This document shows, one piece after another, positions 1 through 64,000 of a DNA stretch of 64,000 nucleotides (positions within the stretch are counted from its first letter, which is position 1; each line of letters opens with the position of its first letter). This stretch comes from Nannobrachium achirus (lineage: Eukaryota > Chordata > Actinopteri > Myctophiformes > Myctophidae), in assembly GCA_963921795.1 (NCBI GenBank), contig OY997658.1, forward strand, positions 53,399,897-53,463,896, written 5' to 3'. The position numbers and the translations under genes were made by a program. Under the pieces are notes generated by a model, which saw nothing but the letters and a program-made list of their open reading frames with translations, did not search any database and had not been told where the DNA came from.

Positions 1-70
1 GGCGGGAATTGAACCCATGACCTTCTAGCTGTGAGGAGACAGCGCTACCGACTGCGCCACCGTGCCCCTG
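1..70 (-). mobile_element. tRNA-derived SINE head, cut by window edge
   Basis: Read on the minus strand this carries a perfect RNA polymerase III A box (TGGCGCAGTCGG, 48-59) and a near-consensus B box (GGTTCAATTCC, 5-15) at tRNA-like spacing. The sequence is the tRNA-like head of a repeat that is common in fish genomes. It runs off the left edge, so the body and tail are not seen. It is not a true tRNA gene: no acceptor stem can be closed within the visible part, and the sequence 5' of the A box is repeat-like. A possible body fragment of the same composite repeat lies near 37884-37930. Confidence 0.7.
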
Positions 71-407
71 TGGTGCCTATTTCTTGCCTAGTGTCCTACA
101 CCTGCAATAATAAAAAACTAAAACTAAAAAACAATAGAAGTGATCTTAATTGGGTGGATGTGGGTCAGGATCTTTATGAGCTGGGCCCCACAAGGCCTAA
201 TGTGAACATAATGATGAACAGCATATACTGTAGGATAAGGAGCTCACAGTTAGTGGTAGAGGGCTCTCTCTCCCTCTCCAGCTCTCCCTAGCTGACTCTA
301 GCACCATCCCATGACCTTCTCTGTCTATTCTCTCCTCACAATCAATGTGTCTTCCTCAGTGCAGTCTGTAACCAAGACTTACAATACATCTGCCAATAGG
401 TGTCAAC
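71..407. other. no recognised feature
   Basis: AT-rich sequence with an open frame of 86 codons that continues out of the SINE head and has no recognisable domain. I see nothing else. Confidence 0.5.
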
Positions 408-411
408 TTAA

Positions 412-931
412 AGTTGTACCATGTAACTTTTTTTATAAAACAAATCTTAAAATTGTCCTAACTGTTAAATCGCTAAAGTTTTAGAACACCCACTCCGTTA
501 TTTTCAGCTTCTGAAGCCTTCTCTTTATATGTTTTCTATGATCCTGGCCGTGGACCGGATTTCGCGCCAAAATTACGTAATCTGCATCATCTGTATACGT
601 TGTGTATACGTTGCCCAATCACATCGCCGATCATGCACACATGGTACACTACCGGCCAATCACAGCTTATCTGCTCTGGTCTCCAGGAAGCGCCTCCGCT
701 TGGCTACAGTGTTTACCATGGTGAAGGATTTTAACCTCTTAATCCACAAATCCTGGCCAGAAAATTACGTTCTACCATGCGTTCTACCCCTCCACGGATT
801 ACTATCGGTCGCGGTGGTTTGCGGCGCCGCTCCGGTGGTCCGCGGCGGTGGTCCGCGACGACTCCGGCCGAAAAACGGCCGAAAAAAGCAATACCGCTAC
901 TGACCACTAGTTGAACTTACACAGTATAGCT
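412..931. mobile_element. TTAA-target MITE (first of a tandem pair)
   Basis: Imperfect terminal inverted repeats (TIRs): AGTTGTACCATGTAAC at the left and, on the minus strand, AGCTATACTGTGTAAG at the right. They are bounded by TTAA at 408-411 and 932-935. A TTAA target is used by the piggyBac and Kolobok superfamilies. The interior has a CpG-rich right half with GGTCCGCGGCGG-like repeats (about 810-860) and no transposase. TTAA 932-935 is shared with the next element. Confidence 0.55.
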
Positions 932-935
932 TTAA

Positions 936-1388
936 AGGACAACTTTGTCTTTTTTTACAACAAGGGTTCATATTTTAGATTGTAATTAGAGAAAAGAAAA
1001 GATGAGTGTTAAAAGGTTTTCATTTACTGCTTTCTTTTGTTTTTGTGATTTTAGTGTTTTGATTTCAATGGTTGGGGGCATGCGTACAAGTGGCTAAATA
1101 TGTATTTTTTAACACAATAAGCCGGCAATGTCTTTGTTACTATTTACACCAGCCTCCATAAGTCACATCTGACCATGAAAGATTGCGGTGCACCTTGGGA
1201 ATGGGCTTATTGTTTCTATAAATACATATTTAGCCACTTGCATGCATGCCCCCAACCTGGGGTTAATAGTTACAATCACTAAAACGATAGAAAGAAGTAA
1301 ATGAAAACATTTTAACACAACATTTTTTCTTTTCTCTAATGACTATCTAAAATATGAACCCTTTTTGTAAAAAAAACAAAGTTGTCCT
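936..1388. mobile_element. Long-TIR TTAA-target MITE (foldback)
   Basis: Near-perfect inverted repeats of about 190 bp: AGGACAACTTTGT at the left end and its complement at the right end. The match runs inward through TTCATATTTTAGAT and GGGGGCATGC with a short unique centre (about 1130-1195). It is flanked by TTAA at 932-935 and 1389-1392. It is non-autonomous with no coding capacity. The two arms have diverged by only scattered substitutions. Confidence 0.75.
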
Positions 1389-1394
1389 TTAAGG

Positions 1395-1813
1395 CAGGAG
1401 TCTTCAACGTTTTCAGGCCAAGGACCCCTTAGTTGAGAGAGAGATGAAGCAGGGACCCCCACAACCTGTTCATTAGTGTATTTTGGGTTCATGTCAATTT
1501 GTGTTTTCAGATATTTAACCACTTGAACCGTCAATACTTAATAAACTTGACCTTTACTCTGTACTTAGTCTGCTCTTTTTCCCGTCAACACCAAAGCTCT
1601 TTGCCAAAAATAGCCGATCTACAAGCTCACAACGCCTCGCACTGCGAGGCGTTGTGAGCTTGTAGATCTGCTATTTTTGTCTAAAGTTCTCAGAATATGG
1701 ACGCTAGGGTTCAAGTGGTTAATATAAAAAAGGAGACAAAAAAAGTTTCTATCACTCAAAGATTTGGAGGACCCCTTGTAGTAACTCTGGGGACCCCCTG
1801 TTGAAGACCCCTG
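1395..1813. mobile_element. Non-autonomous hAT element, CAGGAGTCTTCAAC family
   Basis: TIRs CAGGAGTCTTCAAC and GTTGAAGACCCCTG, with a perfect 8-bp TSD CTTTAAGG at 1387-1394 and 1814-1821, diagnostic for the hAT superfamily. The target overlaps the terminal TTAA of the preceding MITE, so this insertion is the younger one. No transposase. The centre holds a copy of the recurrent palindromic core (1605-1679). A second copy of the family, also with its own perfect TSD, is at 14190-14723. Confidence 0.9.
1605..1679. repeat. Palindromic core, copy 1 (type copy)
   Basis: A 75-bp near-perfect hairpin. The left arm contains ATAGCCGATCTACAAGCTC then ACAACGCCTCGC; the right arm is its complement. The loop is 2-3 bases. 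It is the best-preserved copy together with 54294-54360 and lies in the middle of a hAT element. The core recurs about 16 times in the window (see findings). Confidence 0.95.
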
Positions 1814-1825
1814 CTTTAAGGATTC

Positions 1826-1856
1826 TCCCCCTCCCCCCCCCCCCCCCCCCCCCCCC
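1826..1856. repeat. Poly-C tract
   Basis: About 30 bases of C with one T interruption, immediately right of the hAT TSD. Its length is probably unreliable in assembly. Confidence 0.95.
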
Positions 1857-1857
1857 T

Positions 1858-2904
1858 GGTTCTTGCAAAACCTTTCACTGCACCTGCTTCCGGCTATGTT
1901 CACATGCACACTGCAGTCTCACACCTACAGTAATCATGTGACTCATGTAGATAATATATAGGGTCACAGTTGCTTACCGAGGTCCACACTATGCAGACCA
2001 CACAATGTCTGGGGACCCATTTGGTTTTGCCTCAGGGGGCACAACTTTTTTTGGTGTGTGGAAACAGGAACTTGGGTTGGCTCCTCCCCTTTATTAGTCC
2101 TATTCCTCCTTTTTCAGGCAGTGGTGCTTGAGAGATTAGTTGGGGAATACGAATAATATTTGTGCTGATGAGCGGTGGGTGTTAGATACTGTATGGGCCC
2201 AAAGTGTAAAATAAATTACCCACGTTTGACATTTCATTTTGGATCATTATGAAGCAGCCTTTACTTCGCTAAAAATGATGTCAGTGTCACTCGCATGTAA
2301 ACGTGCCTGGTGGTTGTGTGCACAGTACATCAACATTTACCAGTTACCACCCCATTGCCACCATCCATAATGCACTTGAATCGCACAGTGTGGCAAAAGA
2401 CACAACAGACGTCCATGTACTGGCTGCCATTGATGGTTCACGCTGAACCAGGGTGGCGGGTGGGTGGGTGGGGGGTGTTACTAAGTAGGGCCTTCGAGGC
2501 ACCAGATGTCAGCGATTAATCTTGATGAAGTTGGGACTCTACCTCTCTCTGGCTGTCTCCCCCCTATCTCCCCAAACTGCTGCTTAATGACCCTTTCCCC
2601 CTGTTTTATCAGGCCCGTTTCTTTTCCCAGGGCATTAGATCATGTTAAATATGGCGTCAGAGTATCTATGCAGATGAGTGGCGGGCGGGGGGTGGGGTGG
2701 AGGGGGATGGGCTACGGGAATACTGCTGGTGGTAGGCATGGCAACACCTGGCTCTCTCTCCCTGCCACTTGGAAGAGCTGGGTGACGCAACATGAATCCG
2801 AGTCACTGTATGGCAATGGTTCAAAGATATGTTGTTGAATAACATGGTGACGTGTGCTGAGCATATAGAGGGCTGCACTGTTCTCAGCCCTCCTTCTAAG
2901 ACGA
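1858..2904. other. no recognised feature
   Basis: Mixed-composition single-copy-looking sequence. There are two G-rich patches (about 2455-2480 and 2680-2710). Several overlapping short frames on both strands show no domain. Confidence 0.5.
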
Positions 2905-2985
2905 AAGTAGACAGAAATGGTCCAATCTTGAGCATAGTGAGGACCAATTATATGACGATAGGCTGAAAATCTGTGAAGTGGTGCT
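2905..2985. mobile_element. Right-end fragment of TTAA-target MITE
   Basis: Matches the right end of the full element at 36763-37190 (shared AGTGAGGACC, ATTATATGA, ATAGG, TGAAAA, AAGTGGTG) and ends at a TTAA (2986-2989). No left end was seen upstream. Confidence 0.6.
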
Positions 2986-2989
2986 TTAA

Positions 2990-3986
2990 CATGTAATTTC
3001 CATCAATTTGTTGCTATTTCTGAGCTGTGGGAGGATTTTTTTGTTGTTGAAAATATCTGTTTTATTGAGCACATTATATTTGACATTCAAACGTATCATA
3101 AAACTTCTCACATTTGCCCAGATTTTTTTTTTCCATTCCCACAATGTTCCATGCTGTCCTTGCCGAGAGCCCGGTTCTCCCAAGGCACTGCTTGGGGAGA
3201 AATACCCAGCCCGACGTACATGAAGTCCTTACTGTTAATCCTTTCACATGAAAGACAACACTTGGTCAAGGGAATACAGGTTACACTTCTCGTTTGACCA
3301 TCACAGCAAAGAAAGTACATCCTTTAGCTTTTACGCAGTTGTATGTTTCATTCAATCACTCAAGTGCGACCTGGGCTGAATGTCATAATGCTGTGACTCT
3401 CAACAGATTGCTAATGAAATGCATCATAAGAGCCTGTGCTCATATCAGCCATGTACTCAAACTTTCCATGCAAACACGTAAATACTTTCACCATACCAGC
3501 TTGGCTCCACTATTCTTCTCACAAAGACCCTTTCATGCCAGGGTCCGGTGCACAGGACACATTGAAATACCTACTTTCTATTTCCTCAAATCCATAATCA
3601 AAGCCAGCCAATCTTCTTCTTTCGTGTATCATCGTCCTTGATGATTGGTTGGCGACATTTTATTTCACAAGATGTCTTGTTACTTAGGGGAGGCCATAGT
3701 ATAAAGATACGGGACAGATATCATCCTCTTAAACATCAAAATGCATAAATGCAGTATGAAGCAGTGTATGTCACCAAAATGGACATAATATGTCCATTAT
3801 TGTCCTATCTATATCACATAACAATGGAAATAATGTACTAAATGCACAAAATGGCCCCTTAATTATTAGCCATCAAAACGTTCTGGTTAAGGGTTACGAA
3901 AAACATTCAAAATGGTCATCCTTTACAGTTTACAACCAGCCATCCAAGATTATGATATATATATTTTTCGGAATATGTAATGTGTT
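2990..3986. other. no recognised feature
   Basis: AT-rich intergenic-looking DNA with no TIR pairs, LINE codons or tandem repeats that I can support. Confidence 0.5.
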
Positions 3987-4017
3987 CCAGGCCTGCGGGC
4001 CACCAGTTGAATATCAC
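3987..4017. mobile_element. hAT terminal fragment
   Basis: Reverse complement begins CAGTGATATTCAACTGG followed by a GGCCCGC block, the terminus of a hAT-type repeat family. Only one end is visible. Confidence 0.4.
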
Positions 4018-4039
4018 TGGCCTATAATAACATGTAGAA

Positions 4040-4124
4040 CAGTAGCTCTCAACCTTTTTAGGCACCCCCAAAAATCATGTGGGGACCCCTGGGGGTCCTG
4101 ACATATAGGTGGGGAGCGCTGCTG
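4040..4124. mobile_element. Short hAT relic
   Basis: About 85 bp with termini CAGTAGCTCTCAACC and GGGGAGCGCTGCTG. In between is the TTTTTAGGC/GGGGACCCC motif of the neighbouring hAT family. No matching TSD, so this is probably an internally deleted old copy. Confidence 0.45.
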
Positions 4125-4216
4125 TACACTGTGAGGTTATATGAAACTCAATAAATAACTTGTGGACAATGTGGAGCATGGATGTTAATGTGAGGTTAAA
4201 GTGGGGTGGTATAGAG

Positions 4217-4684
4217 CAGTGGTTCTCAACCTTTTCAGGCCACGACCTCCAAAATAATCATGAACTGCATATGAGCACTACTTGGAGTTGGAAGAGTGGA
4301 GGCATTACAATTTCTTTAACACAGTCCTATTGTGAAAATAGACTGTGAAAATAGACATGCTCACATGCTCACATGCTCACAACGCCTCGCGTTGCGAGAC
4401 GTTGTGAGCATGTAGATCGGCTATTTTCACAATTTCTGCCTCTGATATTTGACAATTTGACAATGTTTAATTTGTCATTTTAGAGGGATTAGAAAAGGCC
4501 TTAAAAGTTCTTAAATTGTCACTTTAGATATGTGCAGATACCCTCTATGTACTTAAACTTTGCGTTGGTTTGTTTACTGTTGAGTGAGAAAACAATGTTG
4601 CACATTAAGTTAATTATCTGGGGACCCCCCAAAATAATTTGGGGACCCCCCGGGGGGTCCCGACCCACAGGTTGAGAACCACTG
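4217..4684. mobile_element. Non-autonomous hAT element, CAGTGGTTCTCAACC family
   Basis: TIRs CAGTGGTTCTCAACC and GGTTGAGAACCACTG, the widespread Charlie-like terminus. The flanks (GTATAGAG, GTTTATAT) agree at 5 of 8 positions, so the TSD is decayed or the copy is old. It encodes nothing. It contains a palindromic core copy at 4345-4429. Confidence 0.8.
4345..4429. repeat. Palindromic core, copy 2
   Basis: Arms ACATGCTCACAACGCCTCGC and GCGAGACGTTGTGAGCATGT. Relative to the type copy, ACAAG became ACATG in the left arm and CTTGT became CATGT in the right arm, a paired change. The left arm also carries three tandem copies of ATGCTCAC. Confidence 0.9.
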
Positions 4685-4692
4685 GTTTATAT

Positions 4693-5017
4693 GCTTCATA
4701 TAAATATGAGTCAAAGCGGATAATTTGTTTATTTGTGGAACGCAGTTATCAACTAGAAATGCAGTCTGTCAACTTTGCCTCTCGCGCTGTCGCGCACAAG
4801 TAGCCCATAGCAGAGCGCGTCATGAGGTGTGCTCACCACTGGCATCACCGTTTCCAAAAAACCCTGATATATTATGATATATGCCAATGCCAATGACATC
4901 ACCACTGGCATCACCAGGAATACTGGTCCATCATTGCCTGTTAATGATGACGTTGCCAGAGATGTTGGTCCCTGATTTGGCTACGTTCTTAAACAAGAGA
5001 GGACACCAACATAAATA
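4693..5017. other. no recognised feature
   Basis: Unique-looking sequence. CCAATG-containing 15-20 bp repeats around 4880-4915 only. Confidence 0.4.
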
Positions 5018-5128
5018 CATATACCGGTACATACATACATAAATACATACATACACACCTTCCTACCTACCTACCTACCTACCGTACCTACCTACCTACC
5101 TACCTACCTACCTACCCACCCACCCAGC
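5018..5128. repeat. ACAT / TACC microsatellite
   Basis: Compound array: imperfect ACAT units, then CTAC units, then CCCA units. Confidence 0.95.
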
Positions 5129-5230
5129 CGATCGCAGTACTTGCACGCTCGGTTTGCGCAAGTAACAAGTCTATGGGGATTCTGAATGGGGAAAAAAACA
5201 GTTAGGCATAAATTACAAGTGAAACACTAT

Positions 5231-5445
5231 GGGCTCTATTTTCGTCCATGCCTTCCTTACCCCACTAAAATTCTATGCCTTGTTTTACTATTTTGAAAAA
5301 CATTTTAAATTGTACAAATATCTGATCTACAAGCTCACAAGTGTCGATGTAGATCGGCTATTTGAAGTATTTTAAAATGTTTTTCAAAATAGTAAAAAAG
5401 GCAAAGAAGTTTAGGGTTAAGGGATGGACGAAAATATAGCTCTAT
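5231..5445. repeat. 215-bp palindrome centred on a core copy
   Basis: Left arm starts GGCTCTATTTTCGTCCATGC and right arm ends in its diverged complement (ATGGACGAAAATATAGCTC). Inner parts (TACTATTTTGAAAAACATTT and complement) also pair. Core copy 3 sits exactly at the centre (5315-5364). No TSD recognised. A one-armed relative is at 6855-7000. Confidence 0.8.
5315..5364. repeat. Palindromic core, copy 3
   Basis: Contains CTGATCTACAAGCTCACAA on the left and GATGTAGATCGGCTATTTG on the right. The CTTGTGAG part of the right arm is lost. Confidence 0.8.
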
Positions 5446-6854
5446 ATCTAATCCACTTCCACTGGAAATGAGCTGAGACAATCAGATAATGTAAAACATT
5501 ATATTGGTACTATGAGAAAAAGGTAATGCATAGTCCACGTTATGTTCCTTTAACCTTTATTAAACCTTGTTATGGCAATGAGGGAGAGCTCTGCATGATC
5601 TGATAACACTGCTGCAAAACAAGTTCAAAGTTACTGTACCACTCCTGCCAAGACAGATTTGCTAGATTCGTTCATGTCTTTCATGAGACTGAGGACTTAA
5701 ACCATTTCCTGGAAAACATCCCTGTAAATGTCATATCCCCATTGTCTTGCAGTGAAAATGTATTGGACTGGGCAGATGAAAAGAAAAGGCTATTGATATA
5801 TATAGAAAACTGAGATGCAGAGGCCTGTGAAATGAGACCTGCTGGGACCTGAAAGAGTTTTACTGTTGAGCAGTGAAAGCCGCAGATAATTGGCAGATTG
5901 ATCCTCAGATTGACCCTCGCAAGGGAAACCACACACAGTAACACAGAGTCTGTTTGTTTATTTCAAGTGCCAAGCACATTTGCATACATTCGACTTACCA
6001 ACTATTGCCTTGGTCAAGGGCACGTTATTCCCTAAATATCAAAATGTAAACGAAATAAACCATGTTGGTGTAAGTGCATAATGCACTGCAGACACATATT
6101 CAGTATCACTGGTTTATAGTGGTTTGTTAAGCACAGGTCATGAGAGATCACATTTGCAACCAGATCTATCAACTCAAGCTTTGTGATGGCATTTTGAGGG
6201 CATTTATTTTCAGTCCACAGAGGTTTCTGCACGATGCATACCTTAACCCTGATAGCACTCTTGGCCTGCTTAAACTGTCATTCATAATTCATGACAACAT
6301 TGCATTTTTTTTTTTACACTCAGCAAAACAGAGAATGTTAAACAGAGTCAAAAGGTGCACTCTGGAAACAGAAAGTGTGAACTTTATGGCAGTAAGCATT
6401 CACATTATCTGCTACCACATATTGTGGCGGAACTAATTAAAATGTAACAACTAAAAGATGAAAATGTAATAAATAAATAAACAGCTTGAGAAATTATATT
6501 ATTTATAGTTGGGTAAAATTCACGTTTGATTTTACACCATATTTATTCTTCGGTAATGGAGTTTTGCTCTCCCTTGATTGAAACAACACAGCTATGATTG
6601 AAATACACATTCGTCACATGACTTTACCATTATAGACCCACCAACTGAGTAAATAGGAACATTGTTTCACACATTCGGCATCAAATCATCATTCATCATT
6701 ACATTGCAAAGGCAGTGCAGTATTATGGCCACCGCTTTGATGTTAATAACACCCTCCAGAAATCAATTTTAATTTCTCCTCCAGCATGATAGCATGACAC
6801 GTTCGATCATGTTTAGGTTGCAGTATATGATTCCCAGAAATACAAATAGAATAA
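5446..6854. other. no recognised feature
   Basis: AT-rich sequence with short frames on both strands and no identifiable domain or repeat termini. Confidence 0.5.
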
Positions 6855-7000
6855 GGCTCTATTTTCGTCCATGCTTTACCCTTATCCCTAAACTTCTTTA
6901 CCTTTTTTTACTATTTTGATTTTTTTTTCTTTTTTTTTTTTACATTTCAAATAGCTGATCTACAAGCTCACAACATGCCAATGTCGATTGTCTATTTGAA
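6855..7000. repeat. One-armed relative of the 5.2-kb palindrome
   Basis: Starts with the same GGCTCTATTTTCGTCCATGC arm, then ACTATTTTGAT and a T-rich run. It then has core copy 4 (about 6945-7000, CTGATCTACAAGCTCACAAC ... GTCTATTTGAA). The second outer arm is absent: sequence past 7000 does not mirror the left side. Confidence 0.75.
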
Positions 7001-7890
7001 GTAAGTTTCCCCCTATTGGGGGAAAGATACAGGGTTCTAGGCCACATGTGTGACAATAAAGGACTCCATTAAGTCCAGAAACACAAGACACATACTGTAG
7101 ATGTGGTCACATATATTTACGCATTATGTTCAGAGTAGGCCTACTGTAAATAGTAAGGAGGAATTCAAGAGACAAAGGAATGGCTTAGATTGAGTCATAA
7201 GCACCTTTTCATTTGAACACATGCCATTTAAAGCTTCTCAGCCTCTGCTCTTGCTCCACAGAAGTGCAGATCACTCAGAAGTCCCTTGATATGTACCGAC
7301 ACTTTCTTCTTCCACCAGAAAGAGAGTCTGTCTTTATTACTTGCTTTTTAAAGCCTATTCTCCATGACGGCTCACACAGCTGACACTTTAGCTCTCTGAA
7401 TGAGTCACAGTCCAATCCGGTGGGCTAGAGAAGGGCAATTAAAGGACTAATTGAGACGCATCGTTGGCCCTGGCTCGCCACAGGACGTTGATTGGCCGGT
7501 AATCATGGGCAGCGTCAGTGAGACGCAGTGAGTGTCCTGGATCAATCCAATTACAGTCACTCACGGTGTGGCAGATTCCACTACGTGCAAATATTCAAAT
7601 AATCTCTAGAGCTAAAAACTCAACTCCAGCTCCAACTTTGTCACATCACAGGTTTACAGTTGTGAAAAATATATATAATAATCGTTGTCGTACAAGCTCC
7701 CATCATTGCAATTTCAAGAAAGGACGGACTAAAAACAATAAAGCAGTAGAAATATGTCAAATATGAGCAGTGGAAAATATACATTAGGTGCAAGATAAGT
7801 ATACTGTATACATAAGGTGTTTTTTTTAAGTAACAATGAAAGGAGGCAGTTAAATATCACCAAGACATACAGTAATAACACAATAACAAC
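7001..7890. other. no recognised feature
   Basis: Unique-looking sequence; no repeats or coding signals that I can support. Confidence 0.5.
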
Positions 7891-8250
7891 CAGTGGTAGA
7901 ATGTAGCTAAGTACGTGCACTCAAGTAGCCTACTGTACTTTTTGTGGTACTTTTACTCTACTGGAGCATTTTAACATTTTCAATTCTTTTATTTCTACTC
8001 CACTACATCTCAGAGGCAAATACTATAGTTGCTAGTTTCTTGTCATTATTATCACAAAACATGCATTAACCACGTCCCTGTATACATTTCGGACATTTTC
8101 AAATGGCCGATCTACAAGCTTGTAGACCTGCTCTTTTCAAAAGTTTGTTTTTATACATTTAAAAACTTGTGAAATGAGACAATCTGCATAATGCGTACGT
8201 TTTTTTTAAACTTTTACTCAAGTACATTTTGATTATCAAACTCAATTCAC
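7891..8250 (+). mobile_element. hAT-family fragment, CAGTGGT(G)GAA terminus
   Basis: Begins CAGTGGTAGAATGTAGC and continues with CTAAGTACGTGCACTCAAGT, TACTTTTACT and TTCTACTCCACTACAT, a repeat family common in teleosts. Core copy 5 lies inside (8096-8146). The right terminus is not seen next to it. Other copies are at 11245-11645 (opposite strand) and 59736-60866. Confidence 0.65.
8096..8146. repeat. Palindromic core, copy 5 (minimal)
   Basis: Reduced to CCGATCTACAAGCTTGTAGA between CATTTTCAAATGG and CTCTTTTCAAAAG. The loop-proximal stem is missing, leaving a loopless palindrome on AAGCTT. Confidence 0.8.
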
Positions 8251-8869
8251 CCTTTGTCAAGTCCCGCCCGTTGTCCCGCCCCTCTTCACACCCATTGGTT
8301 GCTGTGTCTTGGTGAGACACTCCATCCACTACCATTTTAATTCAGTTGCTTCGTATTGTTATTCTGTGTGTTCAATTCTTCAAACTTGGTTTCAGTAAAA
8401 TGGAGCTGCTCAGTGGCAGTATAGTGACTCAGCATGTTTTTAAATGTTTTTATTTCTCCAAAAATTATGTTTTAGCAAATTCAACATAAAAAAAGCAGAA
8501 CTAGGGCAGGACAAGGCAGATATAGCCTGCTGGTTGGTCAGTCAGGGACCAACCAAAAGGCTAAAAAAGGGTGAATTGTAAGTACAGAGTAAGTACAAGT
8601 GAAAGAGTATATACGTAAAACACGTGAGAACCTTGAACCTTTCCCACCACTGTGTGACACAGTATTATGTGATAGCGCCACCTCCGGTGCAGCGGCGGTG
8701 GGTCACCGCTGCAGTTGTTCAGCATTATTCAAAGAAATAAAGTGTTGCAGCCAGTGTCATCAGGACAGCCCGGCGGCTGCCAGGGCGTGCTCAGTGCTGC
8801 ACTGGGCCCTACAGACCACACACTGTAGTGCTTTCCAGTGGAGGGCAGTGAATTTGCGGCAGTGGCGGT
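8251..8869. other. no recognised feature
   Basis: Non-repetitive; short frames only. Confidence 0.4.
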
Positions 8870-8944
8870 GATGCAGCCAGGGACGTGCAGAGAATGTTAG
8901 CGGCGGGGCTGAAATTTCCAAAAGGGCATTTTGGTGAAAATATA

Positions 8945-9004
8945 GAAAATAGCAGACCTCCGAGCTCACAACGCATCGCAGCGCTTGGAGCTCGGCTATT
9001 TTTC
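8945..9004. repeat. Palindromic core, copy 6
   Basis: GAAAATAGCAGACCTCCGAGCTCACAA-type left arm (ACCTCCGAGCTC replaces ATCTACAAGCTC) with right arm GCTTGGAGCTCGGCTATTTT. The outer stem has altered together in both arms (CCGAGCTC and GAGCTCGG). Confidence 0.8.
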
Positions 9005-9530
9005 GGTACTTGATACCACAATGAACTAAGCATAATCAAGTCAATACTGGAGATGTGGCGTTCAGCATGACATTTCTACACAGAGAGGGCGATTCTTTCA
9101 ACATAAGATGCTGCATTCAAGTTCAGGAGAGTTTGGACAAGTCAATTCTCTTGAATGCTGCCATCAGTTATGGCATGGAAAGAGGGCATTTGCATTTCTT
9201 TCACCATAGTAAAAACTGCATTCATTGGTCTGGATAGGGGACTTTTTACAGACGGATAAAAGGGCAGGGGCTCAAGCCCTAGGGGTGTAACGTGTAACTA
9301 TATAGTAACTGTATCGAAATATTGTTTTTAACTTAAAAAATCGAAGTATATCGAAATGAAAACAGCTAAAATCGAACCGTATTGTTTTATTTTGTATCGT
9401 ATCGAATCGGCAGTGCAAAGAATCGATTGTATCGATACTTGCATTGTATTTAGCATTTTTAAGAAGAAAAATGTAAAAGGAGGGGTTTAATTGCGACCGT
9501 CAGGGAGCAGTTTACTATGAAAACCTCCAC

Positions 9531-9566
9531 CGGCCGTCCGTCCGTCCGTCCGTCCGTCCGTCCGTC
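9531..9566. repeat. CCGT microsatellite
   Basis: About eight CCGT units followed by three CACGTCA units, at the position where sister elements carry CTGT/CAGT runs. Confidence 0.95.
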
Positions 9567-9694
9567 ACACGTCACACGTCACACCTTTGCCCTGCTCATA
9601 TCTCCGCATCAGTATGACATCACACCACATGTGTACACAAACCTTTGTGTACGTTGCTGTGGCAACAGTCTGTTGTTGCTGGTTTGTTAGTGTA

Positions 9695-9825
9695 CGTTAG
9701 CAACCACCTTAGCAACCATGGTTTTACCCTAGCAACCAACTGTTTACCCTAGCAACCAACTGTTTACCATAGCAACCATGTTTTTTTACCCTAGCAACCA
9801 ACTGTTTACCATAGCAACCAGATAC
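9695..9825. repeat. AGCAACCA minisatellite
   Basis: Five to six imperfect ~24-bp units of the form TAGCAACCAACTGTTTACC inside Helentron-like element A. Confidence 0.85.
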
Positions 9826-9900
9826 GCAGAGCAGGGATCTCCATATATGGGCATAAACAGGTGACATCACACTGATGTCAGATACTCAGAGCAGGGATTT

Positions 9901-10380
9901 CTCCATAATATATGGGCATAAAAGGGATTCTGTTAGGGATCTCCATATATGGGCATAAAAGGGATTCTGTTAGGGATCTCCATATATGGGCATACAAGGG
10001 ATTCTGTTAGGGATCTCCATATATGGTCATAAAAGGGATTCTGTTAGGGATCTCCATATATGGGCATAAAAGGGATTCTGTTAGGGATCTCCATATATGG
10101 GCATAAAAGGGATTCTGTTAGGGATCTCCATATATGGGCATGAAAGGGATTCTGTTAGGGATCTCCATATATGGGCATAAAAGGGATTCTGTTAGGGATC
10201 TCCATATATGGGCATAAAAGGGATTCTGTTAGCTGTTAGTGATCTCCATATATGGGCATAAAAGGGATGCTGTTAGGGATCTCCATATATGGGCATAAAA
10301 GGGATTCTGTTAGGGATCTCCATATATGGGCATGAAAGGGATTCTGTTAGGGATCTCCATATATGGGCATAAAAGGGATG
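9901..10380. repeat. 37-bp tandem array with CArG-like sites
   Basis: Thirteen units of 37 bp. Each contains GGGATCTCCATATATGG, then GCATAAAAGG, then GATTCTGTTA. Twelve have a perfect CCATATATGG (starts 9943, 9980, 10017, 10054, 10091, 10128, 10165, 10202, 10246, 10283, 10320, 10357). One unit has a 7-bp insertion. Units are almost identical, so the array is young or homogenised. Confidence 0.95.
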
Positions 10381-11244
10381 GTATCCCAGATGATGCCCTG
10401 TTAGGAGATCCACACTAACAGAATCCATATATGGTCCTACCGACAGCTGCTATAAGCCAACCCTGGCGATAAGGTCTGAGTCGAAGAAATGCTTCTTTCC
10501 TGGCAAGAATTGCCCCTTTATACTGTAGGGCTCGTTTGTGTATTGTATGACATCACGCCACATCATCGGCTGAGGACTGTGTGATGTCATCATATCTCCA
10601 TATATGGAGACATAAGTTGCTCATGCCCAAATATGGGCTGGTGAGGTCAGACTTAGTGTGATGCGTAGGTTATCTCCATATATGGAGATTCAACTTCAAT
10701 GAGTAACCATGGCAAACTGTCAACTGCCCGTATGTCTTGATAATTGGTAAAACAAACTTTTGGCCTATTTGTGGAGATAAGCGACCAACGGTCGCTTATC
10801 TCCCGATTAGGGAGTCTTACTGGTTACTTTTCCTTTCCTTATAGCTACACTGGTCTATCGATAAATGTGTGTTATCTCTGGGTTCTTGTCAAGGTGCAGG
10901 TTTGTCAATATACAATGTCCATTTATTTGGCAGATAATCACCGTGTTGACTTATTTATATCCTTAATAATACATGTTTCCCTTAAAAACTTGCACTATCC
11001 ACACCTTTCACCCAGATTTAATTTCTTTGCTAAACAGTTACTATATCGATTTTAAATAATGAAATCGAATCGTATCGTATTGCCATGAATGAACCAATAT
11101 CGTCCATGTATCGTATCGTCAACCATGTATCGTGATATGTATCGAATCGATATTAAAATGTATCAAGCCCCCTTTGATGTCTATGTTGGCACGTGCCTGG
11201 ATGCAGCCCATCAGGATGCTTGATGGTGCAACACACTTTTGAGA

Positions 11245-11645
11245 TGTAGGGTGTGCTCTGCAGTGATGGTAAAAGGACAATTTTTTTTTTACTTAAATAA
11301 AAGTATTACTGCAATGCAGACAGTATACTCTGTTACAAGTAAAATAAATCAAACTTCACTTGATAACTTGCAAAAGTATTGGCATCAAAACATACTTAAA
11401 GTAGCTAAAAGTACCCGTTATGCAGAATTTCACATGCCGGTTTCAAATGTGAAAATAGACGATTTACAAGCTCAGAATGTGTCACAAATAGGGCTGAAGT
11501 GTTTAATGTAGGTTTTGTAATAACAATACAAATCTACAAAGTAAGTAACTAAAGTTTCCTAATAATTGTAGTGGAGTAAAAAAGTGCAATATTTGACTTG
11601 AATATTTGGAGACTGTACATTCACCAGTAGAATGGAAGGCAGGCT
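11245..11645 (-). mobile_element. hAT-family fragment, same family as 7891
   Basis: Antiparallel relative of 7891-8250 with AAGTATTACTGCAATGCAGA, GTAGCTAAAAGTACCC and AATTGTAGTGGAGTAAAAA, ending ATTCACCAGTAG. It carries a half core (copy 7, about 11451-11490, AATAGACGATTTACAAGCTC). Confidence 0.6.
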
Positions 11646-11910
11646 TGTTTGCACGGTGTCTTAGTCATACCAAAAAAACAGCCTGCCTACAGTGCCTCAT
11701 CATCTCTGTCTCCACAGACAGAAAGAAAGATCTTACAGCAAGCATGCATAACGGAACATTTTGAAAGATGCAGGTAAAGAACCAGACACAAAGGAGTCGG
11801 GTAAGGAATACAGGTCTACTCTACGTATGCATACATTCTCTTCCTGTTGGCCATTCACTAGATATTGAAGCATCCACCGCATAGATAAGGTACAGGATTC
11901 AGTGGATACC

Positions 11911-12165
11911 TTGGACGACTTGGACTAGGCCGATAATTTGGGCACTGCTTTTGCGCTCCTATAACAACAGATGCAGGAGAAGACCAACAACGTGGCATCC
12001 ATCCTCGGAGCAAATGGGACTCAACATCCACAAAGGCTAGACCAAGATCCTCAAGACCAATGCAGCCAACAACAACACAATCACGGTGGAGGGCAAGGCA
12101 TTGGAAGAAGTTGAAGCCTTTACCTACCTTGGGTGGCACAGACGCTGACATTGGTGATCGCTTAT
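11911..12165 (+). pseudogene. RTE-like LINE reverse-transcriptase fragment
   Basis: In the frame from 11911 the codons read LDDLD*ADN (a decayed DDLDFADD active-site region), then QQMQEKTNNVAS. A shifted frame gives MGLNIHKG*TKILKTNAANN, then TITVEGKALEEVEAFTYLG. This order (FADD, QMQEKT, GLNIHKGK, FTYLG) is a reverse-transcriptase thumb/palm arrangement that I recall from RTE-type non-LTR elements. At least three stops and one frameshift: a dead, 5'- and 3'-truncated piece. The clade is from memory, not a search. Confidence 0.8.
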
Positions 12166-12170
12166 TGACG

Positions 12171-12675
12171 GCCTGTGCCTCAGAACGGTTAGTTGGCTCG
12201 TTAGTAGTAAGTTAGTAGATAGTAGGTAAGTAAGTAAGTAAGTAAGTATGTACGTTATAGTATTATGTAGGCACTCATCCATTAATCGTAATATCATAAT
12301 ACCGGTACATTGATCCGGTGAACTGCCAAACTGCTTTGCATTAGAGCAAAAAGGATATTTATGATGTATCCTGTAGCCTGGAAATCAAGCTAAAGTGTTC
12401 ATCTATTGCTCCAAAATCCCAGTGAAATGAAGATGATGGTGCACAGCAGGGAAATAAGGCATGACCCGAAAAGTATGCACACCACATCAGCTTAAACGGA
12501 AAGCCTGCTAAATTCTGAAACTCTCATCTCTCATCATCCCTCATTTATTATCTTGCTGTTAAACAGTGGCCGTGGCAGCAGTTGCAATGAAAATATAACT
12601 GGTCCCTCAGCACAAAGGCTCTTAATTCTAGACATGGGCCCCCAAGCCCAACCGCAGTGACCCAGGAGGTAGAGG
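12171..12675. other. short AGTA repeat, otherwise nothing recognised
   Basis: A small GTAA/AGTA microsatellite lies at about 12210-12250. The rest is unremarkable. Confidence 0.5.
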
Positions 12676-12892
12676 CAGGGGTGTCGCACCAAATTCTGGG
12701 CCCAGGGTACAAGGATTCACTGTGGGCCCCCCCATGAATGTTCTTCATAGGTGGAGGGGGTTTAACCCATTTAGACTGGGAACGCATTATTACACGTTAT
12801 TTTGTGCTTCAACTATTGAAAAATAGCAGATATACAGCACGGCACCGAGTGCCGCGCTGCAAGCTTGTAGATCTGCTGAGCTGTTTCACTGT
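12676..12892. mobile_element. hAT element (CAGGGGTGTCGCACC family), right-truncated
   Basis: Begins CAGGGGTGTCGCACCAAATT and runs collinear with the complete copy at 51890-52198 through core copy 8 (12818-12879). Homology then stops in the right arm of the hairpin (GATCTGCTGAGCTG), so the right third is missing. Confidence 0.8.
12818..12879. repeat. Palindromic core, copy 8
   Basis: AATAGCAGATATACAGCACGG with loop stem GGCACCGAGTGCC and right arm AAGCTTGTAGATCTGCT. The AGCTCAC part of the left arm is deleted. Confidence 0.8.
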
Positions 12893-14181
12893 TTTGTGTT
12901 TTGATCATGCAATGTACTTTCAGAAATGTGATTATTAGTATTATATATTTTTATGCAAAACACAAGAGGAGCATCTAACCAGCTGTTGACATTATCCTTC
13001 CTTTTACGTATAATGCAATTAACTATAACTGTTAGAGACATTTGTCTGGGTCACAAAGAAAGTAAAAAAAGTAAAAGTATCAGTTTCTTTAGTTTTTCTT
13101 TTTTTTTTATCAACAAGCACAGTGACCATGCTGTCACTGCGCTGTCCCCCGGCAAAGCCCTGTGACAGTGTCCCAGGGATTATTATAGCTGTGTCCGCCC
13201 TGAATATTCCGTCTTTCTCTGCATCATCCGCCGCAGTGTCTCTCTGTCGCACTCTGATCACAGGGAATTAAGCCCCCCCCCATTCCTCCGCGCTCATTCT
13301 CTGATCCTTAATCCGCCTTTTATTCGTGTCCCTTCCACGACGTCACATGTTTTATACATCGGTATACGAGCATGTAATGCTCGATGAGTTGAGACACGGT
13401 GGCGACGGCGGCACACGGGGTTATGTGGAGTGAAGAGACAGCGGTGTGACGCTCCGAGGCTATAATTGGTCGAACACTTCACCAGGGGCGTCTGACAGAT
13501 TGTGTAGGATATACTTTCTCCGGGGCGTTCCTGGCAGAGAAGAAGAAGAAGAAGAAGTACAACTCAGCCTTTGGCACAGGATATATGATCTGAACACATT
13601 TCCACACTTTCCAAATATACATTTGCCGAAATGTCTGTATCGAAGGTGGCAGGTTTCTTCTTATTCCGCGAGCTTGCATTCTTTATCACACCGGTGGCAA
13701 TAGTGGTACTTTATTTTATTTTTGTATGTATTTATTTTATTTTATTACAGTACTATTTTTTTATTTAAGATGGGTTGCTTGCCACTGCACGCCACCTAAC
13801 AATCTAGGGTAAACCAGCCTCAATAAGACTACAGTTCCTGATGAAATGCAGGCATGGTTATCAGGGATTGAAAACTCTGGGTATATAACAGACTGCCTGC
13901 CTAACGATTAAGCTGATTGTTGATCCTTTATTGGTTGTGATTGTCTGTTTGTCCTCCCTCGGGCTCTACCGTGTTCTCCCACACTACAATCAATCGATAT
14001 TCTAAATATTGATTTATTAGCTGTATTTGCACAACATCCTACTCACTCACAGCTGAGCTCACAGGAACTCTTCAGTTGATTATAGACAGAACGGACATAA
14101 CATTCTTCCGTTAAGTTGAGCGCCTGCAAAATGTTGTCAGAGACAAAATGTGGTGCCTATAACTTTGAAGTTGATATAATC
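12893..14181. other. no recognised feature
   Basis: Includes a short GAA run (about 13538-13557) and an AT-rich TTTTATTTTA patch (about 13710-13770). No gene signal. Confidence 0.5.
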
Positions 14182-14475
14182 CTCTAAAGCAGTGGTCTTC
14201 AAAGTTTTTCAGGCCAAGGACCCCTTGGCTGAGAGAGAAAGATGAAACAGGGACCCCCCCTACTTATTGTATAGGCTACAATTGTGTTGCAGATTAAAAC
14301 ATTTCATAGTTTTCATAGATAGCTTGACTTGCTTGACAACAATTCTCATCAGTGTTGGATTCATGTTAATGTGTATTTTAAGACATTTAACCACTTAAAC
14401 ACTCAATACTTAGTGAAAATGCCCTTTCACTCTGTGCTTAGTCTGCTCTTTTTCCCTCTACACCAAAGCTCTTTG

Positions 14476-14546
14476 ACAAAAATAGCCAATCTACAAGCTC
14501 ACAGCGCCTCGCAGCACACAGCAGTTGTGAGCCTGTAGATCGGTTA
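14476..14546. repeat. Palindromic core, copy 9
   Basis: AATAGCCAATCTACAAGCTC then ACAGCGCCTCGC on the left, GTTGTGAGCCTGTAGATCGG on the right. The arms have diverged in the loop-proximal stem. Confidence 0.85.
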
Positions 14547-14596
14547 AGTTTGGCTAATGTTCCTTTCAGCATAGGGATGTACAAGTGGTTATTGTA

Positions 14597-14597
14597 A

Positions 14598-14658
<61 letters not shown>
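14597..14658. repeat. A-run plus TA microsatellite
   Basis: About 19 A followed by about 20 TA units inside the hAT element. Confidence 0.95.
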
Positions 14659-14660
<2 letters not shown>

Positions 14661-15048
14661 TATCACACCGTAGTAACTCTGAGGACCCCCTAGGGGTCCC
14701 GAACCCCCTGTTGAAGACCCCTGCTCTAAAGTATGGAACTGTTCAGTCTTTTACATACCGTATACCACAGGTCATGTCCGTGACACCATCAGGATTGTGT
14801 TTCTGCTGTCCTGTTGTCTTTTCTGACATTTGTTAGAAAATAATCTGAGCCATTTCAGCACCATGGGCACCATTGGCTAAGAAGCTCCATTTAGCTCTGT
14901 GATGCTCTGAGGCAGCATATTACTCTGTCACCTGCACCATTACAATGGTACATGTTTTTTATGCCGTTGTAGGAGAATTAGCTGTCCATTAGAGGGTCTG
15001 TCTGTCTGTGTCTGTCTGTGTTTGTGTGTGTCTGTGTATCCAGAGTTA

Positions 15049-15219
15049 AGGCCTCTCCATACTTCGACCGAAACCGCCGTTTTCAGTCAAAAGGTCCTTT
15101 TCTACCATAAAATTATATCCCTTGGGACTTCTGAAAAGCATTGGACCGAACGAGTTTGGAAATTTGCACGTCGGAAAACACAACTCACCGAACATTTCGG
15201 TCGAAGTATGGAGAGGCCT
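15049..15219. mobile_element. Palindromic PIF/Harbinger-like MITE
   Basis: TIRs AGGCCTCTCCATACTTCGAC and complement (GGAGAGGCCT at the right end). The 3-bp target TTA is present on both sides (15046-15048 and 15220-15222), as for PIF/Harbinger. A TCTG microsatellite precedes it (about 14997-15030). No coding. Confidence 0.65.
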
Positions 15220-15222
15220 TTA

Positions 15223-15639
15223 ATCTAGCAAACTGCTGGACTGAATTTGAATTGAATCAAATAGCACCACATTTCTGTCCACACATTTCCCCCATTATGC
15301 AATATCTGTTTTGGAATAATGAAACAAAAAAACAAGTATAATGGAAGTCAATGAGGATCATTATTGTATAAAATACTGACCCAGGCCATTACTTGGGTTT
15401 TAAACAGCTGGTAAATGCATATTTGTTGGGTAGCACAGTAATTTAGTTTCACCAGACTGCATGCATATTTTAACATTCCATCTTGCAACTCAGTCAAATG
15501 TTTCAGTCATCACTATGAAACTTTCACTTGGCAGTTATTCAACCATGATACAATGTGGCCTCTGCCTGTCATCACATTATTGACTGTCTCATAATGTCAT
15601 GTAATGAGGGATCTATTTTGGCATCAGTGAGGGTCAGGG
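15223..15639. other. no recognised feature
   Basis: Unique-looking sequence. Confidence 0.4.
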
Positions 15640-15652
15640 TTGTCACTAGATG

Positions 15653-15890
15653 TCTTGAAATAGAGAGAGAGGAGCACTCATCAGAGTTTGTGTGTGCCGG
15701 GTCCACGGTTCTGGCAGAAATAGTCTATTAGAAAGGATATCCGGCACTCACTTTGATCCTTTTAGGATTTCTTGTTTATTCAAGACACATAAGCCCCAGC
15801 AGCAGCAGATCAAACACGACGGACGTATCGGCCCGCAGGCCTTCACGCTGAGGACTCGTGATTCACTTGATTCACAGGTCATCTAGTGAC
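15653..15890. mobile_element. Insertion bounded by 13-bp direct repeats
   Basis: TTGTCACTAGATG is present at 15640-15652 and 15891-15903. The length and TSD size suit a retroposed SINE-like element, but I see no A/B boxes or poly-A tail. The interior includes CACGACGGACGTATCGG and an AGC run. The right end is CATCTAGTGAC, the inverse of the TSD. Confidence 0.45.
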
Positions 15891-15984
15891 TTGTCACTAG
15901 ATGGCCACTGTAGAAAGGATAGAAAGAAGTCCCACATTAACTGTAGTTTAGTTTGGCGTAGCTAGGGGTTCGAGTAGGCATACG

Positions 15985-15986
15985 GG

Positions 15987-16051
<65 letters not shown>

Positions 16052-16100
16052 GGGAGGACAGGGAGGAGGGGGAGGAGGGGGAGGAGGGGGAGGAGGGGGT
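15985..16100. repeat. GA microsatellite and GGGGGA array
   Basis: About 30 GA units followed by six GGGGGA-type units. Confidence 0.95.
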
Positions 16101-16178
16101 GTCACCAACTCTCCCTAGACAGCCAGACAATAGGATTATCCAAAGGCAATTCAACTTTGGGACCTAGTCCTGAGGAAA

Positions 16179-16207
16179 ACGCACGCACGCACGCACGCAC
16201 GCACGCT
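16179..16207. repeat. GCAC microsatellite
   Basis: Seven ACGC units. Confidence 0.95.
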
Positions 16208-16570
16208 GTGATTAACTCCGAGGGAGTCCAGATTTCCATCACCCAGATCCTGTGGCAGAGGCAACACTTAGTAAGTGGAATAAGGTGGACTCAGTAGAGA
16301 GCAAATCTCTGCCAGGAGCTGTGCCTATAACCAGCAGTGGACAATGTACACACAACCCCATTTCTTGAGTCAACGTAAAGATAATCCTGGTCAAATATGA
16401 CTCCACTGCAAGTGCAAATTGCTCAGTCAAATTTGTACTCGAGTTCAAATACTTCAGTACCTATGTTTATTGTGTATAACACGCCTGCTCTAATATTTTC
16501 ATAATGCATTTGCAGAACCTCATCAATAAAGTTCCACTATGCTCCACAAAGCCTCCATTAAGACATCATC
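16208..16570. other. no recognised feature
   Basis: Unique-looking sequence with no supported feature. Confidence 0.4.
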
Positions 16571-16840
16571 TATTTTGATTGTCTAAAGTACCAGCTCTTA
16601 TGCCTTAACTTAAAGGCCTGTCTATACTGTCTCCGACCACCAAACTTTTCATCGGAAAGGTCCGGTTCAACTACAAAATTACGTCACTCGCATCTTCTGA
16701 AAAGCATTAACCCAAATTAGAGTTCGGAAAGCTGCATGTTGGAAAGTCGGAACTCCCCGCGAAAAGTTTGGTGGTCGGAGACTGTATGGACAGGCCTTCA
16801 AGTTAAGGCATAAGAGCTGGTACTTAAGACAATCAAAATA
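16571..16840. repeat. 270-bp palindrome: MITE with inverted flanks
   Basis: The inner element 16613-16798 has TIRs AAGGCCTGTCTATACTGTC and complement, similar in form to the MITE at 15049. Its left target is TTA and the right neighbour is CAA. Unusually, the flanks are also inverted copies of each other: 16571-16610 (TTTTGATTGTCT, AAGTACCAGCTCTTATGCC) mirrors 16801-16840. Confidence 0.75.
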
Positions 16841-16899
16841 CAGCCCATGTTTATGCAGGTGTTACTGTCTGACAGAGTGACAGCACACTGTGCATGTCT

Positions 16900-16922
16900 G
16901 TCTGTCTCTGTCTCTCTCTCTC
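16900..16922. repeat. TC microsatellite
   Basis: Short CTCTGTCTCTCTCTCT run. Confidence 0.8.
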
Positions 16923-16974
16923 TGCAGACACTTTCATCATTCTACTGCAAATCAACTTGGTATCTGGTAGCAGC

Positions 16975-17325
16975 AGCCACTGCACGGAGGACCCCAGCCG
17001 CCGCACGGACCGGCAGGTCTGACCGGCCACCGGCAGCCGCCGCACAGACCGGCATGTAGGACCGGCAGCCGCCGCACGGACCGGCATGTAGGACCGGCAG
17101 CCGCCGCACAGACCGGCAGGTAGGACCGGCAGCCACCGCACGGACCGGCATGTAGGACCGGCAGCCGCCGCACAGACCGGCAGGTAGGACCGGCAGCCAC
17201 CGCACGGACCGGCAGGTAGGACCGGCAACCGCCGCACAGACCGGCAGGTAGGACCGGCAGCCGCCGCACAGACTGGCAGGTAGGACCGGCAGCCACCGCA
17301 CGCACCGGCAGGTAGGACCGACGAC
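16975..17325. repeat. 32-bp GC-rich minisatellite
   Basis: About ten units of 32 bp built from GCCGCCGCACAGACCGGCAG followed by GTAGGACCGGCA. Units alternate ACAGACC/ACGGACC and GCAGGTAGG/GCATGTAGG. The unit length is not a multiple of 3 and lacks stops on the minus strand, so all three minus frames stay open. The Cys/Pro-rich predicted peptides are artefacts. Confidence 0.95.
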
Positions 17326-17336
17326 CGCTACAACTG

Positions 17337-17462
17337 TGGGTTAGGGTTAGGTTTAGGCATAGTTTTACTGAGGTTAGGGTTGGGGTTAGGTTTAGGTATA
17401 GTTTTACTCTGGTTAGGGTTACGGTTAAGGTTAGGGTCAGAGTTAAGGATAGGGTTAGGTAA
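17337..17462. repeat. Degenerate interstitial telomere-like repeat
   Basis: GGTTAG/GGGTTA units with GGTTAGGTTTAGG variants and two ATAGTTTTACT interruptions, directly next to the minisatellite. Degenerate TTAGGG. Confidence 0.8.
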
Positions 17463-18579
17463 CGGTCCGGTCTGTCTGTCTGTCTTGTTTTCCAGCTGCA
17501 TGTTTGTTTATTTGGCAACATCTGTGTGTCTTGATTTGTGTCTTGTAAATACAGTAAATACAATTTCACAATACAGAACCTTTATGCATTGAAATCCATG
17601 TAAACACTGTTTTAAATGTCAACTGTTTGACCCCATGGACCTTCCATCAATATACCACCCATTATCAATTAACACGTGTTTAAAATCACTCATATGTTTT
17701 CTATAGTGAATAAAATGAGTTATTGTGTTATCTGCATATAACAGTGGTTGCGGGTCAAATTGTAACCTGTATAGATTCATGTTAGGAAAAAAAGTTCAAA
17801 TGTACTTTCTTTTTCATGAAATCAAACTTTATTTTGCTCAAAATAGCAAATGCTAATTGAACAAACAATATGATTTCAGCTTTAATATTGTGGTATTTTC
17901 TGTTGCCATGATACCATATGGCCACATAATTGATATTATTGTTTTGTGTGTTCTTTCCAACCCATGCTGTTCTCAGAAAGAGAGAGATTGACAGAACCAG
18001 GGATACAACTGGATTTATGAATTATATTCAACTAATGTGTGATAATATTAAACCCATAAAGCTGCAAAACTAAGTAGGCTATTATAAATATAAACCCTGA
18101 TGTCATTTATTTCTTTGTTTGCTTAATTCTTCATTTCCACAATGTGCATGTGTAAACACGCACCACCGTATAGCTGTCACATCAAAGCAACTCTTGATCA
18201 CTAATAGACGCAACCAGTATGTGTGCGCAGGTCGGAGGCAAATGAAACCGACCGCTCATAAGACAATGTAAAAGTGATTACCATGGCCTCGTGTAAAAAT
18301 ACATCCCATTAAACTTTCAGATGCTTTTTTTCTCCCATTGTGGAGGAAGAATGCTTTGGATTTTTTTTTACGGTGATTTATCGCTCTTGAAATATATAAT
18401 CCTTGGTTTCTGTTGTGTGTAACAATAATAGCAATTCAAAGCAGTTCTCCTCAAAACCACTCCTACAGTTGCCGTCATTAAAACGGAGGGAGTGCTCCTC
18501 ATAATCACGGCACTAGAGCTGCTCTTGTTAGTGCAGCTGGCAGCTGGAGTCATCAAGCCTAATTTATGCTCCATCCCAT
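17463..18579. other. no recognised feature
   Basis: AT-rich intergenic-looking DNA, no supported repeat or coding signal. Confidence 0.5.
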
Positions 18580-18710
18580 GACGGTGTTGCGCGCAGAGAA
18601 CGGCCGAAAATAGCAGACCTCCAAGCTCACAACAGTTGCATCCGCAATGCGGTTGTGAGCTTGTATGACAGCTGTTCTCGGTGCAGAATACCGTTGCGGG
18701 GTGAAGTATA
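18580..18710. repeat. Palindrome with core copy 10
   Basis: Core at 18605-18680 (GAAAATAGCAGACCTCCAAG then CTCACAACAGTTGC; right GGTTGTGAGCTTGTATGACA). It is flanked by inverted outer arms with GACGGTGTTGCGCGC and GAGAAC on the left. The same GACGGTGTCGCGC arm flanks core copy 12 at 21.75 kb, so these two share a larger repeat unit. Confidence 0.7.
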
Positions 18711-18924
18711 CTGTATACTGTATGCCTCACTAGGAGAGTCTCAACAGCCAATACAGAAGAGGAGGTTTAATGAACATGATAGCGATGATTGGGAAATGAT
18801 TATATGCAGAGGCGTCAATTGGGTATGGCAAGGTATGGCAGCTGCATACCTTGGCCTCAGGGTGAAAAAAATAATCAAATGTACTTAATACATAATAAAA
18901 TAATACTATAAACTGATAGTAATC

Positions 18925-18949
18925 ATCATCATCATCATCATCATCATCA
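18925..18949. repeat. ATC microsatellite
   Basis: Eight to nine ATC units. Confidence 0.95.
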
Positions 18950-19019
18950 TGCCTGTTGCTAAGGTAAGGCAATATGACTGATGTCATGCACCAGTCAGAC
19001 CCTGGGGTTGTCAGGGCTA

Positions 19020-19293
19020 CCAGTAAGACTCCCTAATCGGGAGATAAGCGACCGTCAGGACGCATGTAAAAATCGGCCTGATGGTGGCGCTAGAAGAGGT
19101 CCATGTGAGAAATGAGGGGTGGAGGTTGTGTGTTACCATGTTGGATGTCACCATGCTCAATTTGGGCATTGTTTCAGCATGCGGCTGTTACCATGGTGGC
19201 AACACTAGGTAGTATCAGTGATGTCAGCATGCAGACAGACGGACGGACGGACGGACGGACAGACAGACAGACAGCCATTTGGTAAATTACTAG
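19020..19293 (-). mobile_element. Helentron-like element D (5'-truncated)
   Basis: Reading the minus strand, the 3' end is GACGGTCGCTTATCTCCC, then GATTAGGGAGTCTTACTGG followed by T, identical in plan to element A. The body has GGTGGCGCTAGAAGAGG-type sequence shared with element C. It contains GACG/GACA repeats (19236-19275). The 5' GCGACC end is missing. Confidence 0.7.
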
Positions 19294-19671
19294 TTAGATG
19301 ATGTTGGCCGTTTGACTCATATGGATATGAAGAATCAACTCACGGTGAGAAAACGCTAATGTTACTGCCGCCGAATCAGTTAAACTTTCGCCAGAAACGG
19401 ACTGTATCAAATATTAGTGACTGACAGTGTTGGGCAAGTTACTGAAAAATAGTAACTAGGTACCGTTATTACTAGTTACTTCATTTCAAAAGTAACTCAG
19501 TTACTTTACTGATTACAAACACCAAAAAGTAATGCGTTACTGTGAAAAGTAACTTTTAGTTACTTTTTAGTTTTTAGTATAGTAGTGTTTAGTAATGACC
19601 TTATATCCTGGTTAAACTTTATAGCTTGTAACCCAAAAGAGAAATTATACATTTGCCCGTGACCCAAACTA

Positions 19672-19715
19672 GTGAAAACAGCAGATCTACAAGCTCACAA
19701 CGCATCGCTTTGCGC
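19672..19715. repeat. Palindromic core, copy 11, left half
   Basis: AGCAGATCTACAAGCTCAC then AACGCATCGCTTTGCGC. The right half (CTTGTGAGCTTGTAGATCAG, to 22455) lies 2.7 kb away because a hAT inserted at the loop. Confidence 0.9.
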
Positions 19716-19856
19716 CAGAGCCCTGCACGGGTCCAATTTTGACAACCCGCGCCCGCCCGTCCCGTCATTAATCAGATCCGTGGACCGCCCGCTACCCGTC
19801 ATTATTAAAAAATCAAAACCAGACCCGCCCCGCCCGTCAAAAAATAGACCCGTCGC

Positions 19857-21427
19857 CAGGGCCGGATCTAGCCTTTAGTAGTAGGTGGGGCAGCAAGAAA
19901 TGATAGGGGGGTCACCTCCAGCCCATGCCATGAGGCGTGGGCGAAAAAAAATGGGGGGATCAAACCCCCTAAAACACCCGAAATGCATAAAAAACAAAGC
20001 ATTTTGGCACACTTATACCTATAACACCATTACAAACAACAGGTCTTACACCTATCTCTCTCTGTCTCTATATATTCTAGTAGAGATGGACTGATTGCAA
20101 ATTTCTTGGCCGTATACCGATCCACCGGTTTTATGAAGGTCTGACCTGCCAAAACCGATTTTCCGATACCGATTTCTTTAGCTATGAACTAGAAAATAGG
20201 GTTGCTCCAATACCCTTTTTTCAGGCCAAGTAGGCCTACAAGACATACTTCAATTTGAGTACCAATAAGCTAGAAGAACACTAATGCCAAATCAATCACA
20301 AAAGTACAATATCCAAAATCACAGACAATATCCAGTCTAATATGATATGGATATAATATTGATGCCAGCTGATCATTCACTGTAAGGCCTAAAGAAATAC
20401 ATACTACTGTATATATTGTATAATTGCTGTGCCATTGCTTCTGTCTGTGTCACTGTTAGAGCTGCATGATTAAGACAAAACCTTTATTTTAAAATTATTG
20501 GTATACATATTGAGATCATTTATTTCAAATATTATTAATAATATTATTATTGAATAAATATTTTTTTAACAAGCAAAACGATTGTCTTAAAAGCTAAAAT
20601 AAATAAGGTTGCATTCATTGTCTTCAAGGTGAGAAATTTACCTTGTGTCACAGTAGTCTGACTCGAGTCTATTCCTTCCTTTCAAATATTTAAGGGCAAA
20701 ATATTACCTCTCATGACCCTGGCTGTTCCTGTTGTTTTGGGTTGTAAAACCTCGTAAGGGACTTAAAATGTTACATAATACATTTCTGTTGCTTAATGTA
20801 CTTTGTGAAACTATCGGAGGATACTATAACGACCTTTAACAGGCTTCACCTGGACATGCATTAATTAATCCAGCGTGTGGACAGACACACATGACACCAC
20901 GCAAAGTGAACTGACTGAAACGGGAGGTGGTTTTCCTTTGAAACTGGCTAAAATAAAGGGACATTTATAGGATGGCTTTTTCTGTCGCTTGCTACAGCTT
21001 TTGCAATACTGTTGCTTTCTGTTAAATGAAAGTGAAAGTAAACTCCTTCTGCATGGACCGTCTACTCTGGACTGGAGGCAGGAAAGCCTTGCAATGCTTT
21101 TTTTTGTTTGTTTTCCTTCTTCTTTGAGACTACATTGACACAGGATTATGGAATATATCCTTACATTGCAAAGGTAATCAGCATCATCTGTATTCTGTTG
21201 TAGGCTGCCACTAAGTAGACTGGCTGCTATTTGCTAATGTTTAAATTAGTCCAGAGCATCATGCTGTGCACCGGAATTTATGTCAGTGACCGTCCGGTCA
21301 CCGATGCGGCCGGTTTGATATCATACCGGCCGATTTTTTGATTTTTGCATGCCATCATGTTTGGTGGGGCAGACAGGGCATTTAGGGGGGCATTGCCCCC
21401 CCTTGCCTATGCCTAGATCCGGCCCCG
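19857..21427. mobile_element. Third-level nested hAT element
   Basis: Termini CAGGGCCGGATCTAG and CTAGATCCGGCCCCG (last bases mutated from CCCTG). Perfect TSD CCCGTCGC at 19849-19856 and 21428-21435. The interior (about 20083-21345) holds a diverged pair AGATGGACTGATTGCAAATT / GGCCGATTTTTTGATTTTTG that may be a fourth-level relic; I am not confident of its ends. Confidence 0.9.
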
Positions 21428-21746
21428 CCCGTCGCCCGCCCCGTTACCCGTGATTACATGCATTAAAGTAAATAGCCTACAGCCGTGCGTGCGTTCTTTC
21501 AATGGCATCGCACTCCATTTTCACTCCATAGTTGATCCCCCTGCAAGCCGTCGGAAAATGCTGTTATTAAGCCTATTATTAATAGGTCTATTATTATTTG
21601 GATAAAGTAGAACAACCTTTAAAACCAATCATACTAATTTAAAATTGTATCATGGTCTGACACTGTCGCGACAGCTTGTTGCTGCTGCTGCTTTCTGCCT
21701 CCGCTGCTTTGTGCAGTTGTATTTGTCATACGACGGTGTCGCGCAT

Positions 21747-21820
21747 TGAAAATATCAGAGCTACAAGCTCACAACATGTCGGAACTTGCAGCTTTGTGAG
21801 CTTGCATGTCTGCTATGCTC
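21747..21820. repeat. Palindromic core, copy 12
   Basis: ATCAGAGCTACAAGCTCACA on the left and TTTGTGAGCTTGCATGTCTG on the right. Outer arms pair GACGGTGTCGCGC with CGACACGCACCGTC. Confidence 0.85.
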
Positions 21821-22413
21821 GACACGCACCGTCATACGGCGAAGCACATATCCAGCTTTTCACAGCTGAAGGGAACGCCACTCGCTGTCTGTCTGTCTTG
21901 GTTCTCTCATGATAAACAGCCCGAGGTAATCTAAACCAAACCGGACCCATGATGTGACGATAATAAAGGAACTCCTAATAGTCGTGGAATCACGTGGATA
22001 TTATACAATCATGGACCTTTCAACTACATCGCGCGCTAGGCAAGCAGATCACTCGCGGCCACTTTATTCAGTTGTGTGTCGGTGTCCTCCTCACTGTGAG
22101 TGTGTGCGCTCCAGCCGGCTGCCGCCGCTGTGTGACTTGACGTTTAGGTGGAAACAGTGCTGTATGCATGCCGTGGTTCTGTTGTCATGCTGCTCACTGC
22201 ATGTGTGCGCTCTTGTGACGTTGTTTTAGGCAGAAACAGTTGTCTGATTTTCACAGTAAAATGTCATCCGCCCGTCACCCGCCCGTGTTTAGTCGCGCAC
22301 CGCCCGTCCCCGTACCCGCAAATTTATAGTTGAATATATTCCGCCCGTACCCGCCCGTCAAACACGGGTACCCGTCGGGTACCCACGGGTACCCCACCCG
22401 TTGCAGGGCTCTG

Positions 22414-22455
22414 CTTTGCGCTGCCTTGTGAGCTTGTAGATCAGCTATTTTCACT
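22414..22455. repeat. Palindromic core, copy 11, right half
   Basis: Completes the hairpin begun at 19672. Confidence 0.9.
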
Positions 22456-22830
22456 GTTTATTAAATATTTGTGTTCTAATTTATGGAATGTCTTCGATTT
22501 TATTGATAATGTATTCATAGATTTTATTTTTAATTTGCAAATAATGTAGGCTACAAAAAAACACTAACAATTTTCCATTTATGAAATAATGTGCAATGCC
22601 TTACAAGCAAAACACTTGAGGGAAAATTAATTACCTTACGACCACAGGAAGTTTATAAGCAATGCCTTACAAGCAAAAAACTTGAGGGAAAATGAATTAC
22701 CTTACGACCACAGGAAGTTTAGACTATAAGCTTTCTTTCTCTAACAACAATATCATGGTTTGATGAGCCTTAATGAAATAGACCCGACACAGATTTTACC
22801 GCGAGTTGGGACCATGGAGTTATATATAGC

Positions 22831-23428
22831 CAGTAGCGCTTTGGAGGCCGGACGCGACCGGACGCTGTGTGATCAATAAATTCCCACTCGGACGCACGGA
22901 CGGCACTGAATGGTGCACGAGCGTGTAAACGCGTGCATACCCCCCGCGAGAGCCACGACAACCCCCCACCCTGCAAATCCGCGATAACTACAAGCTATAC
23001 TTTAATCAGTGGCTACTACTTTGCATAACAGGTTTCTAGTGGTGAATGTGTGAGCGTCCTCAAGCCACCCCCTATTCATATGGATATATAGCCTACTTTA
23101 ACACCTAGGTTTCCAGCTGTGACTGCATGTGCATGTGTCGATGTGTGTGTCCTCATACATGGCTCCAGTTTGAGATTCGTTCAAGGCAAACTTTGTTTCT
23201 CTAGCCTACTGCAGCGCTGTATTTTCTAAATGAATTAAAAGAAAGTAGAACATAAAATCTTAAGTAACAATGCAAATGTAATTAAGACTAGAAAACTATT
23301 GTTTTCCCACCATTAGATCTGCTGACATCCTTTCTATCTAAATAGCCTCTAGAGGCGTGTGCACATGCGTGCACGTGACGTCAATAAATGACCGTCCGCC
23401 CTGAAAAGAAAATTCCAAAGCACCACTG
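22831..23428. mobile_element. Second hAT insertion in the outer element
   Basis: Termini CAGTAGCGCTTTGGA and TCCAAAGCACCACTG; perfect TSD TATATAGC at 22823-22830 and 23429-23436. Subterminal CCGGACGC / GACCGTCCGCC blocks. No core palindrome, no coding. Confidence 0.88.
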
Positions 23429-24008
23429 TATATAGCCTAATAGCCTAACCATGCATGGATTTACAAGACGTTATCAATCATCTCATCAATAACGAACGCA
23501 CAGCTGTCCACCACTCGCAGCGGAGTCGGGAGAAGTCAACTACTGTAAGTGATCGCATTCTATCATATTGTACCTAGTGCGGGCTATCTGTAGTCACGTT
23601 TGTAGTCTGTATGTCTGCACTAGTCTGTTGGTAAAGCACAAACATGCCCAGAGCGCACCACAGCGCGTTTCAGCGGTAACTGAGTTACTGAATTTAAAAA
23701 AGAACGCGTTAGAGTACTCGTTACTGAAAAAAAGAACGGTGTTACAGTAACTAATTACTTTGTAACGCGTTAGTCCCAACACTGGTGACTGACTATCGTA
23801 AACGATACGGAGCCACCTCGCTGACAATAATCGCAGAGACACAATGTTATTCTCCATAGAGAAATGACTTCCGGGAACCAGGGGATGAACGAGTGACGTC
23901 AGGACTTTGCTTCTCTATTGTTCCGCTGTTGTGCACATAGGAAGCTTGATACGAGCCACATGCCAGATGGATACGTAGTTTTAGGTCCAAGAACAGAAAG
24001 AGAGAGAA

Positions 24009-24079
24009 AGATGAGCACACACACACGCGCACACACACACACACACACACACGCGCATGTGTGCGCACACACGCACACG

Positions 24080-24126
<47 letters not shown>
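24009..24126. repeat. CA microsatellite
   Basis: Compound CA/CGCA array. Confidence 0.98.
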
Positions 24127-24130
<4 letters not shown>

Positions 24131-24734
24131 TTACGCTTGTAATATATTGAGTTTGGTATTTTGACTTAAGTTGATGTTAACATACCGTAATTTAAACGTT
24201 CTTTGTTTGTGTGAGCTTCCTCATTTTGTTTCAAACTGAGCCACTTGTAACAAGTGGAACGTCTTCGTTGTCATAAATGATAGCGCTCCCAATACATCTG
24301 TGGCTTTGAGATAACGACCTATTGATTAATAATTTCCTGTGGTTTGGTTGAAGGTATTCTCTAATGGCATGTCAAGACAGTTATCTATTTTATACTGTGG
24401 AATATAATTGTTAATCCCCCCCAAAAGAAAAACACTATAATTAGAGTTTTAATGTCAATTCAGCTGAAGCATACTTACTGTAATTATGTTTTTCAATGGA
24501 AAACATAATTAATGAATTGAGCACCAACATAGTAATGAATGACTTTCAATGCACATCTTATGCCAAATATTTTCTTCTTCTTAAAAAAAAGGAAAAAAAA
24601 AAAAAAAAAAAAAAAAAACCTTATGGCAGAAACCTTCTATCTCCAATGTTCTCCATATTTTAACTTTTTGTGAATGTTATTTTTTTTTTCTTAAATTAAT
24701 GCCTACTTCATCATTCTTCGTCACAAAAGTATTC
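24127..24734. other. poly-A run, otherwise nothing recognised
   Basis: About 30 A with one G-containing interruption at 24585-24618. The rest is AT-rich. Confidence 0.5.
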
Positions 24735-24805
24735 ACAATAGCAGATCTACAAGCTCGAACTACGGCACGAAGCAATTTGCTTTGAGCTTGTCAATCTGTT
24801 ATTTT
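24735..24805. repeat. Palindromic core, copy 13
   Basis: AATAGCAGATCTACAAGCTC on the left, GAGCTTGTCAATCTGTTATT on the right. The loop-proximal stem is unrelated to other copies. No hAT termini seen around it. Confidence 0.85.
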
Positions 24806-25903
24806 AGCCATTTTTGAATTGGAATCCTGAAAAGTAACCGTTTTGAAAGTAATGAGGTTTCCACCCCAACAGAAACCACATAATACCATGGCAATCAATT
24901 TTCCCCATAGATTTGCTTTTCTTTAGAGGTAGCAGTGTGCAGCAAACACATTCACTGTTATGTGCCAGGGGGTGCAGGGGGCTTTGTCAAACTGTGGGAG
25001 GTGTAATTACTTTATTCACATCTAATCAGGAACCATTGAACAAGGATTTAGACTGGCATGTCTCATATTATTTTAGCAGTGTCACAATTGGAAAGGCCCA
25101 TTTGGCAATTTGGGTTTATGCTAAAACGTACATTGTGTGGCGAAGTCCTATAGTAATTGGTTAAATTCACGTACGTTCCTCTTCCTTGCAGACCGTCATT
25201 CTTATTTTATATTGGATTGGTAAATTTCGTACAATCTTTGGTGTTTGGGGTCGACAGTGGAGAAAAAAAATCATTTAGACGTAGTCATTTACATATTTTC
25301 TCATTTTGGTTAAATCACTCGTAAATTGGATGCACACTAATATTTTTCCAATACCCCTGCAAGTGTAATAAAAGAGTACTGTATATGAATTGGGTCACTT
25401 ATTGTACAGCAAAACATGAAGCATAACAGGGGCATCTTGCCTGCATAAACTATGACTATCTGTGTACTGTGAAAAACTGTTACACACAAAGGACTATTTG
25501 TCCAGGACTTTTTGTCCAGTGACTGTATTTTATAAACAGAAAGACTCTTTCAAGAAATACAAGTTCTGTACAGTGGAATATATAACCTACTCATTGTGAT
25601 CTTCTCTGTACTTCATCAGAGTGGTGAAAATACATTTCCCTATATGTGTGCCTTTTATACTCTCCCTTGACAAAGGAATTAGATTATTCCAGTGACCAGT
25701 CCTCCCTTAAGTGTAATTAACTGCAACACACCTTAATCATCCAAAGAACATTTGCATATGACAAGTTGACAACACACATAAGACCCAGCAGCAGCACTTA
25801 AACCCTTGTTGTGATCATAAAAAAAGAAACAATAAACAAACAAAAAAATGTTTTGGTTTGGGCTCAGATCATTTACATGTTAGATCCACATTGAGACATT
25901 GAG
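24806..25903. other. no recognised feature
   Basis: AT-rich, no supported feature. Confidence 0.5.
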
Positions 25904-25975
25904 ATAGATACATACATACATACATACATACATACATACATACATACATACATACACATACATACATACATACTG

Positions 25976-26007
<32 letters not shown>

Positions 26008-26066
26008 TATATATACATACATACATACATACATACATACATACATACATACATACATACATACAC
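25904..26066. repeat. CATA microsatellite
   Basis: About 35 CATA units with a TA patch in the middle. Confidence 0.98.
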
Positions 26067-26222
26067 ACAGTACATGCATACAGTACATAGAAGAGGAGAC
26101 AGCGAAGGAGACAGCGGGAGTCAATAATCCCCAATTTTCCCTCCACATGTCACAGTTTTACAGATCTTCAAATCCAAAACATAATTCCTCCTCATAGATT
26201 TTGTTTCTTTCTGGCCCCTCTC

Positions 26223-26225
<3 letters not shown>

Positions 26226-26296
<71 letters not shown>
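26226..26296. repeat. GA microsatellite
   Basis: About 35 GA units. Confidence 0.98.
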
Positions 26297-26299
<3 letters not shown>

Positions 26300-26455
26300 C
26301 CATTTACCAATTACCAAATGTCAGGAATGATTCATATTGCTTTAATGAGAAGTGACAGAAGGGATTGGAAAGCCAGACTGCGGGTATGATTTAGTTCTCG
26401 ACGGGGATGGGATGATCTTTTGACGAAACCACCCAGCAAGACTGGAACGTTTTGA

Positions 26456-26461
26456 GCGTGT

Positions 26462-26492
<31 letters not shown>

Positions 26493-26505
26493 GGGGGGGG
26501 GGGGG
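26456..26505. repeat. GT run and poly-G
   Basis: Ten GT units then about 30 G. The G tract can form a quadruplex, and its length is assembly-sensitive. Confidence 0.95.
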
Positions 26506-26507
26506 CT

Positions 26508-26710
26508 TGCAATACTATCTTTGTGGGGACCTCATGTCCCCACAAAGATAGTACAATCGGAGGAAAAAACCTTGTGGGGACAAATTAATATGTCCCCACA
26601 AGGTGTTTAGGGGTTAGGTTAAGGCTTAGGGTTAGGGTTAGGGTTAAAAATGAATGGAATGTCCCCAAAAAGATAGTAGACTATGTGTAATGTCCCCACA
26701 AAGTAGCAAT
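26508..26710. repeat. GTGGGGACA hairpin repeat with telomere-like patch
   Basis: Two inverted-repeat hairpins (ATCTTTGTGGGGAC..GTCCCCACAAAGAT and CCTTGTGGGGACA..TGTCCCCACAAGG). A short TTAGGG array follows (26606-26646), then diverged hairpin arms. The block directly precedes a GT microsatellite. Confidence 0.8.
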
Positions 26711-26715
26711 TGCAA

Positions 26716-26841
<126 letters not shown>

Positions 26842-26850
26842 ACGATTGAG

Positions 26851-28177
26851 AGAGCAGACAGTGGTCTATCAGTCACGATTTCACAGATACAATGGAACAC
26901 ATTGAGATAGGCTTTCAACTCAGATACTTAGCTGACTTGACTTGGACACTAGTATTGAGTGACTGTGTGCAGCATCATAGAAATCCCAATCCTTACCCTT
27001 TCACAGGTTCATTTAAGAGATTTGCTGTGGCAGTGGTGGGGATTAACCCCCCAAATAACAAATCTGATTAACAGGATGGCTGATAAAGTCTGTATAGAAA
27101 TAGAGTTTAGCAACACATACACGAGATGTTCCAGCACAGAGTAGAAAGCAAACAAATCACATGATTCGGACAATGATTCCGTAAAGCAATAGTTCTCATA
27201 GCACTGCCTTTGCTGTAATTCTGGACTGTATTCAGACATTCCTTAAAACCATTTTTTCCCCACATAATTACAGTAAAGAGAACCATCTTGAGCACTCCTT
27301 CTATTTATGGTATACGTCTAATATTGTGTATTGTAAAATAATATATATTAAATTGCTCCTTCTAACCCTACTCTTAACGTGAGTCCCTATTGTAAAACTG
27401 AACCTCCAGGATCACTGGAACATTGGTTCTCTGCACTGCACATTCAGAACTCTTAATGAAAGCACATAAATGATGAAGACATTTTCAGTAAGCCAATGTG
27501 CTCAGAAAGGTTGACAACGAGGCATAACATTTAAATTGTTCATTTTATTTCTGTGGTTTGCAACGTCCCTCTTCGGGCATTGGGTTTTTTGCTAAAAATC
27601 TCATTCCAATGCTGAAAATGCACTTTTATAAAACAACAAAGAGCAAACAAAGACCTAATAAAGACCTCTTGAAAGGAGCCCTCAGGGAAATGTAAAACTA
27701 TTCTCATTCCACATAAACAGCATGTCCTCAATGTCCTTTGCTGTCAGAAGGCATACAGAGCTTGTCATAAACAGGTATCTGTCATTTGAAAAGCGTGGGT
27801 AATACAAGAGACCGAGCAGGGACATATTGAAGCTGACAGGCATTTTCAAATTGGTTTCCATGTGAGGTATAACTGAAAACAGAAATGATCTTGCTGATGG
27901 GTTGTATTGATACCACCGAGGTGTCGCACGCTACAGCCATTAATCATTGTTTGTATAACGAGGCACAGTTTTCATTTTGGGGAAATAAGTCTCAGCGTGG
28001 CACAGTAAGCCTCTGTCAGAACCCATATGTCTTTCCTACCAGTGATTTTTAGACGGTGAACATGAGCAGAATCTGAACAATACAAGGGGTTATCTTTCGA
28101 AATGATTGCCATGCAGCCAGGTAGTATTGTATTACTTCAGATGCATGGTGTTAATTTTGTAGACTAAAACTATGACA
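26851..28177. other. no recognised feature
   Basis: Non-repetitive, AT-rich; no convincing exon. Confidence 0.5.
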
Positions 28178-28202
28178 ATATATATATATTTATATATATA
28201 TA

Positions 28203-28250
<48 letters not shown>
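28178..28250. repeat. TA microsatellite
   Basis: Pure and TATATTTA-interrupted TA array. Confidence 0.98.
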
Positions 28251-28253
<3 letters not shown>

Positions 28254-28348
28254 ACAATGTACACACCTACGTATTAACATCAGGCATTGCGCCACACCAT
28301 TAAACAAATTCTAACAATCACTCATAATACTTTAGTTCATTATTCTAA

Positions 28349-29986
28349 CTAGAAGCTGGGCCGCCCTTCGGGCGGCCCAGCGTCTAGTCGGCGACCTGGC
28401 CAACTCGGAACAATGTAAATAGGGAATGAATGCCCCGCCCTTTAATGCAAACCCCATTATACCTGTTTTCATAGGACCCGTTTTGACCATCTGCCTGCCT
28501 GTGTCCATTTATGCCCATATATGGAGATATCTGTATCTGTCTGTCTGTCGGCGTCCATTTTATGTCCATGTATGGAGATCACTGCAGTTATAGTTCTGGG
28601 TCCATTTTATGCCCATATATGCCCATATATGGAGATATCTGTCTATCTGCGTCCATTTTATGCCCATATATGGAGATCTCTGTATCTGTCTGTCTGTGTC
28701 CCTTTTATGCCTGTATATGGAGATCTTTGTGATTCTGCGTCCATTGTATGCCCATATATGCCATATATGGAGATATCTGTTTATCTGCGTCCATTTTATG
28801 CCCATATATGAGATCTCTGTCGCTTTTTCAAACAGATGGTCAAAACGGGTCCTATGACAACAGGTATAATGGGGATGGCATTAAAGGGGGAACCGGCACT
28901 GTGTCTGCAACACAGTCGGAGGCACAGACAGATACAGAGATCTCCATAATGGGCATAAAGGGACACAGACAAACAGATGGAGGAGGAGACAAACTTAATG
29001 CAAACCCCATTATACCTGTTGTCATAGGACCCGTTTTGACCATCTGTTTGCCTGTGTCCATTTATGCCCATATATGGAGATATCTGTATCTGTCTGTCTG
29101 CGTCCACTTTATGCCCATATATGGAGATCTTTGACCATCTGTTTGCCTGTGTCCATTTATCCCATATATGGAGATATCTGTATCTGTCTGTCTGCATCCA
29201 TGTTATGCCCATATATGGAGATCTATGCAGACACAGTGCCAGTTCCGGAAAATCCTGATGTCAGACATCAGAATCCGAACCTTTCGTGCTGGTTCCAGAA
29301 AATCGTGTATCGGGTCGGGTCGAGGCCGAGCACTGCACTACCTGTTGTGGTGGGGAACGCGCATGCCGAATTTGAAATAGGGAATGAATGCCCCACCCTT
29401 TAATGCAAACCCCATGAATGCCCCACCCTTTAATGCAAACCCCAATATACCTGTTGTCATAGGACCCGTCTGTTTGTCTTTGTCCACTTATGCCCATATA
29501 TGAAGATCTCTGCACACACAGTACCGGTTGCGGAAAACTCTGATGTCAGACATCAGCTCCGCATACGGGCATTCATTTTATTCCCATATATGGAGAACGC
29601 GCGTGCCGGTGGGACGAACGGTTCTCGAGATAAGCGGATTACATACATACATACACACTCACAGAGATTTTTTGTTGACTCATGTGGTGTACGTGATGTC
29701 AGAGCCTTTTATGAAGTGATGTCACAATGAGTAAGCGCTTGCGCCGATTTCCTCCGGAACAGCCTGATGTCAACAATCAGCCCCGCATAAGGAGATTCCG
29801 AACGTTTTGCGCCGGTTAGGGAAAACCGCACGTCGGGTCGGGTCGAGGCCCGGCACTGCACTCCGTGCCGCGGCGGGGAACGCGCGTGCCGAATCTGAAG
29901 CCGGTGGGACGAACGGTTCTCGAGATACGCGGATTACAGACACACACGCAGACACGCAGAGACTTCTCGCATTTATAGATAGATAA
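28349..29986 (-). mobile_element. Helentron-like element G
   Basis: Minus-strand 3' end: a perfect hairpin GCTGGGCCGCCC..GGGCGGCCCAGC (28355-28381), then TTCTAG followed by T. The opposite (5') end has a short ATCT microsatellite and GCGAGAAGTCTCTGCG. A microsatellite at the 5' side is a known Helentron/HINE trait. The interior has repeated TGCCCATATATGGAGAT units with CTGT repeats (28500-28820, 29050-29230), inverted TCATAGGACCCG / CGGGTCCTATGA blocks, and nine perfect CCATATATGG sites. The open frames seen here are translations of these repeats. Confidence 0.75.
28500..28820. repeat. CCATATATGG-bearing tandem array
   Basis: Six to seven ~45-55 bp units of the form GTCCATTTTATGCCCATATA, then TGGAGAT and CTGTCTGT. 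Confidence 0.85.
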
Positions 29987-31001
29987 CATACTGTAGTTCA
30001 ATCAAAAGTTCTACTATAACACAACTAATCTGTACACTGTTTTTGTGTTGAATAGGGCTGTTTGATATGGATCTGTAATGGATGGTATGCAGGCACAGTG
30101 CAGAACGATTAACCCAAATTAAACCAGTGAATGATTGTCCTACCATGAACTCAGATTACTACTGACATTAGGGAGCGCGCAAAATTGATATCGTCCACCT
30201 GGCGAGAAACCCACCTCTCCGCCTGTTTGAACACAGGTGGCCCCTTTGACGTCGATAAAAGACTAAGGAAGCGGATGAGGGGGTTGGGCGGGAGGTGGCT
30301 GAGGTTGAAAGTCAGCCGAAGACAAGCCAGCGCCAGACAGCTGAGGCCCAGTTTGGCACCGATTGGAGCTTTGCTGAGAAGTTCACACAGATGGCTCACT
30401 TACTGTATGCTGAGCTCTGGGCGCAAGGTAAACAAAGCACTGATGCTCTGTTCTCTGACACCCCAACCCTCCCCCTGCCCGGAACCCCAGCTTGGTCAAT
30501 AGAACACCATTGTGAGGGAATAATGAGATCCGCCGCCCGAATGACCTGACTCAATCACTTTACACTCTGCCGTCTGCACACATACGGGCACCGCGCAGTT
30601 AGTTTCAAGAGGTGGTAGTGCACAGGAAAGTCCTCAGTCTTAATAAACTCTGACAAATTTACTCAGAGAGTTAAACTACTATTTTTTCCAAAGGATTTGA
30701 TTGGGCATGTCTCCCGTGCTCTCTCTCGTATGTGCACGCACGCACGCACGCACACACGCACGCACGCAGACACACTCACTGACAGCAGAGGAAACGATGC
30801 AATAAGGCACCAACCTGCTTACTCTCAGTAATGCAGGTGGCCACCCAGAACACCAGACTACGGTATACAGTGCTCCCTGTCAGATGCTGATAAGCAGCAG
30901 CACATCTTAACTCATGCTGTCCCCTTTCTCTTCCACCCTCCGCAAAGCTCAGACCTCCCCTTCAGCTCGGGTATGTGTGGCACCGACAGAAGTTATCCGA
31001 C
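29987..31001. other. no recognised gene; short GCAC repeat
   Basis: A 105-codon frame (30185-30502, plus) has no recognisable domain. GCAC/ACGC repeat at about 30733-30768. The stretch 30180-30560 is the least repeat-like part. Confidence 0.4.
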
Positions 31002-31244
31002 GACGAGTCCCTCCACTCCATTGTCATCTGCATCACAGATGACATTGAGGAGTACAGGGCTCCACCACCACTGGGTAGTGTGAGGACCAAGGAGCTGAGG
31101 GTAGATTATACTGGCAGAGCTAAGATGAGGCTGTCAACCCTCCATTACTGTTAAGGAGAGGAGGTAGAGATGGTGGACAACTACAGGTACAAGTTCCCGG
31201 GAGAGCACATGAATCATACTGGGATGACAACACTGAGGCTGTAG
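31002..31244 (+). pseudogene. L2/CR1-type LINE reverse-transcriptase relic
   Basis: One frame reads DESLHSIVICITDDIEEYRA, then RTKELRVDYTGR, a stop, GEEVEMVDNYRY, GEHMNHTG and TTLRL. It follows the order IxDxxEEYR, TKELVVDYRR, VEVVDNYKYLG, HLNxxLDW, NTEAL that I recall from fish L2/CR1-like reverse transcriptases. It has one internal stop, and the motifs YLG and LDW are lost. Only the C-terminal part of the palm/thumb remains. Confidence 0.7.
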
Positions 31245-31264
31245 TAAGCCGTGTTTTTTGTGTT

Positions 31265-31301
31265 TTCTTTCTCTCTCTCTCTCTATCTCCAACACTGTGT
31301 T

Positions 31302-31344
<43 letters not shown>
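31265..31344. repeat. CT microsatellite
   Basis: Two CT runs. Confidence 0.98.
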
Positions 31345-32561
31345 CTTGTTCCTGTGTCTGTCTCTTACTGCTGTCTAAGAATTAACCTTCCCAATATTTG
31401 TATATTGTCTCTTATCATATGTGCTCATGCTGGTTGCAAGTATTTCTTTCTACTGCTGATGTTACAGTACATGGCAAGAGTTTGAAACATATTAAAATGC
31501 AGCATTTCCTCTGAAACTATCTGCATCTCATTTTTGCACAATTTTGTCAGACTCACATAGAGCTTGCCTCCTATGTCTGGCTCGGTTAATTGGAATTCAG
31601 ACGGTGTGTCCAATACTTAATAGCTATGGCCTGATTCTGACTGACTGATTCTCAATATATCAAACATCCCAGACACCATCCACCATAGGGCACAAAAGGT
31701 ACTGCAACATGTTTTATTCATGACTTTAACGTCCTTCATCTTATTACCTGCAAAGTGAGGGTATAGAGGAGTTATTCATAAAGAGGCCATGACATTTTTT
31801 GTGTACGCTGTGTTTGTTTATACATGCACAACTGGTTTAATTAGAATTAATTGACAGCCTACCTGATGACTTGAATGATTTGAATACTAAAAGGATTAAA
31901 TCTGCATTGAGCATTGAGTACAGCGATGATTGTATTGTATTGGGACAGGTTCTGAGCTAAATGCTTGATATATTCAATATTATGTTTTTTACAATATACA
32001 GTATTATAGTATGAATTATGAATTGAAATTAATTCAGCTCACATACTGTTCTGGTATTATGTGTGTCATCAGGAATGCTAGCCTTGCTCGTATACAGCAT
32101 CCCTGTGTGAGATTGCCCGATTAGTATTCCATAAATGCTTGCCTCAAATTATATTTTGATGACAGTCATCAAAATAAGATAACACATTAAGCTTTTTTTT
32201 TGCCATGTAAATCATTAATTCAGAGGCCTTCAATTTAATTGTAATGGTTATTTTAAAATATGAATATTCATGTCAGGAAGTCCTAATGTGTTCTGTTTCA
32301 TTTGCCCTGCACGTTCGCAGACTCTTTAATTAACAAAATGTAAAATGCCTCATAAACACATCAAAGACATAGGCAGGCAGACGCTCCTTAATGCACTATG
32401 TATGTGCCACTTGGGAGGGAGGTTTATACAATAAACAAGGTCAAGAAGAGAAACACAAAAACAATCATGGTTCCAAGGCTTCAACAACAATGCCGAAGTT
32501 TGCAACAGTGGGATGTGAGCCGTGACCTAAATGTTTTCTTTCTTTCTTGCTGGCTTGCTTG
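31345..32561. other. no recognised feature
   Basis: AT-rich intergenic-looking DNA. Confidence 0.5.
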
Positions 32562-33539
32562 TAGCGGAGCAGCTAGGTGCTACGATCTTTCAATTTATGA
32601 TAAAAGCGTGAAAATTGGCATGAACAGTCTCCATGGGTCACTTGACAAGAAAATTGTCAGAGGCAATTGAAATTTCAAGATGGCGGCCATTTTTCAAGAT
32701 GGCCACCACGTAGTGAAGCAATTAAGTGATATAAGGGTTTATTTGGTGATACAAGCATGAAAATTGACATGAGCAGTCTCTATGGGTCACTTGACAATAA
32801 GCCACCCTCAGATACTTGAAATTTCAAGATGGCTACCACCTTAGTGGAGCAGTTAAGTGATATAAGGGTTTATTTGGTGATACAAGCATGAAAATTGCCA
32901 TGAGCTGTCTCAAAGGCTCATTTGACAAGAAAACACCCACAGCCACTTGAAATTTCAAGATGGCGGCCATTTTTCAAGATTGCCACCACCTAAATGGACC
33001 ATAAAGCAATGTAATTGTTTAGTTAGTGACACAAGCATGCAAATTGGTATGAACAGTCTTTATGACAAGAAATCACTTCCAGCCACTTGAAATTTCTATT
33101 TTCAAGATGGCCCCCTGGATCCTCAAACGATCTATTGTCTCATCGAAATGTATGTATTCTTCATTAAGGACGATTTGGTGAAATTATATTTTAGATTATG
33201 TTAAAGAACAACTTTTAACACCTCATCATACAACATAAAAGTATCTGCACTACCAGGGCACATTGGTGATATATCACTGCTGTTAAACTCAGAATTGGGT
33301 TCAATGTCAGCTAGTTAGATAGCCGCACCTCAATTGACAGGTTGTGCCAGCGTGGGAGAGCCGAGCCATGGTTAATGGGGGTTTAATTAAAAGGATGGTG
33401 TACAGATCGCGCAGGATTTAAATGGCATTGGAAGAACGATTGGACTAAGTGTAGGGTTAAGTAAAGGCATGAACTTAGTTGTATCCCATACATCAAAGTG
33501 CTTGGTAAAAGGTGGTAAAAGGATAAACCCTAGGCCTCT

Positions 33540-34469
33540 GCCTAAGACATGGCAGAAGCCATCATAACACTTGAGAAAACTAACTGGGACAGATGTTTCA
33601 TTTGTTAATAGGTCACTGAGGAAAAACTAATTTAGCCGAGTTTATTCAGCAGAGAGCACAATCGCACTGGTTATGATACCATTGCAAGTTATGATACCAT
33701 TGCAAGAAATGTTCCATTATTTCATAACAAAAAAGCATCCCATGGATACACCTGGGACGTATCATCAGTGATGTAGTCCAAGCTCATTGGGGTTTCGGGT
33801 CTCGCAACATCATGCCCCTCACTTGGGTGACCCAGCTGGGGTTGATTAAGTTAGTAAGACTTATGTCCTAGTAGCTACCCATGATCAGTCCCATTGGGGA
33901 AAGACAGGACCATTCACTCCACCGCTCCGGAACTACTCTGCCGAAACTGGGTGAGGGAAATCTCGCGCATGGAGGGACTAGGCTTTGTTGATTGACTCCT
34001 GTCCGGGCCCCTCCTATGTCTCACCCTGGTCCAGGAGCTGTGCATTGCACCAGACTCCAGCCCCAGACATTTCACTCAGGAGTGGTACATTCTTGAGCTG
34101 CAATGGTACTGTAGGCTCCACCTGGCCCATGCTCCGCTTGTGGCTTGAATGGCCCTCCTAACCGTGGGTTTGTTGAGCTTCTTCCTCACGGAAGACACAA
34201 GCTGAGGCACTAACCCAACCTGCTCCCGGATGCCGTCTACATTCCAGCTGTCACCCGTCTCTTCCGGTGGTCACCAGACTATTCCTGGTTGTCACATAGT
34301 CTATTCTATGAGTCACTATAAATAAGATCAATGCTCTGCCTATCTTACTAAGTCCAACCCGACTAGATGAAGGTGATGGCATAGAAAGCACATTGACAAG
34401 ACAGGGCAAAATATCATTCAAGCTGTAAACTTAAGTTCAACAACACAGAGTTGGAAAGGGCCCAAAAGA
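33540..34469. other. Unpaired segment in the foldback left arm
   Basis: Sequence between the two left-arm blocks of the giant foldback, absent from the right arm. It is either a later insertion on the left or a deletion on the right. No TIRs, TSD or coding motifs recognised. Confidence 0.5.
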
Positions 34470-34693
34470 GAGCATCTACTGCTGCTGAAGACACCGAAGA
34501 TACCAAAACTATCCATGTCAAGAGGCCAAGAAGATCCATGCCCTCAAAAGCTTTGTGCTTTATCTGTGAAGATGCGAGTGCAGCGTCCCCCTTAGAGGAC
34601 ACAATGATTATGAAACTTAATGAAAGGGTTAATGAATGTGCCAGGAATCTAAGCGACAAGAAGTTCCTTGCAAATCATATTTGTGTCCTGTAA
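34451..34693 (+). pseudogene. Short ORF at the foldback loop, C-x2-C motif
   Basis: An 80-codon frame: basic segment TIHVKRPRRSMPS, then ALCFICED (C-x2-C), then LNERVNECARNLSDKKFLA. The last part resembles a domain I remember from repeat-encoded hypothetical proteins of fish (RVRECA..L.D..LLAKLS), but I cannot name the family. The frame stops soon after KKFLA, where that domain would continue, so it is a truncated remnant. Codons 8-50 lie in sequence mirrored at 34680-34812. Confidence 0.4.
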
Positions 34694-35808
34694 GGGGGAC
34701 GTTGCACTCTCATCTTCACAGATAAAGCACAAAGCTTTTGCAGGGCTGGGATCTTCTTGGCCTCTTGACATGGATATCTTTGGTATCGTCTGTGTCTTCA
34801 GCAGCAGTAGTTTATCCTTTTACCACCTTTTACCTGGCACTTTGATGTATGGGATACAACCAAGTTCATGCCTTAACCCTACACTTAATCCAATCATTCA
34901 TGCCATTTAAATCCTGTGCGATCTGTACACCATCTGGTTTGTGCCCTGGTAGTGCAGATATTCACTCTTTTCTAATCTATCTATGATCAACAAATGTTGT
35001 ATTTTGGTGATGTGTTAAAAGTTGTTCTTTAACATAATCTAAAATAAAATGACACCAAATCGTCCTTAATGAAAAATAAATACATTTCTATGAGAAAATG
35101 GATCTTTTGAGGATCCAGGGGCAGCCATCTTGAAAATAGAAATTTCAAGTGGCTGGAAGTGATTTCTTGTCATAGAGACTGATCATAATAATTTGCATGC
35201 TTGTGTCATTAACTAAACAATGATATTGCTTAATGCTCCATTTAGGTGGTGGCAATCTTAAAAAATGTCTGCCATCTTGAAATTTAAAGTGGCTGTGAGC
35301 ATTTTCTTGTCAAATGAGCCTTTGAGACAGCTCATGGCAATTTTCATGCTTGTATCACCAAATAAACCATTATATCACTTAGTGCTCCCCTAAGGTGGTG
35401 GCCATCTTGAAAAATGGCCGCCATCTTGAAATTTCAAGTAGCTGTGGGTGGCTTATTGTCAAGTGACCCACAGAGACTGCTCATGCCAATTTCCATGCTT
35501 GTATCATCAAATAAACCCTTATATCACTTAATTGCTTCACTACGGTGGTGGCCATCTTGAAAAATGGCCGCCATCTTGAAATTTCAATTGCCTCGGACAA
35601 TTTTCTTGTCAAGTGATCCATGGAGACTGTTCATGCCAATTTTCACGCTTTTATCATGAACTGAAAGATTCTGATGAAAAAGGGCAGTTAGCCGCTCCGC
35701 TATTGGGCCAACAACAGATCCAAGTAAAAAAAAAAAAGAAAAAAAACACCATTTGACCTTGCTTCAAAACCTCCTGGCCGGCGATTCCATTGCTGAATGG
35801 ATGAAAAG

Positions 35809-36010
35809 GATTGATTGATTGATTGAAGACTTTATTAGAAGTTTGCATAGGAAAAGGTACAGTTTCATGGCGGTACAGTTCACTGGTACAAGGTCTACTA
35901 AAAGGAGATCCATGAAAAGACTAAGCTTATTTCCACAGGAAACCATTTACCGGTAAGTAACTCATATAACATTGAATGACAGACGAATAGAACACAGTAC
36001 TATGCAGTAG
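35809..36010 (-). mobile_element. LINE 3' end (with TCAA tail)
   Basis: On the minus strand it ends ...CTTCTAATAAAGTC then TTCAATCAATCAATC: a polyadenylation-like signal followed by a short tandem tail, as in L2/CR1-type LINEs. Collinear with 63751-64000 (shared CACTGGTACAAGGTC, AAAAGGAGATC, CATATAACATTGAA). Confidence 0.65.
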
Positions 36011-36758
36011 ATATGTAAAGAAAAGAAAAATGAGAGAACAAAAAAAAAAGAGTCTAAACAGTAAGTAAGTAAGTATATACAAAGAAGGGTATAGGCTCAT
36101 TTTATATTTCCGGTTGAGATTAGAGAGATATTTCACTTTCAAACATGTTTGGGATCATTTTAACAGTTTTTAAATGGCTTAATTCGGTATTCAGATATTT
36201 GATGTTCATTTTATCAGACACGCCCCCATTCCTATACAAACCAAATGTAACTTTAAACTTCAATAACCTTTCAAGAAGAAAAGAAAAAGAGAATTAGAGA
36301 AAAATCTCTACAATGTCACAGAGTCAACGTATTCTCTCCATTTTGTCATAGTACCACTGAAGGTCCTTACATACAGGGAGTGTGATTATTTTGAGCTGTT
36401 GATTGTGTCCTGAGTACATCCCCACAGAACCCCAAATTTACACTGAGACATTAGTGAGATTTATGTTTGATGTCCCTGAGTCATATAATTGGTTTAGATC
36501 AGCATGGACAATACTGCTAGTTTAATTATAGGCTACAAATAGAAAATGTGAAATTCTGAAAAGGAAATTACAATTTGTTGGTAATAGATAGGTAATAAAT
36601 TGCATGTTTTGGGGGAATAAACACACTTCAGTACTAATTTGGCCATTTTCGCACCATCAATCCAGTGACAAAATTAATTCATTATGAACTGAAAGGCAAC
36701 AGATTCATCTGCCTGAGCTATAACAATGCTTGAAAATGGTGATTATGTCTGATGAAGC
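36011..36758. other. no recognised feature
   Basis: AT-rich; short GTAA repeat at about 36061-36073. Confidence 0.4.
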
Positions 36759-36762
36759 TTAA

Positions 36763-37190
36763 AGGAGTAGTTCACCACTTTTCAACCTGTCTTCATATAA
36801 TAGGTCCTCACTAAATGTTCATGATAAAATAGCACCATTTTTTTCTATTCAGTCTGGGTCTCATAGGAGAGCTGTCAAATCCTTCCTACCGGTGACATCA
36901 TCGTTTGACAAAAAATAAATAAATAATATTAAAAAAAAAGAAATTAGATTTTTATTATCACGAGAACAATGGCTTCCACTTTAACATTGCAACTTTTTCA
37001 GGAATAGAAAGCCTGCAGTTTCTATTAGCTTGCATTTCCCATTGATGATGTCACTGGTAGGAAGGATTTGACCCACCCACAGCTCTCCTATGAGACCCAA
37101 ACTGAGTAGAAAAAAATTGTGATATTTTATCATGAACATTAGTGAGGACCTATTATATGAAGATAGGTTGAAAAGTGGTGGAGTGCCCCT
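36763..37190. mobile_element. TTAA-target MITE with ~150-bp TIRs
   Basis: Left end AGGAGTAGTTCACCACTTTT, right end complement AGGGGCACTCCACCACTTTT. Arms pair through CTTCATATAATAGGTCCTCA, GTTCATGATAAAAT, CTCATAGGAGAGCTGT and GGTAGGAAGGATTTGA (right-arm form). TTAA on both sides (36759-36762, 37191-37194). Non-autonomous. A fragment lies at 2905-2985. Confidence 0.85.
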
Positions 37191-37194
37191 TTAA

Positions 37195-37779
37195 GAGTGA
37201 TTTCAGGAAGAAATCTAGTGGATAATTATGTTGTGCACAGTTTTCAACACTGAATGTCAATAGCACTTGTTAATTATTGTGTTATAATTATTGTGTTATT
37301 TGCTGGAAACGGCAAATATCGGCCGATATCGGTCGTGTATCCCTAAATAGCACTGCTCATTATTTGAGCTCAAATTTGAATGGCAGAATTCCCATGGAAT
37401 CGTTCTCTCAAGTGGGAGCGTGTAGATATTAAGACATAACATTTGTTCTACGTCCCAGTATTTCGACACGGGTGAATGTTAACCTGGCTAACCCTAACCC
37501 CAGTAACCCAGTATCTAACCTGCCGACGCCCGTAGTCAAAACCTCTCAAGTGTCCAAAATATTTAAAATAACCTAATGAAGCATTTAATGATGGGTGATT
37601 GAATGCACATAGTCAGATGGAGTGATTATTATTCAGTTTACCTGTCTACGATTACACATTAGCCTTCATAAACTCCTGATGTGGTGCTGTTATTTATACC
37701 GTTGTTTAAATTAAATGTCTCCCAAATGCAATTAAGCAAGAATAGATGCAACTCCTCATTTCCATAATATAATATAATA
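37195..37779. other. no recognised feature
   Basis: Includes a short CGGCCGATATCGG palindrome near 37320 and degenerate CTAACCC motifs at 37486-37520. Confidence 0.4.
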
Positions 37780-37883
37780 CTAGTAAGACACCTGAGGGTG
37801 GAATGCGACCTCAGGGTGACATGCGCCAATTCTTGACTATCTGGCCAACCACAGCGTTTCTCTGACGATTCTAGTTGTTATCA

Positions 37884-37930
37884 ACCCTATAGGAGACACG
37901 GGGAGAACATGCAAACTCCACACAAAAAAA
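37884..37930 (-). repeat. Fragment of the tRNA-headed composite repeat
   Basis: Minus strand reads TGTGGAGTTTGCATGTTCTC then CCCGTGTC, the stretch that usually follows the tRNA-like head (cf. 1-70) in fish copies. Embedded in Helentron-like element F. Confidence 0.55.
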
Positions 37931-38815
37931 GGCCCTATCGCCAACCCCACCTAGGGTGTGAGCGATAGGGCCTAAACATGGAGATGTGGAGAACACTATA
38001 TATGGAGATAGTCCAGTCCATCATGTCATATGGGACTACCGTCATAGACAGTAGCCATTGTTAGGCCGGAGTCAATGGCTGTCTGTCTGACTGTCTGTAC
38101 AGGAAGTGATGTCACATGACATACTTTTTAAGCCCATATATGAGTCATTCTATACCACATCTCCATGTTTAGGCCACACAGGTTCGCTCCATTTCTCCAT
38201 GTATAGGTCCAAATGCCCAACGTCAAGCTTGACAAGGAGGATAACGCACATTGTACCTCATCCACCCTTTCTTCTCTCTCCTTTTGGTATCTTTATCCTC
38301 CTCCTCCTTTTTTTCTTTTTTATTCTTCTCTTTTTTTCACAGCCGCCCCCATATTTACTTTAGAAAATATATATTAAATTCTAAGAACGTTTTGAGTACC
38401 AGTTTGATACATGAGCGAATAAGCGCTACACTTCTGGAATCCTGTGCGTCGACTTAAAGTCGGATCCAGGCCCTAATAACTTTATCTAGACGCCCCGTTG
38501 CCACCTCCTTGTTACATTTTCTTTTCTGAGACACATTGTACCTCATCCACCCTTTCTTCTCTCTCCTTTTGGTATCTTTATCCTCCTCCTCCTTTTTTTT
38601 CTTTTTTATTCTTCTCTTTTTTTGTCTTTCTTAGTCTTGTGTATCCTTCTCTTTTGGCTACTGTCTATGACGGTAGTCCCATATGACATGATGGACTGGA
38701 CTATCTCCATATATAGTGTTATCCACATTTCGTGTAGCCGCCCCGTACAGGAAGTGATGTCACAACTCGCTGACATCACTCCCGTACAGAAGGAAGGTTA
38801 CAGAAGGAAGGTTAC

Positions 38816-38888
38816 GGAAGGAAGGAAGGAAGGAAGGAAGGAAGGAAGGATCGAGGAAGGAAGGAAGGAAGGAAGGAAGGAAGGAAGG
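38816..38888. repeat. GGAA microsatellite
   Basis: About 17 GGAA units with one GGATCGA interruption. Confidence 0.98.
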
Positions 38889-38937
38889 TCACTCAAGCGA
38901 CACAGTTTTTCAGAGTATATGCGACCTTCGGTCGCAA

Positions 38938-38996
38938 TAATATAATATAATATAATATAATATAATATAATATAATATAATATAATATAATATAAT
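38938..38996. repeat. AATAT/TAATA microsatellite
   Basis: About 11 pentanucleotide units abutting the GCGACC hairpin of element F. Confidence 0.95.
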
Positions 38997-39066
38997 GTGT
39001 ATGAGCTTCCATGTTGTAATTTAAATTGATAGAGATACAGGGGCTGCGGAAAAGTGTCCCTTAAGG

Positions 39067-39159
<93 letters not shown>

Positions 39160-39243
39160 AGAGACAGAGACAGAGGGATAAAGAGAGACAGAGGGACAGG
39201 GAGAGACAGAGAGGAAAATAAACTGAAGGACAGGGGCAGACAT

Positions 39244-39285
<42 letters not shown>
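39067..39285. repeat. CT and GACA microsatellites
   Basis: CT array 39067-39159, GAGACAGAG-rich spacer, GACA array 39246-39285. Confidence 0.98.
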
Positions 39286-41163
<1,878 letters not shown>

Positions 41164-41694
41164 TTCTTTACAAGTAATTTCCCTCTATCAGCCACTATAT
41201 TATGGTGTTGGGGTGCTTCCTTGCAGAAAGACATGTCTCCAGCAAGAGCCGGACGCGGCCGTCAGCGGCTGTCTCTCTTCTGGCTGTATTGTGGTTTGTA
41301 ATGTTGACATTCCACTGTTAATGTTGACATTCATCCGTTGCGGGAACTTCTTTGTCTGTGAGGGGAGGGGGGAGGGGCTTGACCATGAGCTCTTAGGTTC
41401 TTAAAAATAACCCTCTGAACTTCAAAGGGATTGTGCACTGAGTTCATTGATTGGGTCATAAAAGTGTCAAACTTGTTCTGTGCTCGTTAGTGCTATCTCT
41501 AATCTTTCTCTATCTATCATGGCGGGTATTTGGTGCACGGCGGGTGTTTGCAACACTTACATTTACGTCCATTTGATTGGTGCACAACGGTGTCAGACTT
41601 TCGGTGGGTATTTGGTGCCTGGCGGCTGTTTGCCCTTGGGCGATTATTTGGGAATTTACGGTAACCACACAAATAATGTACCTTATAATACCTG

Positions 41695-41962
41695 CCGCTC
41701 CGCGATCAGACCGATGCAGTCCATCAAGGTTTTTAAGTCTTTACTTAAGACATATTTCTTTTCTTGGCTTTTAATTACATCAGAGTTCATCTTATTTTGC
41801 ATATAGGCCTATGCATTATGTTTAGTGCTCATGCTTGACACCTGTGTACATGTAGGCCTATATGCCTATTATTGTTTGTTTTACCGTGAACAGCACTTTG
41901 GTCAATCTCCGTGGTTTTAAATGTTCTTAAATAAAGGTTTGTTTGATTTGATTTGATATGAT
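41695..41962 (+). mobile_element. L2-type LINE 3' end
   Basis: The residual C-terminus KVFKSLLKTYFFSWLL is followed by the fish L2 3' region: GAACAGCACTTTGGTCAATC, then TTTTAAATGTTCTTAAATAA, with tail GATTTGATTTGAT. Plus strand, ending at 41962. Only the last ~270 bp are present, as usual for 5'-truncated LINE copies. Confidence 0.85.
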
Positions 41963-42351
41963 ACAGTATCAGATACATTCTGAGGCTTATTTTTGATTGG
42001 CTGGGCAGTTAGAGGTCAAGGGAGAAACGGGGAGTGTTTGAGCTGCAGGTGCCGGAGAGGCATTCAGCAGCAGGTGGTCTGATCACGTTGCTGCTGTACT
42101 GTAGCTTGAAGCAAGTCATGTGGAAAAGTGGAGAGGAGCACTTAGGGTTGTCTGTGCTTGATTAATAAGGACACAGAGAGGCAAATATGTGCACACAGTC
42201 ACTGGGTAATGAGCCGCAAATGTGATTAGGTCTTTACACTGCAGCTGCCTCCAATTGAGTGCACAGCTTGGCAGCAACCCGGTGCAAAAATAGACCACAC
42301 ACCACACACATCATGCAGTCACAATAAACATACTGTACACATCGTTGTTTG
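41963..42351. other. no recognised feature
   Basis: Unique-looking sequence. Confidence 0.4.
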
Positions 42352-43420
42352 TTGCGACCGTCAGGTCGCATTTACTACCAAAACCTCCACCGGCTGTCTG
42401 TCAGTCAGTCAGTCTGTCCGTCATGTCACACTTTTCCCCAACTTATATCTCCGCCACCGTTGCCCCAAGACATGCCAAACTTTGCACACACACTCCTTGC
42501 CTGCCAATCCACAACCTCCACCTCTCACGTCATATGGGCAGCCATAGTTACACCTGGAATGTTGAATCTCCATATATGGAGATAACCTACGCATCACACA
42601 AAGTCTGACCTCACCAGCCCATATTTGGGCATGGACGACTTATATCTCCATATACGGAGATGGCCATATATGGAGATACGATGACATCACAGAGTCCACA
42701 GCTGATGATGTGGCGTGATGTCATACAATACACAAACAAGCCCTATATAAAGGGGCAATTCTCACCAGGGAAGAGTGCATTCCTCGACTGGCTGGTGAGG
42801 TCAGACTTTGTGTGATGCGTAGGTTATCTCCATATATGGAGATTCAACATTCCAGGTGTAACTATGGCTGCCCGTATGACGTGAGAGGTGGAGGTTGTGG
42901 TTTGGCAGGCAAGGAGTGTGTGTATGCGTATTGAACATACACAGTGTAAAAATTGCTACTCCAAAGGGACTGGTTTCTAGGGTTAGGACCCGCCGCAGTG
43001 GTGTCCGGTAAGAACTTAACCGAGATGCCTTGAATCGTATGAGAGGATCTGAAGTCTTGCTGGGAGCACTAGCTGAGTATCTTAAGATGGTTGGATGTGA
43101 TGATAAGCTATAAGCTTAGTTGATCCTGGCGATAAGGTCTGAGTCGAGGAATGCTCTCTTCCCTGGTGAGAATTGCCCCTTTATATAGGGCTTGTTTGTG
43201 TATTGTATGACATCACGCCACATCATCAGCTGTGGACTCTGTGATGTCATCGTATCTCCATATATGGCCATCTCCGTATATGGAGATATAAGTCGTCCAT
43301 GCCCAAGTATGGGCTGCACATGGATTTCCCATATTCCATCCTGATTGGCTACGATTGCCTTCTAAAGTTTGTGTATGCGACATGACGGTCGCTTATCTCC
43401 CGATTAGGGAGTCTTACTGG
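42352..43420 (+). mobile_element. Helentron-like element B
   Basis: 5' end TTGCGACCGTCAGGTCGCA, 3' end TGCGACATGACGGTCGCTTA, then CTCCCGATTAGGGAG, TCTTACTGG and T outside. The interior is a large inverted duplication: 42470-42800 (CTCCATATATGGAGATAACC, ATGACATCACAGAGTCCACA) is mirrored by 42785-43317. About 250 bp are shared with element A. Four perfect CCATATATGG sites. No Rep/helicase gene. Confidence 0.8.
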
Positions 43421-43436
43421 TGTACAGTACAGTACT

Positions 43437-43485
43437 GTGTGTGTGTGTGTGTGCGTGTGCGTGCGCGCGTGCGTGCGTGTGTGTG
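43437..43485. repeat. GT/GC microsatellite
   Basis: Compound GT, GCGT array. Confidence 0.95.
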
Positions 43486-43616
43486 TCAAGACCAGCATGG
43501 ACTTCTTGCAGAACGCCACCATTTTGTTCCTTGTATAGGCCTAGATGTGCCATTTCAAAACTTCACACGTCCCGCCATTGACGAGACAGTAGATTTCCAG
43601 GGGATTTGCAGAACAT

Positions 43617-43650
43617 AGAGCTTGTAGATCAGCTAGTTTTGCTATTTTTA
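43617..43650. repeat. Palindromic core, copy 14 (right half)
   Basis: GAGCTTGTAGATCAGCTAG and TTTTGCTATTTTT only. The left arm is absent. Confidence 0.7.
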
Positions 43651-43953
43651 TGACCTTCTCTGAATTCAAAGTTTAAATCTACCAATGAAAGTGGATTCTG
43701 CTTTTCAATGGGAATGGAGTGGTTTCTTGCCATTTGAGTGATTCTGCAAACAATACGCTGCATTCTCCATACAAATTTGAAAGGCAAAACAGGGAAAGAA
43801 ACCTGTGGAAAAAATGCATTTGCCGGAAGTTTTCATGAAAAGAGCAGTAAATACAGAAGCGTTGAAACGGCACATCTGTACCTGTATGAGTATGCTAGTC
43901 ACACTACGAGTTAGGATAAAATATGAACATACCAAACAATTATCTAATTACTA

Positions 43954-44481
43954 CCAGTAAGGTTCTAAGGGCAAAATGCGCCATGTCTTGCCCATCTGGC
44001 CAAAGGGATTTGGTTCCCCTGGCTCCATATATGGCAATAAAAGGGATTTGGTTCCCCTGGCATCACAGGGATCTCCATATGGCAATAAAAGGGATTTGGT
44101 TCCCCTGACATCACCGTGATTAAATATTGGCATTCACAGATGTGGGCTTAATATTGATGACATCAGGGATCTCCATATATGGGCATAAAAGGGATTTGGT
44201 TCCCCTGGCATCACAGGGATCTCCATATCTCCATATATGGGCATAAAAGGGATTTGTTCCCCTAGCATCACAGGGATCTCCATATCTCCTATATGACAAT
44301 AAAGGGGATTTGGTTCCCCTGACATCACAGTGATATCAAAGTGTGATGTCAGAGCGTGAGAGTCAATCAACAAAAAAGACAAGCGTTACCCATACAGACA
44401 GACAGACAGACAGATACGGTCAGGATGTGACGGTTCTGTGACGGTTCGCATTAATTGCGACCTACGGTCGCAATTAATGCG
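43954..44481 (-). mobile_element. Helentron-like element E
   Basis: Minus-strand 3' end GCCCTTAGAACCTTACTGG followed by T. The 5' end is the perfect palindrome CGCATTAATTGCGACC..GGTCGCAATTAATGCG (44447-44481). The interior has four to five imperfect units containing GGGATTTGGTTCCCCTGGCA and CTCCATATATGG (three perfect CArG-like sites). Confidence 0.7.
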
Positions 44482-44612
44482 ACCGTACTCTGACGTCATA
44501 GTACTACTACTGTCTGACAGAAACAGTGCCCAAATTTCGGACATCACTGATACCACCGCCTGTACTGCGCATGCGTCACCGTCATGGTAACATCCGCATG
44601 CTGACATGCTGT
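44482..44612 (+). mobile_element. Helentron-like 5' fragment, head-to-head with E
   Basis: Past the shared palindrome the sequence resembles the inside of element D in inverse orientation (ACATCACTGATAC, ATGGTAACATCCGCATGCTG). It is probably the 5' part of a second copy. Confidence 0.45.
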
Positions 44613-44837
44613 TAAAGAACAATGTAACTCTGTTTTTACGAATTATGACTTAAACAAATCATTATAAGTATAGGGCTATAAACAGCGCCCTTTGCCCCTG
44701 ATAAAAGTACAATTCATGTAATTGAGAGAACTTTGATAAGGTCAAGTGGTCACAGCGTGATGACGGTACCTTATCCTACAGGTAAAATATGTCACACGGA
44801 TGATATATAACATACAGTAATGGTAGAACAATCGTTC

Positions 44838-44890
44838 AAATTGGGAACGATTTCAGCCCCTGCCTCTATAGCATTCTCTGCACGTCCCTG
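44838..44890 (-). mobile_element. Terminal fragment of the 8878 hAT family
   Basis: Minus strand begins CAGGGACGTGCAGAGAATGC and continues GGCAGGGGCTGAAAT, matching 8878-8925. The other end is not found. Confidence 0.7.
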
Positions 44891-45024
44891 ATAATAAGGC
44901 CTTGTATAAAAGGCTTCTGTTTCAAATTATAAACATGGCATCCTAGCTGGTTGCTTTGGAATGTAGAGACACGACCTTGGGAAAATAATGATACCTGTGG
45001 GCACTTCAGGAGAGACTATACCAA

Positions 45025-45317
45025 AGGTGATACACCATGCATTTAAAAAGTATTTATGTCATATTGTTTATGTCCCAAAAACGTTTTTCAAAAGGTTTGA
45101 ATTTTTCTTGAAAAACGGCCGTCAATGACGTCAGCGACGGCAGCAAATCTGGACAGCCTGTTTTGAGAACCCGTGGGATGCTTTTAACCTCCGCCTTCCC
45201 AAAACCAGAGAAAGACACAACGGTCAGAAATGGGACTTTGCGAGGATAGAAGGTGCTAGTGGGACCCCAAAAAAAGGTTTTGAAATAGGAAAAGTGAAAT
45301 TTCATGGTGTATCACCT
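45025..45317. mobile_element. TTAA-target MITE (AGGTGATACACC)
   Basis: TIRs AGGTGATACACCATG and complement. TTAA on the right (45318-45321) and CCAA, presumably a mutated TTAA, on the left. Interior unique. Confidence 0.65.
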
Positions 45318-45346
45318 TTAAATATACTGGGGCACTCGAATGTGAG

Positions 45347-45348
<2 letters not shown>

Positions 45349-45430
<82 letters not shown>
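45349..45430. repeat. GT microsatellite
   Basis: About 40 GT units. Confidence 0.98.
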
Positions 45431-45431
<1 letters not shown>

Positions 45432-45856
45432 CAACCCCAAGCACATTGTGTGTGTACAAGCTGTGGACAAGCTGATAATGACTATCTATCTATCAAGAAA
45501 ATGACCAACATCTCTCGAGAAAAAATAAAGACATTCTGAATATCTTAACAATATAAATATTGCATGGGGGTCCCTGGCACAAAATATTTTCAAATAGAGG
45601 TCCACGGCCAAATACAGATTAATGTGGGTTGTCCTTGACATAAAAAGGCTCCCTATTGCATGAAAGGTTATAAAAGTTTTATGAACATCATGGTGCTCTC
45701 CATGATGTAACTATGATGGATGGAGAGTGTGCTTATAACACCTTTATTACAGCTGCTTTAAGAAAATCTGCGGTGCCTTTATCTCCAGTCTAGAATCTTT
45801 TCCATTCTTTATTTCATTATAATTTAATCCAAAAACGTATAGAAATCATAGATGCA
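45431..45856. other. no recognised feature
   Basis: AT-rich unique sequence. Confidence 0.4.
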
Positions 45857-45860
45857 TTAA

Positions 45861-46644
45861 CCCTTAAGTTCTGTTCAGATTCACTACACCTTCGTTCTGT
45901 TCGGGTCATTTTGACCCGGGGGATATTTGGTTTAAAAAAACAACTCTAATATACATTTTTACTTAACAAATCATCATGATACATTGACTTTGACTCAATA
46001 CCAATCAATTCATATGATATATATGGTAAATGTTTGCATTTCTGCTTTGCTATATCACATTAAACACTGAAAGAGCTAGGCGTTTTTAATGATTTAGCTG
46101 AAATTCATGTAAAAAAACTACTTCATTTAATACTGGGCAATATTGCTCATGCTTATAGGACAAAATGAAGGGGAGGGGGTAAGGGTGAGGTGAGGGGGGT
46201 TGGAGGGGGGAGGGGTGGAAGGGGTTAGGGGGTGACTGTGTTTGTATATGATTCCTTGCATTTCTGTGCATCAGGGAGGGGGGGTTTAAGTGTGGGGAGG
46301 GGGGGGGGGGCTGCGGAAGGGGGGGGGAGGGTTCGGAATGGGGCTTCGGAAGGGGGGTGTTAGAAGTGGGGGTGGGGTGACTGTGTGTCTGTGTTTTGGC
46401 ATAATACTGTGTATTTCTGTGCATCTGTGCTTCCGGGTCAAAATGACCCGAACAGCACTTAAGGTTCAAAAAATATGAGGGGGGTGTAGCATGGGTGTAG
46501 TGCAAACATATTTTTTTTACATGTTCATCTCAGAAGAATCTTTAAGGCCAGTGAGTTTCAGGTGGAAACAATTTAAACTTCTACCTTTTTCTTTCCAAAT
46601 GAAAATGTACAACGGGTCAAAATGACCCGAACAGCACTTAAGGG
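45861..46644. mobile_element. piggyBac-like non-autonomous element
   Basis: TTAA at 45857-45860 and 46645-46648; ends CCCTTAAGTTCTGTT and AACAGCACTTAAGGG, the CCC-type terminus of piggyBac elements. Subterminal CGGGTCATTTTGACCCG palindromes occur at both ends, plus a second internal AACAGCACTTAAGG copy at about 46449-46462. The middle is G-rich (46160-46380). No transposase. Confidence 0.75.
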
Positions 46645-46807
46645 TTAATTAATTAATATTCATTCATTAATTTGTTATGGTTACAGAAAGCACCATGTCG
46701 TTCACCATGAAGACCCCAAATATGTCCAATACACATGAAGTCACCAGCCGGTTCTTTTCACTAGAGTAGACAGTGAAGTGTTTCACCTGGAGGGTGTTAA
46801 GAGGAAG

Positions 46808-47120
46808 ACACACCGGACGCGGAGGCGGCGCGGAAGTGGCGCGTCAAAACATACGGCCCCGTTATTTTCAATGAACTAACCCACACCGGCAGCGTCAGAC
46901 GCGTGCAGCCGCGGGGCTGACGCCTCGCCTGCCGCGCCGATACGCCGCTGTTCTATTTTTCCAGCATTGCCGCGTGGTGAACATGCTCTCCCATGGTTCT
47001 CCCCACCGGGGGAAATAGATGTGCTGTGTGGCAGCGCGCCGCATCCAGTTGGTCCAGTCGCACGGCACTTCACGTGCGCCGATACCGCGACGCTGCGCAG
47101 CCACACGCGTCCAGTGTGTG
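46808..47120. mobile_element. CpG-rich inverted-repeat element
   Basis: Ends ACACACCGGACGCG and complement of CACACACTGGACGCG, with CpG-dense GGCGGCGCGG / CGCGACGCTGCGC subterminal blocks. Target duplication not clear. Open frames here follow from the CpG richness. Confidence 0.5.
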
Positions 47121-47254
47121 CTCCCCTTTACATATGTGGCAGAACGTGCAATACCTTCACCCTGCACCCTTCTAGTTGCTAGTGCAGTGACGGAGATCAC
47201 CTTCCCCAGCTATCTTCCCACCCTCGAGCGCGGACAATTGTGATCATCGAAGGA

Positions 47255-48315
47255 CAGGTATGTGCACACATAGACATCAAAGGGGGCTAGAGCCCCCTGC
47301 CCTTGGCTATCTACCCGACCAGGGCTTCAGACAGTAGCGAGTGGTTAAATTGTTATTCCGCTTATTTAACGAAAGTCAATTTATTTCACATCTGCCGCAA
47401 ATGCTGTTAGAATCCCATCCGAGCAGTAATATTACCAGTGCACTGCCATTGTTGTTTTTAAAATGCTGAACATTGAACTCCCATTGAGATCTCGTGTCTC
47501 ACGGGCGGGGTGGTCAGCACAGCTGTTGAATGCAACGCGCATCTGGAAGTATAAGTATCTCTTGAAAAAAAAAGAAAATAAAAAACACCTGGACCATCAT
47601 TTGGGGAACCAAATAAGTACTTTTAGACGTAATATTGCCTTCTTGGACGAAACTCTCCTTTAATAACAGAAACTGCTAATTTAACTGTTATCAGTAATTA
47701 TTGACTACTGGATTGTTAGGGCAGGCTGGGGGTTATTGTGGCTCTACATGTATGAATATTATTTCTGGAGTTATTGTTTCATTATAGTTGTGACCGTCCG
47801 GTCGCAGCCAGTTACTATCAAAATCTCCACGGCTGTCTGTCTGTCAGTCTGTCCATCACGTCATACTTTTCCCCTACTCATATCTCCACCACCATTGCCC
47901 CGATCCATGCCAAACTTTGCACACAAACTCCTTGGCTGCCAAACCACAACCTCCACCCCTCACCTTCTTACATGGCCCTCTTCTAGCGCCACCATGAGGC
48001 CGATTCTTGCAAAACACATGTTTGGACACTGCTCCTACAGATTTTGCCCTAAAATCACGCAAAGCGCTACACAGTATCTCTAAAGTCATGTCATCAACAT
48101 GGATCTGTCCCATTTCCCATATCCCCTCCTGATTGCCTATCATTGCCTTCTAAAGTTTGTGTATGCGACCTGACGGTTGCTTATCTCCCGGTTAGGGAGT
48201 CTTACGGGTCCTAGATTCCAATAGTCTTAATTTAAAATGAGATATCTCTGGGTTATCTCCGGGTGCCGGCTAAAGATGCCCTTTTTAATACCAGCCCCTG
48301 CCCTGCACGTCCCTG
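47255..48315 (-). mobile_element. hAT element, second full copy of the 8878 family
   Basis: Plus-strand ends CAGGTATGTGC and GCACGTCCCTG; perfect TSD TCGAAGGA at 47247-47254 and 48316-48323. The first 40 bp (ACATAGACATCAAAGGGGGC) match the right end of 8878-11199 in reverse. It contains Helentron-like element C. No core palindrome is visible in this copy. Confidence 0.9.
47788..48208 (+). mobile_element. Helentron-like element C (421 bp)
   Basis: 5' TTGTGACCGTCCGGTCGCA; 3' TGCGACCTGACGGTTGCTTA, CTCCCGGTTAGGGAG, TCTTACGGG and T outside (CTGG mutated to CGGG). A compact copy without the CCATATATGG arrays. Its body (CCAAACTTTGCACACAAACT, TTCTAGCGCCACCATGAGGC) appears to be the shared backbone of elements B and D. 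Confidence 0.8.
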
Positions 48316-48323
48316 TCGAAGGA

Positions 48324-50021
48324 TGTTTGGAGCAGAAGTGCAGACGACAATGAGGCTGATCGCCGACTCCTCTCACCTTGCTAGCTTTCTGTTGAAATTC
48401 CTCACAACGGGTGGCATTCCATCAGGAAAACTTGGCCACATTAAGCCAATAAACCTGTCTTATTGAGTTATGGTGGTGCTCAGTTGAACCCAACGCTTGT
48501 AATCTTGTGACCTTGGACTGCTTGCCAAGAAAACGATTAAAAAGACAAAAATAAAAAAATCACCCAACAAATGATTGGTTCAAACTTTCCAGTGTAGTAA
48601 ATGTGTGTGGTCAAAGCACAGATGACCACGCTGGCAATCAAAATGATCCATCTCTTACAAATCTGCCTTTTTTATGAGCTCCATAGTCTTCTAGTTCCAG
48701 AACATTACATTTGCACTTCCCCACTGGCCCTACTCACAAATTGTCATAAACATTTTATAGATGTCCTGACTTCTGCCTAAATGAAGAATGTCCTCTGCTC
48801 ATTCTGCTGGCTGTTGCAGTGTCCGTTAGATAACAAGTGAACCCAGATGCTTTTTTTAATTGCTTCTGAAAGCCCAATTTTGTTGAAAGGCCTTTCTACA
48901 ATTATTGTAGAAATTCATTCATTTTATTATTTCCTTACCGTTTCTATTTCTCACTGCACTATTTCAACATTTTGTCAGATTTGTTTCCTTTTGAATCTGC
49001 TTTAAACACTCATTAATGCCCATAATGCTTTATAAACAGGCAATGTGTCCATTTGAGCTTCATGCTTTAATGTCCTTTCCCTTCTCCTGTAATGACCGCT
49101 CAGTGTGGTGCTGGTTTAATCTGGCTCTGTGTGGAGAAAAAAGATTGTCCCAGAGGATAAAATAGATTGTTACTGGCACTTATTTATTGTGCCGTAACAT
49201 ACAGATCTGTGTATACATTCTGTGCCTCTAGCTTGTAATAACCGTGTCAATCTCTTCTGTGGCCAGTCTCCTGGAGGACTCTCTCTTGGACTCATTCAGG
49301 ACTGCTGAATACATTTCCACACCGTGGATCAGGTGAAATCAAAGCCACGCTCCTGAATTAGCTGACAGAAATCATATTTCCAGCTAAGTTCCCTGACATC
49401 ATTTCTCTCGCCTCGGCGAACTCACAGCACAAAGGACCGACAGCAGCATGAGAGTCCACAGGCCCCAGTGGGCGCCATTTATGCTAGCAAGCACTACAGT
49501 TTCCTCTCTGGGACCAAAATTGCTAACCTCAGTCTGGAACCCCGCAGCTAAGTGCCTGCCAGCATGACGAACAGCCATGGTTGCTGATTGAGCCCCAATT
49601 CAAAAACCTCCACTTCCGGAAATAGCTGAAGGAGAGTGCTCTCCATTTTCCTGTAGAAGAGTGTGTATAACTGACTTCCTCAACTACATTATACTTGAAA
49701 AATGGATGTGGGGAGGAAAGAAACTACTTCTTTTGTGTGTGTGGTTAATAGGATGGATTCTGAATTTCAAAGAGGGAACTTAGTCTGGCTCACCTTTTCC
49801 CAAAGGAATTGCTGCAAGTCAAGACAAAAGAGGAAAAGTGGAACAGAAAGTTATATTACACATACTAGGGGCTAGCTAAAAGGGGATAATATCAGCCACA
49901 GATGTCCCGGCTAATAATATCATAATTAAAAATGTAGAGTTGGTATAAGATACAGAGTATAGAGTGTAGTGTGATAACGGTCACATAATTATTAACCACT
50001 TGTATATCCATCCACATAACA
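48324..50021. other. no recognised feature
   Basis: The longest repeat-poor stretch of the window, with ordinary base composition and no convincing exon. If conserved non-coding elements exist here, this is a likely place, but I cannot show it. Confidence 0.4.
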
Positions 50022-50060
50022 GTGTGTGTGTGTGTGTGTGTGTGCGTGTGCGTGTGCGTG

Positions 50061-50140
<80 letters not shown>

Positions 50141-50142
50141 TG
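50022..50142. repeat. GT / GTGC microsatellite
   Basis: GT run then about 20 GTGC units. Confidence 0.98.
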
Positions 50143-51026
50143 AAAAGGCACAGGGCAATGGGGGAAAGGACCAGGCGTATGAAGACACATCAGGGCAAGA
50201 ATATGAATGAATTGACATAATTATAAATACATAGTTAGAGCAGACAGTCAAAGCGTGGCAAACAGCTGATCAGTCAGTCTATGAAAGTAACAGATATTCA
50301 CAGTATACACACACCTGCACTATATTCAATACAGGGTTGTGTGCACACTGTCTATATTCCATTCAATAAATATAAAACATACAGTATACTGAGTACTGTA
50401 TACCGAAAACAGAGATAACAAGCCAATCACTCGCACATTCACGGTTGTGTTTCTCCTACAGCAGTGTCATGCCCCATTTGCTAATTGATTTAATGAGCTT
50501 GATTGATTTCTCCACAAAATGCCCTGGTTGCAGACAGTTTCCATTAAGATACAACCTTGTTATTTCCCATTCCTCATAAAGAAATGGAATTTGTATTCTC
50601 CTCACAGATGCTGCCACTCATAACGTAAATCCTTACTGGCTCTCTCAGTGAAAGAGACACTAATTTCCCTTACACAATGAGAGCATTAGCATTAGAGACC
50701 TGTAGAAAATTCACCAATGTGAAATGTTGGATTTAAATCAGAATGCTTTAAGCAATGCCAAACATGCAGCCAAGATGCAAAGCAAAGACGGATGAATCTT
50801 AGATAGTGGATGAGATATTTATGTATGAATTTAAAATGTAATCATGTGGATCTCCAGATCCACATGATGCAACATGAAAACACTGTTACTCCAACGTGGA
50901 TCTTAGACTTCATGGTGTCAGTTTCTGATCTAAATGCAAAACAAAATATTTTTAACATTAAAATTGTTAAATTGTATTATTATTATTATTTTGTTACTCT
51001 ATACAGGAATCTATTCAGCAGAATAA
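50143..51026. other. no recognised feature
   Basis: AT-rich. Short GTGGATCTcCAGATCCAC palindrome near 50847-50864. Confidence 0.4.
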
Positions 51027-51034
51027 TTAATTAT

Positions 51035-51599
51035 TAGGGGTGTAACGATATAGTAACTGTATCGAAATATCGTTTTTAACTTAAAAAATCGAAGTATACC
51101 GAAATGAAAAAGCTAAAATCGAATCGTATCGTTTTATTTTGTATCGTATCGAATCGGCAGTTCAAAGAATCGATTGTATCGATACTACCTACTTGGGCAT
51201 TGTATTTAGCATTTTTAAGAAGAAAAAATTAAAAGGAGGGGTTTAATTACTTTTCCTTTCCATATAGCTACACTGATCTATCGAGAAATGTGTGTAATCT
51301 CTGGGTTCATGTCAAGGTGCAGGTTTGTCAATATACAATGTCCATGTATTTGGCAGATAATCACTGTGTTTACTTCTTTATATCCATAATAATACATGTT
51401 TCCCTTAAAAACCTGCACTATCCACACCTTTCACACAGATTTAATGTCTTTGCTAAATAGTTACTATATCGATTTTAAATCATTGAATCGAATCGTATCG
51501 TACCACCATGAATTAACCAATATCGTCCATGTATCGTATCGTCAACCATGTATCGTGATATGTATCGAATCGCTATTAAAACGTATCGTTACACCCCTA
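51035..51599. mobile_element. Intact hAT element (empty-site paralogue)
   Basis: Termini TAGGGGTGTAACGATA and TATCGTTACACCCCTA-type; perfect TSD TTAATTAT at 51027-51034 and 51600-51607. Dense ATCGAATCGTATCG motifs. Collinear with 9280-11162 but lacking the 1.3-kb Helentron-like insert, so it shows the pre-insertion sequence. Confidence 0.92.
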
Positions 51600-51889
51600 T
51601 TAATTATACTGATTCTTGGTAATTGCTGCAACTGGCAGCTCACCAATGATTGTTCCGAGGGACAAATCAGATGCATTGTCCTGTTATCTTATCCAGACAC
51701 AGGAAAGATTGAAATATAGGTTTGACCCAGAAATGAATCGGACAGTTAATGTCTTTATTGTAAGAACTATAGAGTGGCCCAAATGAATATTACAATTTAG
51801 ACATTTTGTCAATGCTTTTTGCCTTTCAGTTAGTGAGCATGTTTGTGCTATTAGAATTCAGTTCTTTGTTCAAGTACACATCAACAGAG

Positions 51890-52198
51890 CAGGGGTGTCG
51901 CACCAAATTCTGGGCCCTGGGTAAAAGGATTCACTGCGGGGCCCCCATGAATGTTCTTCATATGGGAGGGGGTTTAACCCATTTAGACTGGGAACGCATA
52001 CGCATTATGTTGTGCTTTAACTATTGAAAAATAGCAGATATACAAGCTCACAGCGCGGCACCAAGTGCCGTGCTGCGAGCTGTGAGCTTGTATATGTAAT
52101 ATTTTTCAATAGCTAAAGTATAAAATAATTAAGGCCCACTCCACCTTGGGCCCTGGTAACTCAGTCCCCCCCCCCCCCCCCCCCTTGTGAAGCCCCTG
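51890..52198. mobile_element. hAT element, CAGGGGTGTCGCACC family
   Basis: Termini CAGGGGTGTCGCACC and TTGTGAAGCCCCTG. TCAACAG lies on both sides (51881-51887 and 52199-52205), a 7-of-8 TSD with a one-base offset. It contains core copy 15 and a poly-C run (52166-52184). A right-truncated relative is at 12676. Confidence 0.85.
52021..52112. repeat. Palindromic core, copy 15 (extended)
   Basis: CTATTGAAAAATAGCAGATA with TACAAGCTCACAGCGCGGCA, then right arm GAGCTGTGAGCTTGTATATG and TATTTTTCAATAG. GATCTAC/GTAGATC became GATATAC/GTATATG in both arms, and the loop stem (GCGGCAC/GTGCCGTGC) is replaced as a pair. Confidence 0.92.
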
Positions 52199-52206
52199 TC
52201 AACAGG

Positions 52207-54293
52207 GCACGTGACCAGTGGCCTGCTGCAAGGATCAGACAAGCATTTTGCATTACTGCATGGGTCTCCTCAAACACAATCAGACTAGACACAGGTCTGA
52301 AAGCCACAGAGTTCTCAATCACAACTTAATCTCTCCCTCCATGCTAAGAGAAACAGTCTGTCTGGGGGCCGTAAGCAATCAATGGCCTCCTTCAACGCTG
52401 GTTTACCCTTTTACTGTAACCTGCAGGCAATGCCCTCCTAATGGTTAGTGGTTTCTCAGGGGTCTGGGCTTAATCCTGAGTTATCACACCTTTGGATCTG
52501 TGCTAAAGGCAACAATTGATTCATTATCACTGGACATCCGTTTCCTCAAGCTGAGACGGATACTTGTCAGAGTTGTTGGTAGTATAATTGGCTAACACTC
52601 AAGGTCACAAACGATGGAGAAGACGAGGGGGGAAGAGATAAAAGGGTGGGCCGTTTAATTTGCTGCCGATCAACTGGCAGCAGAAATATTTTGTTTCGGA
52701 AGCAATAAATAACACTTCCAGAGCTAATCCCTGTTAATTGATCGAAAGTAATTAGCTGACTTTGCGTATTGAGTCATCCACTCTTTTGAGAGAGGGATTC
52801 CAAAGCTCTCTTTATGTTGGCCCACTCCCCTCTCCCCTGCCCCATAACACTGACCACATCTCCCTGTTATAGTCAGCGCCAGCCCAGGAGTCTCAGCATT
52901 GGTACTCTTCCAAATTATCCAATTCATTCAGAGGACAATCAATATCCTTTCTACTTCTATTTTTTTTTTAAATCCTACCACACAGTTAAGTGACTGTCTG
53001 AAACGGTGTAATATTATCAGAAGAATAAAATGTCACTTCTTGGATCCCATTTCACTTTCTCAATAGACGGGAAGATCCATTTTCTAGTTCAAGGGAATTC
53101 AAATAAGGGGAAGGAAACGAGAGGCTTATCTGATGAGAAGCTGGGGCCTTTGAACAAAAATGCTGACATGATCATTAAATTGCAGAGCACAGAGACAGTA
53201 ATATAGCACAGTACTGATACTTGTGTGCACCTATCTCCAGCATAATAGATTATAGGGCCCTTTGACTCAACATGCTCAGCTTGCAATTTCTGTTATTTAA
53301 AAGTTTATGATCACAATGTTCTCCAATGGTTTTGATAAAATATTTATAGTGTGAATACCATCAGAGCCTCTCTCAGCCTCTTATACCCTTGAATCCATTT
53401 TGCAGCATATACTTTCACCATTATAAGATGGATGCAGTCTAGTCTCTGCACCTTTCCATCAGTAGTTGACAGGGGGATAGTTCTGCAGCATTAAGATGAA
53501 ACAAACCCAGAAGAACAAGTTCTTATACAAATGGCCAATATGTTTTGCGGTTTCCCCCCCTGCTGGAACCAAAAAGATGATGTGCCTCGCCTCATTCAAG
53601 TGAATTGATTTAGCTGAACTTTACACTTGATGTTATTATTACCTTAATACACAATGTCATAAATACTTTATGGTAACAGTCGCTAGTTTAAAGTCTTGTT
53701 TCAATCACAATGATATACATTGTTTTTGTTAAATTATGGTCCCATGTATTTTAAAATTGATGATAAAACAGTGTATGCTGTAGGAGGGGCGTGACTAGCT
53801 TGATTGACACGCTCCCAACCAATAACATGTATTGTCCCAAGCAATAGAATCCTGGTACCATTTCTATTTTCAGGACAGGATATAGAAAGATGGTGGCATG
53901 CACACATTTGCTAAACAGGCTTCATTTACCCTCTGTAGAAACCAATGGGTGACGTCACCGTTCCCTTAGTCCATTCTCTACCGTCTATGGTAGTAGATCA
54001 CGCCATCTGGGACTTGTAACTTGAATAGAAATAGTGCATAATTGTTGGCTAGTTTTCAGCTAGTTATACACCGTCTTACAAATTAAGGCAAAACTGTAGA
54101 AACTGCTCTTCACACCTCCCCACACCTCCCCATGTTTCCTCTGAAGTCATGTGTGGTGTCCACTTTGATTGAATTAATCTGGCCATTGACATTTGTCTAT
54201 TTCAATCCAAGTCACCCTTTGTTAAACCTGGGTACATTTGAGTTTCATTTGAAGCCCTTGGGTAGCATTATGTATTGTTTGATGTTTGTTTAT
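52207..54293. other. no recognised feature
   Basis: Repeat-poor, ordinary composition. No exon with a believable reading frame and splice sites was found by eye. Confidence 0.4.
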
Positions 54294-54360
54294 TAATAGA
54301 TCTACAAGCACACAACGCCTCGCGGTGCGAGGCGTTGTGTGCTTGTAGATCTGCTGTTTT
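54294..54360. repeat. Palindromic core, copy 16
   Basis: AGATCTACAAGCACACAACG with CCTCGC, 3-base loop, perfect complementary right arm. GCTCAC became GCACAC on the left and GTGAGC became GTGTGC on the right: a paired change. No hAT ends seen around it. Confidence 0.95.
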
Positions 54361-54504
54361 CACTACTTTTGTGCGACAGCCTTGTATGATGAAGCAGGGC
54401 TTTGCTTTGCAGAAAAAAACATACACATTTGAAATAAAACTTGGAGATACGAGGTTTCCACCCGACAACGACGATATGCATTTGATGCAGTACCTTGTGT
54501 TTAC

Positions 54505-54570
54505 CTTGCTTAGCCTACAGTAAATCATTCTGGATTAAGAGCATCTGCTAAATGCCTAAATTATAATTGT
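54505..54570 (+). mobile_element. L2-type LINE/SINE 3'-tail relic
   Basis: TTCTGGATTAAGAGCATCTG then CTAAATGCCTAAATTATAAT resembles the conserved 3' tail of fish L2-clade LINEs and their partner SINEs (stem-loop with a GGATA-like loop). No upstream body recognised. Confidence 0.6.
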
Positions 54571-54631
54571 AGTGTTTCTGCAGTGTGTCACTGAGCTGAG
54601 GCACATGTTAAATACATGTTTATGTGCGTGC

Positions 54632-54693
54632 ATGCCTGTGCGTGCATGCCTGTGTGTGCGTGTGTGTGTGCGTGTGTGCGTGCGCGTGTGCGT

Positions 54694-54738
<45 letters not shown>

Positions 54739-54754
54739 TGTGTGTGTCTGTGTG
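54632..54754. repeat. GT/GC microsatellite
   Basis: Compound GTGC, GCGT and GT array. Confidence 0.95.
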
Positions 54755-55269
54755 ATGACAGTCTGACAATACATCAGCCCAGAAAATGAGCTCTTCTCGG
54801 CTTGGCCTACTTTAATCTCTGGCCCTTTCTTGAGGGAGTGAATGTTCTCTTCTCTCCCATTGACGAATTGAAATAGGTTTGCCGGCTTGACTGACAACTT
54901 TGTCCACCTGACAAAATGTAATGCACTGGAGGACAGAAAAGAAGAAAAATCAGATCAGGAATTCTTTGGATCTAATCTGTTGCTGCCGATTACATGTCTT
55001 TCTCCTTTATTGTATCATACGGTTTATTTAGGTGTGTATTTGGGTGCCGAGTCCCTGTGCACATGGGCATGCATGAATCATGTGTGCCTTTTGTGTATAC
55101 AGGGGTGGGTGAAAGAAATAAAAAAATAACACAATAGAAAAGTGTGCTCCTCATCCTCGGAGCCTAGCCAAGGCCTGCAAACTTTGGTCTTAGCAACTTG
55201 GAATGGGATCGAAAAAATCTAACTCATACATCTTGATCACATGACCCCAGAGATGTAGGTGTAGTTTCA

Positions 55270-55271
<2 letters not shown>
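54755..55271. other. no recognised feature
   Basis: Unique-looking. Confidence 0.4.

Positions 55272-55361
<90 letters not shown>
55272..55361. repeat. GT microsatellite
   Basis: About 44 GT units. Confidence 0.98.
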
Positions 55362-55486
55362 ATGTGTATGAAGAAACCTTCTGGCTCAGATATATTTAGT
55401 TCTGTGTTAAGCAAATGCAATACCACTCTTGTAGCTCTGCTTCTACCACTAATCTCATGCTCCATCCTCCCCTCACTCAATAACTA

Positions 55487-55790
55487 AACCCAGTCTACCA
55501 AGACGCTCGGGGGCATCCGTACTAGATGCCCGAACCACCTAAGCTGACTCCTTTCCAAGTGTAGGAGCAGCGGTTCTACTCCAAGTCTCTCTCGGGTGAC
55601 TGAACTCCTCACCCTATCTCTAAGGGAGATACCAGCCACCCGTCTCAGAAAACTCATTTTGTCCGCTTGCACCCGTGACCTTATACTTTCGGTCATGACC
55701 CACACTTCATGACCATAGGTGAGAGTAGGAACGAAGATTGCTCGGAAGACAGAGAGCTTTGCCTTAATCCGGCTCAGAATGAGGAGAAAG
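55487..55790 (-). pseudogene. LINE ORF2 C-terminal fragment
   Basis: Minus strand, one open frame: LSRIKAKLSVFRAIFVPTLT, YGHEVWVMTES, MSFLRRVAGISLRDRVRSS, LGVEPLLLHLE, SQLRWFGHLVRMPP. The ITYGSEVW-like, RRxxGxxxxDxxR and LRWFGHxxRM blocks are typical of the region after the reverse-transcriptase fingers/palm in non-LTR elements. About 100 codons survive without a stop, which suggests a fairly young copy. Both ends are truncated. Confidence 0.85.
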
Positions 55791-55799
55791 TTAAGGGCA

Positions 55800-57735
55800 T
55801 ATCAACATTTAAGTTAACTAACACTTAAAAAAAGGCACAAACTATTACATGCTGATCATCATGGGGGGTGTAAATACCTGTGTCTTCCATTCCTGCTGGT
55901 AGAAAAGATCACTGGCAAGAGGGCAATAGAGTAAGGGACCAGAGTTGGTCGGCAAGAGGGACACCAGGACAAGCGTGTCGTTTTCTTTAAAATTAAAATG
56001 TTTGGTATTTTATTTTCTATTATTAAAACATGTTATTACATACATCTAGGCCCACAATAAATATGGACAAACCAAACTTACCTTGACATCATGACTGATT
56101 TAAACAAAAAGAGACACATGAGTCATGGCACATGAGGGGAACATTTATGGTGGGTGATCAATCCACTTTTGACACACAAAAATAAAAGAACAACATTTCA
56201 ACACTACAACGAACTCACAACATAAATCCACTACAACAGTAACTCATACTCATTAAATACATTACCTACAACTGAAATATTCAAATACATTTCTTCACAT
56301 TGTAGTAATATATATATATTGAAACTCCCTGTATGCACATAGTATTACCCAGCTCCTTTGATCTGAAGCAGCTGGTTCTTGTGGCCAGCCATTTTAACAT
56401 CAGTACTGATGTGGAACTGTTGAGTGATAACTGAAAAAAAAAAAAAAAAAACTAAATGACTCCTGATAAAACAAGATGGCATTTGACCAAAGAAACGTAA
56501 TGGATATATACTGTAATCCGTTTATAACCTTATCACCATACTTGCATTAAACAGTATGTCAAGTAAACGGTTGTGTGTAGTCCTTGAAGTGTAGTGCTGA
56601 AAATAAATATAGCTTAAATTAATGAACCAAAAAAGACAGGTGTCCAACATCTTTTTACCAACTTGTGTGGCTCGCTGCTGGTGTGGCCATCGCATGTGGC
56701 CATCACAGTGTCACTGCAGTGTACCTTATGGTTCATAATGGCAACTCGACTGATTATGATGTCCTGATTATCTGGAGCTAACTTGTGCTATAGGTAAGTA
56801 TGCTTTCTGCAAATAGAACTGCCACAGATAGGAAGAGGAGTAGGGTGAGGGGGTTAAAAACGTCATTCTTGCACGTTGCCAGTGTATTGCACATCCATTA
56901 AGTCATGGTTGAACCCATTTTATTATTTGATTTGACCTTTGCAAAATGTTAGGTGGGTTGTAGCTCTGCATGGATAACATTGTTCCACCAAGCGAAACAA
57001 TGCTTCAATGGTCAAACTGTACTGTGTTAAACGGATATACCTGTGTAATAAGTGAAAGGGCAAGGTGCAACATTACTGCAAGTCAAGTGAGACATAAAAC
57101 TGGTTTATTCACTTTATTATGAACATTGTTATAACAATGTTAAGACAACCGCAAGTATAAGATATTAGGTCTTCCAGGTCAGCACAGGCCTGTGAAACAA
57201 AAAGATCACAAAAGGGACAAACAAAAAACAAAAACAAACAAAACTGACAGACAGAAATACATACAGACAGACAAACAAATGAAATCTTAAAAATGTTCAT
57301 TGTTTTCTTTTTTGTCAATAGATTTAGTCCATAATCCTGCGGTGGAAATTGTATCTTCCAGTTTTTTTCTTCCTTTTGGATGTCACCCCTGACAAATATG
57401 AATCCGCCAACCCCCCCCCCCCCCCCGACCCCCCCCCCCCCCCTCCCACCCAAAATAAATAAATAGATAAATAAATAAATAAATAAATGAATAACACTAA
57501 AACCAATAAAAACACCAAAACGAACCCATTTCAAAAACGAAACTAGAGAACCCACTTTAAACACTAATCAAATCAATCATTTTAACGACTTTAACAATTA
57601 TTTTAAACCACTGCAACCATTATAGTATTCATTGTACAGTATCATTGCTCTCCTACAATCTGCACAATGTGTGCATGTAATGAAATGTTGTTCTAATGCA
57701 TTCCATGACAACGGAGAGTATGCCTGATTATAGAC
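55800..57735. other. no gene; simple repeats only
   Basis: Contains poly-A (56428-56449), a double poly-C (57411-57443) and an AAAT array (about 57453-57490). A 151-codon minus frame (57109-57564) is a translation through these. Confidence 0.5.
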
Positions 57736-58686
57736 CATAGGCGTACCGTTAGATTCCCAGGTGGGGGGGTCCTATTTGGACCGGCCCAGCCCACAGCCTA
57801 GTCCAGTATCCGAAAAATCGCGGTTCGGGTCGGTTCGGATCGGCCGAAAATTCGGTTTGGTTTGGGTTTCTGTGTGCATTTCCAGGTCGGTTCTGGTGTG
57901 TAACAATGAGTTATACCACACAGCGCAGCATGTACATACCGGTACGTGCACACTACACACATGCACTACACTAGTGATGCGCGTGTAGGGTTTTTATGGA
58001 CACATTTAGATGAGACAAAATAAACAACTATAAAGAGAAAGAGACGGTCGAAACACCAAAGCAACAGCTCTATGCCTCTCAACATAATTATTTTCTACAA
58101 TCTATGCTCTTATCAGTTATCACGAGGCACAACAAGAAGCCAACCAGCAGAAGGTAATTAACCAGCTCCTTACCTAATCTGCTGCGGATGTGCAAAGTTT
58201 AACAAACTTTCAAAGGGTGTACGTTGTTTAAGTCAAAGGAGCATTGTTTTCATATCATAATATGAACTTTAGTTTAGTCAAAAGCTTGTACAATCCACAC
58301 TGGTCCACACGTGAGTTCTTCTGTTTACATTGGGCTGCAGAAAGGCTGCGCCAAGTAGCCAATAACAAGCAGAAGCACTTCACTTCCTCTCAAAATGGTA
58401 GATTTCAAAATAAGAGGCTACTCCCGTAGGGAACTGGTTTTATTTTTAAGTCTACTTACAGGAAGTAATGGACTTAATTAGAATTACATGACACGACCAG
58501 TTTCGAGCATAGGGAAGCCTGCGGGCTGACCGCAGCCTCTTCTAGCGTCCGCGTGGTCCTAGTGCCGGCCCCATTTGAGGCTTTTTTCCTCTCCTTTTTG
58601 GAATTCAGCGTCGCGGCAGCCCAACTGGTGGTCCGCGGCCCACAGGGGACAAAACGTACGCGACCCCCCCGTCTCCTACGTCGCTG
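57736..58686. mobile_element. hAT-like element, CATAGGCGTACCG end
   Basis: TTATAGAC at 57728-57735 and 58687-58694 is an 8-bp TSD (identity extends to TTATAGACCATA, 12 bp). Left end CATAGGCGTACCG, right end TACGTCGCTG, a weak TIR. GGTTCGGGTCGGTTCGG repeats inside. Superfamily inferred from TSD length only. Confidence 0.55.
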
Positions 58687-58698
58687 TTATAGACCATA

Positions 58699-59727
58699 AT
58701 TGTACACATATAAAACAACTGAAAGGCGATCACTTGTTATAATTCTCAATTTACTCTACCTTTCAAATATATATATAGAGCAATCACTACCAGTCTAGCT
58801 TGCACTTGAAGCGAGACCTCAGGATCAAATCCTCAGAGAGCAACACAGTTTCAAGACAATGTGTTTTATTTCAAATGTCAAACAGAAACCTTTTACTTTT
58901 ACAACAGGGGATTTGGGTAACGGGACACTCCTCTTAAATGATAGAATTAGGTTGGAGTGGTGAGTTCACACGAAGAAAACTTCTTGTGAAGGTTAGCCAG
59001 GTGGGCTGGTATGAGAAATAAAAATATATATATACAAAAAGAACAGCTGAAAAGGAATGCATAGCTGGTAGGAACAAAAAAATACATTTCTCCATGCAAT
59101 AACATGTTTCCAATATGACACTGTTTAGTATGCTAATCAGTTAATTGATGTATGATAAAGATGCATCTTCCATAATTGAATCCAGAGAGAGCAATCATTT
59201 CAAAATGTATGCAATATAAAACAGCATGTTATTGAAACACAATTAGCCTATTATGATGCATGCATTACAGTCTGTATTAGCATTTTGTAAGAAAAAGGAT
59301 AAATAAATGCAAACGTCCCCATTGTCAAGCAAGATCTCAAATGCTGTGCAAATCTGTATTTGCAGTTCTATTTTTTGCCTTTGACTCAAATGAATATACA
59401 CCTTCAACCTGCCTTTATTTAAATATTACAGGACCGTTTTAATCTCTCATAAGCCAGGGATCAATCCCTCTGTATAAGAACACATAGAGAAGCTTGCATA
59501 CTCAGCCCATCATAGACTATGCAGAAATCTATTCATATTATGCAAGAGCTTGTGGCCATTTTCCTTCAGAGATGGCCATGGGGGGCTCACAAATCAGTCA
59601 AGGTTGCTATTAAATTAGTTCTTTGTCATGTTTGCAGACAGATGCTCAAGGACCTCGGCATGCCGCTGGGATTCAGGGCTGGCATTCTAACGTTGATGTG
59701 GCAATGATCACGCACACGTAACAGGCA
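58699..59727. other. no recognised feature
   Basis: AT-rich; nothing supported. Confidence 0.4.
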
Positions 59728-59809
59728 AACGCCTCCAGTGGTGGAAAAGGTGTTTACATTTTGTATATAAGTAAAAGTATCAATGCTGCAATATAGAAAT
59801 ACTTTGTTA

Positions 59810-59960
59810 GGCTGCAGCCACACCAAAATACCTAGAGTGGAATCCGCCAATGCATTTCAATGAGAATGGAGCAGAAATCCTCTACTGGCATGAAACCGCT
59901 CCATTCTCATTGAAATGCATTGGCGGATTCCACTCTAGGTATTTTGTTGTGGCAGCAGCC
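59810..59960. mobile_element. PIF/Harbinger-like MITE
   Basis: Near-perfect 64-bp TIRs beginning GGCTGCAGCCACACC (right end GTGGCAGCAGCC) and continuing CCTAGAGTGGAATCCGCCAA. 3-bp TSD TTA on both sides (59807-59809, 59961-59963). A very young-looking palindromic element. Confidence 0.8.
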
Positions 59961-60580
59961 TTACAAGTAAAAGTCTGGGATAAAAAAAATGTACTTGAGT
60001 AAAAGTACAAAAGTATTGTCATCAAAATGTACTTCTACCACTTTTTCTAGTCACATGTTCAAATACTGGATTCTGATTGGCTAAATTCCGGAGGTTATGG
60101 CAGAACAACCGCCGCAGTTGTGTGAGGACGAGATCAATGCGCCTCAGTGTACATCCGGGGACTTCAGGAGGTAGTCGGAACACCTTTCCCCCAACCAACA
60201 TATGACGGTCGTAGCGGTCCTATGTTTACTAACGTGCGTACGACGTCGCCGATTTATTTGGATCCAATGCAATCCGCCAACTTTAAAGCCCCTTTTCTCT
60301 GAACCTATGCCTTTCTGGAAGCGAACAGCCTCTATTTACGGCCGGAACGGTCCTTCTAACTGACGTTAGCTTAGCTGTATGCTAGACATCTTTCTCTGCA
60401 TGGAGTTGGCGTCATCTGGTGGTGAGTAGAAGATGTTGTTTGTGGAACTATTTGCTGTCGTCGCGGAAGTTTTATAGGCAATAATGATTGTAACTTAATA
60501 TCCTTGCAAGTTACAACTATGTGTTTTCTTTCATGTATACGGAAAAAAGTGGTAGAAAAGCTATTTACCACTCGGGGTCG

Positions 60581-60681
60581 GACATTATGCTCTGATAATG
60601 TCCTGTGTGAGGGTGTTATCGGACTCGGCTTCGCCTCGTCCGATCACCCCCTCACACAGGACATTATCAGAGCATAATGTC
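60581..60681. repeat. 101-bp near-perfect palindrome
   Basis: Arms GACATTATGCTCTGATAATG with TCCTGTGTGAGGGTG and complement; centre ATCGGAC..GTCCGAT. Outer ATTTACC / GGTAAAT also pair. No TSD identified. Confidence 0.85.
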
Positions 60682-60887
60682 CTCTCACTCGGGGTAAATT
60701 GCTTACTTAAAATACAAAAAGTGGAACGTGCTCATTATGCAGAATGTCAAAATGTGTCGCGATGCGACACATGGAAATACTCAAGTAAAGTAAAATAACT
60801 CAAAAGCGTACCGTACAGTACAGTACTTAGTTACAAGTAAATGTACTTAGTTACTTTCCACCACTGGCATTAACACACACACACACA

Positions 60888-60990
60888 CGTGACGTGAACA
60901 TGCCTCTGTATTAGTGTGTGCGTGTGTGCGTGCGTGCGTGCGTGCGTGCGTGTGCGCGCGTGCGTGCGTGCGTGTGTGTGTTTGTGTGTG
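60888..60990. repeat. GT/GC microsatellite
   Basis: Compound GTGC, GCGT and GT array. Confidence 0.9.
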
Positions 60991-62100
60991 TGTGTCTGTC
61001 GGGGTGATGTTCCATTTCACCCCAACCCCCTCCTCCCCTTCCTTAATCTGTCTCTGTTCTCCCACAGTTTCAGACTGGAAGGCATATTCATGAGAAGCAT
61101 ACTGTAATTAACCAGTCATTGTCTGGAATGGGTCCAGATGGATGAGTTATTGTTACCATTATTGATACTGGCTGGTATGAAGACCCCACTATCAGGGACT
61201 AATGCTGTTAGAATTTAGAACCCGGACACCATATCCACCACTTAGGGCCATGATGAATAGTGTTAGGCAAAATCATTTGCACCGACACTCACTCACTTCC
61301 CCTCATTTTATGTACTTTGCTTGCCTTATTAAGGCTCTTACCACAGGCTTAATCGCCTATTTAGAATTCTCCTCTTTGAAACCCAGATGTGTTTTATTCT
61401 GCATTATGTAATCGAGGTACCAGTAAATATCATTGAACTATCCCAATCAGTCTCTGTTCCCGTATGTGGGCAGTCCAGTTTTTGTTTTATGCATGGCCTA
61501 CTGTGTTTGGACACTGTTAACTAGGCTTGTGCAGTAGGCTGTCTATTTTTCCATACCATCATACCTTCCTTACATTTTATTGACGCACACGCACCCACAC
61601 ACGCAAGCACATACACACACATTTTAACAATTTATTTATGCTGACACATAATTAACTGTATACAAGGACACAAATATAGAGAGTCAGTGCAGCAGGGACA
61701 GTACAATACTTCGCCAGTACTTCTGCCTCGCTTCTGGACATCAGAATTTATTGGACAGAATTTATTGAGACGTTAGCCCCTTGAGATGCAGCATCTCATT
61801 TTAGAGGAGGTCCTAGACATATACGTGAACATTACATACAGTACAAAAACACATGAGTAAGACATTATATACAGTACAATGCAAACACACAACACGCACA
61901 GTAGCTTATCCGGCTTATCAGCCGGTGTTCAATAAACATGTATAATAGCCCACCTGGGTAACTTAAATTGATAAAGTATGTGGAGCGCTCATAACCCTTT
62001 GAAGGTCGCACCAAGAAAGAAGCTGTCAAAAAATAATTTCTTTGCATTTTCTATTCCCTTTAGGCATTAATAACAAAAATCAATTTTTTTTTTACAATAC
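60991..62100. other. no recognised feature
   Basis: Unique-looking. Short CACA-rich patch at about 61586-61620. Confidence 0.4.
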
Positions 62101-62715
62101 ACCCCCCAGTTATTAACTCATACCTCGCGATCCCCGTAGAGACCGTAGATTTCCCGCTGTACCGCGCTGCCATGCCCGTAGAGCCCGCAAAGTTTAATTA
62201 GCTTTAATCATTATGAAAGGATTAAAAGTATTAGCGCAGATTTTCGCTGATTCTGGCTCTTTAGGCCCGCCCCCCTAACTGTATCCGGTCATTTCCGGTC
62301 TGGACCGGATCCAGCTTTCCGTATCCAGTCTGAGCCTGGGCCATAGTCCCGCCTCCATTGGTTTACTGTGTAACAGAAGTGGAAGCTACTGGGCGATGGA
62401 ACGCTCGTTTTTCAATCGGATTCTTGCGTTTGGAAACTTTGATCCAGTCTCTACACGCCTGGATTATGATCCCCGCACATATCGTGCGTTTTGTGCACGA
62501 ACGTGTCCACGTGTTACCATAGCGCACAGTTGGCTTTTTTCAATGCTTTTTCATGTAAACACTGGCTGATAAGCAGAGATACAGCGTGGCAACGGATATG
62601 TCTTTTTCAATGGGGTTTTTTGTATTCGAAAGCTTGTCACCGAGTCTACACGTCTACTAGATGAGTCGCGCACAGATTGTGCACGATGCGTGCGCGTGCC
62701 CACGTTAAAAGGTAA
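62101..62715. other. CpG-rich block with internal duplication
   Basis: Denser in CG than its surroundings. Two diverged ~150-bp units (about 62390-62525 and 62585-62710) share TTTTTCAAT, GTCTACACG-like and CGTGTGCACGA-like steps. Contains GGACCGGATCC and ATTGG (CCAAT) motifs. No open frame of note. Confidence 0.5.
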
Positions 62716-63750
62716 GGACAATTTGGCAGCTGCTTACTACAGCTATGTTTAAAATGGCAGAGAAAAAGTTAAAATATAAGCCTCTACCAAATGGTAGACA
62801 TGTCCTTAATGTTAAAGGTGCATTTAATAGGGTAACATTTTTAACTGATAGCTATCAAAATGAAACTCCTCCAGTTGATTACTTACATTAAAACAAACAA
62901 AAAATGGATTACACGTTTTCTGAAACTTTATTTTTAAATGTGCAAATTATGCATTATATGCTCAACAATGCATAATTTTCATGTATTTTGGGAACATATA
63001 TCTGAAGATTGGATAATGGCAAATTGAAAAATATTGTTTCATTTTCTTGACATATTAGTGAACTTTAGATAATATGTTGAACTTTGATAATTAGGGTTGA
63101 ATAGGTGAACAGGTGTACTGTGTATGTTGATTGGACACTACTCTTTTACCACTAACAGACATCTCAACCGTTTGGTAGAGCATATTTTTTAAACAAGAAT
63201 AAAATCTTATTTTGAATGAGTAGAAGTTGTAATTATTCATAGTAAATAGTATGTTTTTAATACTTTAGTTTTACTTACACTACCTTTACCATCAACGGAC
63301 ACATCTACCGGTTGGTAAAGCATGTTTAAAAAAAAAAAATTTGACCATTATTAGATTTATTTTTATTGCATTTTGTTACATATACATGTTCAGTAACATC
63401 TCTGAGATGATAATATGTAAAAAGAATCCTCCTAGCTTTGAAATTCCTGCAGGAGAGAGCCAAGCTGTCAGGAGTGTTTTTCTTGTGTCAGATTTCCTCT
63501 GAGTCACATGACTTGGAAAGCATAGTTTGTGAAGTCACTGCACCCTCAGGTGGATATTATTGGCCATCAAACACCTCAACCAAATGGTAGAGATGGCTGA
63601 ATGAGGTTGATTTAATTTCAGCATTGTTTTCAATGAGAAATATGGACTTAAAATGTGCTCTACCATTTTGGTTGAGAAAACCATCAAAACACACGGGACA
63701 CCCTCTCAAACTATACACCTCAAAGAGCGAGGAGTTGATATGGGGAATAT
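62716..63750. other. AT-rich stretch with repeated CTACCNNNTGGTAG-like motif
   Basis: Five occurrences of a short palindromic motif (CTACCAAATGGTAGA and variants) at about 62798, 63168, 63308, 63577 and 63659. Otherwise nothing recognised. Confidence 0.5.
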
Positions 63751-64000
63751 GTTGATTGATTGAAGAGTTTATTAGCAGTGTGTACAGTTTCATGACAGTA
63801 CAAATCACTGGTACAAGGTCAACTAAAAGGAGATCTTAGTAGGCTTTATGGCTTATTTACACAGGAACCACTTTATGTATCTCATATAACATTGAAAGAC
63901 AGATGGATAGAACAGAGTACTTTGCATTGCATAACATCAATAACAAAAGCAGACAAGACAAGAAAAAAAGACGATAAAAATAACAGACGGGGGCTTAGTC
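63751..64000 (-). mobile_element. LINE 3' end, cut by window edge
   Basis: Second copy of the family at 35809: minus-strand end ...CTAATAAACTC then TTCAATCAATCAAC. Shared CACTGGTACAAGGTC and CATATAACATTGAA. Runs off the right edge. Confidence 0.65.

Follow-up and report, generated by a model that had tools for sequence, protein, structure and literature searches.

A palindromic core common to dissimilar DNA-transposon-like elements of Nannobrachium achirus, and its possible role in the joining of transposon halves

How MITEs come to be, with short matched ends around a foreign interior and with new families appearing in sudden bursts, has long been an open question. The 64-kb stretch of Nannobrachium achirus DNA presented here (the window), which is the evidence base for all that follows on the core and its hosts, raises it in a particular form: is a short palindromic core that recurs in it a mobile unit of its own, a site under selection or a module of transposons? 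The core had been reported about 16 times in an earlier sequence-only reading, and this recurrence is real. Every one of the 16 loci bears at least one motif arm near the position first given, with 19672/22414 counted once, as a split copy. The 16-mer GATCTACAAGCTCACA has 25 matches at up to three mismatches in the window, against 0.73 expected (shuffle mean) and a maximum of four among 100 shuffles. A 27-column weight matrix also led to 28 arms scoring at least 12.7 at the 16 loci, while the top score in eight Markov controls was 12.1. The mismatch count is the unbiased test of the two, because 25 of the 28 arms had served to train the matrix. A three-mismatch match to the 16-mer at 37413 lies below the matrix cut-off of 6.

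The best copies of the motif are palindromes about 71 bp long (Table 1). DNA folding of 10 of the 16 loci showed that in nine of them none of 200 shuffles folds as well as the real sequence, the exception being core 21747 (20/200). On its outer side the arm word AAAATAGCNGATCTACAAGCTCACAAC breaks off at an abrupt edge: with the 28 arms in register, column -9 has 1.19 bits of information and column -10 has 0.22 (1.17 and 0.31 bits without four related loci). This common edge, seen with the weight matrix and in the information drop, supports the earlier description of a discrete palindromic unit. The GC tip with a 3-base loop, ascribed to the core in general, is present in 1605, 54294 and, with one mismatch, 4345, but not in 52021 and 12818 (different GC tip), and the others are eroded. 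Cores 43617 and 11451 are half copies, as first described, and the split copy proved to be one core interrupted in its tip by a 2,698-bp hAT-type element with a perfect target duplication.

Table 1. Palindromic cores and elements identified in the window (F1 to F9, host families; TSD, target-site duplication).
Feature	Positions	Strand	Description
Core 1605	1607..1677	.	Near-perfect 71-bp palindrome, arms 34/35 matched, 3-base loop
Core 4345	4337..4427	.	Right arm intact; CATGCTCA repeats break left arm
Core 5315	5315..5364	.	Short stem
Core 6945	6948..6998	.	Left flank F7 (6855-6919); right flank diverges a few bases past core
Core 8096	8100..8137	.	Palindrome shortened
Core 8945	8946..9002	.	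Truncated in right arm; both arms have CTCC for CTAC
Core 11451	11452..11478	+	Left arm only
Core 12818	12820..12882	.	GATATAC in left arm (shared with 52021), consensus GATCTAC in right arm; F3 on left side, other sequence on right
Core 14476	14479..14550	.	Palindrome decayed
Core 18605	18607..18678	.	No assigned host
Core 19672, left part	19675..19715	+	Split in tip
Core 19672, right part	22414..22451	-	Other side of tip split
Core 21747	21749..21819	.	Inside F5
Core 24735	24735..24805	.	Left flank homologous to right flank of 54294 (F8)
Core 43617	43613..43639	-	One arm only; no assigned host
Core 52021	52028..52105	.	Palindrome with variant tip, extends into flanks
Core 54294	54290..54360	.	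Perfect 26-bp stem; both arms have CACACA for CTCACA; F8 on right side, no match found for left side
Host F1 of 1605	1395..1813	+	hAT-type MITE, ends CAGGAGTCTTCAAC/CAGGGGTCTTCAAC, 8-bp TSD CTTTAAGG
Host F1 of 14476	14190..14723	+	TSD CTCTAAAG
Host F2 of 4345	4217..4684	+	Ends CAGTGGTTCTCAACC, 15/15 both sides; flanking octamers only 5/8 alike
Host F3 of 52021	51890..52198	+	Ends CAGGGGTGTCGCACC/CAGGGGCTTCACAAG; TSD-like CAACAGAG/TCAACAGG, one-base offset
Host F4 of 19672	19425..23784	+	hAT-type CAGTGTTGGG, TSD GTGACTGA
Host F5 of 21747	19716..22413	+	hAT-type CAGAGCCCTGCA, TSD CTTTGCGC; sits in tip of core 19672
Host F6 of 8945	8878..11199	+	hAT-type element, TSD GATGCAGC
Core-less insertion in F6	9280-11162		TSD TCAAGCCC
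Host F7 of 5315	5232..5441	.	Palindromic over nearly whole length, GGCTCTATTTTCGTCC ends
Host F9 of 8096	7891..8652	+	Ends CAGTGGTAG.../CAGTGGTGG...; no matching TSD

The contexts of the core had been called unrelated. Its flanks do mostly differ, but at 14 of the 16 loci the core sits inside a DNA-transposon-like element, often close to the centre, and these elements represent at least eight dissimilar families (counting matching ends or shared halves). CAG-type terminal inverted repeats are typical of hAT elements. A CAG start is found on both sides of F1 to F6 and of the F9 copy at 7891-8652, on one side only of the F9 copy at 11261-11627 and on neither side of F7. The 8-bp TSD is a feature of the hAT superfamily, and Mar is an example of CAG-type hAT ends, according to the accessible part of PMC3517528. 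Five core-bearing elements of four families combine hAT-type inverted ends with a perfect (8/8) duplication (1395-1813, 14190-14723, 8878-11199, 19425-23784 and 19716-22413). Hosts F2 and F9 lack the 8-bp TSD of hAT elements, and F7 at 5232-5441 shows none, though it is palindromic nearly throughout. The host of 11451 belongs to the same family as the F9 element at 7891-8652, in opposite orientation. TSD-scan rows in microsatellites and AT runs were left out as hosts, as were the rows at 5385-6918, 33097-35138, 42575-44227, 42669-44079 and 42835-44227, and an E-like palindrome near 43617 was dropped because it lies beside the half core. That the core is a universal hAT module is ruled out, since five TSD-supported elements of the window do not contain it (22831-23428, 47255-48315, 19857-21427, 9280-11162 with poorly matched ends and 59819-59951 with a 7/8 TSD). 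Enrichment in TSD-proven hATs alone is not significant (5/16 cores against 13.6% coverage, p 0.055).

The core tends towards the middle of its hosts. Its mean distance from the element centre is 0.116 of the length in nine hosts (p 0.0099), with the hosts of 8945 and 19672 carrying it well off centre. Flanking palindromes are host-specific and have the core on their axis (p 5e-5, 14 copies; p 0.002 without the two strongest copies, 5315 and 52021). Around cores 1605 and 14476, both in TSD-proven hAT hosts, the palindrome is only partial. The flanks, earlier described as mostly non-homologous, are not all unrelated, as five pairs of loci have one or both in common. Both halves are common to 1605/14476 and 8096/11451. 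The remaining three of the five pairs have one half only in common, with the change at or beside the core: the left halves of 12818 and 52021, the left halves of 5315 and 6945, and the left half of 24735 with the right half of 54294. The last match scores 37.6 unmasked against a shuffle maximum of 23.5, and 25.2 with simple repeats masked, which is between the 99% and 99.9% control points. Core 12818 bears the F3 variant on its left arm and the consensus on its right (GATATAC/GATCTAC), therefore the change of partner is placed inside the core, with a breakpoint resting on few bases, and this suggests that core 12818 joins halves of two families. Its right half was also compared with F4, a weak candidate (3/300 shuffles score as well), and a kinship of 18605 and 21747 through common GACGGTG flanks was not significant. 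At 54294 a perfect arm seems to be joined to an unrelated flank. The one-sided losses could also be ordinary truncations at a fragile palindrome.

Arms of the same copy resemble each other more than arms of different copies do (identity 0.794 vs 0.755, nine copies, p 0.007), and non-consensus bases common to both arms number 7 against 3.1 expected (11 copies, p 0.012), although the signal is modest (p 0.033 in a stricter set). Core 1605 has a single difference between its arms in 35 positions, although its host and that of 14476 differ by 17 to 19% in the two long flank blocks. Homogenisation of inverted-repeat arms by template switching has been published (PMC8604942; PMC8794818).

The reading that we favour, tentatively and with a little less than even confidence, is that the core is a conserved central MITE module, a passenger of its hosts, which would serve as a predicted hairpin turn-around and joining point for transposon halves. 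In related hosts the core occupies the same position, so that it has spread passively at least in part. It probably marks a shared site at which halves of transposons could be joined or swapped. The process might start with the copying of a gap or stalled fork at a MITE, where the core hairpin is extruded. The hairpin would let the new strand fold back on itself, so that the two arms stay matched, and such fold-back could produce a palindromic element like that at 5232-5441. Alternatively, the new strand may switch to another copy of the core and join halves of two families (cf. 12818). In a bolder form, which we regard as rather improbable, the short palindrome would be a universal adapter for DNA transposons: hairpin fold-back would turn any transposon end joined to it into a two-ended mobile MITE, or that end would be coupled to one from a different family, and new MITE families would arise from exchangeable halves that surround a single conserved core. 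The common outer edge at column -9 suggests the insertion of a discrete unit, and joining alone leaves this edge unexplained.

Insertion is central to the serious rival, possible yet doubtful in our view, that the core is an independent and very small MITE, made up of a pair of 34-bp inverted repeats that all but touch each other, and inserts by preference at the centres of palindromic transposons. Its termini would be sharp, as is the common edge amid dissimilar flanks (with a faint extension past -9 in some families); the best copies form a unit of about 71 bp, copies lie on the symmetry axis of host palindromes, and an isolated direct repeat, ATTTTAAA, surrounds core 5315. However, the mobility proposed earlier for this tiny unit is not borne out by direct repeats, since none of constant length accompanies the core in 14 copies (at equal offsets, an exact repeat occurs in at most 2/14 for any length or offset), and related hosts share its location. 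Moreover, with 14/16 cores inside transposon-like elements, none has been placed outside (18605 and 43617 are without assigned host), and no core-free pre-insertion site was seen in the 64-kb window. Selection on a cis-acting site is unlikely. Here the inverted 27-bp word would be recognised by the zinc finger of a transposase or by a protein of the host, or the host would read a hairpin in the transcript, and diverse hAT-type elements would retain the core for that reason. It would agree with an arm word conserved over 27 columns while tip and outer flanks vary, and with hAT-type being the type of most hosts with known ends, but it has to face the five core-less TSD-supported elements, the several half or broken copies and the lack of any Rfam 15 match at gathering score in the whole window. 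As ARAGORN found no tRNA either, the core was rejected as an RNA gene. Common descent of all hosts from one old palindromic MITE, its centre still recognisable and its ends diverged past detection, is very improbable, for although a faint TGAAAATAGC-like edge past column -9 is common to several families, the ends of F1 and F2 are similar and, among 465 pairs of flanks that belong to different host families, 9 score above the 99% control point (about 5 expected), terminal sequences differ by family and arms of different copies are still about 76% alike while most flank pairs of unlike families remain within control levels.

The favoured reading, a module carried by its hosts, has relatives in known systems. 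By analogy, the core reads as a putative palindromic DNA-transposon counterpart of the highly conserved domains (HCDs) of SINEs, which include CORE, Deu, V and others, with the V domain also carried inside the MITE MER6 (PMC6887750, accessible part). Like them it is a short conserved module common to families of different origin and with unrelated ends, one HCD likewise riding in a MITE. Unlike them (retroposons, with a V domain of about 120 bp) it is a near-perfect palindrome in DNA-transposon-like elements, and hosts with defined ends have DNA-transposon ends. Module exchange is one of the published hypotheses for HCDs (PMC6887750), and the core would make it testable for DNA transposons. 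Being common to dissimilar families, it would record in the DNA itself that they have exchanged parts. It would also offer a single sequence with which to search for many MITE families at the same time, and a shared weak point at which rearrangements could arise.

A possible parallel is hATpin, to judge from its title a group of MITE-like hAT elements with highly stable secondary structures, and so likewise hAT-related and hairpin-forming; hATpin is, again by title, one plant family, whereas here one palindrome is common to dissimilar families. Galileo and Foldback-like elements have long, changeable inverted repeats and a palindromic target motif, and their defective copies have been ascribed to abortive gap repair, slippage, template switching and ectopic recombination; Galileo, however, belongs to the P superfamily of Drosophila, and the accessible part of the source describes no short core common between families (PMC4168063). 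The palindromic hAT-derived MITEs of Atlantic cod likewise come from a fish and contain internal inverted repeats, and some of their copies, at inversion breakpoints, are chimeric. They differ in belonging to a single family, with two subfamilies and long tandem TIRs, and no palindrome common to unrelated families is described in the accessible part of that source (PMC12368964).

The 16-mer was not found in the literature searched, and a palindrome common to unrelated DNA-transposon families appears in no title or abstract opening among the matches listed, a scope mostly outside the subscription literature. A viral contig collection gave no match to the exact 19-mer, arm-pair or arm patterns. 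In a genome contig collection (257 Gb) the arm pair had no match, and the exact 19-mer had one, in a bacterial MAG, with about two estimated by chance. As regards coding capacity, the window holds five open reading frames of at least 130 aa.

The recurrent palindrome (the core, two inverted arms and a tip, each locus being named by its approximate start) was found at every one of the 16 loci listed by the sequence-only reading. The 16-mer GATCTACAAGCTCACA presents 25 matches with up to 3 mismatches in the window, against an expected 0.73 and a maximum of 4 in 100 shuffles. With 25 arms as its training set, a weight matrix detected 28 arms in the window at a score of at least 12.7, the top score among eight Markov controls being 12.1; 33 window matches exceeded 6, five of which, below 10, were discarded as control-like, each control giving 1 to 7 above 6. 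The DNA resembles that of a vertebrate, probably a teleost, with 42% GC, a CpG observed/expected ratio of 0.57 and numerous microsatellites. Cores are concentrated in 1-25000 (13/16, p 0.0007 against an even spread, the boundary being picked post hoc).

Ungapped alignment gave a 27-nt word common to the arms, AAAATAGCNGATCTACAAGCTCACAAC, and gapped alignment a faint TGAAAATAGC-like extension of the arm in some families. The outer edge of the core is sharp, yet not absolutely clean: between positions -9 and -10 information drops from 1.19 to 0.22 bits (28 arms in register), or from 1.17 to 0.31 bits (22 arms) without four related loci. On the inner side it fades toward the tip (27 arms). The best of the copies forms a 71-bp palindrome at 1607-1677, with a mismatch at 1 of 35 positions and a 3-base loop, and core 54294 has a perfect 26-bp stem. 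DNA folding of ten loci beat all 200 shuffles in nine; for core 21747, 20/200 shuffles fold as well.

Hosts, the transposon-like elements holding a core, were detected by a scan for inverted ends and 8-bp direct repeats, with many microsatellite rows removed, followed by a check of the ends. Five core-bearing elements have 8/8 target-site duplications (TSDs) and represent four families judged by their ends. The core at 19672/22414, previously described as split, is indeed so, because one of these elements was inserted in its tip. Further hosts were assigned via common flanks (12818 with 52021, 6945 with 5315, 11451 with 8096). GGTGGAAACCTC was found near the outer end on the right side of both 24735 and 54294, an end-to-end similarity that alone is not significant (14/300 shuffles). 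From the TSDs, ends and common flanks, 14 of the 16 loci lie in transposon-like elements, 24735 and 54294 being the weakest cases and 18605 and 43617 having no assigned host. Since the ends of the family of 1395-1813 and 14190-14723 are similar to those of 4217-4684, we put the number of dissimilar host families at eight or more. Within TSD-proven hATs alone (13.6% of the window) core enrichment was not significant (5/16, p 0.055), and five TSD-supported elements of the window are core-free. Nesting of hAT-type elements is three deep, with a perfect 8-bp duplication at each level, and the palindromic MITE at 59819-59951 has a relative at about 43674-43750.

Core-bearing hosts and TSD-supported core-free elements of the window
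Class	Position	Evidence
Core-bearing, 8/8 duplication	1395-1813	inverted ends and TSD
Core-bearing, 8/8 duplication	14190-14723	inverted ends and TSD
Core-bearing, 8/8 duplication	8878-11199	inverted ends and TSD
Core-bearing, 8/8 duplication	19425-23784	inverted ends and TSD
Core-bearing, 8/8 duplication	19716-22413	duplication CTTTGCGC; in core tip of 19425-23784
Host	4217-4684	perfect CAGTGGTTCTCAACC ends; flanking octamers match 5/8 only
Host	51890-52198	CAGGGG ends; duplication with a one-base shift
Host	7891-8652	CAGTGGT ends; without duplication
Host, palindromic almost end to end	5232-5441	
Core-free	22831-23428	hAT-type, perfect 8-bp duplication; in 19425-23784
Core-free	47255-48315	TSD
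Core-free	19857-21427	hAT-type, perfect 8-bp duplication; in 19716-22413
Core-free	9280-11162	8/8 duplication, ends poorly matched
Core-free	59819-59951	133-bp MITE, nearly perfect palindrome; hAT-like duplication GCTGCAGC/GCAGCAGC (7/8)

Flanks next to the core show more inverted resemblance within a locus than between loci (5.71 vs 1.65 for permuted partners, p 5e-5, 14 copies), also without 5315 and 52021 (mean score 3.0 vs 1.28, p 0.002), and therefore the core tends to be centred on the axis about which its host is symmetrical. This scoring of the 14 copies gave no symmetry at 12818 and 54294. The core also lies near the host middle, at a mean distance from the centre of 0.116 of the length (p 0.0099) in the nine hosts with both ends set, nested insertions being subtracted and two hosts (1605, 14476) representing one family; 8945 (0.22) and 19672 (0.27) are off-centre. 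Loci 6945, 8096, 12818, 18605, 24735, 43617 and 54294 were excluded, with an end missing or an insertion unresolved.

The two arms of one copy have an identity of 0.794, and arms of different copies 0.755 (9 copies, p 0.007). Non-consensus bases common to both arms number 7 vs 3.1 (p 0.012, 11 copies); leaving out 8096 and the free column gives 6 vs 2.8 (p 0.033). Such bases occur, for instance, in CACACA at 54294, ATAC at 52021 and CTCC at 8945. Core 1605 is nearly perfect, its host having diverged by 17 to 19% from that of 14476 (two long flank blocks), and core 14476 has arm mismatches at 6 of 27 positions. Core 54294 is perfect until two bases outside GATCTAC, and no match was found for the adjoining flank. 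Template switching at inverted repeats is described as leaving arm-matching patterns of this sort (PMC8604942, PMC8794818); selection on structure, as another source of matched arms, would look similar.

Five pairs of loci are related. Both halves are common to 1605/14476 and, in opposite orientation, to 8096/11451 (scores 40.3 and 27.0; flank-pair control points 21.8 at 99% and 30.7 at 99.9%). The left half alone is common to 12818/52021, the left half with a few bases beyond the core to 5315/6945, and one half alone to 24735/54294 (anchored score 21, control maximum 9.4; half match 37.6, shuffle maximum 23.5, and 25.2 once simple repeats were masked). In three of the five pairs, therefore, a switch of partner or a cut falls at the core or next to it. 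At 12818 a small number of bases seems to place the change within the core: the left arm has GATATAC, the variant of the 51890-52198 family, and consensus GATCTAC stands in the right one. The right flank of 12818 scored 29.5 and 26.0 against the two flanks of 19425-23784, above the 99% control point; we do not claim the right half for that family, as 3/300 shuffles score as well. Among flank pairs from unlike host families, nine of 465 lie beyond the 99% point, about five being expected.

Our favoured reading, offered tentatively and drawn from a single 64-kb window, is that MITEs carry the core as a conserved module at their centre, that hairpin-templated copying keeps it palindromic and that it acts as a joining point between halves; upkeep and exchange would proceed by copying, folding back and switching. 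The main rival, which we consider somewhat less likely, is a tiny MITE that targets the centres of palindromes. The sharp outer edge speaks for it, as it favours the past insertion of a unit, and the module's origin in each family is left unexplained by the favoured model. The core shows no duplication of its own: at any one combination of equal offset (-4 to +8) and length (2 to 9), exact direct repeats flank at most 2 of 14 copies; a freer search with unequal offsets gave single AT-rich 8-mers at 5315 (ATTTTAAA) and 8096 (TTTTCAAA) and 5-mer direct repeats at 18605 and 54294.

Titles and abstract openings among the matches listed, with partial journal coverage, describe no palindrome common to unrelated DNA-transposon families. 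hATpin (judged by title), Galileo and the cod hAT MITEs appear to have part of the core and host anatomy in common. The nearest idea is the SINE highly conserved domain, a module that recurs in SINEs with differing origins, as the core recurs in dissimilar host families; module exchange is a published hypothesis for these domains, one of which, V, is carried within the MITE MER6 (PMC6887750).

Other repeats were also recorded in the window. A large foldback at 32561-35669 has inverted arms, at most 258 nt long and 93% complementary, that lie about 2 kb apart, with direct repeats GAAATTTC at one pair of ends. The minus strand of 1-66 (GGGGCACGGTGGCGCAG...GGGTTCAATTCCCGCC) resembles, by eye, a tRNA-derived SINE head, ARAGORN predicting no tRNA. 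Tandem and inverted arrays of CCATATATGG-type units, partly within a transposon, are located at 9871-10432, 28504-29217 and 42486-44337 and include a 37-bp repeat in 12 registered windows, while 16965-17392 is a minisatellite with a 32-bp, GGACCGGCAG-type unit.
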